Shown here piece after piece: positions 1 to 64,000 of a stretch of DNA of 64,000 nt; positions within the stretch are counted from its first letter, which is position 1; each line of letters begins with the position of its first letter. The notes under the pieces are model-generated. The model saw nothing but the letters and a program-made list of their open reading frames with translations. It was not told where the DNA came from and made no database searches. The position numbers and the translations under genes were made by a program. This DNA comes from Pempheris klunzingeri (taxonomy: Eukaryota > Chordata > Actinopteri > Acropomatiformes > Pempheridae). Location of the stretch: contig NC_092035.1 of the NCBI RefSeq assembly GCF_042242105.1, forward strand, positions 11,822,477 through 11,886,476, read 5' to 3'.

Positions 1-46
1 GTACTTGGATGGGAGACCGCCTGGGAATACCAGGTGCTGTAAGCTT
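1..46 (+). rRNA. 5S rRNA gene 1, 3' part only (beta-like)
   Basis: Only gene positions 75-120 lie in the window. G82 is present, as in all cluster-closing genes, and spacer L1 follows, so it is the last gene of a cluster. Positions 12 and 56 are outside the window. Confidence 0.95.
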
Positions 47-49
47 TTT
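45..49 (+). terminator. Pol III T5 terminator (L and M5 type)
   Basis: Five T follow the GCTGTAAGC end of the gene. Genes before L and M5 spacers share this T5, which is enough for vertebrate Pol III. The equivalent site is at gene positions 119-123 in each such copy. Confidence 0.85.
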
Positions 50-63
50 CTCTTGTCTTTTGC

Positions 64-84
64 AGACAGCAGAGGGCGCTGTCT
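64..84 (+). promoter_or_regulatory. CTCF-like motif within an inverted repeat
   Basis: Positions 66-79 match 13 of 14 positions of the CTCF core consensus CCASYAGRKGGCRS, failing only the first C. The motif sits in AGACAGC-7 nt-GCTGTCT, a perfect 7-bp inverted repeat. It occurs at the same place in each L spacer. The short spacers have two further mismatches. Binding is inferred, not shown. Confidence 0.45.
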
Positions 85-487
85 CTGGACTTCACAACAA
101 AAGTTTTTCATGGTCCTATTCAGTGTTTGCATCCATTACTGACAAGCCTATGCTGTTCTCTGCTGGACTACACTGACATACAAAGCACATGAAGCTAACA
201 TTACACACACTCAACCTCCAACTATGCCAAACGACAAACAGGCCTTTTCAGTCAGTATCAATGAGAAACTGACACATTTGGTGCCCTTAATAGTCAAACA
301 TTAAACAAAAGTAACCACACTCTCCTCCTTTTTGGGGAACACATTTGTTGTTTTAACGATATCCTTGTTTTCTCCTACACTCTCAAAATAACAGCCCCAG
401 CCTCCTCACTGTAAAAGGGACCAATTTAGCAACTTTAACAAAAGACCTATTACTGAAGAGTGCTGTCCCAAACTACAGGTCAGCATC

Positions 488-494
488 TATAAAA
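488..494 (+). promoter_or_regulatory. TATA-like element at -31 of 5S genes
   Basis: TATAAAA lies at -31 to -25 before gene 2, and the same element precedes every complete gene at the same distance. Upstream TATA-like boxes near -30 are known for teleost 5S genes and help place TFIIIB. Base -1 is C in all copies seen. Base -10 is T in cluster-opening genes and in 40 of 57 closers, otherwise G. Confidence 0.8.
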
Positions 495-518
495 AGCCTC
501 TTTGTGAGTGACACTCTC

Positions 519-638
519 GCTTACGGCCATACCACCCTGAACAAGCCCGATCTCGTCCGATCTCGGAAGCCAAGCAGGGTCGGGCCTGGTTAGTACTTGC
601 ATGGGAGACCGCCTGGGAATACCAGGTGCTGTAAGCTT
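519..638 (+). rRNA. 5S rRNA gene 2 (alpha; reference copy)
   Basis: This 120-nt RNA belongs to the large ribosomal subunit, where it binds uL18 and uL5; free RNA binds TFIIIA. Positions 1-9 pair with 110-118 (helix I). The internal promoter is box A at 50-64, the intermediate element at 67-72 and box C at 80-97. Start and end follow helix I and the T-run. It is alpha type (T12, G56, C82). C82 replaces the near-universal G82 and would break the G82-C94 pair of helix IV, so whether alpha RNA is fully functional is open. Gene 1 of 4 in cluster 1; -10 is T; an M5 spacer follows with a T at 685 shared only with the next cluster. Confidence 0.97.
568..615 (+). promoter_or_regulatory. 5S internal control region (box A, IE, box C)
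   Basis: By homology with the Xenopus 5S gene, box A is 568-582, the intermediate element 585-590 and box C 598-615. TFIIIA binds box C and IE, and TFIIIC then joins. Alpha and beta differ inside box A (G56 or A56) and inside box C (C82 or G82). The region repeats in each complete gene. Confidence 0.85.
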
Positions 639-792
639 TTTCTCTTCTCTTTTGCAGACAGCAGAAGGTGCTGCTGCTTCACAGTAGACGGACAAGACGT
701 TTGACCTTTGAACTCCTGTTTTGGTGAAGTTCATTCACTGCTTTTTCTACAGGTCAGCATCTATAAAAAGCCTCTTTGTGAGGGACACTCTC
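639..792 (+). repeat. M5 spacer, reference (154 bp)
   Basis: A TTTCTCTTCTCTTTTGCAG tract, the inverted repeat CAGCAG-6 nt-CTGCTG, then sequence leading to a second TTTTTCTACAG tract and the next promoter (-10 G). There are 36 such spacers, nearly always after the first gene of a cluster. This copy has T at 685, normally G. Confidence 0.9.
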
Positions 793-912
793 GCTTACGG
801 CCATACCACCCTGAACAAGCCCGATCTCGTCCGATCTCGGAAGCCAAGCAGGGTCGGGCCTGGTTAGTACTTGCATGGGAGACCGCCTGGGAATACCAGG
901 TGCTGTAAGCTT
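793..912 (+). rRNA. 5S rRNA gene 3 (alpha)
   Basis: Alpha type, -10 G, gene 2 of 4 in cluster 1. An S spacer follows. Confidence 0.96.
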
Positions 913-914
913 TT
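911..914 (+). terminator. Pol III T4 terminator (S type)
   Basis: Four T then GCAG. The 13-bp shorter S spacer leaves exactly T4, the usual minimum for Pol III. Same in all genes followed by S. Confidence 0.8.
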
Positions 915-1053
915 GCAGACAGCAGAAGGTGCTGCTGCTTCACAGGAGACGGACAAGACGTTTGACCTTTGAACTCCTGTTTTGCTGAAGTTCATTCACT
1001 GCTTTTTCTACAGGTCAGCATCTATAAAAAGCCTCTTTGTGAGGGACACTCTC
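913..1053 (+). repeat. S spacer, reference (141 bp)
   Basis: Identical in plan to M5 but lacking 13 bp of the pyrimidine tract, so the gene runs directly into TTTTGCAG. 57 copies. This copy has TTTTGCTGAAG instead of TTTTGGTGAAG, a variant found in 11 S spacers, ten of which lead to a gene followed by M3. Confidence 0.9.
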
Positions 1054-1173
1054 GCTTACGGCCATACCACCCTGAACAAGCCCGATCTCGTCCGATCTCG
1101 GAAGCCAAGCAGGGTCGGGCCTGGTTAGTACTTGCATGGGAGACCGCCTGGGAATACCAGGTGCTGTAAGCTT
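1054..1173 (+). rRNA. 5S rRNA gene 4 (alpha)
   Basis: Alpha type, -10 G, gene 3 of 4 in cluster 1. An M3 spacer follows, so the terminator is only T3. Confidence 0.96.
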
Positions 1174-1188
1174 TGTCTCTTCTCTTTT
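1172..1188 (+). terminator. Weak T3 terminator with backup T4 (M3 type)
   Basis: The gene ends in TTTG (1172-1174) rather than TTTTT. The next T-run is TTTT at 1185-1188. Read-through would lengthen the RNA by about 14-15 nt. The arrangement is shared by all 18 genes before M3 spacers. Confidence 0.6.
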
Positions 1189-1327
1189 GCAGACAGCAGA
1201 AGGTGCTGCTGCTTCACAGGAGACGGACAAGACGTTTGACCTTTGAACTCCTGTTTTGGTGAAGTTCATTCACTGCTTTTTCTACAGGTCAGCATCTATA
1301 AAAAGCCTCTTTGTGAGGGACACTCTC
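1174..1327 (+). repeat. M3 spacer, reference (154 bp)
   Basis: Same length and plan as M5 but with a T-to-G change that cuts the first T-run to three. 18 copies, found mostly just before the cluster-closing gene. Confidence 0.9.
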
Positions 1328-1447
1328 GCTTACGGCCACACCACCCTGAACAAGCCCGATCTCGTCCGATCTCGGAAGCCAAACAGGGTCGGGCCTGGTT
1401 AGTACTTGGATGGGAGACCGCCTGGGAATACCAGGTGCTGTAAGCTT
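1328..1447 (+). rRNA. 5S rRNA gene 5 (beta; reference copy)
   Basis: Beta type: C12, A56, G82. G82 restores the conserved helix IV pair. A56 changes box A, and as I recall is also an oocyte-type base in Xenopus laevis 5S. It closes cluster 1 (gene 4 of 4), -10 is G, and L2 follows. Confidence 0.96.
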
Positions 1448-1919
1448 TTTCTCTTGTCTTTTGCAGACAGCAGAGGGCGCTGTCTCTGGACTTCACAACA
1501 AAAGTTTTTCATGGTCCTATTCAGTGTTTGCATCCATTACTGACAAGCCTATGCTGTTCTCTGCTGGACTACACTGACATACAAAGCACATGAAGCTAAC
1601 ATTACACACACTCAACCTCCAACTATGCCAAACGACAAACAGGCCTTTTCAGTCAGTATCAATGAGAAACTGACACATTTGGTGCCCTTAATAGTCAAAC
1701 ATTAAACAAAAGTAACCACACTCTCCTCCTTTTTGGGGAACACATTTGTTGTTTTAACGATATCCTTGTTTTCTCCTACACTCTCAAAATAACAGCCCCA
1801 GCCTCCTCACTGTAAAAGGGACCAATTTAGCAACTTTAACAAAAGACCTATTACTGAAGAGTGCTGTCCCAAACTACAGGTCAGCATCTATAAAAAGCCT
1901 CTTTGTGAGTGACACTCTC
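1448..1919 (+). repeat. Long spacer L2
   Basis: Same as L1; no difference noticed. Confidence 0.9.
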
Positions 1920-2039
1920 GCTTACGGCCATACCACCCTGAACAAGCCCGATCTCGTCCGATCTCGGAAGCTAAGCAGGGTCGGGCCTGGTTAGTACTTG
2001 CATGGGAGACCGCCTGGGAATACCAGGTGCTGTAAGCTT
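1920..2039 (+). rRNA. 5S rRNA gene 6 (alpha, T53)
   Basis: Alpha type with T53, giving box A GCTAAGCAGG, the form usual in many vertebrate 5S genes. I saw T53 in no other copy. Opens cluster 2, -10 T, M5 follows with T at 2086. Confidence 0.96.
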
Positions 2040-2193
2040 TTTCTCTTCTCTTTTGCAGACAGCAGAAGGTGCTGCTGCTTCACAGTAGACGGACAAGACG
2101 TTTGACCTTTGAACTCCTGTTTTGGTGAAGTTCATTCACTGCTTTTTCTACAGGTCAGCATCTATAAAAAGCCTCTTTGTGAGGGACACTCTC

Positions 2194-2313
2194 GCTTACG
2201 GCCATACCACCCTGAACAAGCCCGATCTCGTCCGATCTCGGAAGCCAAGCAGGGTCGGGCCTGGTTAGTACTTGGATGGGAGACCGCCTGGGAATACCAG
2301 GTGCTGTAAGCTT
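2194..2313 (+). rRNA. 5S rRNA gene 7 (mixed T12/G56/G82)
   Basis: Alpha front with beta G82, closest to the general vertebrate sequence. Gene 2 of 4 in cluster 2, -10 G, S follows (with GCTGAAG). Confidence 0.96.
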
Positions 2314-2454
2314 TTGCAGACAGCAGAAGGTGCTGCTGCTTCACAGGAGACGGACAAGACGTTTGACCTTTGAACTCCTGTTTTGCTGAAGTTCATTCAC
2401 TGCTTTTTCTACAGGTCAGCATCTATAAAAAGCCTCTTTGTGAGGGACACTCTC

Positions 2455-2574
2455 GCTTACGGCCATACCACCCTGAACAAGCCCGATCTCGTCCGATCTC
2501 GGAAGCCAAGCAGGGTCGGGCCTGGTTAGTACTTGCATGGGAGACCGCCTGGGAATACCAGGTGCTGTAAGCTT
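2455..2574 (+). rRNA. 5S rRNA gene 8 (alpha)
   Basis: Alpha, -10 G, gene 3 of 4 in cluster 2. M3 spacer follows. Confidence 0.96.
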
Positions 2575-2728
2575 TGTCTCTTCTCTTTTGCAGACAGCAG
2601 AAGGTGCTGCTGCTTCACAGGAGACGGACAAGACGTTTGACCTTTGAACTCCTGTTTTGGTGAAGTTCATTCACTGCTTTTTCTACAGGTCAGCATCTAT
2701 AAAAAGCCTCTTTGTGAGGGACACTCTC

Positions 2729-2848
2729 GCTTACGGCCACACCACCCTGAACAAGCCCGATCTCGTCCGATCTCGGAAGCCAAACAGGGTCGGGCCTGGT
2801 TAGTACTTGGATGGGAGACCGCCTGGGAATACCAGGTGCTGTAAGCTT
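2729..2848 (+). rRNA. 5S rRNA gene 9 (beta)
   Basis: Beta, -10 G, closes cluster 2. Confidence 0.96.
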
Positions 2849-3320
2849 TTTCTCTTGTCTTTTGCAGACAGCAGAGGGCGCTGTCTCTGGACTTCACAAC
2901 AAAAGTTTTTCATGGTCCTATTCAGTGTTTGCATCCATTACTGACAAGCCTATGCTGTTCTCTGCTGGACTACACTGACATACAAAGCACATGAAGCTAA
3001 CATTACACACACTCAACCTCCAACTATGCCAAACGACAAACAGGCCTTTTCAGTCAGTATCAATGAGAAACTGACACATTTGGTGCCCTTAATAGTCAAA
3101 CATTAAACAAAAGTAACCACACTCTCCTCCTTTTTGGGGAACACATTTGTTGTTTTAACGATATCCTTGTTTTCTCCTACACTCTCAAAATAACAGCCCC
3201 AGCCTCCTCACTGTAAAAGGGACCAATTTAGCAACTTTAACAAAAGACCTATTACTGAAGAGTGCTGTCCCAAACTACAGGTCAGCATCTATAAAAAGCC
3301 TCTTTGTGAGTGACACTCTC
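2849..3320 (+). repeat. Long spacer L3
   Basis: No difference from L1 noticed. Confidence 0.9.
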
Positions 3321-3440
3321 GCTTACGGCCATACCACCCTGAACAAGCCCGATCTCGTCCGATCTCGGAAGCCAAGCAGGGTCGGGCCTGGTTAGTACTT
3401 GCATGGGAGACCGCCTGGGAATACCAGGTGCTGTAAGCTT
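3321..3440 (+). rRNA. 5S rRNA gene 10 (alpha)
   Basis: Alpha, -10 T, opens two-gene cluster 3. S follows. Confidence 0.96.
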
Positions 3441-3581
3441 TTGCAGACAGCAGAAGGTGCTGCTGCTTCACAGGAGACGGACAAGACGTTTGACCTTTGA
3501 ACTCCTGTTTTGGTGAAGTTCATTCACTGCTTTTTCTACAGGTCAGCATCTATAAAAAGCCTCTTTGTGAGTGACACTCTC

Positions 3582-3701
3582 GCTTACGGCCACACCACCC
3601 TGAACAAGCCCGATCTCGTCCGATCTCGGAAGCCAAACAGGGTCGGGCCTGGTTAGTACTTGGATGGGAGACCGCCTGGGAATACCAGGTGCTGTAAGCT
3701 T
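3582..3701 (+). rRNA. 5S rRNA gene 11 (beta)
   Basis: Beta, -10 T, closes cluster 3. Confidence 0.96.
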
Positions 3702-4173
3702 TTTCTCTTGTCTTTTGCAGACAGCAGAGGGCGCTGTCTCTGGACTTCACAACAAAAGTTTTTCATGGTCCTATTCAGTGTTTGCATCCATTACTGACAA
3801 GCCTATGCTGTTCTCTGCTGGACTACACTGACATACAAAGCACATGAAGCTAACATTACACACACTCAACCTCCAACTATGCCAAACGACAAACAGGCCT
3901 TTTCAGTCAGTATCAATGAGAAACTGACACATTTGGTGCCCTTAATAGTCAAACATTAAACAAAAGTAACCACACTCTCCTCCTTTTTGGGGAACACATT
4001 TGTTGTTTTAACGATATCCTTGTTTTCTCCTACACTCTCAAAATAACAGCCCCAGCCTCCTCACTGTAAAAGGGACCAATTTAGCAACTTTAACAAAAGA
4101 CCTATTACTGAAGAGTGCTGTCCCAAACTACAGGTCAGCATCTATAAAAAGCCTCTTTGTGAGTGACACTCTC
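3702..4173 (+). repeat. Long spacer L4
   Basis: No difference from L1 noticed. Confidence 0.9.
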
Positions 4174-4293
4174 GCTTACGGCCATACCACCCTGAACAAG
4201 CCCGATCTCGTCCGATCTCGGAAGCCAAGCAGGGTCGGGCCTGGTTAGTACTTGCATGGGAGACCGCCTGGGAATACCAGGTGCTGTAAGCTT
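4174..4293 (+). rRNA. 5S rRNA gene 12 (alpha)
   Basis: Alpha, -10 T, opens three-gene cluster 4. M5 follows. Confidence 0.96.
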
Positions 4294-4447
4294 TTTCTCT
4301 TCTCTTTTGCAGACAGCAGAAGGTGCTGCTGCTTCACAGGAGACGGACAAGACGTTTGACCTTTGAACTCCTGTTTTGGTGAAGTTCATTCACTGCTTTT
4401 TCTACAGGTCAGCATCTATAAAAAGCCTCTTTGTGAGGGACACTCTC

Positions 4448-4567
4448 GCTTACGGCCATACCACCCTGAACAAGCCCGATCTCGTCCGATCTCGGAAGCC
4501 AAGCAGGGTCGGGCCTGGTTAGTACTTGCATGGGAGACCGCCTGGGAATACCAGGTGCTGTAAGCTT
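4448..4567 (+). rRNA. 5S rRNA gene 13 (alpha)
   Basis: Alpha, -10 G, gene 2 of 3 in cluster 4. S follows. Confidence 0.96.
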
Positions 4568-4708
4568 TTGCAGACAGCAGAAGGTGCTGCTGCTTCACAG
4601 GAGACGGACAAGACGTTTGACCTTTGAACTCCTGTTTTGGTGAAGTTCATTCACTGCTTTTTCTACAGGTCAGCATCTATAAAAAGCCTCTTTGTGAGTG
4701 ACACTCTC

Positions 4709-4828
4709 GCTTACGGCCACACCACCCTGAACAAGCCCGATCTCGTCCGATCTCGGAAGCCAAACAGGGTCGGGCCTGGTTAGTACTTGGATGGGAGACC
4801 GCCTGGGAATACCAGGTGCTGTAAGCTT
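4709..4828 (+). rRNA. 5S rRNA gene 14 (beta)
   Basis: Beta, -10 T, closes cluster 4. Confidence 0.96.
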
Positions 4829-5300
4829 TTTCTCTTGTCTTTTGCAGACAGCAGAGGGCGCTGTCTCTGGACTTCACAACAAAAGTTTTTCATGGTCCTA
4901 TTCAGTGTTTGCATCCATTACTGACAAGCCTATGCTGTTCTCTGCTGGACTACACTGACATACAAAGCACATGAAGCTAACATTACACACACTCAACCTC
5001 CAACTATGCCAAACGACAAACAGGCCTTTTCAGTCAGTATCAATGAGAAACTGACACATTTGGTGCCCTTAATAGTCAAACATTAAACAAAAGTAACCAC
5101 ACTCTCCTCCTTTTTGGGGAACACATTTGTTGTTTTAACGATATCCTTGTTTTCTCCTACACTCTCAAAATAACAGCCCCAGCCTCCTCACTGTAAAAGG
5201 GACCAATTTAGCAACTTTAACAAAAGACCTATTACTGAAGAGTGCTGTCCCAAACTACAGGTCAGCATCTATAAAAAGCCTCTTTGTGAGTGACACTCTC
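4829..5300 (+). repeat. Long spacer L5
   Basis: No difference from L1 noticed. Confidence 0.9.
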
Positions 5301-5420
5301 GCTTACGGCCATACCACCCTGAACAAGCCCGATCTCGTCCGATCTCGGAAGCCAAGCAGGGTCGGGCCTGGTTAGTACTTGCATGGGAGACCGCCTGGGA
5401 ATACCAGGTGCTGTAAGCTT
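5301..5420 (+). rRNA. 5S rRNA gene 15 (alpha)
   Basis: Alpha, -10 T, opens four-gene cluster 5. M5 follows. Confidence 0.96.
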
Positions 5421-5574
5421 TTTCTCTTCTCTTTTGCAGACAGCAGAAGGTGCTGCTGCTTCACAGGAGACGGACAAGACGTTTGACCTTTGAACTCCTG
5501 TTTTGGTGAAGTTCATTCACTGCTTTTTCTACAGGTCAGCATCTATAAAAAGCCTCTTTGTGAGGGACACTCTC

Positions 5575-5694
5575 GCTTACGGCCATACCACCCTGAACAA
5601 GCCCGATCTCGTCCGATCTCGGAAGCCAAGCAGGGTCGGGCCTGGTTAGTACTTGCATGGGAGACCGCCTGGGAATACCAGGTGCTGTAAGCTT
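5575..5694 (+). rRNA. 5S rRNA gene 16 (alpha)
   Basis: Alpha, -10 G, gene 2 of 4 in cluster 5. S follows. Confidence 0.96.
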
Positions 5695-5835
5695 TTGCAG
5701 ACAGCAGAAGGTGCTGCTGCTTCACAGGAGACGGACAAGACGTTTGACCTTTGAACTCCTGTTTTGGTGAAGTTCATTCACTGCTTTTTCTACAGGTCAG
5801 CATCTATAAAAAGCCTCTTTGTGAGGGACACTCTC

Positions 5836-5955
5836 GCTTACGGCCATACCACCCTGAACAAGCCCGATCTCGTCCGATCTCGGAAGCCAAACAGGGTCGG
5901 GCCTGGTTAGTACTTGGATGGGAGACCGCCTGGGAATACCAGGTGCTGTAAGCTT
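5836..5955 (+). rRNA. 5S rRNA gene 17 (mixed T12/A56/G82)
   Basis: Alpha at 12 and beta at 56 and 82, which suggests a crossover or conversion edge between 12 and 56. Gene 3 of 4 in cluster 5, -10 G, S follows. Confidence 0.96.
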
Positions 5956-6096
5956 TTGCAGACAGCAGAAGGTGCTGCTGCTTCACAGGAGACGGACAAG
6001 ACGTTTGACCTTTGAACTCCTGTTTTGGTGAAGTTCATTCACTGCTTTTTCTACAGGTCAGCATCTATAAAAAGCCTCTTTGTGAGGGACACTCTC

Positions 6097-6216
6097 GCTT
6101 ATGGCCACACCACCCTGAACAAGCCCGATCTCGTCCGATCTCGGAAGCCAAACAGGGTCGGGCCTGGTTAGTACTTGGATGGGAGACCGCCTGGGAATAC
6201 CAGGTGCTGTAAGCTT
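6097..6216 (+). rRNA. 5S rRNA gene 18 (beta, C6T)
   Basis: Beta with C6T, which turns the C6-G113 pair of helix I into a U-G wobble, so structure is kept. -10 G, closes cluster 5. Confidence 0.95.
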
Positions 6217-6688
6217 TTTCTCTTGTCTTTTGCAGACAGCAGAGGGCGCTGTCTCTGGACTTCACAACAAAAGTTTTTCATGGTCCTATTCAGTGTTTGC
6301 ATCCATTACTGACAAGCCTATGCTGTTCTCTGCTGGACTACACTGACATACAAAGCACATGAAGCTAACATTACACACACTCAACCTCCAACTATGCCAA
6401 ACGACAAACAGGCCTTTTCAGTCAGTATCAATGAGAAACTGACACATTTGGTGCCCTTAATAGTCAAACATTAAACAAAAGTAACCACACTCTCCTCCTT
6501 TTTGGGGAACACATTTGTTGTTTTAACGATATCCTTGTTTTCTCCTACACTCTCAAAATAACAGCCCCAGCCTCCTCACTGTAAAAGGGACCAATTTAGC
6601 AACTTTAACAAAAGACCTATTACTGAAGAGTGCTGTCCCAAACTACAGGTCAGCATCTATAAAAAGCCTCTTTGTGAGTGACACTCTC
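6217..6688 (+). repeat. Long spacer L6
   Basis: No difference from L1 noticed. Confidence 0.9.
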
Positions 6689-6808
6689 GCTTACGGCCAT
6701 ACCACCCTGAACAAGCCCGATCTCGTCCGATCTCGGAAGCCAAGCAGGGTCGGGCCTGGTTAGTACTTGCATGGGAGACCGCCTGGGAATACCAGGTGCT
6801 GTAAGCTT
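6689..6808 (+). rRNA. 5S rRNA gene 19 (alpha)
   Basis: Alpha, -10 T, opens three-gene cluster 6. M5 follows. Confidence 0.96.
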
Positions 6809-6962
6809 TTTCTCTTCTCTTTTGCAGACAGCAGAAGGTGCTGCTGCTTCACAGGAGACGGACAAGACGTTTGACCTTTGAACTCCTGTTTTGGTGAAGT
6901 TCATTCACTGCTTTTTCTACAGGTCAGCATCTATAAAAAGCCTCTTTGTGAGGGACACTCTC

Positions 6963-7082
6963 GCTTACGGCCATACCACCCTGAACAAGCCCGATCTCGT
7001 CCGATCTCGGAAACCAAGCAGGGTCGGGCCTGGTTAGTACTTGCATGGGAGACCGCCTGGGAATACCAGGTGCTGTAAGCTT
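6963..7082 (+). rRNA. 5S rRNA gene 20 (alpha, G51A)
   Basis: Alpha with G51A in box A, -10 G, gene 2 of 3 in cluster 6. S follows. Confidence 0.95.
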
Positions 7083-7223
7083 TTGCAGACAGCAGAAGGT
7101 GCTGCTGCTTCACAGGAGACGGACAAGACGTTTGACCTTTGAACTCCTGTTTTGGTGAAGTTCATTCACTGCTTTTTCTACAGGTCAGCATCTATAAAAA
7201 GCCTCTTTGTGAGTGACACTCTC

Positions 7224-7353
7224 GCTTACGGCCACACCACCCTGAACAAGCCCGATCTCGCCCGATCTCGTCCGATCTCGGAAGCCAAACAGGGTCGGGC
7301 CTGGTTAGTACTTGGATGGGAGACCGCCTGGGAATACCAGGTGCTGTAAGCTT
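7224..7353 (+). rRNA. 5S rRNA gene 21 (beta, 10-nt insertion; possible pseudogene)
   Basis: 130 nt long. The decamer CCCGATCTCG (positions 28-37) is duplicated, giving three tandem near-copies instead of two. This lengthens the helix III / loop C arm and moves the internal promoter 10 bp away from the start and TATA element. Beta bases otherwise, -10 T, closes cluster 6. Confidence 0.9.
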
Positions 7354-7825
7354 TTTCTCTTGTCTTTTGCAGACAGCAGAGGGCGCTGTCTCTGGACTTC
7401 ACAACAAAAGTTTTTCATGGTCCTATTCAGTGTTTGCATCCATTACTGACAAGCCTATGCTGTTCTCTGCTGGACTACACTGACATACAAAGCACATGAA
7501 GCTAACATTACACACACTCAACCTCCAACTATGCCAAACGACAAACAGGCCTTTTCAGTCAGTATCAATGAGAAACTGACACATTTGGTGCCCTTAATAG
7601 TCAAACATTAAACAAAAGTAACCACACTCTCCTCCTTTTTGGGGAACACATTTGTTGTTTTAACGATATCCTTGTTTTCTCCTACACTCTCAAAATAACA
7701 GCCCCAGCCTCCTCACTGTAAAAGGGACCAATTTAGCAACTTTAACAAAAGACCTATTACTGAAGAGTGCTGTCCCAAACTACAGGTCAGCATCTATAAA
7801 AAGCCTCTTTGTGAGTGACACTCTC
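7354..7825 (+). repeat. Long spacer L7
   Basis: No difference from L1 noticed. Confidence 0.9.
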
Positions 7826-7945
7826 GCTTACGGCCATACCACCCTGAACAAGCCCGATCTCGTCCGATCTCGGAAGCCAAGCAGGGTCGGGCCTGGTTAG
7901 TACTTGCATGGGAGACCGCCTGGGAATACCAGGTGCTGTAAGCTT
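7826..7945 (+). rRNA. 5S rRNA gene 22 (alpha)
   Basis: Alpha, -10 T, opens four-gene cluster 7. The M5 spacer after it has G-to-T at 7983, as in the spacer after gene 30. Confidence 0.96.
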
Positions 7946-8099
7946 TTTCTCTTCTCTTTTGCAGACAGCAGAAGGTGCTGCTTCTTCACAGGAGACGGAC
8001 AAGACGTTTGACCTTTGAACTCCTGTTTTGGTGAAGTTCATTCACTGCTTTTTCTACAGGTCAGCATCTATAAAAAGCCTCTTTGTGAGGGACACTCTC

Positions 8100-8209
8100 G
8101 CTTACGGCCATACCACCCTGAACAAGCCCGATCTCGGAAGCCAAGCAGGGTCGGGCCTGGTTAGTACTTGCATGGGAGACCGCCTGGGAATACCAGGTGC
8201 TGTAAGCTT
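8100..8209 (+). rRNA. 5S rRNA gene 23 (alpha, 10-nt deletion; probable pseudogene)
   Basis: 110 nt. One of the two near-identical decamers at 28-37 and 38-47 is missing, removing most of the loop C arm bound by uL18/uL5, so a working RNA is unlikely. Alpha bases remain. Gene 2 of 4 in cluster 7; M3 follows with C-to-T at 8287. Confidence 0.9.
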
Positions 8210-8363
8210 TGTCTCTTCTCTTTTGCAGACAGCAGAAGGTGCTGCTGCTTCACAGGAGACGGACAAGACGTTTGACCTTTGAACTCTTGTTTTGGTGAAG
8301 TTCATTCACTGCTTTTTCTACAGGTCAGCATCTATAAAAAGCCTCTTTGTGAGGGACACTCTC

Positions 8364-8483
8364 GCTTACGGCCATACCACCCTGAACAAGCCCGATCTCG
8401 TCCGATCTCGGAAGCCAAACAGGGTCGGGCCTGGTTAGTACTTGGATGGGAGACCGCCTGGGAATACCAGGTGCTGTAAGCTT
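8364..8483 (+). rRNA. 5S rRNA gene 24 (mixed T12/A56/G82)
   Basis: Mixed type, -10 G, gene 3 of 4 in cluster 7. S follows. Confidence 0.96.
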
Positions 8484-8624
8484 TTGCAGACAGCAGAAGG
8501 TGCTGCTGCTTCACAGGAGACGGACAAGACGTTTGACCTTTGAACTCCTGTTTTGGTGAAGTTCATTCACTGCTTTTTCTACAGGTCAGCATCTATAAAA
8601 AGCCTCTTTGTGAGTGACACTCTC

Positions 8625-8744
8625 TCTTACGGCCACACCACCCTGAACAAGCCCGATCTCGTCCGATCTCGGAAGCCAAACAGGGTCGGGCCTGGTTAGT
8701 ACTTGGATGGGAGACCGCCTGGGAATACCAGGTGCTGTAAGCTT
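8625..8744 (+). rRNA. 5S rRNA gene 25 (beta, G1T)
   Basis: Beta, but the first base is T instead of G. This removes the G1-C118 pair and the purine that Pol III prefers at the start; initiation may shift. -10 T, closes cluster 7. Confidence 0.93.
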
Positions 8745-9216
8745 TTTCTCTTGTCTTTTGCAGACAGCAGAGGGCGCTGTCTCTGGACTTCACAACAAAA
8801 GTTTTTCATGGTCCTATTCAGTGTTTGCATCCATTACTGACAAGCCTATGCTGTTCTCTGCTGGACTACACTGACATACAAAGCACATGAAGCTAACATT
8901 ACACACACTCAACCTCCAACTATGCCAAACGACAAACAGGCCTTTTCAGTCAGTATCAATGAGAAACTGACACATTTGGTGCCCTTATCAGTCAAACGTT
9001 AAACAAAAGTAACCACACTCTCCTCCTTTTTGGGGAACACATTTGTTGTTTTAACGATATCCTTGTTTTCTCCTACACTCTCAAAATAACAGCCCCAGCC
9101 TCCTCACTGTAAAAGGGACCAATTTAGCAACTTTAACAAAAGACCTATTACTGAAGAGTGCTGTCCCAAACTACAGGTCAGCATCTATAAAAAGCCTCTT
9201 TGTGAGTGACACTCTC
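8745..9216 (+). repeat. Long spacer L8 (variant)
   Basis: Three changes from L1: 8988 A to T, 8989 T to C and 8998 A to G. The same three are seen only in L9. Confidence 0.9.
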
Positions 9217-9336
9217 GCTTACGGCCATACCACCCTGAACAAGCCCGATCTCGTCCGATCTCGGAAGCCAAGCAGGGTCGGGCCTGGTTAGTACTTGCAT
9301 GGGAGACCGCCTGGGAATACCAGGTGCTGTAAGCTT
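9217..9336 (+). rRNA. 5S rRNA gene 26 (alpha)
   Basis: Alpha, -10 T, opens three-gene cluster 8. It is the only cluster opener followed by M3 (with C-to-T at 9414), which suggests an opener-M5-gene stretch was lost. Confidence 0.96.
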
Positions 9337-9490
9337 TGTCTCTTCTCTTTTGCAGACAGCAGAAGGTGCTGCTGCTTCACAGGAGACGGACAAGACGTTT
9401 GACCTTTGAACTCTTGTTTTGGTGAAGTTCATTCACTGCTTTTTCTACAGGTCAGCATCTATAAAAAGCCTCTTTGTGAGGGACACTCTC

Positions 9491-9610
9491 GCTTACGGCC
9501 ATACCACCCTGAACAAGCCCGATCTCGTCCGATCTCGGAAGCCAAACAGGGTCGGGCCTGGTTAGTACTTGGATGGGAGACCGCCTGGGAATACCAGGTG
9601 CTGTAAGCTT
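9491..9610 (+). rRNA. 5S rRNA gene 27 (mixed T12/A56/G82)
   Basis: Mixed type, -10 G, gene 2 of 3 in cluster 8. S follows. Confidence 0.96.
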
Positions 9611-9751
9611 TTGCAGACAGCAGAAGGTGCTGCTGCTTCACAGGAGACGGACAAGACGTTTGACCTTTGAACTCCTGTTTTGGTGAAGTTCATTCACTGC
9701 TTTTTCTACAGGTCAGCATCTATAAAAAGCCTCTTTGTGAGTGACACTCTC

Positions 9752-9871
9752 GCTTACGGCCACACCACCCTGAACAAGCCCGATCTCGTCCGATCTCGGA
9801 AGCCAAACAGGGTCGGGCCTGGTTAGTACTTGGATGGGAGACCGCCTGGGAATACCAGGTGCTGTAAGCTT
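9752..9871 (+). rRNA. 5S rRNA gene 28 (beta)
   Basis: Beta, -10 T, closes cluster 8. Confidence 0.96.
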
Positions 9872-10343
9872 TTTCTCTTGTCTTTTGCAGACAGCAGAGG
9901 GCGCTGTCTCTGGACTTCACAACAAAAGTTTTTCATGGTCCTATTCAGTGTTTGCATCCATTACTGACAAGCCTATGCTGTTCTCTGCTGGACTACACTG
10001 ACATACAAAGCACATGAAGCTAACATTACACACACTCAACCTCCAACTATGCCAAACGACAAACAGGCCTTTTCAGTCAGTATCAATGAGAAACTGACAC
10101 ATTTGGTGCCCTTATCAGTCAAACGTTAAACAAAAGTAACCACACTCTCCTCCTTTTTGGGGAACACATTTGTTGTTTTAACGATATCCTTGTTTTCTCC
10201 TACACTCTCAAAATAACAGCCCCAGCCTCCTCACTGTAAAAGGGACCAATTTAGCAACTTTAACAAAAGACCTATTACTGAAGAGTGCTGTCCCAAACTA
10301 CAGGTCAGCATCTATAAAAAGCCTCTTTGTGAGTGACACTCTC
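9872..10343 (+). repeat. Long spacer L9 (variant)
   Basis: Carries the same three changes as L8, 1127 bp further on. Confidence 0.9.
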
Positions 10344-10463
10344 GCTTACGGCCATACCACCCTGAACAAGCCCGATCTCGTCAGATCTCGGAAGCCAAGC
10401 AGGGTCGGGCCTGGTTAGTACTTGCATGGGAGACCGCCTGGGAATACCAGGTGCTGTAAGCTT
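10344..10463 (+). rRNA. 5S rRNA gene 29 (alpha, C40A)
   Basis: Alpha with C40A in loop C (10383), -10 T. Opens the only six-gene cluster (9). The M5 spacer has G-to-T at 10501 and T-to-C at 10504. Confidence 0.95.
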
Positions 10464-10617
10464 TTTCTCTTCTCTTTTGCAGACAGCAGAAGGTGCTGCT
10501 TCTCCACAGGAGACGGACAAGACGTTTGACCTTTGAACTCCTGTTTTGGTGAAGTTCATTCACTGCTTTTTCTACAGGTCAGCATCTATAAAAAGCCTCT
10601 TTGTGAGGGACACTCTC

Positions 10618-10737
10618 GCTTACGGCCATACCACCCTGAACAAGCCCGATCTCGTCCGATCTCGGAAGCCAAGCAGGGTCGGGCCTGGTTAGTACTTGCA
10701 TGGGAGACCGCCTGGGAATACCAGGTGCTGTAAGCTT
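10618..10737 (+). rRNA. 5S rRNA gene 30 (alpha)
   Basis: Alpha, -10 G, gene 2 of 6 in cluster 9. The M5 spacer has G-to-T at 10775. This is the only M5 after a gene that does not open a cluster. Confidence 0.96.
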
Positions 10738-10891
10738 TTTCTCTTCTCTTTTGCAGACAGCAGAAGGTGCTGCTTCTTCACAGGAGACGGACAAGACGTT
10801 TGACCTTTGAACTCCTGTTTTGGTGAAGTTCATTCACTGCTTTTTCTACAGGTCAGCATCTATAAAAAGCCTCTTTGTGAGGGACACTCTC

Positions 10892-11011
10892 GCTTACGGC
10901 CATACCACCCTGAACAAGCCCGATCTCGTCCGATCTCGGAAGCCAAGCAGGGTCGGGCCTGGTTAGTACTTGCATGGGAGACCGCCTGGGAATACCAGGT
11001 GCTGTAAGCTT
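10892..11011 (+). rRNA. 5S rRNA gene 31 (alpha)
   Basis: Alpha, -10 G, gene 3 of 6 in cluster 9. M3 follows with C-to-T at 11089, as after genes 23 and 26. Confidence 0.96.
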
Positions 11012-11165
11012 TGTCTCTTCTCTTTTGCAGACAGCAGAAGGTGCTGCTGCTTCACAGGAGACGGACAAGACGTTTGACCTTTGAACTCTTGTTTTGGTGA
11101 AGTTCATTCACTGCTTTTTCTACAGGTCAGCATCTATAAAAAGCCTCTTTGTGAGGGACACTCTC

Positions 11166-11285
11166 GCTTACGGCCATACCACCCTGAACAAGCCCGATCT
11201 CGTCCGATCTCGGAAGCCAAACAGGGTCGGGCCTGGTTAGTACTTGGATGGGAGACCGCCTGGGAATACCAGGTGCTGTAAGCTT
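11166..11285 (+). rRNA. 5S rRNA gene 32 (mixed T12/A56/G82)
   Basis: Mixed type, -10 G, gene 4 of 6 in cluster 9. S follows. Confidence 0.96.
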
Positions 11286-11426
11286 TTGCAGACAGCAGAA
11301 GGTGCTGCTGCTTCACAGGAGACGGACAAGACGTTTGACCTTTGAACTCCTGTTTTGGTGAAGTTCATTCACTGCTTTTTCTACAGGTCAGCATCTATAA
11401 AAAGCCTCTTTGTGAGGGACACTCTC

Positions 11427-11546
11427 GCTTACGGCCATACCACCCTGAACAAGCCCGATCTCGTCCGATCTCGGAAGCCAAGCAGGGTCGGGCCTGGTTA
11501 GTACTTGGATGGGAGACCGCCTGGGAATACCAGGTGCTGTAAGCTT
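11427..11546 (+). rRNA. 5S rRNA gene 33 (mixed T12/G56/G82)
   Basis: Mixed type as gene 7, -10 G, gene 5 of 6 in cluster 9. S follows. Confidence 0.96.
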
Positions 11547-11687
11547 TTGCAGACAGCAGAAGGTGCTGCTGCTTCACAGGAGACGGACAAGACGTTTGAC
11601 CTTTGAACTCCTGTTTTGGTGAAGTTCATTCACTGCTTTTTCTACAGGTCAGCATCTATAAAAAGCCTCTTTGTGAGGGACACTCTC

Positions 11688-11807
11688 GCTTACGGCCACA
11701 CCACCCTGAACAAGCCCGATCTCGTCCAATCTCGGAAGCCAAACAGGGTCGGGCCTGGTTAGTACTTGGATGGGAGACCGCCTGGGAATACCAGGTGCTG
11801 TAAGCTT
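11688..11807 (+). rRNA. 5S rRNA gene 34 (beta, G41A)
   Basis: Beta with G41A (11728) in loop C, -10 G, closes cluster 9. Confidence 0.95.
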
Positions 11808-12279
11808 TTTCTCTTGTCTTTTGCAGACAGCAGAGGGCGCTGTCTCTGGACTTCACAACAAAAGTTTTTCATGGTCCTATTCAGTGTTTGCATCCATTAC
11901 TGACAAGCCTATGCTGTTCTCTGCTGGACTACACTGACATACAAAGCACATGAAGCTAACATTACACACACTCAACCTCCAACTATGCCAAACGACAAAC
12001 AGGCCTTTTCAGTCAGTATCAATGAGAAACTGACACATTTGGTGCCCTTAATAGTCAAACATTAAACAAAAGTAACCACACTCTCCTCCTTTTTGGGGAA
12101 CACATTTGTTGTTTTAACGATATCCTTGTTTTCTCCTACACTCTCAAAATAACAGCCCCAGCCTCCTCACTGTAAAAGGGACCAATTTAGCAACTTTAAC
12201 AAAAGACCTATTACTGAAGAGTGTTGTCCCAAACTACAGGTCAGCATCTATAAAAAGCCTCTTTGTGAGTGACACTCTC
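11808..12279 (+). repeat. Long spacer L10
   Basis: C-to-T at 12224; otherwise like L1. Confidence 0.9.
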
Positions 12280-12399
12280 GCTTACGGCCATACCACCCTG
12301 AACAAGCCCGATCTCGTCCGATCTCGGAAGCCAAGCAGGGTCGGGCCTGGTTAGTACTTGCATGGGAGACCGCCTGGGAATACCAGGTGCTGTAAGCTT
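12280..12399 (+). rRNA. 5S rRNA gene 35 (alpha)
   Basis: Alpha, -10 T, opens four-gene cluster 10. The M5 spacer has G-to-A at 12464. Confidence 0.96.
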
Positions 12400-12553
12400 T
12401 TTCTCTTCTCTTTTGCAGACAGCAGAAGGTGCTGCTGCTTCACAGGAGACGGACAAGACGTTTAACCTTTGAACTCCTGTTTTGGTGAAGTTCATTCACT
12501 GCTTTTTCTACAGGTCAGCATCTATAAAAAGCCTCTTTGTGAGGGACACTCTC

Positions 12554-12673
12554 GCTTACGGCCATACCACCCTGAACAAGCCCGATCTCGTCCGATCTCG
12601 GAAGCCAAGCAGGGTCGGGCCTGGTTAGTACTTGCATGGGAGACCGCCTGGGAATACCAGGTGCTGTAAGCTT
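12554..12673 (+). rRNA. 5S rRNA gene 36 (alpha)
   Basis: Alpha, -10 G, gene 2 of 4 in cluster 10. S follows. Confidence 0.96.
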
Positions 12674-12814
12674 TTGCAGACAGCAGAAGGTGCTGCTGCT
12701 TCACAGGAGACGGACAAGACGTTTGACCTTTGAACTCCTGTTTTGGTGAAGTTCATTCACTGCTTTTTCTACAGGTCAGCATCTATAAAAAGCCTCTTTG
12801 TGAGGGACACTCTC

Positions 12815-12934
12815 GCTTACGGCCATACCACCCTGAACAAGCCCGATCTCGTCCGATCTCGGAAGCCAAACAGGGTCGGGCCTGGTTAGTACTTGGATGG
12901 GAGACCGCCTGGGAATACCAGGTGCTGTAAGCTT
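12815..12934 (+). rRNA. 5S rRNA gene 37 (mixed T12/A56/G82)
   Basis: Mixed type, -10 G, gene 3 of 4 in cluster 10. S follows. Confidence 0.96.
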
Positions 12935-13075
12935 TTGCAGACAGCAGAAGGTGCTGCTGCTTCACAGGAGACGGACAAGACGTTTGACCTTTGAACTCCT
13001 GTTTTGGTGAAGTTCATTCACTGCTTTTTCTACAGGTCAGCATCTATAAAAAGCCTCTTTGTGAGGGACACTCTC

Positions 13076-13195
13076 GCTTACGGCCATACCACCCTGAACA
13101 AGCCCGATCTCGTCCGATCTCGGAAGCCAAACAGGGTCGGGCCTGGTTAGTACTTGGATGGGAGACCGCCTGGGAATACCAGGTGCTGTAAGCTT
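13076..13195 (+). rRNA. 5S rRNA gene 38 (mixed T12/A56/G82)
   Basis: The only complete cluster-closing gene with T12 instead of C12. Same type as its neighbour gene 37, so local conversion is likely. -10 G, closes cluster 10. Confidence 0.96.
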
Positions 13196-13667
13196 TTTCT
13201 CTTGTCTTTTGCAGACAGCAGAGGGCGCTGTCTCTGGACTTCACAACAAAAGTTTTTCATGGTCCTATTCAGTGTTTGCATCCATTACTGACAAGCCTAT
13301 GCTGTTCTCTGCTGGACTACACTGACATACAAAGCACATGAAGCTAACATTACACACACTCAACCTCCAACTATGCCAAACGACAAACAGGCCTTTTCAG
13401 TCAGTATCAATGAGAAACTGACACATTTGGTGCCCTTAATAGTCAAACATTAAACAAAAGTAACCACACTCTCCTCCTTTTTGGGGAACACATTTGTTGT
13501 TTTAACGATATCCTTGTTTTCTCCTACACTCTCAAAATAACAGCCCCAGCCTCCTCACTGTAAAAGGGACCAATTTAGCAACTTTAACAAAAGACCTATT
13601 ACTGAAGAGTGCTGTCCCAAACTACAGGTCAGCATCTATAAAAAGCCTCTTTGTGAGTGACACTCTC
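13196..13667 (+). repeat. Long spacer L11
   Basis: No difference from L1 noticed. Confidence 0.9.
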
Positions 13668-13787
13668 GCTTACGGCCATACCACCCTGAACAAGCCCGAT
13701 CTCGTCCGATCTCGGAAGCCAAGCAGGGTCGGGCCTGGTTAGTACTTGCATGGGAGACCGCCTGGGAATACCAGGTGCTGTAAGCTT
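13668..13787 (+). rRNA. 5S rRNA gene 39 (alpha)
   Basis: Alpha, -10 T, opens four-gene cluster 11. M5 follows. Confidence 0.96.
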
Positions 13788-13941
13788 TTTCTCTTCTCTT
13801 TTGCAGACAGCAGAAGGTGCTGCTGCTTCACAGGAGACGGACAAGACGTTTGACCTTTGAACTCCTGTTTTGGTGAAGTTCATTCACTGCTTTTTCTACA
13901 GGTCAGCATCTATAAAAAGCCTCTTTGTGAGGGACACTCTC

Positions 13942-14061
13942 GCTTACGGCCATACCACCCTGAACAAGCCCGATCTCGTCCGATCTCGGAAGCCAAGCAG
14001 GGTCGGGCCTGGTTAGTACTTGCATGGGAGACCGCCTGGGAATACCAGGTGCTGTAAGCTT
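13942..14061 (+). rRNA. 5S rRNA gene 40 (alpha)
   Basis: Alpha, -10 G, gene 2 of 4 in cluster 11. S follows. Confidence 0.96.
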
Positions 14062-14202
14062 TTGCAGACAGCAGAAGGTGCTGCTGCTTCACAGGAGACG
14101 GACAAGACGTTTGACCTTTGAACTCCTGTTTTGGTGAAGTTCATTCACTGCTTTTTCTACAGGTCAGCATCTATAAAAAGCCTCTTTGTGAGGGACACTC
14201 TC

Positions 14203-14322
14203 GCTTACGGCCATACCACCCTGAACAAGCCCGATCTCGTCCGATCTCGGAAGCCAAACAGGGTCGGGCCTGGTTAGTACTTGGATGGGAGACCGCCTGG
14301 GAATACCAGGTGCTGTAAGCTT
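14203..14322 (+). rRNA. 5S rRNA gene 41 (mixed T12/A56/G82)
   Basis: Mixed type, -10 G, gene 3 of 4 in cluster 11. S follows. Confidence 0.96.
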
Positions 14323-14463
14323 TTGCAGACAGCAGAAGGTGCTGCTGCTTCACAGGAGACGGACAAGACGTTTGACCTTTGAACTCCTGTTTTGGTGAAG
14401 TTCATTCACTGCTTTTTCTACAGGTCAGCATCTATAAAAAGCCTCTTTGTGAGGGACACTCTC

Positions 14464-14583
14464 GCTTATGGCCACACCACCCTGAACAAGCCCGATCTCG
14501 TCCGATCTCGGAAGCCAAACAGGGTCGGGCCTGGTTAGTACTTGGATGGGAGACAGCCTGGGAATACCAGGTGCTGTAAGCTT
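14464..14583 (+). rRNA. 5S rRNA gene 42 (beta, C6T, C92A)
   Basis: Beta with C6T (wobble kept) and C92A (14555), which breaks the G85-C92 pair of helix IV and alters box C. -10 G, closes cluster 11. Confidence 0.94.
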
Positions 14584-15055
14584 TTTCTCTTGTCTTTTGC
14601 AGACAGCAGAGGGCGCTGTCTCTGGACTTCACAACAAAAGTTTTTCATGGTCCTATTCAGTGTTTGCATCCATTACTGACAAGCCTATGCTGTTCTCTGC
14701 TGGACTACACTGACATACAAAGCACATGAAGCTAACATTACACACACTCAACCTCCAACTATGCCAAACGACAAACAGGCCTTTTCAGTCAGTATCAATG
14801 AGAAACTGACACATTTGGTGCCCTTAATAGTCAAACATTAAACAAAAGTAACCACACTCTCCTCCTTTTTGGGGAACACATTTGTTGTTTTAACGATATC
14901 CTTGTTTTCTCCTACACTCTCAAAATAACAGCCCCAGCCTCCTCACTGTAAAAGGGACCAATTTAGCAACTTTAACAAAAGACCTATTACTGAAGAGTGC
15001 TGTCCCAAACTACAGGTCAGCATCTATAAAAAGCCTCTTTGTGAGTGACACTCTC
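14584..15055 (+). repeat. Long spacer L12
   Basis: No difference from L1 noticed. Confidence 0.9.
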
Positions 15056-15175
15056 GCTTACGGCCATACCACCCTGAACAAGCCCGATCTCGTCCGATCT
15101 CGGAAGCCAAGCAGGGTCGGGCCTGGTTAGTACTTGCATGGGAGACCGCCTGGGAATACCAGGTGCTGTAAGCTT
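15056..15175 (+). rRNA. 5S rRNA gene 43 (alpha)
   Basis: Alpha, -10 T, opens three-gene cluster 12. M5 follows. Confidence 0.96.
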
Positions 15176-15329
15176 TTTCTCTTCTCTTTTGCAGACAGCA
15201 GAAGGTGCTGCTGCTTCACAGGAGACGGACAAGACGTTTGACCTTTGAACTCCTGTTTTGGTGAAGTTCATTCACTGCTTTTTCTACAGGTCAGCATCTA
15301 TAAAAAGCCTCTTTGTGAGGGACACTCTC

Positions 15330-15449
15330 GCTTACGGCCATACCACCCTGAACAAGCCCGATCTCGTCCGATCTCGGAAACCAAGCAGGGTCGGGCCTGG
15401 TTAGTACTTGCATGGGAGACCGCCTGGGAATACCAGGTGCTGTAAGCTT
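15330..15449 (+). rRNA. 5S rRNA gene 44 (alpha, G51A)
   Basis: Alpha with G51A, -10 G, gene 2 of 3 in cluster 12. S follows. Copy of gene 20. Confidence 0.95.
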
Positions 15450-15590
15450 TTGCAGACAGCAGAAGGTGCTGCTGCTTCACAGGAGACGGACAAGACGTTT
15501 GACCTTTGAACTCCTGTTTTGGTGAAGTTCATTCACTGCTTTTTCTACAGGTCAGCATCTATAAAAAGCCTCTTTGTGAGTGACACTCTC

Positions 15591-15720
15591 GCTTACGGCC
15601 ACACCACCCTGAACAAGCCCGATCTCGCCCGATCTCGTCCGATCTCGGAAGCCAAACAGGGTCGGGCCTGGTTAGTACTTGGATGGGAGACCGCCTGGGA
15701 ATACCAGGTGCTGTAAGCTT
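15591..15720 (+). rRNA. 5S rRNA gene 45 (beta, 10-nt insertion; possible pseudogene)
   Basis: 130 nt with the same decamer duplication as gene 21. -10 T, closes cluster 12. Confidence 0.9.
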
Positions 15721-16192
15721 TTTCTCTTGTCTTTTGCAGACAGCAGAGGGCGCTGTCTCTGGACTTCACAACAAAAGTTTTTCATGGTCCTATTCAGTGT
15801 TTGCATCCATTACTGACAAGCCTATGCTGTTCTCTGCTGGACTACACTGACATACAAAGCACATGAAGCTAACATTACACACACTCAACCTCCAACTATG
15901 CCAAACGACAAACAGGCCTTTTCAGTCAGTATCAATGAGAAACTGACACATTTGGTGCCCTTAATAGTCAAACATTAAACAAAAGTAACCACACTCTCCT
16001 CCTTTTTGGGGAACACATTTGTTGTTTTAACGATATCCTTGTTTTCTCCTACACTCTCAAAATAACAGCCCCAGCCTCCTCACTGTAAAAGGGACCAATT
16101 TAGCAACTTTAACAAAAGACCTATTACTGAAGAGTGCTGTCCCAAACTACAGGTCAGCATCTATAAAAAGCCTCTTTGTGAGTGACACTCTC
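15721..16192 (+). repeat. Long spacer L13
   Basis: No difference from L1 noticed. Confidence 0.9.
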
Positions 16193-16312
16193 GCTTACGG
16201 CCATACCACCCTGAACAAGCCCGATCTCGTCCGATCTCGGAAGCCAAGCAGGGTCGGGCCTGGTTAGTACTTGCATGGGAGACCGCCTGGGAATACCAGG
16301 TGCTGTAAGCTT
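16193..16312 (+). rRNA. 5S rRNA gene 46 (alpha)
   Basis: Alpha, -10 T, opens four-gene cluster 13. M5 follows. Confidence 0.96.
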
Positions 16313-16466
16313 TTTCTCTTCTCTTTTGCAGACAGCAGAAGGTGCTGCTGCTTCACAGGAGACGGACAAGACGTTTGACCTTTGAACTCCTGTTTTGGTG
16401 AAGTTCATTCACTGCTTTTTCTACAGGTCAGCATCTATAAAAAGCCTCTTTGTGAGGGACACTCTC

Positions 16467-16586
16467 GCTTACGGCCATACCACCCTGAACAAGCCCGATC
16501 TCGTCCGATCTCGGAAGCCAAGCAGGGTCGGGCCTGGTTAGTACTTGCATGGGAGACCGCCTGGGAATACCAGGTGCTGTAAGCTT
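16467..16586 (+). rRNA. 5S rRNA gene 47 (alpha)
   Basis: Alpha, -10 G, gene 2 of 4 in cluster 13. M3 follows. Confidence 0.96.
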
Positions 16587-16740
16587 TGTCTCTTCTCTTT
16601 TGCAGACAGCAGAAGGTGCTGCTGCTTCACAGGAGACGGACAAGACGTTTGACCTTTGAACTCCTGTTTTGGTGAAGTTCATTCACTGCTTTTTCTACAG
16701 GTCAGCATCTATAAAAAGCCTCTTTGTGAGGGACACTCTC

Positions 16741-16860
16741 GCTTACGGCCATACCACCCTGAACAAGCCCGATCTCGTCCGATCTCGGAAGCCAAACAGG
16801 GTCGGGCCTGGTTAGTACTTGGATGGGAGACCGCCTGGGAATACCAGGTGCTGTAAGCTT
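16741..16860 (+). rRNA. 5S rRNA gene 48 (mixed T12/A56/G82)
   Basis: Mixed type, -10 G, gene 3 of 4 in cluster 13. S follows. Confidence 0.96.
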
Positions 16861-17001
16861 TTGCAGACAGCAGAAGGTGCTGCTGCTTCACAGGAGACGG
16901 ACAAGACGTTTGACCTTTGAACTCCTGTTTTGGTGAAGTTCATTCACTGCTTTTTCTACAGGTCAGCATCTATAAAAAGCCTCTTTGTGAGGGACACTCT
17001 C

Positions 17002-17121
17002 GCTTATGGCCACACCACCCTGAACAAGCCCGATCTCGTCCGATCTCGGAAGCCAAACAGGGTCGGGCCTGGTTAGTACTTGGATGGGAGACCGCCTGGG
17101 AATACCAGGTGCTGTAAGCTT
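17002..17121 (+). rRNA. 5S rRNA gene 49 (beta, C6T)
   Basis: Beta with C6T, as genes 18 and 42. -10 G, closes cluster 13. Confidence 0.95.
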
Positions 17122-17593
17122 TTTCTCTTGTCTTTTGCAGACAGCAGAGGGCGCTGTCTCTGGACTTCACAACAAAAGTTTTTCATGGTCCTATTCAGTG
17201 TTTGCATCCATTACTGACAAGCCTATGCTGTTCTCTGCTGGACTACACTGACATACAAAGCACATGAAGCTAACATTACACACACTCAACCTCCAACTAT
17301 GCCAAACGACAAACAGGCCTTTTCAGTCAGTATCAATGAGAAACTGACACATTTGGTGCCCTTAATAGTCAAACATTAAACAAAAGTAACCACACTCTCC
17401 TCCTTTTTGGGGAACACATTTGTTGTTTTAACGATATCCTTGTTTTCTCCTACACTCTCAAAATAACAGCCCCAGCCTCCTCACTGTAAAAGGGACCAAT
17501 TTAGCAACTTTAACAAAAGACCTATTACTGAAGAGTGCTGTCCCAAACTACAGGTCAGCATCTATAAAAAGCCTCTTTGTGAGTGACACTCTC
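17122..17593 (+). repeat. Long spacer L14
   Basis: No difference from L1 noticed. Confidence 0.9.
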
Positions 17594-17713
17594 GCTTACG
17601 GCCATACCACCCTGAACAAGCCCGATCTCGTCCGATCTCGGAAGCCAAGCAGGGTCGGGCCTGGTTAGTACTTGCATGGGAGACCGCCTGGGAATACCAG
17701 GTGCTGTAAGCTT
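17594..17713 (+). rRNA. 5S rRNA gene 50 (alpha)
   Basis: Alpha, -10 T, opens three-gene cluster 14. M5 follows. Confidence 0.96.
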
Positions 17714-17867
17714 TTTCTCTTCTCTTTTGCAGACAGCAGAAGGTGCTGCTGCTTCACAGGAGACGGACAAGACGTTTGACCTTTGAACTCCTGTTTTGGT
17801 GAAGTTCATTCACTGCTTTTTCTACAGGTCAGCATCTATAAAAAGCCTCTTTGTGAGGGACACTCTC

Positions 17868-17987
17868 GCTTACGGCCATACCACCCTGAACAAGCCCGAT
17901 CTCGTCCGATCTCGGAAACCAAGCAGGGTCGGGCCTGGTTAGTACTTGCATGGGAGACCGCCTGGGAATACCAGGTGCTGTAAGCTT
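17868..17987 (+). rRNA. 5S rRNA gene 51 (alpha, G51A)
   Basis: Alpha with G51A, -10 G, gene 2 of 3 in cluster 14. S follows. Confidence 0.95.
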
Positions 17988-18128
17988 TTGCAGACAGCAG
18001 AAGGTGCTGCTGCTTCACAGGAGACGGACAAGACGTTTGACCTTTGAACTCCTGTTTTGGTGAAGTTCATTCACTGCTTTTTCTACAGGTCAGCATCTAT
18101 AAAAAGCCTCTTTGTGAGTGACACTCTC

Positions 18129-18258
18129 GCTTACGGCCACACCACCCTGAACAAGCCCGATCTCGCCCGATCTCGTCCGATCTCGGAAGCCAAACAGGGT
18201 CGGGCCTGGTTAGTACTTGGATGGGAGACCGCCTGGGAATACCAGGTGCTGTAAGCTT
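18129..18258 (+). rRNA. 5S rRNA gene 52 (beta, 10-nt insertion; possible pseudogene)
   Basis: 130 nt, third copy of the decamer duplication of genes 21 and 45. -10 T, closes cluster 14. Confidence 0.9.
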
Positions 18259-18730
18259 TTTCTCTTGTCTTTTGCAGACAGCAGAGGGCGCTGTCTCTGG
18301 ACTTCACAACAAAAGTTTTTCATGGTCCTATTCAGTGTTTGCATCCATTACTGACAAGCCTATGCTGTTCTCTGCTGGACTACACTGACATACAAAGCAC
18401 ATGAAGCTAACATTACACACACTCAACCTCCAACTATGCCAAACGACAAACAGGCCTTTTCAGTCAGTATCAATGAGAAACTGACACATTTGGTGCCCTT
18501 AATAGTCAAACATTAAACAAAAGTAACCACACTCTCCTCCTTTTTGGGGAACACATTTGTTGTTTTAACGATATCCTTGTTTTCTCCTACACTCTCAAAA
18601 TAACAGCCCCAGCCTCCTCACTGTAAAAGGGACCAATTTAGCAACTTTAACAAAAGACCTATTACTGAAGAGTGCTGTCCCAAACTACAGGTCAGCATCT
18701 ATAAAAAGCCTCTTTGTGAGTGACACTCTC
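18259..18730 (+). repeat. Long spacer L15
   Basis: No difference from L1 noticed. Confidence 0.9.
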
Positions 18731-18850
18731 GCTTACGGCCATACCACCCTGAACAAGCCCGATCTCGTCCGATCTCGGAAGCCAAGCAGGGTCGGGCCTG
18801 GTTAGTACTTGCATGGGAGACCGCCTGGGAATACCAGGTGCTGTAAGCTT
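18731..18850 (+). rRNA. 5S rRNA gene 53 (alpha)
   Basis: Alpha, -10 T, opens three-gene cluster 15. M5 follows. Confidence 0.96.
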
Positions 18851-19004
18851 TTTCTCTTCTCTTTTGCAGACAGCAGAAGGTGCTGCTGCTTCACAGGAGA
18901 CGGACAAGACGTTTGACCTTTGAACTCCTGTTTTGGTGAAGTTCATTCACTGCTTTTTCTACAGGTCAGCATCTATAAAAAGCCTCTTTGTGAGGGACAC
19001 TCTC

Positions 19005-19124
19005 GCTTACGGCCATACCACCCTGAACAAGCCCGATCTCGTCCGATCTCGGAAGCCAAGCAGGGTCGGGCCTGGTTAGTACTTGCATGGGAGACCGCCT
19101 GGGAATACCAGGTGCTGTAAGCTT
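19005..19124 (+). rRNA. 5S rRNA gene 54 (alpha)
   Basis: Alpha, -10 G, gene 2 of 3 in cluster 15. M3 follows. Confidence 0.96.
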
Positions 19125-19278
19125 TGTCTCTTCTCTTTTGCAGACAGCAGAAGGTGCTGCTGCTTCACAGGAGACGGACAAGACGTTTGACCTTTGAACT
19201 CCTGTTTTGGTGAAGTTCATTCACTGCTTTTTCTACAGGTCAGCATCTATAAAAAGCCTCTTTGTGAGGGACACTCTC

Positions 19279-19398
19279 GCTTACGGCCACACCACCCTGA
19301 ACAAGCCCGATCTCGTCCGATCTCGGAAGCCAAACAGGGTCGGGCCTGGTTAGTACTTGGATGGGAGACCGCCTGGGAATACCAGGTGCTGTAAGCTT
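19279..19398 (+). rRNA. 5S rRNA gene 55 (beta)
   Basis: Beta, -10 G, closes cluster 15. Confidence 0.96.
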
Positions 19399-19870
19399 TT
19401 TCTCTTGTCTTTTGCAGACAGCAGAGGGCGCTGTCTCTGGACTTCACAACAAAAGTTTTTCATGGTCCTATTCAGTGTTTGCATCCATTACTGACAAGCC
19501 TATGCTGTTCTCTGCTGGACTACACTGACATACAAAGCACATGAAGCTAACATTACACACACTCAACCTCCAACTATGCCAAACGACAAACAGGCCTTTT
19601 CAGTCAGTATCAATGAGAAACTGACACATTTGGTGCCCTTAATAGTCAAACATTAAACAAAAGTAACCACACTCTCCTCCTTTTTGGGGAACACATTTGT
19701 TGTTTTAACGATATCCTTGTTTTCTCCTACACTCTCAAAATAACAGCCCCAGCCTCCTCACTGTAAAAGGGACCAATTTAGCAACTTTAACAAAAGACCT
19801 ATTACTGAAGAGTGCTGTCCCAAACTACAGGTCAGCATCTATAAAAAGCCTCTTTGTGAGTGACACTCTC
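19399..19870 (+). repeat. Long spacer L16
   Basis: No difference from L1 noticed. Confidence 0.9.
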
Positions 19871-19990
19871 GCTTACGGCCATACCACCCTGAACAAGCCC
19901 GATCTCGTCCGATCTCGGAAGCCAAGCAGGGTCGGGCCTGGTTAGTACTTGCATGGGAGACCGCCTGGGAATACCAGGTGCTGTAAGCTT
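19871..19990 (+). rRNA. 5S rRNA gene 56 (alpha)
   Basis: Alpha, -10 T, opens three-gene cluster 16. M5 follows. Confidence 0.96.
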
Positions 19991-20144
19991 TTTCTCTTCT
20001 CTTTTGCAGACAGCAGAAGGTGCTGCTGCTTCACAGGAGACGGACAAGACGTTTGACCTTTGAACTCCTGTTTTGGTGAAGTTCATTCACTGCTTTTTCT
20101 ACAGGTCAGCATCTATAAAAAGCCTCTTTGTGAGGGACACTCTC

Positions 20145-20264
20145 GCTTACGGCCATACCACCCTGAACAAGCCCGATCTCGTCCGATCTCGGAAGCCAAG
20201 CAGGGTCGGGCCTGGTTAGTACTTGCATGGGAGACCGCCTGGGAATACCAGGTGCTGTAAGCTT
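20145..20264 (+). rRNA. 5S rRNA gene 57 (alpha)
   Basis: Alpha, -10 G, gene 2 of 3 in cluster 16. S follows. Confidence 0.96.
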
Positions 20265-20405
20265 TTGCAGACAGCAGAAGGTGCTGCTGCTTCACAGGAG
20301 ACGGACAAGACGTTTGACCTTTGAACTCCTGTTTTGGTGAAGTTCATTCACTGCTTTTTCTACAGGTCAGCATCTATAAAAAGCCTCTTTGTGAGTGACA
20401 CTCTC

Positions 20406-20525
20406 GCTTACGGCCACACCACCCTGAACAAGCCCGATCTCGTCCGATCTCGGAAGCCAAACAGGGTCGGGCCTGGTTAGTACTTGGATGGGAGACCGCC
20501 TGGGAATACCAGGTGCTGTAAGCTT
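20406..20525 (+). rRNA. 5S rRNA gene 58 (beta)
   Basis: Beta, -10 T, closes cluster 16. Confidence 0.96.
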
Positions 20526-20997
20526 TTTCTCTTGTCTTTTGCAGACAGCAGAGGGCGCTGTCTCTGGACTTCACAACAAAAGTTTTTCATGGTCCTATTC
20601 AGTGTTTGCATCCATTACTGACAAGCCTATGCTGTTCTCTGCTGGACTACACTGACATACAAAGCACATGAAGCTAACATTACACACACTCAACCTCCAA
20701 CTATGCCAAACGACAAACAGGCCTTTTCAGTCAGTATCAATGAGAAACTGACACATTTGGTGCCCTTAATAGTCAAACATTAAACAAAAGTAACCACACT
20801 CTCCTCCTTTTTGGGGAACACATTTGTTGTTTTAACGATATCCTTGTTTTCTCCTACACTCTCAAAATAACAGCCCCAGCCTCCTCACTGTAAAAGGGAC
20901 CAATTTAGCAACTTTAACAAAAGACCTATTACTGAAGAGTGCTGTCCCAAACTACAGGTCAGCATCTATAAAAAGCCTCTTTGTGAGTGACACTCTC
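20526..20997 (+). repeat. Long spacer L17
   Basis: No difference from L1 noticed. Confidence 0.9.
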
Positions 20998-21117
20998 GCT
21001 TACGGCCATACCACCCTGAACAAGCCCGATCTCGTCCGATCTCGGAAGCCAAGCAGGGTCGGGCCTGGTTAGTACTTGCATGGGAGACCGCCTGGGAATA
21101 CCAGGTGCTGTAAGCTT
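20998..21117 (+). rRNA. 5S rRNA gene 59 (alpha)
   Basis: Alpha, -10 T, opens three-gene cluster 17. S follows; in other three-gene clusters the first spacer is M5 or M3. Confidence 0.96.
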
Positions 21118-21258
21118 TTGCAGACAGCAGAAGGTGCTGCTGCTTCACAGGAGACGGACAAGACGTTTGACCTTTGAACTCCTGTTTTGGTGAAGTTCAT
21201 TCACTGCTTTTTCTACAGGTCAGCATCTATAAAAAGCCTCTTTGTGAGGGACACTCTC

Positions 21259-21378
21259 GCTTACGGCCATACCACCCTGAACAAGCCCGATCTCGTCCGA
21301 TCTCGGAAGCCAAGCAGGGTCGGGCCTGGTTAGTACTTGCATGGGAGACCGCCTGGGAATACCAGGTGCTGTAAGCTT
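21259..21378 (+). rRNA. 5S rRNA gene 60 (alpha)
   Basis: Alpha, -10 G, gene 2 of 3 in cluster 17. M3 follows. Confidence 0.96.
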
Positions 21379-21532
21379 TGTCTCTTCTCTTTTGCAGACA
21401 GCAGAAGGTGCTGCTGCTTCACAGGAGACGGACAAGACGTTTGACCTTTGAACTCCTGTTTTGGTGAAGTTCATTCACTGCTTTTTCTACAGGTCAGCAT
21501 CTATAAAAAGCCTCTTTGTGAGGGACACTCTC

Positions 21533-21652
21533 GCTTACGGCCACACCACCCTGAACAAGCCCGATCTCGTCCGATCTCGGAAGCCAAACAGGGTCGGGCC
21601 TGGTTAGTACTTGGATGGGAGACCGCCTGGGAATACCAGGTGCTGTAAGCTT
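21533..21652 (+). rRNA. 5S rRNA gene 61 (beta)
   Basis: Beta, -10 G, closes cluster 17. Confidence 0.96.
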
Positions 21653-22124
21653 TTTCTCTTGTCTTTTGCAGACAGCAGAGGGCGCTGTCTCTGGACTTCA
21701 CAACAAAAGTTTTTCATGGTCCTATTCAGTGTTTGCATCCATTACTGACAAGCCTATGCTGTTCTCTGCTGGACTACACTGACATACAAAGCACATGAAG
21801 CTAACATTACACACACTCAACCTCCAACTATGCCAAACGACAAACAGGCCTTTTCAGTCAGTATCAATGAGAAACTGACACATTTGGTGCCCTTAATAGT
21901 CAAACATTAAACAAAAGTAACCACACTCTCCTCCTTTTTGGGGAACACATTTGTTGTTTTAACGATATCCTTGTTTTCTCCTACACTCTCAAAATAACAG
22001 CCCCAGCCTCCTCACTGTAAAAGGGACCAATTTAGCAACTTTAACAAAAGACCTATTACTGAAGAGTGCTGTCCCAAACTACAGGTCAGCATCTATAAAA
22101 AGCCTCTTTGTGAGTGACACTCTC
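21653..22124 (+). repeat. Long spacer L18
   Basis: No difference from L1 noticed. Confidence 0.9.
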
Positions 22125-22244
22125 GCTTACGGCCATACCACCCTGAACAAGCCCGATCTCGTCCGATCTCGGAAGCCAAGCAGGGTCGGGCCTGGTTAGT
22201 ACTTGCATGGGAGACCGCCTGGGAATACCAGGTGCTGTAAGCTT
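22125..22244 (+). rRNA. 5S rRNA gene 62 (alpha)
   Basis: Alpha, -10 T, opens two-gene cluster 18. S follows. Confidence 0.96.
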
Positions 22245-22385
22245 TTGCAGACAGCAGAAGGTGCTGCTGCTTCACAGGAGACGGACAAGACGTTTGACCT
22301 TTGAACTCCTGTTTTGGTGAAGTTCATTCACTGCTTTTTCTACAGGTCAGCATCTATAAAAAGCCTCTTTGTGAGTGACACTCTC

Positions 22386-22505
22386 GCTTACGGCCACACC
22401 ACCCTGAACAAGCCTGATCTCGTCCGATCTCGGAAGCCAAACAGGGTCGGGCCTGGTTAGTACTTGGATGGGAGACCGCCTGGGAATACCAGGTGCTGTA
22501 AGCTT
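22386..22505 (+). rRNA. 5S rRNA gene 63 (beta, C30T)
   Basis: Beta with C30T (22415), a change that is also, as I recall, an oocyte-type difference in Xenopus laevis. -10 T, closes cluster 18. Confidence 0.95.
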
Positions 22506-22977
22506 TTTCTCTTGTCTTTTGCAGACAGCAGAGGGCGCTGTCTCTGGACTTCACAACAAAAGTTTTTCATGGTCCTATTCAGTGTTTGCATCCATTACTG
22601 ACAAGCCTATGCTGTTCTCTGCTGGACTACACTGACATACAAAGCACATGAAGCTAACATTACACACACTCAACCTCCAACTATGCCAAACGACAAACAG
22701 GCCTTTTCAGTCAGTATCAATGAGAAACTGACACATTTGGTGCCCTTAATAGTCAAACATTAAACAAAAGTAACCACACTCTCCTCCTTTTTGGGGAACA
22801 CATTTGTTGTTTTAACGATATCCTTGTTTTCTCCTACACTCTCAAAATAACAGCCCCAGCCTCCTCACTGTAAAAGGGACCAATTTAGCAACTTTAACAA
22901 AAGACCTATTACTGAAGAGTGCTGTCCCAAACTACAGGTCAGCATCTATAAAAAGCCTCTTTGTGAGTGACACTCTC
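22506..22977 (+). repeat. Long spacer L19
   Basis: No difference from L1 noticed. Confidence 0.9.
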
Positions 22978-23097
22978 GCTTACGGCCATACCACCCTGAA
23001 CAAGCCCGATCTCGTCCGATCTCGGAAGCCAAGCAGGGTCGGGCCTGGTTAGTACTTGCATGGGAGACCGCCTGGGAATACCAGGTGCTGTAAGCTT
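22978..23097 (+). rRNA. 5S rRNA gene 64 (alpha)
   Basis: Alpha, -10 T, opens two-gene cluster 19. S follows. Confidence 0.96.
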
Positions 23098-23238
23098 TTG
23101 CAGACAGCAGAAGGTGCTGCTGCTTCACAGGAGACGGACAAGACGTTTGACCTTTGAACTCCTGTTTTGGTGAAGTTCATTCACTGCTTTTTCTACAGGT
23201 CAGCATCTATAAAAAGCCTCTTTGTGAGTGACACTCTC

Positions 23239-23358
23239 GCTTACGGCCACACCACCCTGAACAAGCCCGATCTCGTCCGATCTCGGAAGCCAAACAGGGT
23301 CGGGCCTGGTTAGTACTTGGATGGGAGACCGCCTGGGAATACCAGGTGCTGTAAGCTT
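23239..23358 (+). rRNA. 5S rRNA gene 65 (beta)
   Basis: Beta, -10 T, closes cluster 19. Confidence 0.96.
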
Positions 23359-23830
23359 TTTCTCTTGTCTTTTGCAGACAGCAGAGGGCGCTGTCTCTGG
23401 ACTTCACAACAAAAGTTTTTCATGGTCCTATTCAGTGTTTGCATCCATTACTGACAAGCCTATGCTGTTCTCTGCTGGACTACACTGACATACAAAGCAC
23501 ATGAAGCTAACATTACACACACTCAACCTCCAACTATGCCAAACGACAAACAGGCCTTTTCAGTCAGTATCAATGAGAAACTGACACATTTGGTGCCCTT
23601 AATAGTCAAACATTAAACAAAAGTAACCACACTCTCCTCCTTTTTGGGGAACACATTTGTTGTTTTAACGATATCCTTGTTTTCTCCTACACTCTCAAAA
23701 TAACAGCCCCAGCCTCCTCACTGTAAAAGGGACCAATTTAGCAACTTTAACAAAAGACCTATTACTGAAGAGTGCTGTCCCAAACTACAGGTCAGCATCT
23801 ATAAAAAGCCTCTTTGTGAGTGACACTCTC
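23359..23830 (+). repeat. Long spacer L20
   Basis: No difference from L1 noticed. Confidence 0.9.
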
Positions 23831-23950
23831 GCTTACGGCCATACCACCCTGAACAAGCCCGATCTCGTCCGATCTCGGAAGCCAAGCAGGGTCGGGCCTG
23901 GTTAGTACTTGCATGGGAGACCGCCTGGGAATACCAGGTGCTGTAAGCTT
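23831..23950 (+). rRNA. 5S rRNA gene 66 (alpha)
   Basis: Alpha, -10 T, opens three-gene cluster 20. M5 follows. Confidence 0.96.
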
Positions 23951-24104
23951 TTTCTCTTCTCTTTTGCAGACAGCAGAAGGTGCTGCTGCTTCACAGGAGA
24001 CGGACAAGACGTTTGACCTTTGAACTCCTGTTTTGGTGAAGTTCATTCACTGCTTTTTCTACAGGTCAGCATCTATAAAAAGCCTCTTTGTGAGGGACAC
24101 TCTC

Positions 24105-24224
24105 GCTTACGGCCATACCACCCTGAACAAGCCCGATCTCGTCCGATCTCGGAAGCCAAGCAGGGTCGGGCCTGGTTAGTACTTGCATGGGAGACCGCCT
24201 GGGAATACCAGGTGCTGTAAGCTT
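24105..24224 (+). rRNA. 5S rRNA gene 67 (alpha)
   Basis: Alpha, -10 G, gene 2 of 3 in cluster 20. S follows. Confidence 0.96.
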
Positions 24225-24365
24225 TTGCAGACAGCAGAAGGTGCTGCTGCTTCACAGGAGACGGACAAGACGTTTGACCTTTGAACTCCTGTTTTGGTGA
24301 AGTTCATTCACTGCTTTTTCTACAGGTCAGCATCTATAAAAAGCCTCTTTGTGAGTGACACTCTC

Positions 24366-24485
24366 GCTTACGGCCACACCACCCTGAACAAGCCCGATCT
24401 CGTCCGATCTCGGAAGCCAAGCAGGGTCGGGCCTGGTTAGTACTTGGATGGGAGACCGCCTGGGAATACCAGGTGCTGTAAGCTT
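24366..24485 (+). rRNA. 5S rRNA gene 68 (mixed C12/G56/G82)
   Basis: The only cluster-closing gene with G56, so its box A is alpha-like and its box C beta-like. Back mutation or a short conversion tract. -10 T, closes cluster 20. Confidence 0.96.
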
Positions 24486-24957
24486 TTTCTCTTGTCTTTT
24501 GCAGACAGCAGAGGGCGCTGTCTCTGGACTTCACAACAAAAGTTTTTCATGGTCCTATTCAGTGTTTGCATCCATTACTGACAAGCCTATGCTGTTCTCT
24601 GCTGGACTACACTGACATACAAAGCACATGAAGCTAACATTACACACACTCAACCTCCAACTATGCCAAACGACAAACAGGCCTTTTCAGTCAGTATCAA
24701 TGAGAAACTGACACATTTGGTGCCCTTAATAGTCAAACATTAAACAAAAGTAACCACACTCTCCTCCTTTTTGGGGAACACATTTGTTGTTTTAACGATA
24801 TCCTTGTTTTCTCCTACACTCTCAAAATAACAGCCCCAGCCTCCTCACTGTAAAAGGGACCAATTTAGCAACTTTAACAAAAGACCTATTACTGAAGAGT
24901 GCTGTCCCAAACTACAGGTCAGCATCTATAAAAAGCCTCTTTGTGAGTGACACTCTC
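24486..24957 (+). repeat. Long spacer L21
   Basis: No difference from L1 noticed. Confidence 0.9.
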
Positions 24958-25077
24958 GCTTACGGCCATACCACCCTGAACAAGCCCGATCTCGTCCGAT
25001 CTCGGAAGCCAAGCAGGGTCGGGCCTGGTTAGTACTTGCATGGGAGACCGCCTGGGAATACCAGGTGCTGTAAGCTT
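24958..25077 (+). rRNA. 5S rRNA gene 69 (alpha)
   Basis: Alpha, -10 T, opens four-gene cluster 21. M5 follows. Confidence 0.96.
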
Positions 25078-25231
25078 TTTCTCTTCTCTTTTGCAGACAG
25101 CAGAAGGTGCTGCTGCTTCACAGGAGACGGACAAGACGTTTGACCTTTGAACTCCTGTTTTGGTGAAGTTCATTCACTGCTTTTTCTACAGGTCAGCATC
25201 TATAAAAAGCCTCTTTGTGAGGGACACTCTC

Positions 25232-25351
25232 GCTTACGGCCATACCACCCTGAACAAGCCCGATCTCGTCCGATCTCGGAAGCCAAGCAGGGTCGGGCCT
25301 GGTTAGTACTTGCATGGGAGACCGCCTGGGAATACCAGGTGCTGTAAGCTT
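25232..25351 (+). rRNA. 5S rRNA gene 70 (alpha)
   Basis: Alpha, -10 G, gene 2 of 4 in cluster 21. S follows (GCTGAAG variant). Confidence 0.96.
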
Positions 25352-25492
25352 TTGCAGACAGCAGAAGGTGCTGCTGCTTCACAGGAGACGGACAAGACGT
25401 TTGACCTTTGAACTCCTGTTTTGCTGAAGTTCATTCACTGCTTTTTCTACAGGTCAGCATCTATAAAAAGCCTCTTTGTGAGGGACACTCTC

Positions 25493-25612
25493 GCTTACGG
25501 CCATACCACCCTGAACAAGCCCGATCTCGTCCGATCTCGGAAGCCAAGCAGGGTCGGGCCTGGTTAGTACTTGCATGGGAGACCGCCTGGGAATACCAGG
25601 TGCTGTAAGCTT
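25493..25612 (+). rRNA. 5S rRNA gene 71 (alpha)
   Basis: Alpha, -10 G, gene 3 of 4 in cluster 21. M3 follows. Confidence 0.96.
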
Positions 25613-25766
25613 TGTCTCTTCTCTTTTGCAGACAGCAGAAGGTGCTGCTGCTTCACAGGAGACGGACAAGACGTTTGACCTTTGAACTCCTGTTTTGGTG
25701 AAGTTCATTCACTGCTTTTTCTACAGGTCAGCATCTATAAAAAGCCTCTTTGTGAGTGACACTCTC

Positions 25767-25886
25767 GCTTACGGCCACACCACCCTGAACAAGCCCGATC
25801 TCGTCCGATCTCGGAAGCCAAACAGGGTCGGGCCTGGTTAGTACTTGGATGGGAGACCGCCTGGGAATACCAGGTGCTGTAAGCTT
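25767..25886 (+). rRNA. 5S rRNA gene 72 (beta)
   Basis: Beta, -10 T, closes cluster 21. Confidence 0.96.
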
Positions 25887-26358
25887 TTTCTCTTGTCTTT
25901 TGCAGACAGCAGAGGGCGCTGTCTCTGGACTTCACAACAAAAGTTTTTCATGGTCCTATTCAGTGTTTGCATCCATTACTGACAAGCCTATGCTGTTCTC
26001 TGCTGGACTACACTGACATACAAAGCACATGAAGCTAACATTACACACACTCAACCTCCAACTATGCCAAACGACAAACAGGCCTTTTCAGTCAGTATCA
26101 ATGAGAAACTGACACATTTGGTGCCCTTAATAGTCAAACATTAAACAAAAGTAACCACACTCTCCTCCTTTTTGGGGAACACATTTGTTGTTTTAACGAT
26201 ATCCTTGTTTTCTCCTACACTCTCAAAATAACAGCCCCAGCCTCCTCACTGTAAAAGGGACCAATTTAGCAACTTTAACAAAAGACCTATTACTGAAGAG
26301 TGCTGTCCCAAACTACAGGTCAGCATCTATAAAAAGCCTCTTTGTGAGTGACACTCTC
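25887..26358 (+). repeat. Long spacer L22
   Basis: No difference from L1 noticed. Confidence 0.9.
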
Positions 26359-26478
26359 GCTTACGGCCATACCACCCTGAACAAGCCCGATCTCGTCCGA
26401 TCTCGGAAGCCAAGCAGGGTCGGGCCTGGTTAGTACTTGCATGGGAGACCGCCTGGGAATACCAGGTGCTGTAAGCTT
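26359..26478 (+). rRNA. 5S rRNA gene 73 (alpha)
   Basis: Alpha, -10 T, opens two-gene cluster 22. M5 follows; other two-gene clusters have S here, except cluster 35. Confidence 0.96.
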
Positions 26479-26632
26479 TTTCTCTTCTCTTTTGCAGACA
26501 GCAGAAGGTGCTGCTGCTTCACAGGAGACGGACAAGACGTTTGACCTTTGAACTCCTGTTTTGGTGAAGTTCATTCACTGCTTTTTCTACAGGTCAGCAT
26601 CTATAAAAAGCCTCTTTGTGAGGGACACTCTC

Positions 26633-26742
26633 GCTTACGGCCACACCACCCTGAACAAGCCCGATCTCGGAAGCCAAACAGGGTCGGGCCTGGTTAGTAC
26701 TTGGATGGGAGACCGCCTGGGAATACCAGGTGCTGTAAGCTT
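26633..26742 (+). rRNA. 5S rRNA gene 74 (beta, 10-nt deletion; probable pseudogene)
   Basis: 110 nt. One decamer of the pair at 28-47 is lost, as in gene 23 but on a beta background, so this is a separate event. -10 G, closes cluster 22. The same cluster arrangement returns 13284 bp later as gene 108. Confidence 0.9.
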
Positions 26743-27214
26743 TTTCTCTTGTCTTTTGCAGACAGCAGAGGGCGCTGTCTCTGGACTTCACAACAAAAGT
26801 TTTTCATGGTCCTATTCAGTGTTTGCATCCATTACTGACAAGCCTATGCTGTTCTCTGCTGGACTACACTGACATACAAAGCACATGAAGCTAACATTAC
26901 ACACACTCAACCTCCAACTATGCCAAACGACAAACAGGCCTTTTCAGTCAGTATCAATGAGAAACTGACACATTTGGTGCCCTTAATAGTCAAACATTAA
27001 ACAAAAGTAACCACACTCTCCTCCTTTTTGGGGAACACATTTGTTGTTTTAACGATATCCTTGTTTTCTCCTACACTCTCAAAATAACAGCCCCAGCCTC
27101 CTCACTGTAAAAGGGACCAATTTAGCAACTTTAACAAAAGACCTATTACTGAAGAGTGCTGTCCCAAACTACAGGTCAGCATCTATAAAAAGCCTCTTTG
27201 TGAGTGACACTCTC
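26743..27214 (+). repeat. Long spacer L23
   Basis: No difference from L1 noticed. Confidence 0.9.
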
Positions 27215-27334
27215 GCTTACGGCCATACCACCCTGAACAAGCCCGATCTCGTCCGATCTCGGAAGCCAAGCAGGGTCGGGCCTGGTTAGTACTTGCATGG
27301 GAGACCGCCTGGGAATACCAGGTGCTGTAAGCTT
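27215..27334 (+). rRNA. 5S rRNA gene 75 (alpha)
   Basis: Alpha, -10 T, opens two-gene cluster 23. S follows. Confidence 0.96.
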
Positions 27335-27475
27335 TTGCAGACAGCAGAAGGTGCTGCTGCTTCACAGGAGACGGACAAGACGTTTGACCTTTGAACTCCT
27401 GTTTTGGTGAAGTTCATTCACTGCTTTTTCTACAGGTCAGCATCTATAAAAAGCCTCTTTGTGAGTGACACTCTC

Positions 27476-27595
27476 GCTTACGGCCACACCACCCTGAACA
27501 AGCCCGATCTCGTCCGATCTCGGAAGCCAAACAGGGTCGGGCCTGGTTAGTACTTGGATGGGAGACCGCCTGGGAATACCAGGTGCTGTAAGCTT
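27476..27595 (+). rRNA. 5S rRNA gene 76 (beta)
   Basis: Beta, -10 T, closes cluster 23. Confidence 0.96.
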
Positions 27596-28067
27596 TTTCT
27601 CTTGTCTTTTGCAGACAGCAGAGGGCGCTGTCTCTGGACTTCACAACAAAAGTTTTTCATGGTCCTATTCAGTGTTTGCATCCATTACTGACAAGCCTAT
27701 GCTGTTCTCTGCTGGACTACACTGACATACAAAGCACATGAAGCTAACATTACACACACTCAACCTCCAACTATGCCAAACGACAAACAGGCCTTTTCAG
27801 TCAGTATCAATGAGAAACTGACACATTTGGTGCCCTTAATAGTCAAACATTAAACAAAAGTAACCACACTCTCCTCCTTTTTGGGGAACACATTTGTTGT
27901 TTTAACGATATCCTTGTTTTCTCCTACACTCTCAAAATAACAGCCCCAGCCTCCTCACTGTAAAAGGGACCAATTTAGCAACTTTAACAAAAGACCTATT
28001 ACTGAAGAGTGCTGTCCCAAACTACAGGTCAGCATCTATAAAAAGCCTCTTTGTGAGTGACACTCTC
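27596..28067 (+). repeat. Long spacer L24
   Basis: No difference from L1 noticed. Confidence 0.9.
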
Positions 28068-28187
28068 GCTTACGGCCATACCACCCTGAACAAGCCCGAT
28101 CTCGTCCGATCTCGGAAGCCAAGCAGGGTCGGGCCTGGTTAGTACTTGCATGGGAGACCGCCTGGGAATACCAGGTGCTGTAAGCTT
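28068..28187 (+). rRNA. 5S rRNA gene 77 (alpha)
   Basis: Alpha, -10 T, opens two-gene cluster 24. S follows. Confidence 0.96.
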
Positions 28188-28328
28188 TTGCAGACAGCAG
28201 AAGGTGCTGCTGCTTCACAGGAGACGGACAAGACGTTTGACCTTTGAACTCCTGTTTTGGTGAAGTTCATTCACTGCTTTTTCTACAGGTCAGCATCTAT
28301 AAAAAGCCTCTTTGTGAGTGACACTCTC

Positions 28329-28448
28329 GCTTACGGCCACACCACCCTGAACAAGCCCGATCTCGTCCGATCTCGGAAGCCAAACAGGGTCGGGCCTGGT
28401 TAGTACTTGGATGGGAGACCGCCTGGGAATACCAGGTGCTGTAAGCTT
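28329..28448 (+). rRNA. 5S rRNA gene 78 (beta)
   Basis: Beta, -10 T, closes cluster 24. Confidence 0.96.
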
Positions 28449-28920
28449 TTTCTCTTGTCTTTTGCAGACAGCAGAGGGCGCTGTCTCTGGACTTCACAAC
28501 AAAAGTTTTTCATGGTCCTATTCAGTGTTTGCATCCATTACTGACAAGCCTATGCTGTTCTCTGCTGGACTACACTGACATACAAAGCACATGAAGCTAA
28601 CATTACACACACTCAACCTCCAACTATGCCAAACGACAAACAGGCCTTTTCAGTCAGTATCAATGAGAAACTGACACATTTGGTGCCCTTAATAGTCAAA
28701 CATTAAACAAAAGTAACCACACTCTCCTCCTTTTTGGGGAACACATTTGTTGTTTTAACGATATCCTTGTTTTCTCCTACACTCTCAAAATAACAGCCCC
28801 AGCCTCCTCACTGTAAAAGGGACCAATTTAGCAACTTTAACAAAAGACCTATTACTGAAGAGTGCTGTCCCAAACTACAGGTCAGCATCTATAAAAAGCC
28901 TCTTTGTGAGTGACACTCTC
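28449..28920 (+). repeat. Long spacer L25
   Basis: No difference from L1 noticed. Confidence 0.9.
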
Positions 28921-29040
28921 GCTTACGGCCATACCACCCTGAACAAGCCTGATCTCGTCCGATCTCGGAAGCCAAGCAGGGTCGGGCCTGGTTAGTACTT
29001 GCATGGGAGACCGCCTGGGAATACCAGGTGCTGTAAGCTT
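28921..29040 (+). rRNA. 5S rRNA gene 79 (alpha, C30T)
   Basis: Alpha with C30T, -10 T, opens two-gene cluster 25. S follows. The same change is in the next gene, across the type boundary. Confidence 0.95.
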
Positions 29041-29181
29041 TTGCAGACAGCAGAAGGTGCTGCTGCTTCACAGGAGACGGACAAGACGTTTGACCTTTGA
29101 ACTCCTGTTTTGGTGAAGTTCATTCACTGCTTTTTCTACAGGTCAGCATCTATAAAAAGCCTCTTTGTGAGTGACACTCTC

Positions 29182-29301
29182 GCTTACGGCCACACCACCC
29201 TGAACAAGCCTGATCTCGTCCGATCTCGGAAGCCAAACAGGGTCGGGCCTGGTTAGTACTTGGATGGGAGACCGCCTGGGAATACCAGGTGCTGTAAGCT
29301 T
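29182..29301 (+). rRNA. 5S rRNA gene 80 (beta, C30T)
   Basis: Beta with C30T, -10 T, closes cluster 25. Confidence 0.95.
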
Positions 29302-29773
29302 TTTCTCTTGTCTTTTGCAGACAGCAGAGGGCGCTGTCTCTGGACTTCACAACAAAAGTTTTTCATGGTCCTATTCAGTGTTTGCATCCATTACTGACAA
29401 GCCTATGCTGTTCTCTGCTGGACTACACTGACATACAAAGCACATGAAGCTAACATTACACACACTCAACCTCCAACTATGCCAAACGACAAACAGGCCT
29501 TTTCAGTCAGTATCAATGAGAAACTGACACATTTGGTGCCCTTAATAGTCAAACATTAAACAAAAGTAACCACACTCTCCTCCTTTTTGGGGAACACATT
29601 TGTTGTTTTAACGATATCCTTGTTTTCTCCTACACTCTCAAAATAACAGCCCCAGCCTCCTCACTGTAAAAGGGACCAATTTAGCAACTTTAACAAAAGA
29701 CCTATTACTGAAGAGTGCTGTCCCAAACTACAGGTCAGCATCTATAAAAAGCCTCTTTGTGAGTGACACTCTC
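29302..29773 (+). repeat. Long spacer L26
   Basis: No difference from L1 noticed. Confidence 0.9.
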
Positions 29774-29893
29774 GCTTACGGCCATACCACCCTGAACAAG
29801 CCCGATCTCGTCCGATCTCGGAAGCCAAGCAGGGTCGGGCCTGGTTAGTACTTGCATGGGAGACCGCCTGGGAATACCAGGTGCTGTAAGCTT
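29774..29893 (+). rRNA. 5S rRNA gene 81 (alpha)
   Basis: Alpha, -10 T, opens two-gene cluster 26. S follows. Confidence 0.96.
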
Positions 29894-30034
29894 TTGCAGA
29901 CAGCAGAAGGTGCTGCTGCTTCACAGGAGACGGACAAGACGTTTGACCTTTGAACTCCTGTTTTGGTGAAGTTCATTCACTGCTTTTTCTACAGGTCAGC
30001 ATCTATAAAAAGCCTCTTTGTGAGTGACACTCTC

Positions 30035-30154
30035 GCTTACGGCCACACCACCCTGAACAAGCCCGATCTCGTCCGATCTCGGAAGCCAAACAGGGTCGGG
30101 CCTGGTTAGTACTTGGATGGGAGACCGCCTGGGAATACCAGGTGCTGTAAGCTT
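30035..30154 (+). rRNA. 5S rRNA gene 82 (beta)
   Basis: Beta, -10 T, closes cluster 26. Confidence 0.96.
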
Positions 30155-30626
30155 TTTCTCTTGTCTTTTGCAGACAGCAGAGGGCGCTGTCTCTGGACTT
30201 CACAACAAAAGTTTTTCATGGTCCTATTCAGTGTTTGCATCCATTACTGACAAGCCTATGCTGTTCTCTGCTGGACTACACTGACATACAAAGCACATGA
30301 AGCTAACATTACACACACTCAACCTCCAACTATGCCAAACGACAAACAGGCCTTTTCAGTCAGTATCAATGAGAAACTGACACATTTGGTGCCCTTAATA
30401 GTCAAACATTAAACAAAAGTAACCACACTCTCCTCCTTTTTGGGGAACACATTTGTTGTTTTAACGATATCCTTGTTTTCTCCTACACTCTCAAAATAAC
30501 AGCCCCAGCCTCCTCACTGTAAAAGGGACCAATTTAGCAACTTTAACAAAAGACCTATTACTGAAGAGTGCTGTCCCAAACTACAGGTCAGCATCTATAA
30601 AAAGCCTCTTTGTGAGTGACACTCTC
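30155..30626 (+). repeat. Long spacer L27
   Basis: No difference from L1 noticed. Confidence 0.9.
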
Positions 30627-30746
30627 GCTTACGGCCATACCACCCTGAACAAGCCCGATCTCGTCCGATCTCGGAAGCCAAGCAGGGTCTGGCCTGGTTA
30701 GTACTTGCATGGGAGACCGCCTGGGAATACCAGGTGCTGTAAGCTT
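30627..30746 (+). rRNA. 5S rRNA gene 83 (alpha, G64T)
   Basis: Alpha with G64T (30690) at the end of box A, -10 T, opens three-gene cluster 27. M5 follows. Confidence 0.95.
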
Positions 30747-30900
30747 TTTCTCTTCTCTTTTGCAGACAGCAGAAGGTGCTGCTGCTTCACAGGAGACGGA
30801 CAAGACGTTTGACCTTTGAACTCCTGTTTTGGTGAAGTTCATTCACTGCTTTTTCTACAGGTCAGCATCTATAAAAAGCCTCTTTGTGAGGGACACTCTC

Positions 30901-31020
30901 GCTTACGGCCATACCACCCTGAACAAGCCCGATCTCGTCCGATCTCGGAAGCCAAGCAGGGTCGGGCCTGGTTAGTACTTGCATGGGAGACCGCCTGGGA
31001 ATACCAGGTGCTGTAAGCTT
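30901..31020 (+). rRNA. 5S rRNA gene 84 (alpha)
   Basis: Alpha, -10 G, gene 2 of 3 in cluster 27. S follows. Confidence 0.96.
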
Positions 31021-31161
31021 TTGCAGACAGCAGAAGGTGCTGCTGCTTCACAGGAGACGGACAAGACGTTTGACCTTTGAACTCCTGTTTTGGTGAAGTT
31101 CATTCACTGCTTTTTCTACAGGTCAGCATCTATAAAAAGCCTCTTTGTGAGTGACACTCTC

Positions 31162-31281
31162 GCTTACGGCCACACCACCCTGAACAAGCCCGATCTCGTC
31201 CGATCTCGGAAGCCAAACAGGGTCGGGCCTGGTTAGTACTTGGATGGGAGACCGCCTGGGAATACCAGGTGCTGTAAGCTT
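31162..31281 (+). rRNA. 5S rRNA gene 85 (beta)
   Basis: Beta, -10 T, closes cluster 27. Confidence 0.96.
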
Positions 31282-31753
31282 TTTCTCTTGTCTTTTGCAG
31301 ACAGCAGAGGGCGCTGTCTCTGGACTTCACAACAAAAGTTTTTCATGGTCCTATTCAGTGTTTGCATCCATTACTGACAAGCCTATGCTGTTCTCTGCTG
31401 GACTACACTGACATACAAAGCACATGAAGCTAACATTACACACACTCAACCTCCAACTATGCCAAACGACAAACAGGCCTTTTCAGTCAGTATCAATGAG
31501 AAACTGACACATTTGGTGCCCTTAATAGTCAAACATTAAACAAAAGTAACCACACTCTCCTCCTTTTTGGGGAACACATTTGTTGTTTTAACGATATCCT
31601 TGTTTTCTCCTACACTCTCAAAATAACAGCCCCAGCCTCCTCACTGTAAAAGGGACCAATTTAGCAACTTTAACAAAAGACCTATTACTGAAGAGTGCTG
31701 TCCCAAACTACAGGTCAGCATCTATAAAAAGCCTCTTTGTGAGTGACACTCTC
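31282..31753 (+). repeat. Long spacer L28
   Basis: No difference from L1 noticed. Confidence 0.9.
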
Positions 31754-31873
31754 GCTTACGGCCATACCACCCTGAACAAGCCCGATCTCGTCCGATCTCG
31801 GAAGCCAAGCAGGGTCGGGCCTGGTTAGTACTTGCATGGGAGACCGCCTGGGAATACCAGGTGCTGTAAGCTT
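31754..31873 (+). rRNA. 5S rRNA gene 86 (alpha)
   Basis: Alpha, -10 T, opens three-gene cluster 28. M5 follows. Confidence 0.96.
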
Positions 31874-32027
31874 TTTCTCTTCTCTTTTGCAGACAGCAGA
31901 AGGTGCTGCTGCTTCACAGGAGACGGACAAGACGTTTGACCTTTGAACTCCTGTTTTGGTGAAGTTCATTCACTGCTTTTTCTACAGGTCAGCATCTATA
32001 AAAAGCCTCTTTGTGAGGGACACTCTC

Positions 32028-32147
32028 GCTTACGGCCATACCACCCTGAACAAGCCCGATCTCGTCCGATCTCGGAAGCCAAGCAGGGTCGGGCCTGGTT
32101 AGTACTTGCATGGGAGACCGCCTGGGAATACCAGGTGCTGTAAGCTT
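32028..32147 (+). rRNA. 5S rRNA gene 87 (alpha)
   Basis: Alpha, -10 G, gene 2 of 3 in cluster 28. The S spacer has the GCTGAAG variant that usually leads to an M3 gene, so this looks like a four-gene cluster that lost one unit. Confidence 0.96.
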
Positions 32148-32288
32148 TTGCAGACAGCAGAAGGTGCTGCTGCTTCACAGGAGACGGACAAGACGTTTGA
32201 CCTTTGAACTCCTGTTTTGCTGAAGTTCATTCACTGCTTTTTCTACAGGTCAGCATCTATAAAAAGCCTCTTTGTGAGTGACACTCTC

Positions 32289-32408
32289 GCTTACGGCCAC
32301 ACCACCCTGAACAAGCCCGATCTCGTCCGATCTCGGAAGCCAAACAGGGTCGGGCCTGGTTAGTACTTGGATGGGAGACCGCCTGGGAATACCAGGTGCT
32401 GTAAGCTT
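32289..32408 (+). rRNA. 5S rRNA gene 88 (beta)
   Basis: Beta, -10 T, closes cluster 28. Confidence 0.96.
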
Positions 32409-32880
32409 TTTCTCTTGTCTTTTGCAGACAGCAGAGGGCGCTGTCTCTGGACTTCACAACAAAAGTTTTTCATGGTCCTATTCAGTGTTTGCATCCATTA
32501 CTGACAAGCCTATGCTGTTCTCTGCTGGACTACACTGACATACAAAGCACATGAAGCTAACATTACACACACTCAACCTCCAACTATGCCAAACGACAAA
32601 CAGGCCTTTTCAGTCAGTATCAATGAGAAACTGACACATTTGGTGCCCTTAATAGTCAAACATTAAACAAAAGTAACCACACTCTCCTCCTTTTTGGGGA
32701 ACACATTTGTTGTTTTAACGATATCCTTGTTTTCTCCTACACTCTCAAAATAACAGCCCCAGCCTCCTCACTGTAAAAGGGACCAATTTAGCAACTTTAA
32801 CAAAAGACCTATTACTGAAGAGTGCTGTCCCAAACTACAGGTCAGCATCTATAAAAAGCCTCTTTGTGAGTGACACTCTC
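32409..32880 (+). repeat. Long spacer L29
   Basis: No difference from L1 noticed. Confidence 0.9.
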
Positions 32881-33000
32881 GCTTACGGCCATACCACCCT
32901 GAACAAGCCCGATCTCGTCCGATCTCGGAAGCCAAGCAGGGTCGGGCCTGGTTAGTACTTGCATGGGAGACCGCCTGGGAATACCAGGTGCTGTAAGCTT
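32881..33000 (+). rRNA. 5S rRNA gene 89 (alpha)
   Basis: Alpha, -10 T, opens four-gene cluster 29. M5 follows. Confidence 0.96.
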
Positions 33001-33154
33001 TTTCTCTTCTCTTTTGCAGACAGCAGAAGGTGCTGCTGCTTCACAGGAGACGGACAAGACGTTTGACCTTTGAACTCCTGTTTTGGTGAAGTTCATTCAC
33101 TGCTTTTTCTACAGGTCAGCATCTATAAAAAGCCTCTTTGTGAGGGACACTCTC

Positions 33155-33274
33155 GCTTACGGCCATACCACCCTGAACAAGCCCGATCTCGTCCGATCTC
33201 GGAAGCCAAGCAGGGTCGGGCCTGGTTAGTACTTGCATGGGAGACCGCCTGGGAATACCAGGTGCTGTAAGCTT
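33155..33274 (+). rRNA. 5S rRNA gene 90 (alpha)
   Basis: Alpha, -10 G, gene 2 of 4 in cluster 29. S (GCTGAAG) follows. Confidence 0.96.
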
Positions 33275-33415
33275 TTGCAGACAGCAGAAGGTGCTGCTGC
33301 TTCACAGGAGACGGACAAGACGTTTGACCTTTGAACTCCTGTTTTGCTGAAGTTCATTCACTGCTTTTTCTACAGGTCAGCATCTATAAAAAGCCTCTTT
33401 GTGAGGGACACTCTC

Positions 33416-33535
33416 GCTTACGGCCATACCACCCTGAACAAGCCCGATCTCGTCCGATCTCGGAAGCCAAGCAGGGTCGGGCCTGGTTAGTACTTGCATG
33501 GGAGACCGCCTGGGAATACCAGGTGCTGTAAGCTT
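33416..33535 (+). rRNA. 5S rRNA gene 91 (alpha)
   Basis: Alpha, -10 G, gene 3 of 4 in cluster 29. M3 follows. Confidence 0.96.
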
Positions 33536-33689
33536 TGTCTCTTCTCTTTTGCAGACAGCAGAAGGTGCTGCTGCTTCACAGGAGACGGACAAGACGTTTG
33601 ACCTTTGAACTCCTGTTTTGGTGAAGTTCATTCACTGCTTTTTCTACAGGTCAGCATCTATAAAAAGCCTCTTTGTGAGGGACACTCTC

Positions 33690-33809
33690 GCTTACGGCCA
33701 CACCACCCTGAACAAGCCCGATCTCGTCCGATCTCGGAAGCCAAACAGGGTCGGGCCTGGTTAGTACTTGGATGGGAGACCGCCTGGGAATACCAGGTGC
33801 TGTAAGCTT
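33690..33809 (+). rRNA. 5S rRNA gene 92 (beta)
   Basis: Beta, -10 G, closes cluster 29. Confidence 0.96.
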
Positions 33810-34281
33810 TTTCTCTTGTCTTTTGCAGACAGCAGAGGGCGCTGTCTCTGGACTTCACAACAAAAGTTTTTCATGGTCCTATTCAGTGTTTGCATCCATT
33901 ACTGACAAGCCTATGCTGTTCTCTGCTGGACTACACTGACATACAAAGCACATGAAGCTAACATTACACACACTCAACCTCCAACTATGCCAAACGACAA
34001 ACAGGCCTTTTCAGTCAGTATCAATGAGAAACTGACACATTTGGTGCCCTTAATAGTCAAACATTAAACAAAAGTAACCACACTCTCCTCCTTTTTGGGG
34101 AACACATTTGTTGTTTTAACGATATCCTTGTTTTCTCCTACACTCTCAAAATAACAGCCCCAGCCTCCTCACTGTAAAAGGGACCAATTTAGCAACTTTA
34201 ACAAAAGACCTATTACTGAAGAGTGCTGTCCCAAACTACAGGTCAGCATCTATAAAAAGCCTCTTTGTGAGTGACACTCTC
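33810..34281 (+). repeat. Long spacer L30
   Basis: No difference from L1 noticed. Confidence 0.9.
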
Positions 34282-34401
34282 GCTTACGGCCATACCACCC
34301 TGAACAAGCCCGATCTCGTCCGATCTCGGAAGCCAAGCAGGGTCGGGCCTGGTTAGTACTTGCATGGGAGACCGCCTGGGAATACCAGGTGCTGTAAGCT
34401 T
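34282..34401 (+). rRNA. 5S rRNA gene 93 (alpha)
   Basis: Alpha, -10 T, opens two-gene cluster 30. S follows. Confidence 0.96.
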
Positions 34402-34542
34402 TTGCAGACAGCAGAAGGTGCTGCTGCTTCACAGGAGACGGACAAGACGTTTGACCTTTGAACTCCTGTTTTGGTGAAGTTCATTCACTGCTTTTTCTAC
34501 AGGTCAGCATCTATAAAAAGCCTCTTTGTGAGTGACACTCTC

Positions 34543-34662
34543 GCTTACGGCCACACCACCCTGAACAAGCCCGATCTCGTCCGATCTCGGAAGCCAAACA
34601 GGGTCGGGCCTGGTTAGTACTTGGATGGGAGACCGCCTGGGAATACCAGGTGCTGTAAGCTT
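34543..34662 (+). rRNA. 5S rRNA gene 94 (beta)
   Basis: Beta, -10 T, closes cluster 30. Confidence 0.96.
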
Positions 34663-35134
34663 TTTCTCTTGTCTTTTGCAGACAGCAGAGGGCGCTGTCT
34701 CTGGACTTCACAACAAAAGTTTTTCATGGTCCTATTCAGTGTTTGCATCCATTACTGACAAGCCTATGCTGTTCTCTGCTGGACTACACTGACATACAAA
34801 GCACATGAAGCTAACATTACACACACTCAACCTCCAACTATGCCAAACGACAAACAGGCCTTTTCAGTCAGTATCAATGAGAAACTGACACATTTGGTGC
34901 CCTTAATAGTCAAACATTAAACAAAAGTAACCACACTCTCCTCCTTTTTGGGGAACACATTTGTTGTTTTAACGATATCCTTGTTTTCTCCTACACTCTC
35001 AAAATAACAGCCCCAGCCTCCTCACTGTAAAAGGGACCAATTTAGCAACTTTAACAAAAGACCTATTACTGAAGAGTGCTGTCCCAAACTACAGGTCAGC
35101 ATCTATAAAAAGCCTCTTTGTGAGTGACACTCTC
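34663..35134 (+). repeat. Long spacer L31
   Basis: No difference from L1 noticed. Confidence 0.9.
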
Positions 35135-35254
35135 GCTTACGGCCATACCACCCTGAACAAGCCCGATCTCGTCCGATCTCGGAAGCCAAGCAGGGTCGGG
35201 CCTGGTTAGTACTTGCATGGGAGACCGCCTGGGAATACCAGGTGCTGTAAGCTT
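35135..35254 (+). rRNA. 5S rRNA gene 95 (alpha)
   Basis: Alpha, -10 T, opens two-gene cluster 31. S follows. Confidence 0.96.
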
Positions 35255-35395
35255 TTGCAGACAGCAGAAGGTGCTGCTGCTTCACAGGAGACGGACAAGA
35301 CGTTTGACCTTTGAACTCCTGTTTTGGTGAAGTTCATTCACTGCTTTTTCTACAGGTCAGCATCTATAAAAAGCCTCTTTGTGAGTGACACTCTC

Positions 35396-35515
35396 GCTTA
35401 CGGCCACACCACCCTGAACAAGCCCGATCTCGTCCGATCTCGGAAGCCAAACAGGGTCGGGCCTGGTTAGTACTTGGATGGGAGACCGCCTGGGAATACC
35501 AGGTGCTGTAAGCTT
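35396..35515 (+). rRNA. 5S rRNA gene 96 (beta)
   Basis: Beta, -10 T, closes cluster 31. Confidence 0.96.
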
Positions 35516-35987
35516 TTTCTCTTGTCTTTTGCAGACAGCAGAGGGCGCTGTCTCTGGACTTCACAACAAAAGTTTTTCATGGTCCTATTCAGTGTTTGCA
35601 TCCATTACTGACAAGCCTATGCTGTTCTCTGCTGGACTACACTGACATACAAAGCACATGAAGCTAACATTACACACACTCAACCTCCAACTATGCCAAA
35701 CGACAAACAGGCCTTTTCAGTCAGTATCAATGAGAAACTGACACATTTGGTGCCCTTAATAGTCAAACATTAAACAAAAGTAACCACACTCTCCTCCTTT
35801 TTGGGGAACACATTTGTTGTTTTAACGATATCCTTGTTTTCTCCTACACTCTGAAAATAACAGCCCCAGCCTCCTCACTGTAAAAGGGACCAATTTAGCA
35901 ACTTTAACAAAAGACCTATTACTGAAGAGTGCTGTCCCAAACTACAGGTCAGCATCTATAAAAAGCCTCTTTGTGAGTGACACTCTC
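35516..35987 (+). repeat. Long spacer L32
   Basis: C-to-G at 35853; otherwise like L1. Confidence 0.9.
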
Positions 35988-36107
35988 GCTTACGGCCATA
36001 CCACCCTGAACAAGCCCGATCTCGTCCGATCTCGGAAGCCAAGCAGGGTCGGGCCTGGTTAGTACTTGCATGGGAGACCGCCTGGGAATACCAGGTGCTG
36101 TAAGCTT
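35988..36107 (+). rRNA. 5S rRNA gene 97 (alpha)
   Basis: Alpha, -10 T, opens four-gene cluster 32. M5 follows. Confidence 0.96.
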
Positions 36108-36261
36108 TTTCTCTTCTCTTTTGCAGACAGCAGAAGGTGCTGCTGCTTCACAGGAGACGGACAAGACGTTTGACCTTTGAACTCCTGTTTTGGTGAAGTT
36201 CATTCACTGCTTTTTCTACAGGTCAGCATCTATAAAAAGCCTCTTTGTGAGGGACACTCTC

Positions 36262-36381
36262 GCTTACGGCCATACCACCCTGAACAAGCCCGATCTCGTC
36301 CGATCTCGGAAGCCAAGCAGGGTCGGGCCTGGTTAGTACTTGCATGGGAGACCGCCTGGGAATACCAGGTGCTGTAAGCTT
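36262..36381 (+). rRNA. 5S rRNA gene 98 (alpha)
   Basis: Alpha, -10 G, gene 2 of 4 in cluster 32. S (GCTGAAG) follows. Confidence 0.96.
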
Positions 36382-36522
36382 TTGCAGACAGCAGAAGGTG
36401 CTGCTGCTTCACAGGAGACGGACAAGACGTTTGACCTTTGAACTCCTGTTTTGCTGAAGTTCATTCACTGCTTTTTCTACAGGTCAGCATCTATAAAAAG
36501 CCTCTTTGTGAGGGACACTCTC

Positions 36523-36642
36523 GCTTACGGCCATACCACCCTGAACAAGCCCGATCTCGTCCGATCTCGGAAGCCAAGCAGGGTCGGGCCTGGTTAGTAC
36601 TTGCATGGGAGACCGCCTGGGAATACCAGGTGCTGTAAGCTT
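36523..36642 (+). rRNA. 5S rRNA gene 99 (alpha)
   Basis: Alpha, -10 G, gene 3 of 4 in cluster 32. M3 follows. Confidence 0.96.
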
Positions 36643-36796
36643 TGTCTCTTCTCTTTTGCAGACAGCAGAAGGTGCTGCTGCTTCACAGGAGACGGACAAG
36701 ACGTTTGACCTTTGAACTCCTGTTTTGGTGAAGTTCATTCACTGCTTTTTCTACAGGTCAGCATCTATAAAAAGCCTCTTTGTGAGTGACACTCTC

Positions 36797-36916
36797 GCTT
36801 ACGGCCACACCACCCTGAACAAGCCCGATCTCGTCCGATCTCGGAAGCCAAACAGGGTCGGGCCTGGTTAGTACTTGGATGGGAGACCGCCTGGGAATAC
36901 CAGGTGCTGTAAGCTT
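36797..36916 (+). rRNA. 5S rRNA gene 100 (beta)
   Basis: Beta, -10 T, closes cluster 32. Confidence 0.96.
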
Positions 36917-37388
36917 TTTCTCTTGTCTTTTGCAGACAGCAGAGGGCGCTGTCTCTGGACTTCACAACAAAAGTTTTTCATGGTCCTATTCAGTGTTTGC
37001 ATCCATTACTGACAAGCCTATGCTGTTCTCTGCTGGACTACACTGACATACAAAGCACATGAAGCTAACATTACACACACTCAACCTCCAACTATGCCAA
37101 ACGACAAACAGGCCTTTTCAGTCAGTATCAATGAGAAACTGACACATTTGGTGCCCTTAATAGTCAAACATTAAACAAAAGTAACCACACTCTCCTCCTT
37201 TTTGGGGAACACATTTGTTGTTTTAACGATATCCTTGTTTTCTCCTACACTCTCAAAATAACAGCCCCAGCCTCCTCACTGTAAAAGGGACCAATTTAGC
37301 AACTTTAACAAAAGACCTATTACTGAAGAGTGCTGTCCCAAACTACAGGTCAGCATCTATAAAAAGCCTCTTTGTGAGTGACACTCTC
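36917..37388 (+). repeat. Long spacer L33
   Basis: No difference from L1 noticed. Confidence 0.9.
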
Positions 37389-37508
37389 GCTTACGGCCAT
37401 ACCACCCTGAACAAGCCCGATCTCGTCCGATCTCGGAAGCCAAGCAGGGTCGGGCCTGGTTAGTACTTGCATGGGAGACCGCCTGGGAATACCAGGTGCT
37501 GTAAGCTT
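37389..37508 (+). rRNA. 5S rRNA gene 101 (alpha)
   Basis: Alpha, -10 T, opens two-gene cluster 33. S follows. Confidence 0.96.
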
Positions 37509-37649
37509 TTGCAGACAGCAGAAGGTGCTGCTGCTTCACAGGAGACGGACAAGACGTTTGACCTTTGAACTCCTGTTTTGGTGAAGTTCATTCACTGCTT
37601 TTTCTACAGGTCAGCATCTATAAAAAGCCTCTTTGTGAGTGACACTCTC

Positions 37650-37769
37650 GCTTACGGCCACACCACCCTGAACAAGCCCGATCTCGTCCGATCTCGGAAG
37701 CCAAACAGGGTCGGGCCTGGTTAGTACTTGGATGGGAGACCGCCTGGGAATACCAGGTGCTGTAAGCTT
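37650..37769 (+). rRNA. 5S rRNA gene 102 (beta)
   Basis: Beta, -10 T, closes cluster 33. Confidence 0.96.
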
Positions 37770-38241
37770 TTTCTCTTGTCTTTTGCAGACAGCAGAGGGC
37801 GCTGTCTCTGGACTTCACAACAAAAGTTTTTCATGGTCCTATTCAGTGTTTGCATCCATTACTGACAAGCCTATGCTGTTCTCTGCTGGACTACACTGAC
37901 ATACAAAGCACATGAAGCTAACATTACACACACTCAACCTCCAACTATGCCAAACGACAAACAGGCCTTTTCAGTCAGTATCAATGAGAAACTGACACAT
38001 TTGGTGCCCTTAATAGTCAAACATTAAACAAAAGTAACCACACTCTCCTCCTTTTTGGGGAACACATTTGTTGTTTTAACGATATCCTTGTTTTCTCCTA
38101 CACTCTCATAATAACAGCCCCAGCCTCCTCACTGTAAAAGGGACCAATTTAGCAACTTTAACAAAAGACCTATTACTGAAGAGTGCTGTCCCAAACTACA
38201 GGTCAGCATCTATAAAAAGCCTCTTTGTGAGTGACACTCTC
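37770..38241 (+). repeat. Long spacer L34
   Basis: A-to-T at 38109; otherwise like L1. Confidence 0.9.
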
Positions 38242-38361
38242 GCTTACGGCCATACCACCCTGAACAAGCCCGATCTCGTCCGATCTCGGAAGCCAAGCAG
38301 GGTCGGGCCTGGTTAGTACTTGCATGGGAGACCGCCTGGGAATACCAGGTGCTGTAAGCTT
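38242..38361 (+). rRNA. 5S rRNA gene 103 (alpha)
   Basis: Alpha, -10 T, opens four-gene cluster 34. M5 follows. Confidence 0.96.
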
Positions 38362-38515
38362 TTTCTCTTCTCTTTTGCAGACAGCAGAAGGTGCTGCTGC
38401 TTCACAGGAGACGGACAAGACGTTTGACCTTTGAACTCCTGTTTTGGTGAAGTTCATTCACTGCTTTTTCTACAGGTCAGCATCTATAAAAAGCCTCTTT
38501 GTGAGGGACACTCTC

Positions 38516-38635
38516 GCTTACGGCCATACCACCCTGAACAAGCCCGATCTCGTCCGATCTCGGAAGCCAAGCAGGGTCGGGCCTGGTTAGTACTTGCATG
38601 GGAGACCGCCTGGGAATACCAGGTGCTGTAAGCTT
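38516..38635 (+). rRNA. 5S rRNA gene 104 (alpha)
   Basis: Alpha, -10 G, gene 2 of 4 in cluster 34. S (GCTGAAG) follows. Confidence 0.96.
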
Positions 38636-38776
38636 TTGCAGACAGCAGAAGGTGCTGCTGCTTCACAGGAGACGGACAAGACGTTTGACCTTTGAACTCC
38701 TGTTTTGCTGAAGTTCATTCACTGCTTTTTCTACAGGTCAGCATCTATAAAAAGCCTCTTTGTGAGGGACACTCTC

Positions 38777-38896
38777 GCTTACGGCCATACCACCCTGAAC
38801 AAGCCCGATCTCGTCCGATCTCGGAAGCCAAGCAGGGTCGGGCCTGGTTAGTACTTGCATGGGAGACCGCCTGGGAATACCAGGTGCTGTAAGCTT
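38777..38896 (+). rRNA. 5S rRNA gene 105 (alpha)
   Basis: Alpha, -10 G, gene 3 of 4 in cluster 34. M3 follows. Confidence 0.96.
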
Positions 38897-39050
38897 TGTC
38901 TCTTCTCTTTTGCAGACAGCAGAAGGTGCTGCTGCTTCACAGGAGACGGACAAGACGTTTGACCTTTGAACTCCTGTTTTGGTGAAGTTCATTCACTGCT
39001 TTTTCTACAGGTCAGCATCTATAAAAAGCCTCTTTGTGAGGGACACTCTC

Positions 39051-39170
39051 GCTTACGGCCACACCACCCTGAACAAGCCCGATCTCGTCCGATCTCGGAA
39101 GCCAAACAGGGTCGGGCCTGGTTAGTACTTGGATGGGAGACCGCCTGGGAATACCAGGTGCTGTAAGCTT
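39051..39170 (+). rRNA. 5S rRNA gene 106 (beta)
   Basis: Beta, -10 G, closes cluster 34. Confidence 0.96.
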
Positions 39171-39642
39171 TTTCTCTTGTCTTTTGCAGACAGCAGAGGG
39201 CGCTGTCTCTGGACTTCACAACAAAAGTTTTTCATGGTCCTATTCAGTGTTTGCATCCATTACTGACAAGCCTATGCTGTTCTCTGCTGGACTACACTGA
39301 CATACAAAGCACATGAAGCTAACATTACACACACTCAACCTCCAACTATGCCAAACGACAAACAGGCCTTTTCAGTCAGTATCAATGAGAAACTGACACA
39401 TTTGGTGCCCTTAATAGTCAAACATTAAACAAAAGTAACCACACTCTCCTCCTTTTTGGGGAACACATTTGTTGTTTTAACGATATCCTTGTTTTCTCCT
39501 ACACTCTCAAAATAACAGCCCCAGCCTCCTCACTGTAAAAGGGACCAATTTAGCAACTTTAACAAAAGACCTATTACTGAAGAGTGCTGTCCCAAACTAC
39601 AGGTCAGCATCTATAAAAAGCCTCTTTGTGAGTGACACTCTC
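39171..39642 (+). repeat. Long spacer L35
   Basis: No difference from L1 noticed. Confidence 0.9.
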
Positions 39643-39762
39643 GCTTACGGCCATACCACCCTGAACAAGCCCGATCTCGTCCGATCTCGGAAGCCAAGCA
39701 GGGTCGGGCCTGGTTAGTACTTGCATGGGAGACCGCCTGGGAATACCAGGTGCTGTAAGCTT
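39643..39762 (+). rRNA. 5S rRNA gene 107 (alpha)
   Basis: Alpha, -10 T, opens two-gene cluster 35. M5 follows. Confidence 0.96.
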
Positions 39763-39916
39763 TTTCTCTTCTCTTTTGCAGACAGCAGAAGGTGCTGCTG
39801 CTTCACAGGAGACGGACAAGACGTTTGACCTTTGAACTCCTGTTTTGGTGAAGTTCATTCACTGCTTTTTCTACAGGTCAGCATCTATAAAAAGCCTCTT
39901 TGTGAGGGACACTCTC

Positions 39917-40026
39917 GCTTACGGCCACACCACCCTGAACAAGCCCGATCTCGGAAGCCAAACAGGGTCGGGCCTGGTTAGTACTTGGATGGGAGACCGC
40001 CTGGGAATACCAGGTGCTGTAAGCTT
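39917..40026 (+). rRNA. 5S rRNA gene 108 (beta, 10-nt deletion; probable pseudogene)
   Basis: 110 nt, same deletion and background as gene 74, in the same type of cluster (M5 before it, -10 G). A duplicate of that locus. Closes cluster 35. Confidence 0.9.
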
Positions 40027-40498
40027 TTTCTCTTGTCTTTTGCAGACAGCAGAGGGCGCTGTCTCTGGACTTCACAACAAAAGTTTTTCATGGTCCTATT
40101 CAGTGTTTGCATCCATTACTGACAAGCCTATGCTGTTCTCTGCTGGACTACACTGACATACAAAGCACATGAAGCTAACATTACACACACTCAACCTCCA
40201 ACTATGCCAAACGACAAACAGGCCTTTTCAGTCAGTATCAATGAGAAACTGACACATTTGGTGCCCTTAATAGTCAAACATTAAACAAAAGTAACCACAC
40301 TCTCCTCCTTTTTGGGGAACACATTTGTTGTTTTAACGATATCCTTGTTTTCTCCTACACTCTCAAAATAACAGCCCCAGCCTCCTCACTGTAAAAGGGA
40401 CCAATTTAGCAACTTTAACAAAAGACCTATTACTGAAGAGTGCTGTCCCAAACTACAGGTCAGCATCTATAAAAAGCCTCTTTGTGAGTGACACTCTC
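40027..40498 (+). repeat. Long spacer L36
   Basis: No difference from L1 noticed. Confidence 0.9.
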
Positions 40499-40618
40499 GC
40501 TTACGGCCATACCACCCTGAACAAGCCCGATCTCGTCCGATCTCGGAAGCCAAGCAGGGTCGGGCCTGGTTAGTACTTGCATGGGAGACCGCCTGGGAAT
40601 ACCAGGTGCTGTAAGCTT
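40499..40618 (+). rRNA. 5S rRNA gene 109 (alpha)
   Basis: Alpha, -10 T, opens two-gene cluster 36. S follows. Confidence 0.96.
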
Positions 40619-40759
40619 TTGCAGACAGCAGAAGGTGCTGCTGCTTCACAGGAGACGGACAAGACGTTTGACCTTTGAACTCCTGTTTTGGTGAAGTTCA
40701 TTCACTGCTTTTTCTACAGGTCAGCATCTATAAAAAGCCTCTTTGTGAGTGACACTCTC

Positions 40760-40879
40760 GCTTACGGCCACACCACCCTGAACAAGCCCGATCTCGTCCG
40801 ATCTCGGAAGCCAAACAGGGTCGGGCCTGGTTAGTACTTGGATGGGAGACCGCCTGGGAATACCAGGTGCTGTAAGCTT
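40760..40879 (+). rRNA. 5S rRNA gene 110 (beta)
   Basis: Beta, -10 T, closes cluster 36. Confidence 0.96.
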
Positions 40880-41351
40880 TTTCTCTTGTCTTTTGCAGAC
40901 AGCAGAGGGCGCTGTCTCTGGACTTCACAACAAAAGTTTTTCATGGTCCTATTCAGTGTTTGCATCCATTACTGACAAGCCTATGCTGTTCTCTGCTGGA
41001 CTACACTGACATACAAAGCACATGAAGCTAACATTACACACACTCAACCTCCAACTATGCCAAACGACAAACAGGCCTTTTCAGTCAGTATCAATGAGAA
41101 ACTGACACATTTGGTGCCCTTAATAGTCAAACATTAAACAAAAGTAACCACACTCTCCTCCTTTTTGGGGAACACATTTGTTGTTTTAACGATATCCTTG
41201 TTTTCTCCTACACTCTCAAAATAACAGCCCCAGCCTCCTCACTGTAAAAGGGACCAATTTAGCAACTTTAACAAAAGACCTATTACTGAAGAGTGCTGTC
41301 CCAAACTACAGGTCAGCATCTATAAAAAGCCTCTTTGTGAGTGACACTCTC
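40880..41351 (+). repeat. Long spacer L37
   Basis: No difference from L1 noticed. Confidence 0.9.
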
Positions 41352-41471
41352 GCTTACGGCCATACCACCCTGAACAAGCCCGATCTCGTCCGATCTCGGA
41401 AGCCAAGCAGGGTCGGGCCTGGTTAGTACTTGCATGGGAGACCGCCTGGGAATACCAGGTGCTGTAAGCTT
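41352..41471 (+). rRNA. 5S rRNA gene 111 (alpha)
   Basis: Alpha, -10 T, opens two-gene cluster 37. S follows. Confidence 0.96.
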
Positions 41472-41612
41472 TTGCAGACAGCAGAAGGTGCTGCTGCTTC
41501 ACAGGAGACGGACAAGACGTTTGACCTTTGAACTCCTGTTTTGGTGAAGTTCATTCACTGCTTTTTCTACAGGTCAGCATCTATAAAAAGCCTCTTTGTG
41601 AGTGACACTCTC

Positions 41613-41732
41613 GCTTACGGCCACACCACCCTGAACAAGCCCGATCTCGTCCGATCTCGGAAGCCAAACAGGGTCGGGCCTGGTTAGTACTTGGATGGGA
41701 GACCGCCTGGGAATACCAGGTGCTGTAAGCTT
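41613..41732 (+). rRNA. 5S rRNA gene 112 (beta)
   Basis: Beta, -10 T, closes cluster 37. Confidence 0.96.
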
Positions 41733-42204
41733 TTTCTCTTGTCTTTTGCAGACAGCAGAGGGCGCTGTCTCTGGACTTCACAACAAAAGTTTTTCATGGT
41801 CCTATTCAGTGTTTGCATCCATTACTGACAAGCCTATGCTGTTCTCTGCTGGACTACACTGACATACAAAGCACATGAAGCTAACATTACACACACTCAA
41901 CCTCCAACTATGCCAAACGACAAACAGGCCTTTTCAGTCAGTATCAATGAGAAACTGACACATTTGGTGCCCTTAATAGTCAAACATTAAACAAAAGTAA
42001 CCACACTCTCCTCCTTTTTGGGGAACACATTTGTTGTTTTAACGATATCCTTGTTTTCTCCTACACTCTCAAAATAACAGCCCCAGCCTCCTCACTGTAA
42101 AAGGGACCAATTTAGCAACTTTAACAAAAGACCTATTACTGAAGAGTGCTGTCCCAAACTACAGGTCAGCATCTATAAAAAGCCTCTTTGTGAGTGACAC
42201 TCTC
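41733..42204 (+). repeat. Long spacer L38
   Basis: No difference from L1 noticed. Confidence 0.9.
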
Positions 42205-42324
42205 GCTTACGGCCATACCACCCTGAACAAGCCCGATCTCGTCCGATCTCGGAAGCCAAGCAGGGTCGGGCCTGGTTAGTACTTGCATGGGAGACTGCCT
42301 GGGAATACCAGGTGCTGTAAGCTT
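42205..42324 (+). rRNA. 5S rRNA gene 113 (alpha, C92T)
   Basis: Alpha with C92T (42296); the G85-C92 pair becomes G-U. -10 T, opens four-gene cluster 38. M5 follows. Confidence 0.95.
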
Positions 42325-42478
42325 TTTCTCTTCTCTTTTGCAGACAGCAGAAGGTGCTGCTGCTTCACAGGAGACGGACAAGACGTTTGACCTTTGAACT
42401 CCTGTTTTGGTGAAGTTCATTCACTGCTTTTTCTACAGGTCAGCATCTATAAAAAGCCTCTTTGTGAGGGACACTCTC

Positions 42479-42598
42479 GCTTACGGCCATACCACCCTGA
42501 ACAAGCCCGATCTCGTCCGATCTCGGAAGCCAAGCAGGGTCGGGCCTGGTTAGTACTTGCATGGGAGACCGCCTGGGAATACCAGGTGCTGTAAGCTT
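42479..42598 (+). rRNA. 5S rRNA gene 114 (alpha)
   Basis: Alpha, -10 G, gene 2 of 4 in cluster 38. S (GCTGAAG) follows. Confidence 0.96.
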
Positions 42599-42739
42599 TT
42601 GCAGACAGCAGAAGGTGCTGCTGCTTCACAGGAGACGGACAAGACGTTTGACCTTTGAACTCCTGTTTTGCTGAAGTTCATTCACTGCTTTTTCTACAGG
42701 TCAGCATCTATAAAAAGCCTCTTTGTGAGGGACACTCTC

Positions 42740-42859
42740 GCTTACGGCCATACCACCCTGAACAAGCCCGATCTCGTCCGATCTCGGAAGCCAAGCAGGG
42801 TCGGGCCTGGTTAGTACTTGCATGGGAGACCGCCTGGGAATACCAGGTGCTGTAAGCTT
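42740..42859 (+). rRNA. 5S rRNA gene 115 (alpha)
   Basis: Alpha, -10 G, gene 3 of 4 in cluster 38. M3 follows. Confidence 0.96.
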
Positions 42860-43013
42860 TGTCTCTTCTCTTTTGCAGACAGCAGAAGGTGCTGCTGCTT
42901 CACAGGAGACGGACAAGACGTTTGACCTTTGAACTCCTGTTTTGGTGAAGTTCATTCACTGCTTTTTCTACAGGTCAGCATCTATAAAAAGCCTCTTTGT
43001 GAGTGACACTCTC

Positions 43014-43133
43014 GCTTACGGCCACACCACCCTGAACAAGCCCGATCTCGTCCGATCTCGGAAGCCAAACAGGGTCGGGCCTGGTTAGTACTTGGATGGG
43101 AGACCGCCTGGGAATACCAGGTGCTGTAAGCTT
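43014..43133 (+). rRNA. 5S rRNA gene 116 (beta)
   Basis: Beta, -10 T, closes cluster 38. Confidence 0.96.
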
Positions 43134-43605
43134 TTTCTCTTGTCTTTTGCAGACAGCAGAGGGCGCTGTCTCTGGACTTCACAACAAAAGTTTTTCATGG
43201 TCCTATTCAGTGTTTGCATCCATTACTGACAAGCCTATGCTGTTCTCTGCTGGACTACACTGACATACAAAGCACATGAAGCTAACATTACACACACTCA
43301 ACCTCCAACTATGCCAAACGACAAACAGGCCTTTTCAGTCAGTATCAATGAGAAACTGACACATTTGGTGCCCTTAATAGTCAAACATTAAACAAAAGTA
43401 ACCACACTCTCCTCCTTTTTGGGGAACACATTTGTTGTTTTAACGATATCCTTGTTTTCTCCTACACTCTCAAAATAACAGCCCCAGCCTCCTCACTGTA
43501 AAAGGGACCAATTTAGCAACTTTAACAAAAGACCTATTACTGAAGAGTGCTGTCCCAAACTACAGGTCAGCATCTATAAAAAGCCTCTTTGTGAGTGACA
43601 CTCTC
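43134..43605 (+). repeat. Long spacer L39
   Basis: No difference from L1 noticed. Confidence 0.9.
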
Positions 43606-43725
43606 GCTTACGGCCATACCACCCTGAACAAGCCCGATCTCGTCCGATCTCGGAAGCCAAGCAGGGTCGGGCCTGGTTAGTACTTGCATGGGAGACCGCC
43701 TGGGAATACCAGGTGCTGTAAGCTT
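43606..43725 (+). rRNA. 5S rRNA gene 117 (alpha)
   Basis: Alpha, -10 T, opens two-gene cluster 39. S follows. Confidence 0.96.
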
Positions 43726-43866
43726 TTGCAGACAGCAGAAGGTGCTGCTGCTTCACAGGAGACGGACAAGACGTTTGACCTTTGAACTCCTGTTTTGGTG
43801 AAGTTCATTCACTGCTTTTTCTACAGGTCAGCATCTATAAAAAGCCTCTTTGTGAGTGACACTCTC

Positions 43867-43986
43867 GCTTACGGCCACACCACCCTGAACAAGCCCGATC
43901 TCGTCCGATCTCGGAAGCCAAACAGGGTCGGGCCTGGTTAGTACTTGGATGGGAGACCGCCTGGGAATACCAGGTGCTGTAAGCTT
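43867..43986 (+). rRNA. 5S rRNA gene 118 (beta)
   Basis: Beta, -10 T, closes cluster 39. Confidence 0.96.
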
Positions 43987-44458
43987 TTTCTCTTGTCTTT
44001 TGCAGACAGCAGAGGGCGCTGTCTCTGGACTTCACAACAAAAGTTTTTCATGGTCCTATTCAGTGTTTGCATCCATTACTGACAAGCCTATGCTGTTCTC
44101 TGCTGGACTACACTGACATACAAAGCACATGAAGCTAACATTACACACACTCAACCTCCAACTATGCCAAACGACAAACAGGCCTTTTCAGTCAGTATCA
44201 ATGAGAAACTGACACATTTGGTGCCCTTAATAGTCAAACATTAAACAAAAGTAACCACACTCTCCTCCTTTTTGGGGAACACATTTGTTGTTTTAACGAT
44301 ATCCTTGTTTTCTCCTACACTCTCAAAATAACAGCCCCAGCCTCCTCACTGTAAAAGGGACCAATTTAGCAACTTTAACAAAAGACCTATTACTGAAGAG
44401 TGCTGTCCCAAACTACAGGTCAGCATCTATAAAAAGCCTCTTTGTGAGTGACACTCTC
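43987..44458 (+). repeat. Long spacer L40
   Basis: No difference from L1 noticed. Confidence 0.9.
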
Positions 44459-44578
44459 GCTTACGGCCATACCACCCTGAACAAGCCCGATCTCGTCCGA
44501 TCTCGGAAGCCAAGCAGGGTCGGGCCTGGTTAGTACTTGCATGGGAGACCGCCTGGGAATACCAGGTGCTGTAAGCTT
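44459..44578 (+). rRNA. 5S rRNA gene 119 (alpha)
   Basis: Alpha, -10 T, opens four-gene cluster 40. M5 follows. Confidence 0.96.
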
Positions 44579-44732
44579 TTTCTCTTCTCTTTTGCAGACA
44601 GCAGAAGGTGCTGCTGCTTCACAGGAGACGGACAAGACGTTTGACCTTTGAACTCCTGTTTTGGTGAAGTTCATTCACTGCTTTTTCTACAGGTCAGCAT
44701 CTATAAAAAGCCTCTTTGTGAGGGACACTCTC

Positions 44733-44852
44733 GCTTACGGCCATACCACCCTGAACAAGCCCGATCTCGTCCGATCTCGGAAGCCAAGCAGGGTCGGGCC
44801 TGGTTAGTACTTGCATGGGAGACCGCCTGGGAATACCAGGTGCTGTAAGCTT
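44733..44852 (+). rRNA. 5S rRNA gene 120 (alpha)
   Basis: Alpha, -10 G, gene 2 of 4 in cluster 40. S (GCTGAAG) follows. Confidence 0.96.
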
Positions 44853-44993
44853 TTGCAGACAGCAGAAGGTGCTGCTGCTTCACAGGAGACGGACAAGACG
44901 TTTGACCTTTGAACTCCTGTTTTGCTGAAGTTCATTCACTGCTTTTTCTACAGGTCAGCATCTATAAAAAGCCTCTTTGTGAGGGACACTCTC

Positions 44994-45113
44994 GCTTACG
45001 GCCATACCACCCTGAACAAGCCCGATCTCGTCCGATCTCGGAAGCCAAGCAGGGTCGGGCCTGGTTAGTACTTGCATGGGAGACCGCCTGGGAATACCAG
45101 GTGCTGTAAGCTT
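44994..45113 (+). rRNA. 5S rRNA gene 121 (alpha)
   Basis: Alpha, -10 G, gene 3 of 4 in cluster 40. M3 follows. Confidence 0.96.
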
Positions 45114-45267
45114 TGTCTCTTCTCTTTTGCAGACAGCAGAAGGTGCTGCTGCTTCACAGGAGACGGACAAGACGTTTGACCTTTGAACTCCTGTTTTGGT
45201 GAAGTTCATTCACTGCTTTTTCTACAGGTCAGCATCTATAAAAAGCCTCTTTGTGAGTGACACTCTC

Positions 45268-45387
45268 GCTTACGGCCACACCACCCTGAACAAGCCCGAT
45301 CTCGTCCGATCTCGGAAGCCAAACAGGGTCGGGCCTGGTTAGTACTTGGATGGGAGACCGCCTTGGAATACCAGGTGCTGTAAGCTT
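45268..45387 (+). rRNA. 5S rRNA gene 122 (beta, G97T)
   Basis: Beta with G97T (45364) at the end of box C and the base of helix IV. -10 T, closes cluster 40. Confidence 0.95.
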
Positions 45388-45859
45388 TTTCTCTTGTCTT
45401 TTGCAGACAGCAGAGGGCGCTGTCTCCAGACTTCACAACAAAAGTTTTTCATGGTCCTATTCAGTGTTTGCATCCATTACTGACAAGCCTATGCTGTTCT
45501 CTGCTGGACTACACTGACATACAAAGCACATGAAGCTAACATTACACACACTCAACCTCCAACTATGCCAAACGACAAACAGGCCTTTTCAGTCAGTATC
45601 AATGAGAAACTGACACATTTGGTGCCCTTAATAGTCAAACATTAAACAAAAGTAACCACACTCTCCTCCTTTTTGGGGAACACATTTGTTGTTTTAACGA
45701 TATCCTTGTTTTCTCCTACACTCTCAAAATAACAGCCCCAGCCTCCTCACTGTAAAAGGGACCAATTTAGCAACTTTAACAAAAGACCTATTACTGAAGA
45801 GTGCTGTCCCAAACTACAGGTCAGCATCTATAAAAAGCCTCTTTGTGAGTGACACTCTC
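45388..45859 (+). repeat. Long spacer L41 (variant)
   Basis: T-to-C at 45427 and G-to-A at 45428, just after the inverted repeat; the CTCF-like core is intact. Confidence 0.9.
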
Positions 45860-45979
45860 GCTTACGGCCATACCACCCTGAACAAGCCCGATCTCGTCCG
45901 ATCTCGGAAGCCAAGCAGGGTCGGGCCTGGTTAGTACTTGCATGGGAGACCGCCTGGGAATACCAGGTGCTGTAAGCTT
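45860..45979 (+). rRNA. 5S rRNA gene 123 (alpha)
   Basis: Alpha, -10 T, opens two-gene cluster 41. S follows. Confidence 0.96.
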
Positions 45980-46120
45980 TTGCAGACAGCAGAAGGTGCT
46001 GCTGCTTCACAGGAGACGGACAAGACGTTTGACCTTTGAACTCCTGTTTTGGTGAAGTTCATTCACTGCTTTTTCTACAGGTCAGCATCTATAAAAAGCC
46101 TCTTTGTGAGTGACACTCTC

Positions 46121-46240
46121 GCTTACGGCCACACCACCCTGAACAAGCCCGATCTCGTCCGATCTCGGAAGCCAAACAGGGTCGGGCCTGGTTAGTACTT
46201 GGATGGGAGACCGCCTGGGAATACCAGGTGCTGTAAGCTT
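46121..46240 (+). rRNA. 5S rRNA gene 124 (beta)
   Basis: Beta, -10 T, closes cluster 41. Confidence 0.96.
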
Positions 46241-46712
46241 TTTCTCTTGTCTTTTGCAGACAGCAGAGGGCGCTGTCTCTGGACTTCACAACAAAAGTTT
46301 TTCATGGTCCTATTCAGTGTTTGCATCCATTACTGACAAGCCTATGCTGTTCTCTGCTGGACTACACTGACATACAAAGCACATGAAGCTAACATTACAC
46401 ACACTCAACCTCCAACTATGCCAAACGACAAACAGGCCTTTTCAGTCAGTATCAATGAGAAACTGACACATTTGGTGCCCTTAATAGTCAAACATTAAAC
46501 AAAAGTAACCACACTCTCCTCCTTTTTGGGGAACACATTTGTTGTTTTAACGATATCCTTGTTTTCTCCTACACTCTCAAAATAACAGCCCCAGCCTCCT
46601 CACTGTAAAAGGGACCAATTTAGCAACTTTAACAAAAGACCTATTACTGAAGAGTGCTGTCCCAAACTACAGGTCAGCATCTATAAAAAGCCTCTTTGTG
46701 AGTGACACTCTC
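46241..46712 (+). repeat. Long spacer L42
   Basis: No difference from L1 noticed. Confidence 0.9.
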
Positions 46713-46832
46713 GCTTACGGCCATACCACCCTGAACAAGCCCGATCTCGTCCGATCTCGGAAGCCAAGCAGGGTTGGGCCTAGTTAGTACTTGCATGGGA
46801 GACCGCCTGGGAATACCAGGTGCTGTAAGCTT
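46713..46832 (+). rRNA. 5S rRNA gene 125 (alpha, C63T, G70A)
   Basis: Alpha with C63T in box A (46775) and G70A in the intermediate element (46782); both lie in the internal promoter and may weaken it. -10 T, opens three-gene cluster 42. M5 follows. Confidence 0.94.
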
Positions 46833-46986
46833 TTTCTCTTCTCTTTTGCAGACAGCAGAAGGTGCTGCTGCTTCACAGGAGACGGACAAGACGTTTGACC
46901 TTTGAACTCCTGTTTTGGTGAAGTTCATTCACTGCTTTTTCTACAGGTCAGCATCTATAAAAAGCCTCTTTGTGAGGGACACTCTC

Positions 46987-47106
46987 GCTTACGGCCATAC
47001 CACCCTGAACAAGCCCGATCTCGTCCGATCTCGGAAGCCAAGCAGGGTCGGGCCTGGTTAGTACTTGCATGGGAGACCGCCTGGGAATACCAGGTGCTGT
47101 AAGCTT
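46987..47106 (+). rRNA. 5S rRNA gene 126 (alpha)
   Basis: Alpha, -10 G, gene 2 of 3 in cluster 42. S follows. Confidence 0.96.
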
Positions 47107-47247
47107 TTGCAGACAGCAGAAGGTGCTGCTGCTTCACAGGAGACGGACAAGACGTTTGACCTTTGAACTCCTGTTTTGGTGAAGTTCATTCACTGCTTTT
47201 TCTACAGGTCAGCATCTATAAAAAGCCTCTTTGTGAGTGACACTCTC

Positions 47248-47367
47248 GCTTACGGCCACACCACCCTGAACAAGCCCGATCTCGTCCGATCTCGGAAGCC
47301 AAACAGGGTCGGGCCTGGTTAGTACTTGGATGGGAGACCGCCTGGGAATACCAGGTGCTGTAAGCTT
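47248..47367 (+). rRNA. 5S rRNA gene 127 (beta)
   Basis: Beta, -10 T, closes cluster 42. Confidence 0.96.
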
Positions 47368-47839
47368 TTTCTCTTGTCTTTTGCAGACAGCAGAGGGCGC
47401 TGTCTCTGGACTTCACAACAAAAGTTTTTCATGGTCCTATTCAGTGTTTGCATCCATTACTGACAAGCCTATGCTGTTCTCTGCTGGACTACACTGACAT
47501 ACAAAGCACATGAAGCTAACATTACACACACTCAACCTCCAACTATGCCAAACGACAAACAGGCCTTTTCAGTCAGTATCAATGAGAAACTGACACATTT
47601 GGTGCCCTTAATAGTCAAACATTAAACAAAAGTAACCACACTCTCCTCCTTTTTGGGGAACACATTTGTTGTTTTAACGATATCCTTGTTTTCTCCTACA
47701 CTCTCAAAATAACAGCCCCAGCCTCCTCACTGTAAAAGGGACCAATTTAGCAACTTTAACAAAAGACCTATTACTGAAGAGTGCTGTCCCAAACTACAGG
47801 TCAGCATCTATAAAAAGCCTCTTTGTGAGTGACACTCTC
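47368..47839 (+). repeat. Long spacer L43
   Basis: No difference from L1 noticed. Confidence 0.9.
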
Positions 47840-47959
47840 GCTTACGGCCATACCACCCTGAACAAGCCCGATCTCGTCCGATCTCGGAAGCCAAGCAGGG
47901 TCGGGCCTGGTTAGTACTTGCATGGGAGACCGCCTGGGAATACCAGGTGCTGTAAGCTT
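47840..47959 (+). rRNA. 5S rRNA gene 128 (alpha)
   Basis: Alpha, -10 T, opens two-gene cluster 43. S follows. Confidence 0.96.
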
Positions 47960-48100
47960 TTGCAGACAGCAGAAGGTGCTGCTGCTTCACAGGAGACGGA
48001 CAAGACGTTTGACCTTTGAACTCCTGTTTTGGTGAAGTTCATTCACTGCTTTTTCTACAGGTCAGCATCTATAAAAAGCCTCTTTGTGAGTGACACTCTC

Positions 48101-48220
48101 GCTTACGGCCACACCACCCTGAACAAGCCCGATCTCGTCCGATCTCGGAAGCCAAACAGGGTCGGGCCTGGTTAGTACTTGGATGGGAGACCGCCTGGGA
48201 ATACCAGGTGCTGTAAGCTT
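48101..48220 (+). rRNA. 5S rRNA gene 129 (beta)
   Basis: Beta, -10 T, closes cluster 43. Confidence 0.96.
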
Positions 48221-48692
48221 TTTCTCTTGTCTTTTGCAGACAGCAGAGGGCGCTGTCTCTGGACTTCACAACAAAAGTTTTTCATGGTCCTATTCAGTGT
48301 TTGCATCCATTACTGACAAGCCTATGCTGTTCTCTGCTGGACTACACTGACATACAAAGCACATGAAGCTAACATTACACACACTCAACCTCCAACTATG
48401 CCAAACGACAAACAGGCCTTTTCAGTCAGTATCAATGAGAAACTGACACATTTGGTGCCCTTAATAGTCAAACATTAAACAAAAGTAACCACACTCTCCT
48501 CCTTTTTGGGGAACACATTTGTTGTTTTAACGATATCCTTGTTTTCTCCTACACTCTCAAAATAACAGCCCCAGCCTCCTCACTGTAAAAGGGACCAATT
48601 TAGCAACTTTAACAAAAGACCTATTACTGAAGAGTGCTGTCCCAAACTACAGGTCAGCATCTATAAAAAGCCTCTTTGTGAGTGACACTCTC
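48221..48692 (+). repeat. Long spacer L44
   Basis: No difference from L1 noticed. Confidence 0.9.
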
Positions 48693-48812
48693 GCTTACGG
48701 CCATACCACCCTGAACAAGCCCGATCTCGTCCGATCTCGGAAGCCAAGCAGGGTCGGGCCTGGTTAGTACTTGCATGGGAGACCGCCTGGGAATACCAGG
48801 TGCTGTAAGCTT
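48693..48812 (+). rRNA. 5S rRNA gene 130 (alpha)
   Basis: Alpha, -10 T, opens three-gene cluster 44. M5 follows. Confidence 0.96.
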
Positions 48813-48966
48813 TTTCTCTTCTCTTTTGCAGACAGCAGAAGGTGCTGCTGCTTCACAGGAGACGGACAAGACGTTTGACCTTTGAACTCCTGTTTTGGTG
48901 AAGTTCATTCACTGCTTTTTCTACAGGTCAGCATCTATAAAAAGCCTCTTTGTGAGGGACACTCTC

Positions 48967-49086
48967 GCTTACGGCCATACCACCCTGAACAAGCCCGATC
49001 TCGTCCGATCTCGGAAGCCAAGCAGGGTCGGGCCTGGTTAGTACTTGCATGGGAGACCGCCTGGGAATACCAGGTGCTGTAAGCTT
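48967..49086 (+). rRNA. 5S rRNA gene 131 (alpha)
   Basis: Alpha, -10 G, gene 2 of 3 in cluster 44. M3 follows. Confidence 0.96.
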
Positions 49087-49240
49087 TGTCTCTTCTCTTT
49101 TGCAGACAGCAGAAGGTGCTGCTGCTTCACAGGAGACGGACAAGACGTTTGACCTTTGAACTCCTGTTTTGGTGAAGTTCATTCACTGCTTTTTCTACAG
49201 GTCAGCATCTATAAAAAGCCTCTTTGTGAGGGACACTCTC

Positions 49241-49360
49241 GCTTACGGCCACACCACCCTGAACAAGCCCGATCTCGTCCGATCTCGGAAGCCAAACAGG
49301 GTCGGGCCTGGTTAGTACTTGGATGGGAGACCGCCTGGGAATACCAGGTGCTGTAAGCTT
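49241..49360 (+). rRNA. 5S rRNA gene 132 (beta)
   Basis: Beta, -10 G, closes cluster 44. Confidence 0.96.
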
Positions 49361-49832
49361 TTTCTCTTGTCTTTTGCAGACAGCAGAGGGCGCTGTCTCT
49401 GGACTTCACAACAAAAGTTTTTCATGGTCCTATTCAGTGTTTGCATCCATTACTGACAAGCCTATGCTGTTCTCTGCTGGACTACACTGACATACAAAGC
49501 ACATGAAGCTAACATTACACACACTCAACCTCCAACTATGCCAAACGACAAACAGGCCTTTTCAGTCAGTATCAATGAGAAACTGACACATTTGGTGCCC
49601 TTAATAGTCAAACATTAAACAAAAGTAACCACACTCTCCTCCTTTTTGGGGAACACATTTGTTGTTTTAACGATATCCTTGTTTTCTCCTACACTCTCAA
49701 AATAACAGCCCCAGCCTCCTCACTGTAAAAGGGACCAATTTAGCAACTTTAACAAAAGACCTATTACTGAAGAGTGCTGTCCCAAACTACAGGTCAGCAT
49801 CTATAAAAAGCCTCTTTGTGAGTGACACTCTC
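49361..49832 (+). repeat. Long spacer L45
   Basis: No difference from L1 noticed. Confidence 0.9.
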
Positions 49833-49952
49833 GCTTACGGCCATACCACCCTGAACAAGCCCGATCTCGTCCGATCTCGGAAGCCAAGCAGGGTCGGGCC
49901 TGGTTAGTACTTGCATGGGAGACCGCCTGGGAATACCAGGTGCTGTAAGCTT
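49833..49952 (+). rRNA. 5S rRNA gene 133 (alpha)
   Basis: Alpha, -10 T, opens two-gene cluster 45. S follows. Confidence 0.96.
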
Positions 49953-50093
49953 TTGCAGACAGCAGAAGGTGCTGCTGCTTCACAGGAGACGGACAAGACG
50001 TTTGACCTTTGAACTCCTGTTTTGGTGAAGTTCATTCACTGCTTTTTCTACAGGTCAGCATCTATAAAAAGCCTCTTTGTGAGTGACACTCTC

Positions 50094-50213
50094 GCTTACG
50101 GCCACACCACCCTGAACAAGCCCGATCTCGTCCGATCTCGGAAGCCAAACAGGGTCGGGCCTGGTTAGTACTTGGATGGGAGACCGCCTGGGAATACCAG
50201 GTGCTGTAAGCTT
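50094..50213 (+). rRNA. 5S rRNA gene 134 (beta)
   Basis: Beta, -10 T, closes cluster 45. Confidence 0.96.
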
Positions 50214-50685
50214 TTTCTCTTGTCTTTTGCAGACAGCAGAGGGCGCTGTCTCTGGACTTCACAACAAAAGTTTTTCATGGTCCTATTCAGTGTTTGCATC
50301 CATTACTGACAAGCCTATGCTGTTCTCTGCTGGACTACACTGACATACAAAGCACATGAAGCTAACATTACACACACTCAACCTCCAACTATGCCAAACG
50401 ACAAACAGGCCTTTTCAGTCAGTATCAATGAGAAACTGACACATTTGGTGCCCTTAATAGTCAAACATTAAACAAAAGTAACCACACTCTCCTCCTTTTT
50501 GGGGAACACATTTGTTGTTTTAACGATATCCTTGTTTTCTCCTACACTCTCAAAATAACAGCCCCAGCCTCCTCACTGTAAAAGGGACCAATTTAGCAAC
50601 TTTAACAAAAGACCTATTACTGAAGAGTGCTGTCCCAAACTACAGGTCAGCATCTATAAAAAGCCTCTTTGTGAGTGACACTCTC
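50214..50685 (+). repeat. Long spacer L46
   Basis: No difference from L1 noticed. Confidence 0.9.
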
Positions 50686-50805
50686 GCTTACGGCCATACC
50701 ACCCTGAACAAGCCCGATCTCGTCCGATCTCGGAAGCCAAGCAGGGTCGGGCCTGGTTAGTACTTGCATGGGAGACCGCCTGGGAATACCAGGTGCTGTA
50801 AGCTT
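50686..50805 (+). rRNA. 5S rRNA gene 135 (alpha)
   Basis: Alpha, -10 T, opens two-gene cluster 46. S follows. Confidence 0.96.
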
Positions 50806-50946
50806 TTGCAGACAGCAGAAGGTGCTGCTGCTTCACAGGAGACGGACAAGACGTTTGACCTTTGAACTCCTGTTTTGGTGAAGTTCATTCACTGCTTTTT
50901 CTACAGGTCAGCATCTATAAAAAGCCTCTTTGTGAGTGACACTCTC

Positions 50947-51066
50947 GCTTACGGCCACACCACCCTGAACAAGCCCGATCTCGTCCGATCTCGGAAGCCA
51001 AACAGGGTCGGGCCTGGTTAGTACTTGGATGGGAGACCGCCTGGGAATACCAGGTGCTGTAAGCTT
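50947..51066 (+). rRNA. 5S rRNA gene 136 (beta)
   Basis: Beta, -10 T, closes cluster 46. Confidence 0.96.
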
Positions 51067-51538
51067 TTTCACTTGTCTTTTGCAGACAGCAGAGGGCGCT
51101 GTCTCTGGACTTCACAACAAAAGTTTTTCATGGTCCTATTCAGTGTTTGCATCCATTACTGACAAGCCTATGCTGTTCTCTGCTGGACTACACTGACATA
51201 CAAAGCACATGAAGCTAACATTACACACACTCAACCTCCAACTATGCCAAACGACAAACAGGCCTTTTCAGTCAGTATCAATGAGAAACTGACACATTTG
51301 GTGCCCTTAATAGTCAAACATTAAACAAAAGTAACCACACTCTCCTCCTTTTTGGGGAACACATTTGTTGTTTTAACGATATCCTTGTTTTCTCCTACAC
51401 TCTCAAAATAACAGCCCCAGCCTCCTCACTGTAAAAGGGACCAATTTAGCAACTTTAACAAAAGACCTATTACTGAAGAGTGCTGTCCCAAACTACAGGT
51501 CAGCATCTATAAAAAGCCTCTTTGTGAGTGACACTCTC
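51067..51538 (+). repeat. Long spacer L47 (variant)
   Basis: T-to-A at 51071, just after the T5 run; shared only with L53. Confidence 0.9.
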
Positions 51539-51658
51539 GCTTACGGCCATACCACCCTGAACAAGCCCGATCTCGTCCGATCTCGGAAGCCAAGCAGGGT
51601 CGGGCCTGGTTAGTACTTGCATGGGAGACCGCCTGGGAATACCAGGTGCTGTAAGCTT
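51539..51658 (+). rRNA. 5S rRNA gene 137 (alpha)
   Basis: Alpha, -10 T, opens three-gene cluster 47. M5 follows. Confidence 0.96.
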
Positions 51659-51812
51659 TTTCTCTTCTCTTTTGCAGACAGCAGAAGGTGCTGCTGCTTC
51701 ACAGGAGACGGACAAGACGTTTGACCTTTGAACTCCTGTTTTGGTGAAGTTCATTCACTGCTTTTTCTACAGGTCAGCATCTATAAAAAGCCTCTTTGTG
51801 AGGGACACTCTC

Positions 51813-51932
51813 GCTTACGGCCATACCACCCTGAACAAGCCCGATCTCGTCCGATCTCGGAAGCCAAGCAGGGTCGGGCCTGGTTAGTACTTGCATGGGA
51901 GACCGCCTGGGAATACCAGGTGCTGTAAGCTT
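51813..51932 (+). rRNA. 5S rRNA gene 138 (alpha)
   Basis: Alpha, -10 G, gene 2 of 3 in cluster 47. S follows. Confidence 0.96.
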
Positions 51933-52073
51933 TTGCAGACAGCAGAAGGTGCTGCTGCTTCACAGGAGACGGACAAGACGTTTGACCTTTGAACTCCTGT
52001 TTTGGTGAAGTTCATTCACTGCTTTTTCTACAGGTCAGCATCTATAAAAAGCCTCTTTGTGAGTGACACTCTC

Positions 52074-52193
52074 GCTTACGGCCACACCACCCTGAACAAG
52101 CCCGATCTCGTCCGATCTCGGAAGCCAAACAGGGTCGGGCCTGGTTAGTACTTGGATGGGAGACCGCCTGGGAATACCAGGTGCTGTAAGCTT
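52074..52193 (+). rRNA. 5S rRNA gene 139 (beta)
   Basis: Beta, -10 T, closes cluster 47. Confidence 0.96.
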
Positions 52194-52665
52194 TTTCTCT
52201 TGTCTTTTGCAGACAGCAGAGGGCGCTGTCTCTGGACTTCACAACAAAAGTTTTTCATGGTCCTATTCAGTGTTTGCATCCATTACTGACAAGCCTATGC
52301 TGTTCTCTGCTGGACTACACTGACATACAAAGCACATGAAGCTAACATTACACACACTCAACCTCCAACTATGCCAAACGACAAACAGGCCTTTTCAGTC
52401 AGTATCAATGAGAAACTGACACATTTGGTGCCCTTAATAGTCAAACATTAAACAAAAGTAACCACACTCTCCTCCTTTTTGGGGAACACATTTGTTGTTT
52501 TAACGATATCCTTGTTTTCTCCTACACTCTCAAAATAACAGCCCCAGCCTCCTCACTGTAAAAGGGACCAATTTAGCAACTTTAACAAAAGACCTATTAC
52601 TGAAGAGTGCTGTCCCAAACTACAGGTCAGCATCTATAAAAAGCCTCTTTGTGAGTGACACTCTC
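52194..52665 (+). repeat. Long spacer L48
   Basis: No difference from L1 noticed. Confidence 0.9.
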
Positions 52666-52785
52666 GCTTACGGCCATACCACCCTGAACAAGCCCGATCT
52701 CGTCCGATCTCGGAAGCCAAGCAGGGTTGGGCCTAGTTAGTACTTGCATGGGAGACCGCCTGGGAATACCAGGTGCTGTAAGCTT
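52666..52785 (+). rRNA. 5S rRNA gene 140 (alpha, C63T, G70A)
   Basis: Copy of gene 125 with the same two internal-promoter changes. -10 T, opens three-gene cluster 48. M5 follows. Confidence 0.94.
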
Positions 52786-52939
52786 TTTCTCTTCTCTTTT
52801 GCAGACAGCAGAAGGTGCTGCTGCTTCACAGGAGACGGACAAGACGTTTGACCTTTGAACTCCTGTTTTGGTGAAGTTCATTCACTGCTTTTTCTACAGG
52901 TCAGCATCTATAAAAAGCCTCTTTGTGAGGGACACTCTC

Positions 52940-53059
52940 GCTTACGGCCATACCACCCTGAACAAGCCCGATCTCGTCCGATCTCGGAAGCCAAGCAGGG
53001 TCGGGCCTGGTTAGTACTTGCATGGGAGACCGCCTGGGAATACCAGGTGCTGTAAGCTT
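52940..53059 (+). rRNA. 5S rRNA gene 141 (alpha)
   Basis: Alpha, -10 G, gene 2 of 3 in cluster 48. S follows. Confidence 0.96.
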
Positions 53060-53200
53060 TTGCAGACAGCAGAAGGTGCTGCTGCTTCACAGGAGACGGA
53101 CAAGACGTTTGACCTTTGAACTCCTGTTTTGGTGAAGTTCATTCACTGCTTTTTCTACAGGTCAGCATCTATAAAAAGCCTCTTTGTGAGTGACACTCTC

Positions 53201-53320
53201 GCTTACGGCCACACCACCCTGAACAAGCCCGATCTCGTCCGATCTCGGAAGCCAAACAGGGTCGGGCCTGGTTAGTACTTGGATGGGAGACCGCCTGGGA
53301 ATACCAGGTGCTGTAAGCTT
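53201..53320 (+). rRNA. 5S rRNA gene 142 (beta)
   Basis: Beta, -10 T, closes cluster 48. Confidence 0.96.
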
Positions 53321-53792
53321 TTTCTCTTGTCTTTTGCAGACAGCAGAGGGCGCTGTCTCTGGACTTCACAACAAAAGTTTTTCATGGTCCTATTCAGTGT
53401 TTGCATCCATTACTGACAAGCCTATGCTGTTCTCTGCTGGACTACACTGACATACAAAGCACATGAAGCTAACATTACACACACTCAACCTCCAACTATG
53501 CCAAACGACAAACAGGCCTTTTCAGTCAGTATCAATGAGAAACTGACACATTTGGTGCCCTTAATAGTCAAACATTAAACAAAAGTAACCACACTCTCCT
53601 CCTTTTTGGGGAACACATTTGTTGTTTTAACGATATCCTTGTTTTCTCCTACACTCTCAAAATAACAGCCCCAGCCTCCTCACTGTAAAAGGGACCAATT
53701 TAGCAACTTTAACAAAAGACCTATTACTGAAGAGTGCTGTCCCAAACTACAGGTCAGCATCTATAAAAAGCCTCTTTGTGAGTGACACTCTC
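53321..53792 (+). repeat. Long spacer L49
   Basis: No difference from L1 noticed. Confidence 0.9.
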
Positions 53793-53912
53793 GCTTACGG
53801 CCATACCACCCTGAACAAGCCCGATCTCGTCCGATCTCGGAAGCCAAGCAGGGTCGGGCCTGGTTAGTACTTGCATGGGAGACCGCCTGGGAATACCAGG
53901 TGCTGTAAGCTT
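53793..53912 (+). rRNA. 5S rRNA gene 143 (alpha)
   Basis: Alpha, -10 T, opens two-gene cluster 49. S follows. Confidence 0.96.
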
Positions 53913-54053
53913 TTGCAGACAGCAGAAGGTGCTGCTGCTTCACAGGAGACGGACAAGACGTTTGACCTTTGAACTCCTGTTTTGGTGAAGTTCATTCACT
54001 GCTTTTTCTACAGGTCAGCATCTATAAAAAGCCTCTTTGTGAGTGACACTCTC

Positions 54054-54173
54054 GCTTACGGCCACACCACCCTGAACAAGCCCGATCTCGTCCGATCTCG
54101 GAAGCCAAACAGGGTCGGGCCTGGTTAGTACTTGGATGGGAGACCGCCTGGGAATACCAGGTGCTGTAAGCTT
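54054..54173 (+). rRNA. 5S rRNA gene 144 (beta)
   Basis: Beta, -10 T, closes cluster 49. Confidence 0.96.
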
Positions 54174-54645
54174 TTTCTCTTGTCTTTTGCAGACAGCAGA
54201 GGGCGCTGTCTCTGGACTTCACAACAAAAGTTTTTCATGGTCCTATTCAGTGTTTGCATCCATTACTGACAAGCCTATGCTGTTCTCTGCTGGACTACAC
54301 TGACATACAAAGCACATGAAGCTAACATTACACACACTCAACCTCCAACTATGCCAAACGACAAACAGGCCTTTTCAGTCAGTATCAATGAGAAACTGAC
54401 ACATTTGGTGCCCTTAATAGTCAAACATTAAACAAAAGTAACCACACTCTCCTCCTTTTTGGGGAACACATTTGTTGTTTTAACGATATCCTTGTTTTCT
54501 CCTACACTCTCAAAATAACAGCCCCAGCCTCCTCACTGTAAAAGGGACCAATTTAGCAACTTTAACAAAAGACCTATTACTGAAGAGTGCTGTCCCAAAC
54601 TACAGGTCAGCATCTATAAAAAGCCTCTTTGTGAGTGACACTCTC
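54174..54645 (+). repeat. Long spacer L50
   Basis: No difference from L1 noticed. Confidence 0.9.
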
Positions 54646-54765
54646 GCTTACGGCCATACCACCCTGAACAAGCCCGATCTCGTCCGATCTCGGAAGCCAA
54701 GCAGGGTCGGGCCTGGTTAGTACTTGCATGGGAGACCGCCTGGGAATACCAGGTGCTGTAAGCTT
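54646..54765 (+). rRNA. 5S rRNA gene 145 (alpha)
   Basis: Alpha, -10 T, opens three-gene cluster 50. M5 follows. Confidence 0.96.
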
Positions 54766-54919
54766 TTTCTCTTCTCTTTTGCAGACAGCAGAAGGTGCTG
54801 CTGCTTCACAGGAGACGGACAAGACGTTTGACCTTTGAACTCCTGTTTTGGTGAAGTTCATTCACTGCTTTTTCTACAGGTCAGCATCTATAAAAAGCCT
54901 CTTTGTGAGGGACACTCTC

Positions 54920-55039
54920 GCTTACGGCCATACCACCCTGAACAAGCCCGATCTCGTCCGATCTCGGAAGCCAAGCAGGGTCGGGCCTGGTTAGTACTTG
55001 CATGGGAGACCGCCTGGGAATACCAGGTGCTGTAAGCTT
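54920..55039 (+). rRNA. 5S rRNA gene 146 (alpha)
   Basis: Alpha, -10 G, gene 2 of 3 in cluster 50. M3 follows. Confidence 0.96.
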
Positions 55040-55193
55040 TGTCTCTTCTCTTTTGCAGACAGCAGAAGGTGCTGCTGCTTCACAGGAGACGGACAAGACG
55101 TTTGACCTTTGAACTCCTGTTTTGGTGAAGTTCATTCACTGCTTTTTCTACAGGTCAGCATCTATAAAAAGCCTCTTTGTGAGGGACACTCTC

Positions 55194-55313
55194 GCTTACG
55201 GCCACACCACCCTGAACAAGCCCGATCTCGTCCGATCTCGGAAGCCAAACAGGGTCGGGCCTGGTTAGTACTTGGATGGGAGACCGCCTGGGAATACCAG
55301 GTGCTGTAAGCTT
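55194..55313 (+). rRNA. 5S rRNA gene 147 (beta)
   Basis: Beta, -10 G, closes cluster 50. Confidence 0.96.
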
Positions 55314-55785
55314 TTTCTCTTGTCTTTTGCAGACAGCAGAGGGCGCTGTCTCTGGACTTCACAACAAAAGTTTTTCATGGTCCTATTCAGTGTTTGCATC
55401 CATTACTGACAAGCCTATGCTGTTCTCTGCTGGACTACACTGACATACAAAGCACATGAAGCTAACATTACACACACTCAACCTCCAACTATGCCAAACG
55501 ACAAACAGGCCTTTTCAGTCAGTATCAATGAGAAACTGACACATTTGGTGCCCTTAATAGTCAAACATTAAACAAAAGTAACCACACTCTCCTCCTTTTT
55601 GGGGAACACATTTGTTGTTTTAACGATATCCTTGTTTTCTCCTACACTCTCAAAATAACAGCCCCAGCCTCCTCACTGTAAAAGGGACCAATTTAGCAAC
55701 TTTAACAAAAGACCTATTACTGAAGAGTGCTGTCCCAAACTACAGGTCAGCATCTATAAAAAGCCTCTTTGTGAGTGACACTCTC
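55314..55785 (+). repeat. Long spacer L51
   Basis: No difference from L1 noticed. Confidence 0.9.
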
Positions 55786-55905
55786 GCTTACGGCCATACC
55801 ACCCTGAACAAGCCCGATCTCGTCCGATCTCGGAAGCCAAGCAGGGTCGGGCCTGGTTAGTACTTGCATGGGAGACCGCCTGGGAATACCAGGTGCTGTA
55901 AGCTT
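55786..55905 (+). rRNA. 5S rRNA gene 148 (alpha)
   Basis: Alpha, -10 T, opens two-gene cluster 51. S follows. Confidence 0.96.
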
Positions 55906-56046
55906 TTGCAGACAGCAGAAGGTGCTGCTGCTTCACAGGAGACGGACAAGACGTTTGACCTTTGAACTCCTGTTTTGGTGAAGTTCATTCACTGCTTTTT
56001 CTACAGGTCAGCATCTATAAAAAGCCTCTTTGTGAGTGACACTCTC

Positions 56047-56166
56047 GCTTACGGCCACACCACCCTGAACAAGCCCGATCTCGTCCGATCTCGGAAGCCA
56101 AACAGGGTCGGGCCTGGTTAGTACTTGGATGGGAGACCGCCTGGGAATACCAGGTGCTGTAAGCTT
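56047..56166 (+). rRNA. 5S rRNA gene 149 (beta)
   Basis: Beta, -10 T, closes cluster 51. Confidence 0.96.
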
Positions 56167-56638
56167 TTTCTCTTGTCTTTTGCAGACAGCAGAGGGCGCT
56201 GTCTCTGGACTTCACAACAAAAGTTTTTCATGGTCCTATTCAGTGTTTGCATCCATTACTGACAAGCCTATGCTGTTCTCTGCTGGACTACACTGACATA
56301 CAAAGCACATGAAGCTAACATTACACACACTCAACCTCCAACTATGCCAAACGACAAACAGGCCTTTTCAGTCAGTATCAATGAGAAACTGACACATTTG
56401 GTGCCCTTAATAGTCAAACATTAAACAAAAGTAACCACACTCTCCTCCTTTTTGGGGAACACATTTGTTGTTTTAACGATATCCTTGTTTTCTCCTACAC
56501 TCTCAAAATAACAGCCCCAGCCTCCTCACTGTAAAAGGGACCAATTTAGCAACTTTAACAAAAGACCTATTACTGAAGAGTGCTGTCCCAAACTACAGGT
56601 CAGCATCTATAAAAAGCCTCTTTGTGAGTGACACTCTC
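56167..56638 (+). repeat. Long spacer L52
   Basis: No difference from L1 noticed. Confidence 0.9.
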
Positions 56639-56758
56639 GCTTACGGCCATACCACCCTGAACAAGCCCGATCTCGTCCGATCTCGGAAGCCAAGCAGGGT
56701 CGGGCCTGGTTAGTACTTGCATGGGAGACCGCCTGGGAATACCAGGTGCTGTAAGCTT
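56639..56758 (+). rRNA. 5S rRNA gene 150 (alpha)
   Basis: Alpha, -10 T, opens two-gene cluster 52. S follows. Confidence 0.96.
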
Positions 56759-56899
56759 TTGCAGACAGCAGAAGGTGCTGCTGCTTCACAGGAGACGGAC
56801 AAGACGTTTGACCTTTGAACTCCTGTTTTGGTGAAGTTCATTCACTGCTTTTTCTACAGGTCAGCATCTATAAAAAGCCTCTTTGTGAGTGACACTCTC

Positions 56900-57019
56900 G
56901 CTTACGGCCACACCACCCTGAACAAGCCCGATCTCGTCCGATCTCGGAAGCCAAACAGGGTCGGGCCTGGTTAGTACTTGGATGGGAGACCGCCTGGGAA
57001 TACCAGGTGCTGTAAGCTT
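56900..57019 (+). rRNA. 5S rRNA gene 151 (beta)
   Basis: Beta, -10 T, closes cluster 52. Confidence 0.96.
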
Positions 57020-57491
57020 TTTCACTTGTCTTTTGCAGACAGCAGAGGGCGCTGTCTCTGGACTTCACAACAAAAGTTTTTCATGGTCCTATTCAGTGTT
57101 TGCATCCATTACTGACAAGCCTATGCTGTTCTCTGCTGGACTACACTGACATACAAAGCACATGAAGCTAACATTACACACACTCAACCTCCAACTATGC
57201 CAAACGACAAACAGGCCTTTTCAGTCAGTATCAATGAGAAACTGACACATTTGGTGCCCTTAATAGTCAAACATTAAACAAAAGTAACCACACTCTCCTC
57301 CTTTTTGGGGAACACATTTGTTGTTTTAACGATATCCTTGTTTTCTCCTACACTCTCAAAATAACAGCCCCAGCCTCCTCACTGTAAAAGGGACCAATTT
57401 AGCAACTTTAACAAAAGACCTATTACTGAAGAGTGCTGTCCCAAACTACAGGTCAGCATCTATAAAAAGCCTCTTTGTGAGTGACACTCTC
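57020..57491 (+). repeat. Long spacer L53 (variant)
   Basis: T-to-A at 57024, the duplicate of 51071. Confidence 0.9.
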
Positions 57492-57611
57492 GCTTACGGC
57501 CATACCACCCTGAACAAGCCCGATCTCGTCCGATCTCGGAAGCCAAGCAGGGTCGGGCCTGGTTAGTACTTGCATGGGAGACCGCCTGGGAATACCAGGT
57601 GCTGTAAGCTT
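57492..57611 (+). rRNA. 5S rRNA gene 152 (alpha)
   Basis: Alpha, -10 T, opens three-gene cluster 53. M5 follows. Confidence 0.96.
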
Positions 57612-57765
57612 TTTCTCTTCTCTTTTGCAGACAGCAGAAGGTGCTGCTGCTTCACAGGAGACGGACAAGACGTTTGACCTTTGAACTCCTGTTTTGGTGA
57701 AGTTCATTCACTGCTTTTTCTACAGGTCAGCATCTATAAAAAGCCTCTTTGTGAGGGACACTCTC

Positions 57766-57885
57766 GCTTACGGCCATACCACCCTGAACAAGCCCGATCT
57801 CGTCCGATCTCGGAAGCCAAGCAGGGTCGGGCCTGGTTAGTACTTGCATGGGAGACCGCCTGGGAATACCAGGTGCTGTAAGCTT
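57766..57885 (+). rRNA. 5S rRNA gene 153 (alpha)
   Basis: Alpha, -10 G, gene 2 of 3 in cluster 53. S follows. Confidence 0.96.
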
Positions 57886-58026
57886 TTGCAGACAGCAGAA
57901 GGTGCTGCTGCTTCACAGGAGACGGACAAGACGTTTGACCTTTGAACTCCTGTTTTGGTGAAGTTCATTCACTGCTTTTTCTACAGGTCAGCATCTATAA
58001 AAAGCCTCTTTGTGAGTGACACTCTC

Positions 58027-58146
58027 GCTTACGGCCACACCACCCTGAACAAGCCCGATCTCGTCCGATCTCGGAAGCCAAACAGGGTCGGGCCTGGTTA
58101 GTACTTGGATGGGAGACCGCCTGGGAATACCAGGTGCTGTAAGCTT
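58027..58146 (+). rRNA. 5S rRNA gene 154 (beta)
   Basis: Beta, -10 T, closes cluster 53. Confidence 0.96.
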
Positions 58147-58618
58147 TTTCTCTTGTCTTTTGCAGACAGCAGAGGGCGCTGTCTCTGGACTTCACAACAA
58201 AAGTTTTTCATGGTCCTATTCAGTGTTTGCATCCATTACTGACAAGCCTATGCTGTTCTCTGCTGGACTACACTGACATACAAAGCACATGAAGCTAACA
58301 TTACACACACTCAACCTCCAACTATGCCAAACGACAAACAGGCCTTTTCAGTCAGTATCAATGAGAAACTGACACATTTGGTGCCCTTAATAGTCAAACA
58401 TTAAACAAAAGTAACCACACTCTCCTCCTTTTTGGGGAACACATTTGTTGTTTTAACGATATCCTTGTTTTCTCCTACACTCTCAAAATAACAGCCCCAG
58501 CCTCCTCACTGTAAAAGGGACCAATTTAGCAACTTTAACAAAAGACCTATTACTGAAGAGTGCTGTCCCAAACTACAGGTCAGCATCTATAAAAAGCCTC
58601 TTTGTGAGTGACACTCTC
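58147..58618 (+). repeat. Long spacer L54
   Basis: No difference from L1 noticed. Confidence 0.9.
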
Positions 58619-58738
58619 GCTTACGGCCATACCACCCTGAACAAGCCCGATCTCGTCCGATCTCGGAAGCCAAGCAGGGTCGGGCCTGGTTAGTACTTGC
58701 ATGGGAGACCGCCTGGGAATACCAGGTGCTGTAAGCTT
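58619..58738 (+). rRNA. 5S rRNA gene 155 (alpha)
   Basis: Alpha, -10 T, opens four-gene cluster 54. M5 follows. Confidence 0.96.
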
Positions 58739-58892
58739 TTTCTCTTCTCTTTTGCAGACAGCAGAAGGTGCTGCTGCTTCACAGGAGACGGACAAGACGT
58801 TTGACCTTTGAACTCCTGTTTTGGTGAAGTTCATTCACTGCTTTTTCTACAGGTCAGCATCTATAAAAAGCCTCTTTGTGAGGGACACTCTC

Positions 58893-59012
58893 GCTTACGG
58901 CCATACCACCCTGAACAAGCCCGATCTCGTCCGATCTCGGAAGCCAAGCAGGGTCGGGCCTGGTTAGTACTTGCATGGGAGACCGCCTGGGAATACCAGG
59001 TGCTGTAAGCTT
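58893..59012 (+). rRNA. 5S rRNA gene 156 (alpha)
   Basis: Alpha, -10 G, gene 2 of 4 in cluster 54. S follows. Confidence 0.96.
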
Positions 59013-59153
59013 TTGCAGACAGCAGAAGGTGCTGCTGCTTCACAGGAGACGGACAAGACGTTTGACCTTTGAACTCCTGTTTTGGTGAAGTTCATTCACT
59101 GCTTTTTCTACAGGTCAGCATCTATAAAAAGCCTCTTTGTGAGGGACACTCTC

Positions 59154-59273
59154 GCTTACGGCCATACCACCCTGAACAAGCCCGATCTCGTCCGATCTCG
59201 GAAGCCAAGCAGGGTCGGGCCTGGTTAGTACTTGCATGGGAGACCGCCTGGGAATACCAGGTGCTGTAAGCTT
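59154..59273 (+). rRNA. 5S rRNA gene 157 (alpha)
   Basis: Alpha, -10 G, gene 3 of 4 in cluster 54; it looks like a simple 261-bp duplication of gene 156. S follows. Confidence 0.96.
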
Positions 59274-59414
59274 TTGCAGACAGCAGAAGGTGCTGCTGCT
59301 TCACAGGAGACGGACAAGACGTTTGACCTTTGAACTCCTGTTTTGGTGAAGTTCATTCACTGCTTTTTCTACAGGTCAGCATCTATAAAAAGCCTCTTTG
59401 TGAGTGACACTCTC

Positions 59415-59534
59415 GCTTACGGCCACACCACCCTGAACAAGCCCGATCTCGTCCGATCTCGGAAGCCAAACAGGGTCGGGCCTGGTTAGTACTTGGATGG
59501 GAGACCGCCTGGGAATACCAGGTGCTGTAAGCTT
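59415..59534 (+). rRNA. 5S rRNA gene 158 (beta)
   Basis: Beta, -10 T, closes cluster 54. Confidence 0.96.
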
Positions 59535-60006
59535 TTTCTCTTGTCTTTTGCAGACAGCAGAGGGCGCTGTCTCTGGACTTCACAACAAAAGTTTTTCATG
59601 GTCCTATTCAGTGTTTGCATCCATTACTGACAAGCCTATGCTGTTCTCTGCTGGACTACACTGACATACAAAGCACATGAAGCTAACATTACACACACTC
59701 AACCTCCAACTATGCCAAACGACAAACAGGCCTTTTCAGTCAGTATCAATGAGAAACTGACACATTTGGTGCCCTTAATAGTCAAACATTAAACAAAAGT
59801 AACCACACTCTCCTCCTTTTTGGGGAACACATTTGTTGTTTTAACGATATCCTTGTTTTCTCCTACACTCTCAAAATAACAGCCCCAGCCTCCTCACTGT
59901 AAAAGGGACCAATTTAGCAACTTTAACAAAAGACCTATTACTGAAGAGTGCTGTCCCAAACTACAGGTCAGCATCTATAAAAAGCCTCTTTGTGAGTGAC
60001 ACTCTC
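59535..60006 (+). repeat. Long spacer L55
   Basis: No difference from L1 noticed. Confidence 0.9.
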
Positions 60007-60126
60007 GCTTACGGCCATGCCACCCTGAACAAGCCCGATCTCGTCCGATCTCGGAAGCCAAGCAGGGTCGGGCCTGGTTAGTACTTGCATGGGAGACCGC
60101 CTGGGAATACCAGGTGCTGTAAGCTT
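60007..60126 (+). rRNA. 5S rRNA gene 159 (alpha, A13G)
   Basis: Alpha with A13G (60019) in loop A, -10 T, opens four-gene cluster 55. M5 follows. Confidence 0.95.
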
Positions 60127-60280
60127 TTTCTCTTCTCTTTTGCAGACAGCAGAAGGTGCTGCTGCTTCACAGGAGACGGACAAGACGTTTGACCTTTGAA
60201 CTCCTGTTTTGGTGAAGTTCATTCACTGCTTTTTCTACAGGTCAGCATCTATAAAAAGCCTCTTTGTGAGGGACACTCTC

Positions 60281-60400
60281 GCTTACGGCCATACCACCCT
60301 GAACAAGCCCGATCTCGTCCGATCTCGGAAGCCAAGCAGGGTCGGGCCTGGTTAGTACTTGCATGGGAGACCGCCTGGGAATACCAGGTGCTGTAAGCTT
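60281..60400 (+). rRNA. 5S rRNA gene 160 (alpha)
   Basis: Alpha, -10 G, gene 2 of 4 in cluster 55. S (GCTGAAG) follows. Confidence 0.96.
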
Positions 60401-60541
60401 TTGCAGACAGCAGAAGGTGCTGCTGCTTCACAGGAGACGGACAAGACGTTTGACCTTTGAACTCCTGTTTTGCTGAAGTTCATTCACTGCTTTTTCTACA
60501 GGTCAGCATCTATAAAAAGCCTCTTTGTGAGGGACACTCTC

Positions 60542-60661
60542 GCTTACGGCCATACCACCCTGAACAAGCCCGATCTCGTCCGATCTCGGAAGCCAAGCAG
60601 GGTCGGGCCTGGTTAGTACTTGCATGGGAGACCGCCTGGGAATACCAGGTGCTGTAAGCTT
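60542..60661 (+). rRNA. 5S rRNA gene 161 (alpha)
   Basis: Alpha, -10 G, gene 3 of 4 in cluster 55. M3 follows. Confidence 0.96.
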
Positions 60662-60815
60662 TGTCTCTTCTCTTTTGCAGACAGCAGAAGGTGCTGCTGC
60701 TTCACAGGAGACGGACAAGACGTTTGACCTTTGAACTCCTGTTTTGGTGAAGTTCATTCACTGCTTTTTCTACAGGTCAGCATCTATAAAAAGCCTCTTT
60801 GTGAGTGACACTCTC

Positions 60816-60935
60816 GCTTACGGCCACACCACCCTGAACAAGCCCGATCTCGTCCGATCTCGGAAGCCAAACAGGGTCGGGCCTGGTTAGTACTTGGATG
60901 GGAGACCGCCTGGGAATACCAGGTGCTGTAAGCTT
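60816..60935 (+). rRNA. 5S rRNA gene 162 (beta)
   Basis: Beta, -10 T, closes cluster 55. Confidence 0.96.
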
Positions 60936-61407
60936 TTTCTCTTGTCTTTTGCAGACAGCAGAGGGCGCTGTCTCTGGACTTCACAACAAAAGTTTTTCAT
61001 GGTCCTATTCAGTGTTTGCATCCATTACTGACAAGCCTATGCTGTTCTCTGCTGGACTACACTGACATACAAAGCACATGAAGCTAACATTACACACACT
61101 CAACCTCCAACTATGCCAAACGACAAACAGGCCTTTTCAGTCAGTATCAATGAGAAACTGACACATTTGGTGCCCTTAATAGTCAAACATTAAACAAAAG
61201 TAACCACACTCTCCTCCTTTTTGGGGAACACATTTGTTGTTTTAACGATATCCTTGTTTTCTCCTACACTCTCAAAATAACAGCCCCAGCCTCCTCACTG
61301 TAAAAGGGACCAATTTAGCAACTTTAACAAAAGACCTATTACTGAAGAGTGCTGTCCCAAACTACAGGTCAGCATCTATAAAAAGCCTCTTTGTGAGTGA
61401 CACTCTC
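60936..61407 (+). repeat. Long spacer L56
   Basis: No difference from L1 noticed. Confidence 0.9.
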
Positions 61408-61527
61408 GCTTACGGCCATGCCACCCTGAACAAGCCCGATCTCGTCCGATCTCGGAAGCCAAGCAGGGTCGGGCCTGGTTAGTACTTGCATGGGAGACCG
61501 CCTGGGAATACCAGGTGCTGTAAGCTT
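61408..61527 (+). rRNA. 5S rRNA gene 163 (alpha, A13G)
   Basis: Copy of gene 159 with A13G, -10 T, opens four-gene cluster 56. M5 follows. Confidence 0.95.
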
Positions 61528-61681
61528 TTTCTCTTCTCTTTTGCAGACAGCAGAAGGTGCTGCTGCTTCACAGGAGACGGACAAGACGTTTGACCTTTGA
61601 ACTCCTGTTTTGGTGAAGTTCATTCACTGCTTTTTCTACAGGTCAGCATCTATAAAAAGCCTCTTTGTGAGGGACACTCTC

Positions 61682-61801
61682 GCTTACGGCCATACCACCC
61701 TGAACAAGCCCGATCTCGTCCGATCTCGGAAGCCAAGCAGGGTCGGGCCTGGTTAGTACTTGCATGGGAGACCGCCTGGGAATACCAGGTGCTGTAAGCT
61801 T
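61682..61801 (+). rRNA. 5S rRNA gene 164 (alpha)
   Basis: Alpha, -10 G, gene 2 of 4 in cluster 56. S (GCTGAAG) follows. Confidence 0.96.
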
Positions 61802-61942
61802 TTGCAGACAGCAGAAGGTGCTGCTGCTTCACAGGAGACGGACAAGACGTTTGACCTTTGAACTCCTGTTTTGCTGAAGTTCATTCACTGCTTTTTCTAC
61901 AGGTCAGCATCTATAAAAAGCCTCTTTGTGAGGGACACTCTC

Positions 61943-62062
61943 GCTTACGGCCATACCACCCTGAACAAGCCCGATCTCGTCCGATCTCGGAAGCCAAGCA
62001 GGGTCGGGCCTGGTTAGTACTTGCATGGGAGACCGCCTGGGAATACCAGGTGCTGTAAGCTT
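61943..62062 (+). rRNA. 5S rRNA gene 165 (alpha)
   Basis: Alpha, -10 G, gene 3 of 4 in cluster 56. M3 follows. Confidence 0.96.
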
Positions 62063-62216
62063 TGTCTCTTCTCTTTTGCAGACAGCAGAAGGTGCTGCTG
62101 CTTCACAGGAGACGGACAAGACGTTTGACCTTTGAACTCCTGTTTTGGTGAAGTTCATTCACTGCTTTTTCTACAGGTCAGCATCTATAAAAAGCCTCTT
62201 TGTGAGGGACACTCTC

Positions 62217-62336
62217 GCTTACGGCCACACCACCCTGAACAAGCCCGATCTCGTCTGATCTCGGAAGCCAAACAGGGTCGGGCCTGGTTAGTACTTGGAT
62301 GGGAGACCGCCTGGGAATACCAGGTGCTGTAAGCTT
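62217..62336 (+). rRNA. 5S rRNA gene 166 (beta, C40T)
   Basis: Beta with C40T (62256), the base usual in mammals and Xenopus at this loop C site. -10 G, closes cluster 56. Confidence 0.95.
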
Positions 62337-62808
62337 TTTCTCTTGTCTTTTGCAGACAGCAGAGGGCGCTGTCTCTGGACTTCACAACAAAAGTTTTTCA
62401 TGGTCCTATTCAGTGTTTGCATCCATTACTGACAAGCCTATGCTGTTCTCTGCTGGACTACACTGACATACAAAGCACATGAAGCTAACATTACACACAC
62501 TCAACCTCCAACTATGCCAAACGACAAACAGGCCTTTTCAGTCAGTATCAATGAGAAACTGACACATTTGGTGCCCTTAATAGTCAAACATTAAACAAAA
62601 GTAACCACACTCTCCTCCTTTTTGGGGAACACATTTGTTGTTTTAACGATATCCTTGTTTTCTCCTACACTCTCAAAATAACAGCCCCAGCCTCCTCACT
62701 GTAAAAGGGACCAATTTAGCAACTTTAACAAAAGACCTATTACTGAAGAGTGCTGTCCCAAACTACAGGTCAGCATCTATAAAAAGCCTCTTTGTGAGTG
62801 ACACTCTC
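62337..62808 (+). repeat. Long spacer L57
   Basis: No difference from L1 noticed. Confidence 0.9.
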
Positions 62809-62928
62809 GCTTACGGCCATACCACCCTGAACAAGCCCGATCTCGTCCGATCTCGGAAGCCAAGCAGGGTCGGGCCTGGTTAGTACTTGCATGGGAGACC
62901 GCCTGGGAATACCAGGTGCTGTAAGCTT
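62809..62928 (+). rRNA. 5S rRNA gene 167 (alpha)
   Basis: Alpha, -10 T, opens three-gene cluster 57. M5 follows. Confidence 0.96.
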
Positions 62929-63082
62929 TTTCTCTTCTCTTTTGCAGACAGCAGAAGGTGCTGCTGCTTCACAGGAGACGGACAAGACGTTTGACCTTTG
63001 AACTCCTGTTTTGGTGAAGTTCATTCACTGCTTTTTCTACAGGTCAGCATCTATAAAAAGCCTCTTTGTGAGGGACACTCTC

Positions 63083-63202
63083 GCTTACGGCCATACCACC
63101 CTGAACAAGCCCGATCTCGTCCGATCTCGGAAGCCAAACAGGGTCGGGCCTGGTTAGTACTTGGATGGGAGACCGCCTGGGAATACCAGGTGCTGTAAGC
63201 TT
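63083..63202 (+). rRNA. 5S rRNA gene 168 (mixed T12/A56/G82)
   Basis: The only mixed T12/A56/G82 gene outside the first 17 kb. -10 G, gene 2 of 3 in cluster 57. S follows. Confidence 0.96.
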
Positions 63203-63343
63203 TTGCAGACAGCAGAAGGTGCTGCTGCTTCACAGGAGACGGACAAGACGTTTGACCTTTGAACTCCTGTTTTGGTGAAGTTCATTCACTGCTTTTTCTA
63301 CAGGTCAGCATCTATAAAAAGCCTCTTTGTGAGGGACACTCTC

Positions 63344-63463
63344 GCTTACGGCCACACCACCCTGAACAAGCCCGATCTCGTCCGATCTCGGAAGCCAAAC
63401 AGGGTAGGGCCTGGTTAGTACTTGGATGGGAGACCGCCTGGGAATACCAGGTGCTGTAAGCTT
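63344..63463 (+). rRNA. 5S rRNA gene 169 (beta, C63A)
   Basis: Beta with C63A (63406) in box A, -10 G, closes cluster 57. Confidence 0.95.
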
Positions 63464-63935
63464 TTTCTCTTGTCTTTTGCAGACAGCAGAGGGCGCTGTC
63501 TCTGGACTTCACAACAAAAGTTTTTCATGGTCCTATTCAGTGTTTGCATCCATTACTGACAAGCCTATGCTGTTCTCTGCTGGACTACACTGACATACAA
63601 AGCACATGAAGCTAACATTACACACACTCAACCTCCAACTATGCCAAACGACAAACAGGCCTTTTCAGTCAGTATCAATGAGAAACTGACACATTTGGTG
63701 CCCTTAATAGTCAAACATTAAACAAAAGTAACCACACTCTCCTCCTTTTTGGGGAACACATTTGTTGTTTTAACGATATCCTTGTTTTCTCCTACACTCT
63801 CAAAATAACAGCCCCAGCCTCCTCACTGTAAAAGGGACCAATTTAGCAACTTTAACAAAAGACCTATTACTGAAGAGTGCTGTCCCAAACTACAGGTCAG
63901 CATCTATAAAAAGCCTCTTTGTGAGTGACACTCTC
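63464..63935 (+). repeat. Long spacer L58
   Basis: No difference from L1 noticed. Confidence 0.9.
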
Positions 63936-64000
63936 GCTTACGGCCATACCACCCTGAACAAGCCCGATCTCGTCCGATCTCGGAAGCCAAGCAGGGTCGG
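63936..64000 (+). rRNA. 5S rRNA gene 170, 5' part only (alpha-like)
   Basis: Positions 1-65 are present with T12 and G56; the rest is beyond the window. -10 T and a preceding L spacer make it a cluster opener. Confidence 0.95.

Follow-up and report, generated by a model that had tools for sequence, protein, structure and literature searches.

The window, that is, the whole stretch of 64,000 nt analysed here, is filled edge to edge by one continuous 5S rDNA array, whose end is absent within it. A script count over the whole window gave 168 complete genes, 162 of them 118 bp long, three of 128 bp and three of 108 bp; they are of vertebrate type and, judging by fish 5S genes, probably teleost. 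An exact search with 37 bases from the start of the gene gave no hit in viral contigs and none in contigs of bacterial and archaeal genomes. The Rfam covariance model RF00001 (gathering score 38) returned 169 matches, and the best 150 of these 169 are all 5S. The spacers come in three lengths, s (143 bp), S (156 bp) and L (474 bp), and the genes form clusters of two (n = 22), three (n = 18), four (n = 16) or six (n = 1). A run of four or five T, a putative Pol III terminator, follows 150 of the 168 genes and a run of three follows the other 18, while TATAAAA stands upstream in all 19 distinct aligned spacers, a TATA-like box that may serve as a Pol III signal.

1..64000, + strand: 5S rDNA array with 168 complete genes, 57 complete clusters and one truncated gene at each edge
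519..1919, + strand: first complete cluster, 1401 bp, in the order alpha-S, alpha-s, alpha-S, beta-L
3321..4173, + strand: the most frequent cluster sequence (alpha-s, beta-L; 853 bp), with 14 identical copies in the window
3321..3438, + strand: alpha 5S gene (T12/G56/C82)
3582..3699, + strand: beta 5S gene (C12/A56/G82), followed by L
3700..4173, + strand: long spacer L, 474 bp
10344..12279, + strand: largest cluster, 1936 bp, six genes

Alpha accounts for 101 of the 168 genes and full beta for 55. All 57 complete clusters open with alpha and all 57 close with a gene carrying G82, which is full beta in 55 clusters, T12/A56/G82 (T/A/G) in one and C12/G56/G82 (C/G/G) in one. Full beta is confined to the position before L, and L follows it in 55 of 55 cases. 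The 54 genes that are neither openers nor closers comprise 44 alpha, eight T/A/G and two T12/G56/G82 (T/G/G). The two-level order proposed in an earlier note on this DNA, with pure beta nowhere but before L and a gene cluster of varying size as the repeating unit, therefore holds almost exactly. The fixed ratio of the two 5S types that the same note proposed is wrong, as the number of alpha genes per cluster varies. Its five cluster lengths describe 50 of the 57 clusters (853 bp in 20, 1127 bp in 12, 1140 bp in three, 1388 bp in four and 1401 bp in 11) and miss seven, which measure 856 bp (two), 1137 bp (three), 1391 bp (one) and 1936 bp (one). Distinct cluster sequences number 32 among the 57.

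Twelve of the 168 genes are of mixed type, and they show that alpha and beta sequences swap short pieces or share an intermediate. In the Rfam comparison the T/G/G form scores highest, ahead of alpha (108.7 bits) and beta (107.1 bits). The non-closing T/A/G genes are followed by the 143-bp spacer in eight of eight cases and stand directly before the closer in seven of the eight. Length variants are shared between clusters as well, the 128-bp beta genes sitting in three identical 1137-bp clusters. Variants in the genes are concentrated at CpG.

2194..2311, + strand: T12/G56/G82 gene, the top-scoring 5S form (111.4 bits), with a second copy at 11427-11544
5836..5953, + strand: T12/A56/G82 non-closing gene, one of eight
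13076..13193, + strand: closer without C12 (T/A/G), a hybrid or intermediate
24366..24483, + strand: closer without A56 (C/G/G), a short conversion tract or back change
7224..7351, + strand: 128-bp beta gene (10 bp gained), also at 15591-15718 and 18129-18256
26633..26740, + strand: 108-bp beta gene (10 bp lost), also at 39917-40024; the two lie in 856-bp clusters of identical sequence
8100..8207, + strand: 108-bp alpha gene (10 bp lost)

Position within the cluster is also marked outside the genes. Base -10 is T before all 57 openers and G before all 54 middle and penultimate genes, whereas closers are preceded by T in 40 cases and by G in 17; eight of the 16 four-gene clusters show the series s2-s4-s5 or s2-s4-s6 in their spacers. 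As in a higher-order repeat, the -10 base, the gene type and the spacer variant track cluster position and are common to the units, but the number of monomers per unit is not constant (2, 3, 4 or 6 genes). The array thus behaves as a loose higher-order repeat whose units vary in length. The L copies are nearly identical, with 0.48 deviations from consensus per kb (13 differences in 57 copies); the alpha genes reach 1.19 and the beta genes 1.86. The first and the last complete L of the window are identical to the commonest L. The 3' end of the L consensus is the same 46 bp as in the 143-bp spacer consensus, with the TATA-like box and T at -10. L and S have these outer 46 bp and about 37 bp in common, and their inner parts show a borderline likeness and no clear relation. 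The idea that L is a short spacer with an insertion was unsupported, the local score of 20 between inner L and S being matched by 28 of 500 letter shuffles.

With 57 L and 111 short units placed in random order, the probability of no contact between any two L units has a natural logarithm of -29.9, a figure that serves as description only, because the null ignores the shared descent of copies. Part of the apparent order is plain linkage, since the distance from position 82 to L is 36 bp.

Our results point toward turnover in blocks larger than one cluster. An exact repeat of 6,877 bp at an offset of 5,953 bp (identity 1.0) marks a tandem duplication of six clusters:

46713..52665, + strand: six-cluster block, copy 1 of the 5,953-bp tandem duplication
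52666..58618, + strand: six-cluster block, copy 2 of the same duplication

Identical clusters six apart number 11 pairs against 3.45 expected, a value reached in 0 of 2000 shuffles and largely due to this one duplication. At a lag of two there are seven identical pairs, matched in 4.6% of shuffles, and lags 1, 3, 4 and 5 show no excess (2, 2, 6 and 3 pairs against 3.5 to 3.8), so that the evidence for blocks rests mainly on one duplication. These findings support the view that turnover ran by multi-cluster blocks, with some exchange in multi-cluster register. The whole-cluster recombination suggested in the earlier note is borne out in this multi-cluster register, but not as the only scale, because the size changes and the mixed-type genes need events within clusters or surviving intermediates.

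Taken together, the findings make it likely, in our judgement, that this 5S array has a higher-order-repeat structure, that L is passed on together with the genes beside it, and that like-with-like exchange keeps the order without selection. There are two unit classes, an alpha gene with a short spacer and a beta gene with L, and we infer that the mechanism is exchange and that it depends on homology. All L copies would most likely derive from one ancestral L with a beta gene on one side and an alpha gene on the other, because the L spacers are so alike, and later copies would have arisen via unequal exchange or gene conversion, like pairing with like. Pairing of L with L would give blocks of whole clusters, and pairing of alpha unit with alpha unit would change cluster size. 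As exchange of this kind would preserve each unit-to-unit adjacency, the rule of alpha after L and beta before L would be inherited without selection. Exchange between an opening alpha and a closing beta would instead yield single-gene clusters between two L spacers; since these number 0 of 57, it would have to be rare. Its rarity is plausible, the common tract being only about 200 bp and broken by mismatches: opener and closer have 46 bp in common upstream (one mismatch where -10 is G), three differences in the gene, and about 37 bp downstream with three differences against the 156-bp spacer. Such single-gene clusters, as the expected product of opener-closer exchange, could be counted in long reads.

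In a simple simulation that started from an ordered array, left gene conversion out and used two block-size settings, adjacent L units averaged zero under like-with-like pairing in each of the ten settings, and 1,999 of 2,000 runs ended with no adjacent L and 20 or more L units. Under free pairing the means ranged from 2.6 to 18.4 adjacent L units, and only 25 of 2,000 runs, all with at most 50 events, ended in that state. Within this model, like-with-like exchange would be sufficient for the order but not necessary, as a young array with low turnover would also look ordered. The order had been described as holding despite homogenisation, a misleading phrase if, as in the simulation, like-with-like exchange keeps it automatically. 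The array offers a long stretch in which the exchange register of a gene array is readable base by base, and shows how two gene types can hold position in a homogenising array without selection.

A related reading, which overlaps with like-with-like exchange and is compatible with it, is that a few founder clusters were amplified too recently for disordering exchange, whatever the pairing rule. The exact six-cluster duplication, the 14 identical 853-bp clusters and the very few differences among L copies fit a young array, and some free-pairing runs with few events did stay ordered (at 25 events, 6 and 17 runs out of 200; at 50 events, 0 and 2 out of 200). With 100 or more events, however, 0 of 200 freely paired runs were ordered in each setting, and many past events are indicated by clusters ranging from 2 to 6 genes, by spacer variants tied to position, by the mixed-type genes and by the length variants. 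We regard youth as a rather unlikely explanation.

Selection could also keep the order, if L or the beta gene before it had a job, for instance L as a chromatin boundary or spacing element or beta as an RNA that must be made, and clusters losing it were removed. That none of the 57 openers and none of the 57 G82 closers breaks the rule agrees with this, as does the lower variation of L relative to the genes, but the latter also fits recent copying and few CpG positions (6 in the 474 bp of L, 14 in the 118 bp of the gene). An RNA gene in L found no support, as the one L copy checked (1446-1919) matches no Rfam family up to E 5; the dose varies between clusters, and beta is not better kept than alpha, with 15 of 55 beta genes off consensus against 13 of 101 (Fisher p 0.03, the copies not being independent). 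Selection in either form appears improbable. That a repeat assembler placed reads so that the order looks too clean is very improbable: an exact 5,953-bp tandem duplication in a window-filling array is an error-prone spot for assemblers, but some 850 bp of context is enough to establish the order at any one L, a length that ordinary long reads exceed, and more than half of the cluster sequences are distinct.

Mixed 5S arrays as such are already known. In Xenopus oocyte 5S DNA, gene clusters of X. borealis are split by long spacers and the X. laevis unit holds a gene and a pseudogene; more than one 5S gene per repeat unit and long spacers between clusters are thus common to Xenopus and the present array, whereas here the last gene is near-consensus and no obvious pseudogene, and the gene types are strictly ordered. 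Two 5S unit types are likewise described as intermixed at one locus in grey mullets (Liza, Chelon; PMC3123226), where the passage concerned mentions no opener/closer order or variable cluster. Pikes (Esox; PMC5437419) likewise have tandem 5S arrays with phased spacer variants, reported to be heavily CpG-methylated, but their main spacer-length variants lie in separate arrays except in one read, while short and long spacers alternate by rule here. Zebrafish also has two slightly different 5S gene types, maternal and somatic, which are on different chromosomes and differ in expression (PMC12953832), unlike the two types in one array here. In the large yellow croaker, 98 bp are given between 5S copies (PMC12631908), against 143, 156 and 474 bp here. 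An alpha-opener/beta-closer order was not found among the titles and abstract openings of the open-licence papers listed, and is absent from the passages of PMC10138776, PMC12294053, PMC6562748 and PMC3503869.

Alpha and beta might be a pair of regulated 5S isotypes that differ in boxes A and C of the internal promoter and are physically locked together in each cluster, although we think this quite unlikely. In oocyte/somatic dual systems such as those of zebrafish and Xenopus the types occupy separate arrays, and here alpha and full beta stand together in 55 of 57 clusters, so the array is not classed with them. If the isotype reading were true, the isotype ratio would be determined by cluster size, and the arrangement would be guarded by like-with-like exchange. 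Bearing on beta as a pseudogene are its Rfam score, its A56, which falls in box A, and the 10-bp length changes in five of 55 copies. A stem broken by C82 in alpha was considered and dropped, as positions 12, 56 and 82 are all in unpaired columns of the cmscan structure. The predicted fold energy, taken without a shuffle control, is -48.3 for beta and -46.7 for alpha. The promoter box that departs from the 5S consensus is not the same in alpha and beta.

A head-to-tail array of 5S rDNA on the + strand fills the whole 64-kb window. Rfam gives 169 matches in it, every one of the 150 listed being 5S, and our script recovers 168 complete genes, most of them 118 bp long (162) and the others 128 bp (three) or 108 bp (three). 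Spacers between complete genes measure 143 bp (n = 57), 156 bp (n = 54) or, for the long spacer L, 474 bp (n = 56); each window edge holds one further complete L, both being the commonest L with 0 mismatches. Cutting the array at L yields 57 complete clusters, with lengths of 853 bp (20 clusters), 1127 bp (12), 1401 bp (11), 1388 bp (4), 1137 bp (3), 1140 bp (3), 856 bp (2), 1391 bp (1) and 1936 bp (1). The five cluster lengths named in an earlier note on this DNA fit 50 of the 57, and other lengths account for the rest.

Typed by their bases at positions 12/56/82, the 168 genes comprise 101 T/G/C (alpha), 55 C/A/G (beta), nine T/A/G, two T/G/G and one C/G/G. Alpha opens 57 of 57 clusters; the gene closing a cluster is beta in 55, T/A/G in one and C/G/G in one, and the 54 genes in neither position are alpha (44), T/A/G (8) or T/G/G (2). 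L directly follows full beta in 55 of 55 cases. The opener and closer counts of the earlier note are therefore correct, while its fixed ratio of the two types is refuted, since clusters hold two (22 clusters), three (18), four (16) or six (1) genes. Linkage alone accounts for part of the order, since only 36 bp separate position 82 from L. The non-trivial part is the absence of adjacent L units: single-gene clusters number 0 of 57.

Further marks follow position within the cluster. Base -10 is T upstream of 57 of 57 openers, G upstream of all 19 middle and all 35 penultimate genes, and T (40) or G (17) upstream of closers. In the 16 four-gene clusters, the short-spacer sequence variants run s2-s4-s5 or s2-s4-s6 in eight, s8-s4-s5 in two and otherwise in six. 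These marks are those of a higher-order repeat, but the monomer number varies. The 156-bp spacers s5, s6 and s7 (18 of 54; e.g. 1172-1327) have three T after the gene in place of five, so that transcription may read through the first Pol III stop; the preceding gene is penultimate in 14, middle in three and an opener in one.

This array probably keeps its order by exchange of like with like, for which no selection would be needed. If exchange joined unit i to unit j only within one class, each new junction would copy an existing one, and unit adjacency would thus be conserved. In a simple simulation with an ordered start and gene conversion left out, like-with-like pairing gave a mean of zero adjacent L units in each of the ten settings, and 1,999 of 2,000 runs ended with no adjacent L and 20 or more L units; under free pairing, means ranged from 2.6 to 18.4 and only 25 of 2,000 runs ended in that state, all with 50 events or fewer. 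The homologous exchange that leaves one gene alone between two L spacers is that of an opener with a closer. Upstream, opener and closer have 46 bp in common, broken by one mismatch if base -10 is G; the genes differ at three sites; downstream, closers share about 37 bp, with three differences, with openers followed by a 156-bp spacer, and openers with a 143-bp spacer additionally lack 13 bp of this tract. It is plausible that homology so short and imperfect makes the exchange rare. A less likely rival, a young array recently amplified from few founder clusters, overlaps with this explanation, and our confidences in the two are not meant to total one.

This kind of array is already known, and the strict order across 57 clusters is a well-resolved example of it. 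The Xenopus oocyte 5S clusters are a precedent. PMC3123226 cites grey mullets, whose 5S unit types are intermixed at a single locus, and grapevine, with three unit types in one array. PMC5437419 describes a higher-order 5S organisation in pike; there, a single read excepted, spacer-length variants form arrays of their own.

The longest exact repeat found spans 6,877 bp at an offset of 5,953 bp and defines a six-cluster block:

46713-52665, + strand: six-cluster block, first copy (exact repeat)
52666-58618, + strand: second, identical copy

Identical clusters at lag 6 number 11 against 3.45 expected (0 of 2,000 shuffles), an excess that stems largely from one six-cluster duplication event. The excess at lag 2 is weak (7 against 3.75; 4.6% of shuffles), and lags 1, 3, 4 and 5 (2, 2, 6 and 3 identical clusters) show none in the shuffle test on the window's clusters. 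A single recent duplication of several clusters together is thus well supported; the same lag analysis gave no evidence for duplication of single neighbouring clusters in the window. Clusters of 853 bp make up one of the first 16 (1-20997) and 19 of the last 41 (20998-63935).

As for how the types arose, the cmscan consensus at positions 12, 56 and 82 is U, G and G, all three columns being unpaired. The two T/G/G genes match it and reach the top score; they are possible relics of an ancestral type:

2194-2311, + strand: T/G/G gene, highest 5S model score (111.4 bits)
11427-11544, + strand: T/G/G gene, same score

Alpha (108.7 bits) departs from this consensus at 82 and beta (107.1 bits) at 12 and 56. 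A simple reading would place T/G/G as ancestral, alpha one step away and beta two steps away via T/A/G. Seven of the eight non-closing T/A/G genes directly precede the closer; if T/G/G is ancestral, T/A/G genes could be old intermediates, not hybrids. The first 17 kb hold both T/G/G genes, eight of the nine T/A/G genes and the largest cluster; the ninth lies outside:

63083-63200, + strand: T/A/G gene, by base typing

Xenopus oocyte 5S genes also carry A at position 56. With box A taken as 50-64 and box C as 80-97, as a figure legend of PMC3342222 gives them, position 56 falls within box A and position 82 within box C.

Gene variants were counted in 118-bp genes only (100 of 101 alpha and 50 of 55 beta, excluding 12 mixed-type genes and six length variants). 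Of the 17 distinct variants, with alpha and beta taken separately, 11 lie at CpG sites, which make up 14 of 118 positions (binomial p 4e-7); counted once per position, 7 of 13 do (p 3e-4). Only seven of the 11 are C-to-T or G-to-A, as methylated-C decay predicts; four are other changes. Genes are usually better conserved than spacers, yet L varies at 0.48 per kb against 1.19 (alpha) and 1.86 (beta); short spacers vary most (about 4 per kb) because of their positional variants. The pattern suggests that the array's CpG sites are methylated in the germline, as PMC5437419 reports for pike 5S, and such methylation would account for part of the CpG excess and of the gene variability above L. Off-consensus copies are commoner in beta (15 of 55) than in alpha (13 of 101; Fisher p 0.03), a weak difference as several copies are identical by descent. 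Length variants lie where the gene itself contains a 10-bp repeat, starting near gene position 27, and five of the six are beta:

7224-7351, + strand: 128-bp gene, 10-bp gain
15591-15718, + strand: 128-bp gene, 10-bp gain
18129-18256, + strand: 128-bp gene, 10-bp gain
26633-26740, + strand: 108-bp gene, 10-bp loss
39917-40024, + strand: 108-bp gene, 10-bp loss
8100-8207, + strand: 108-bp gene, 10-bp loss
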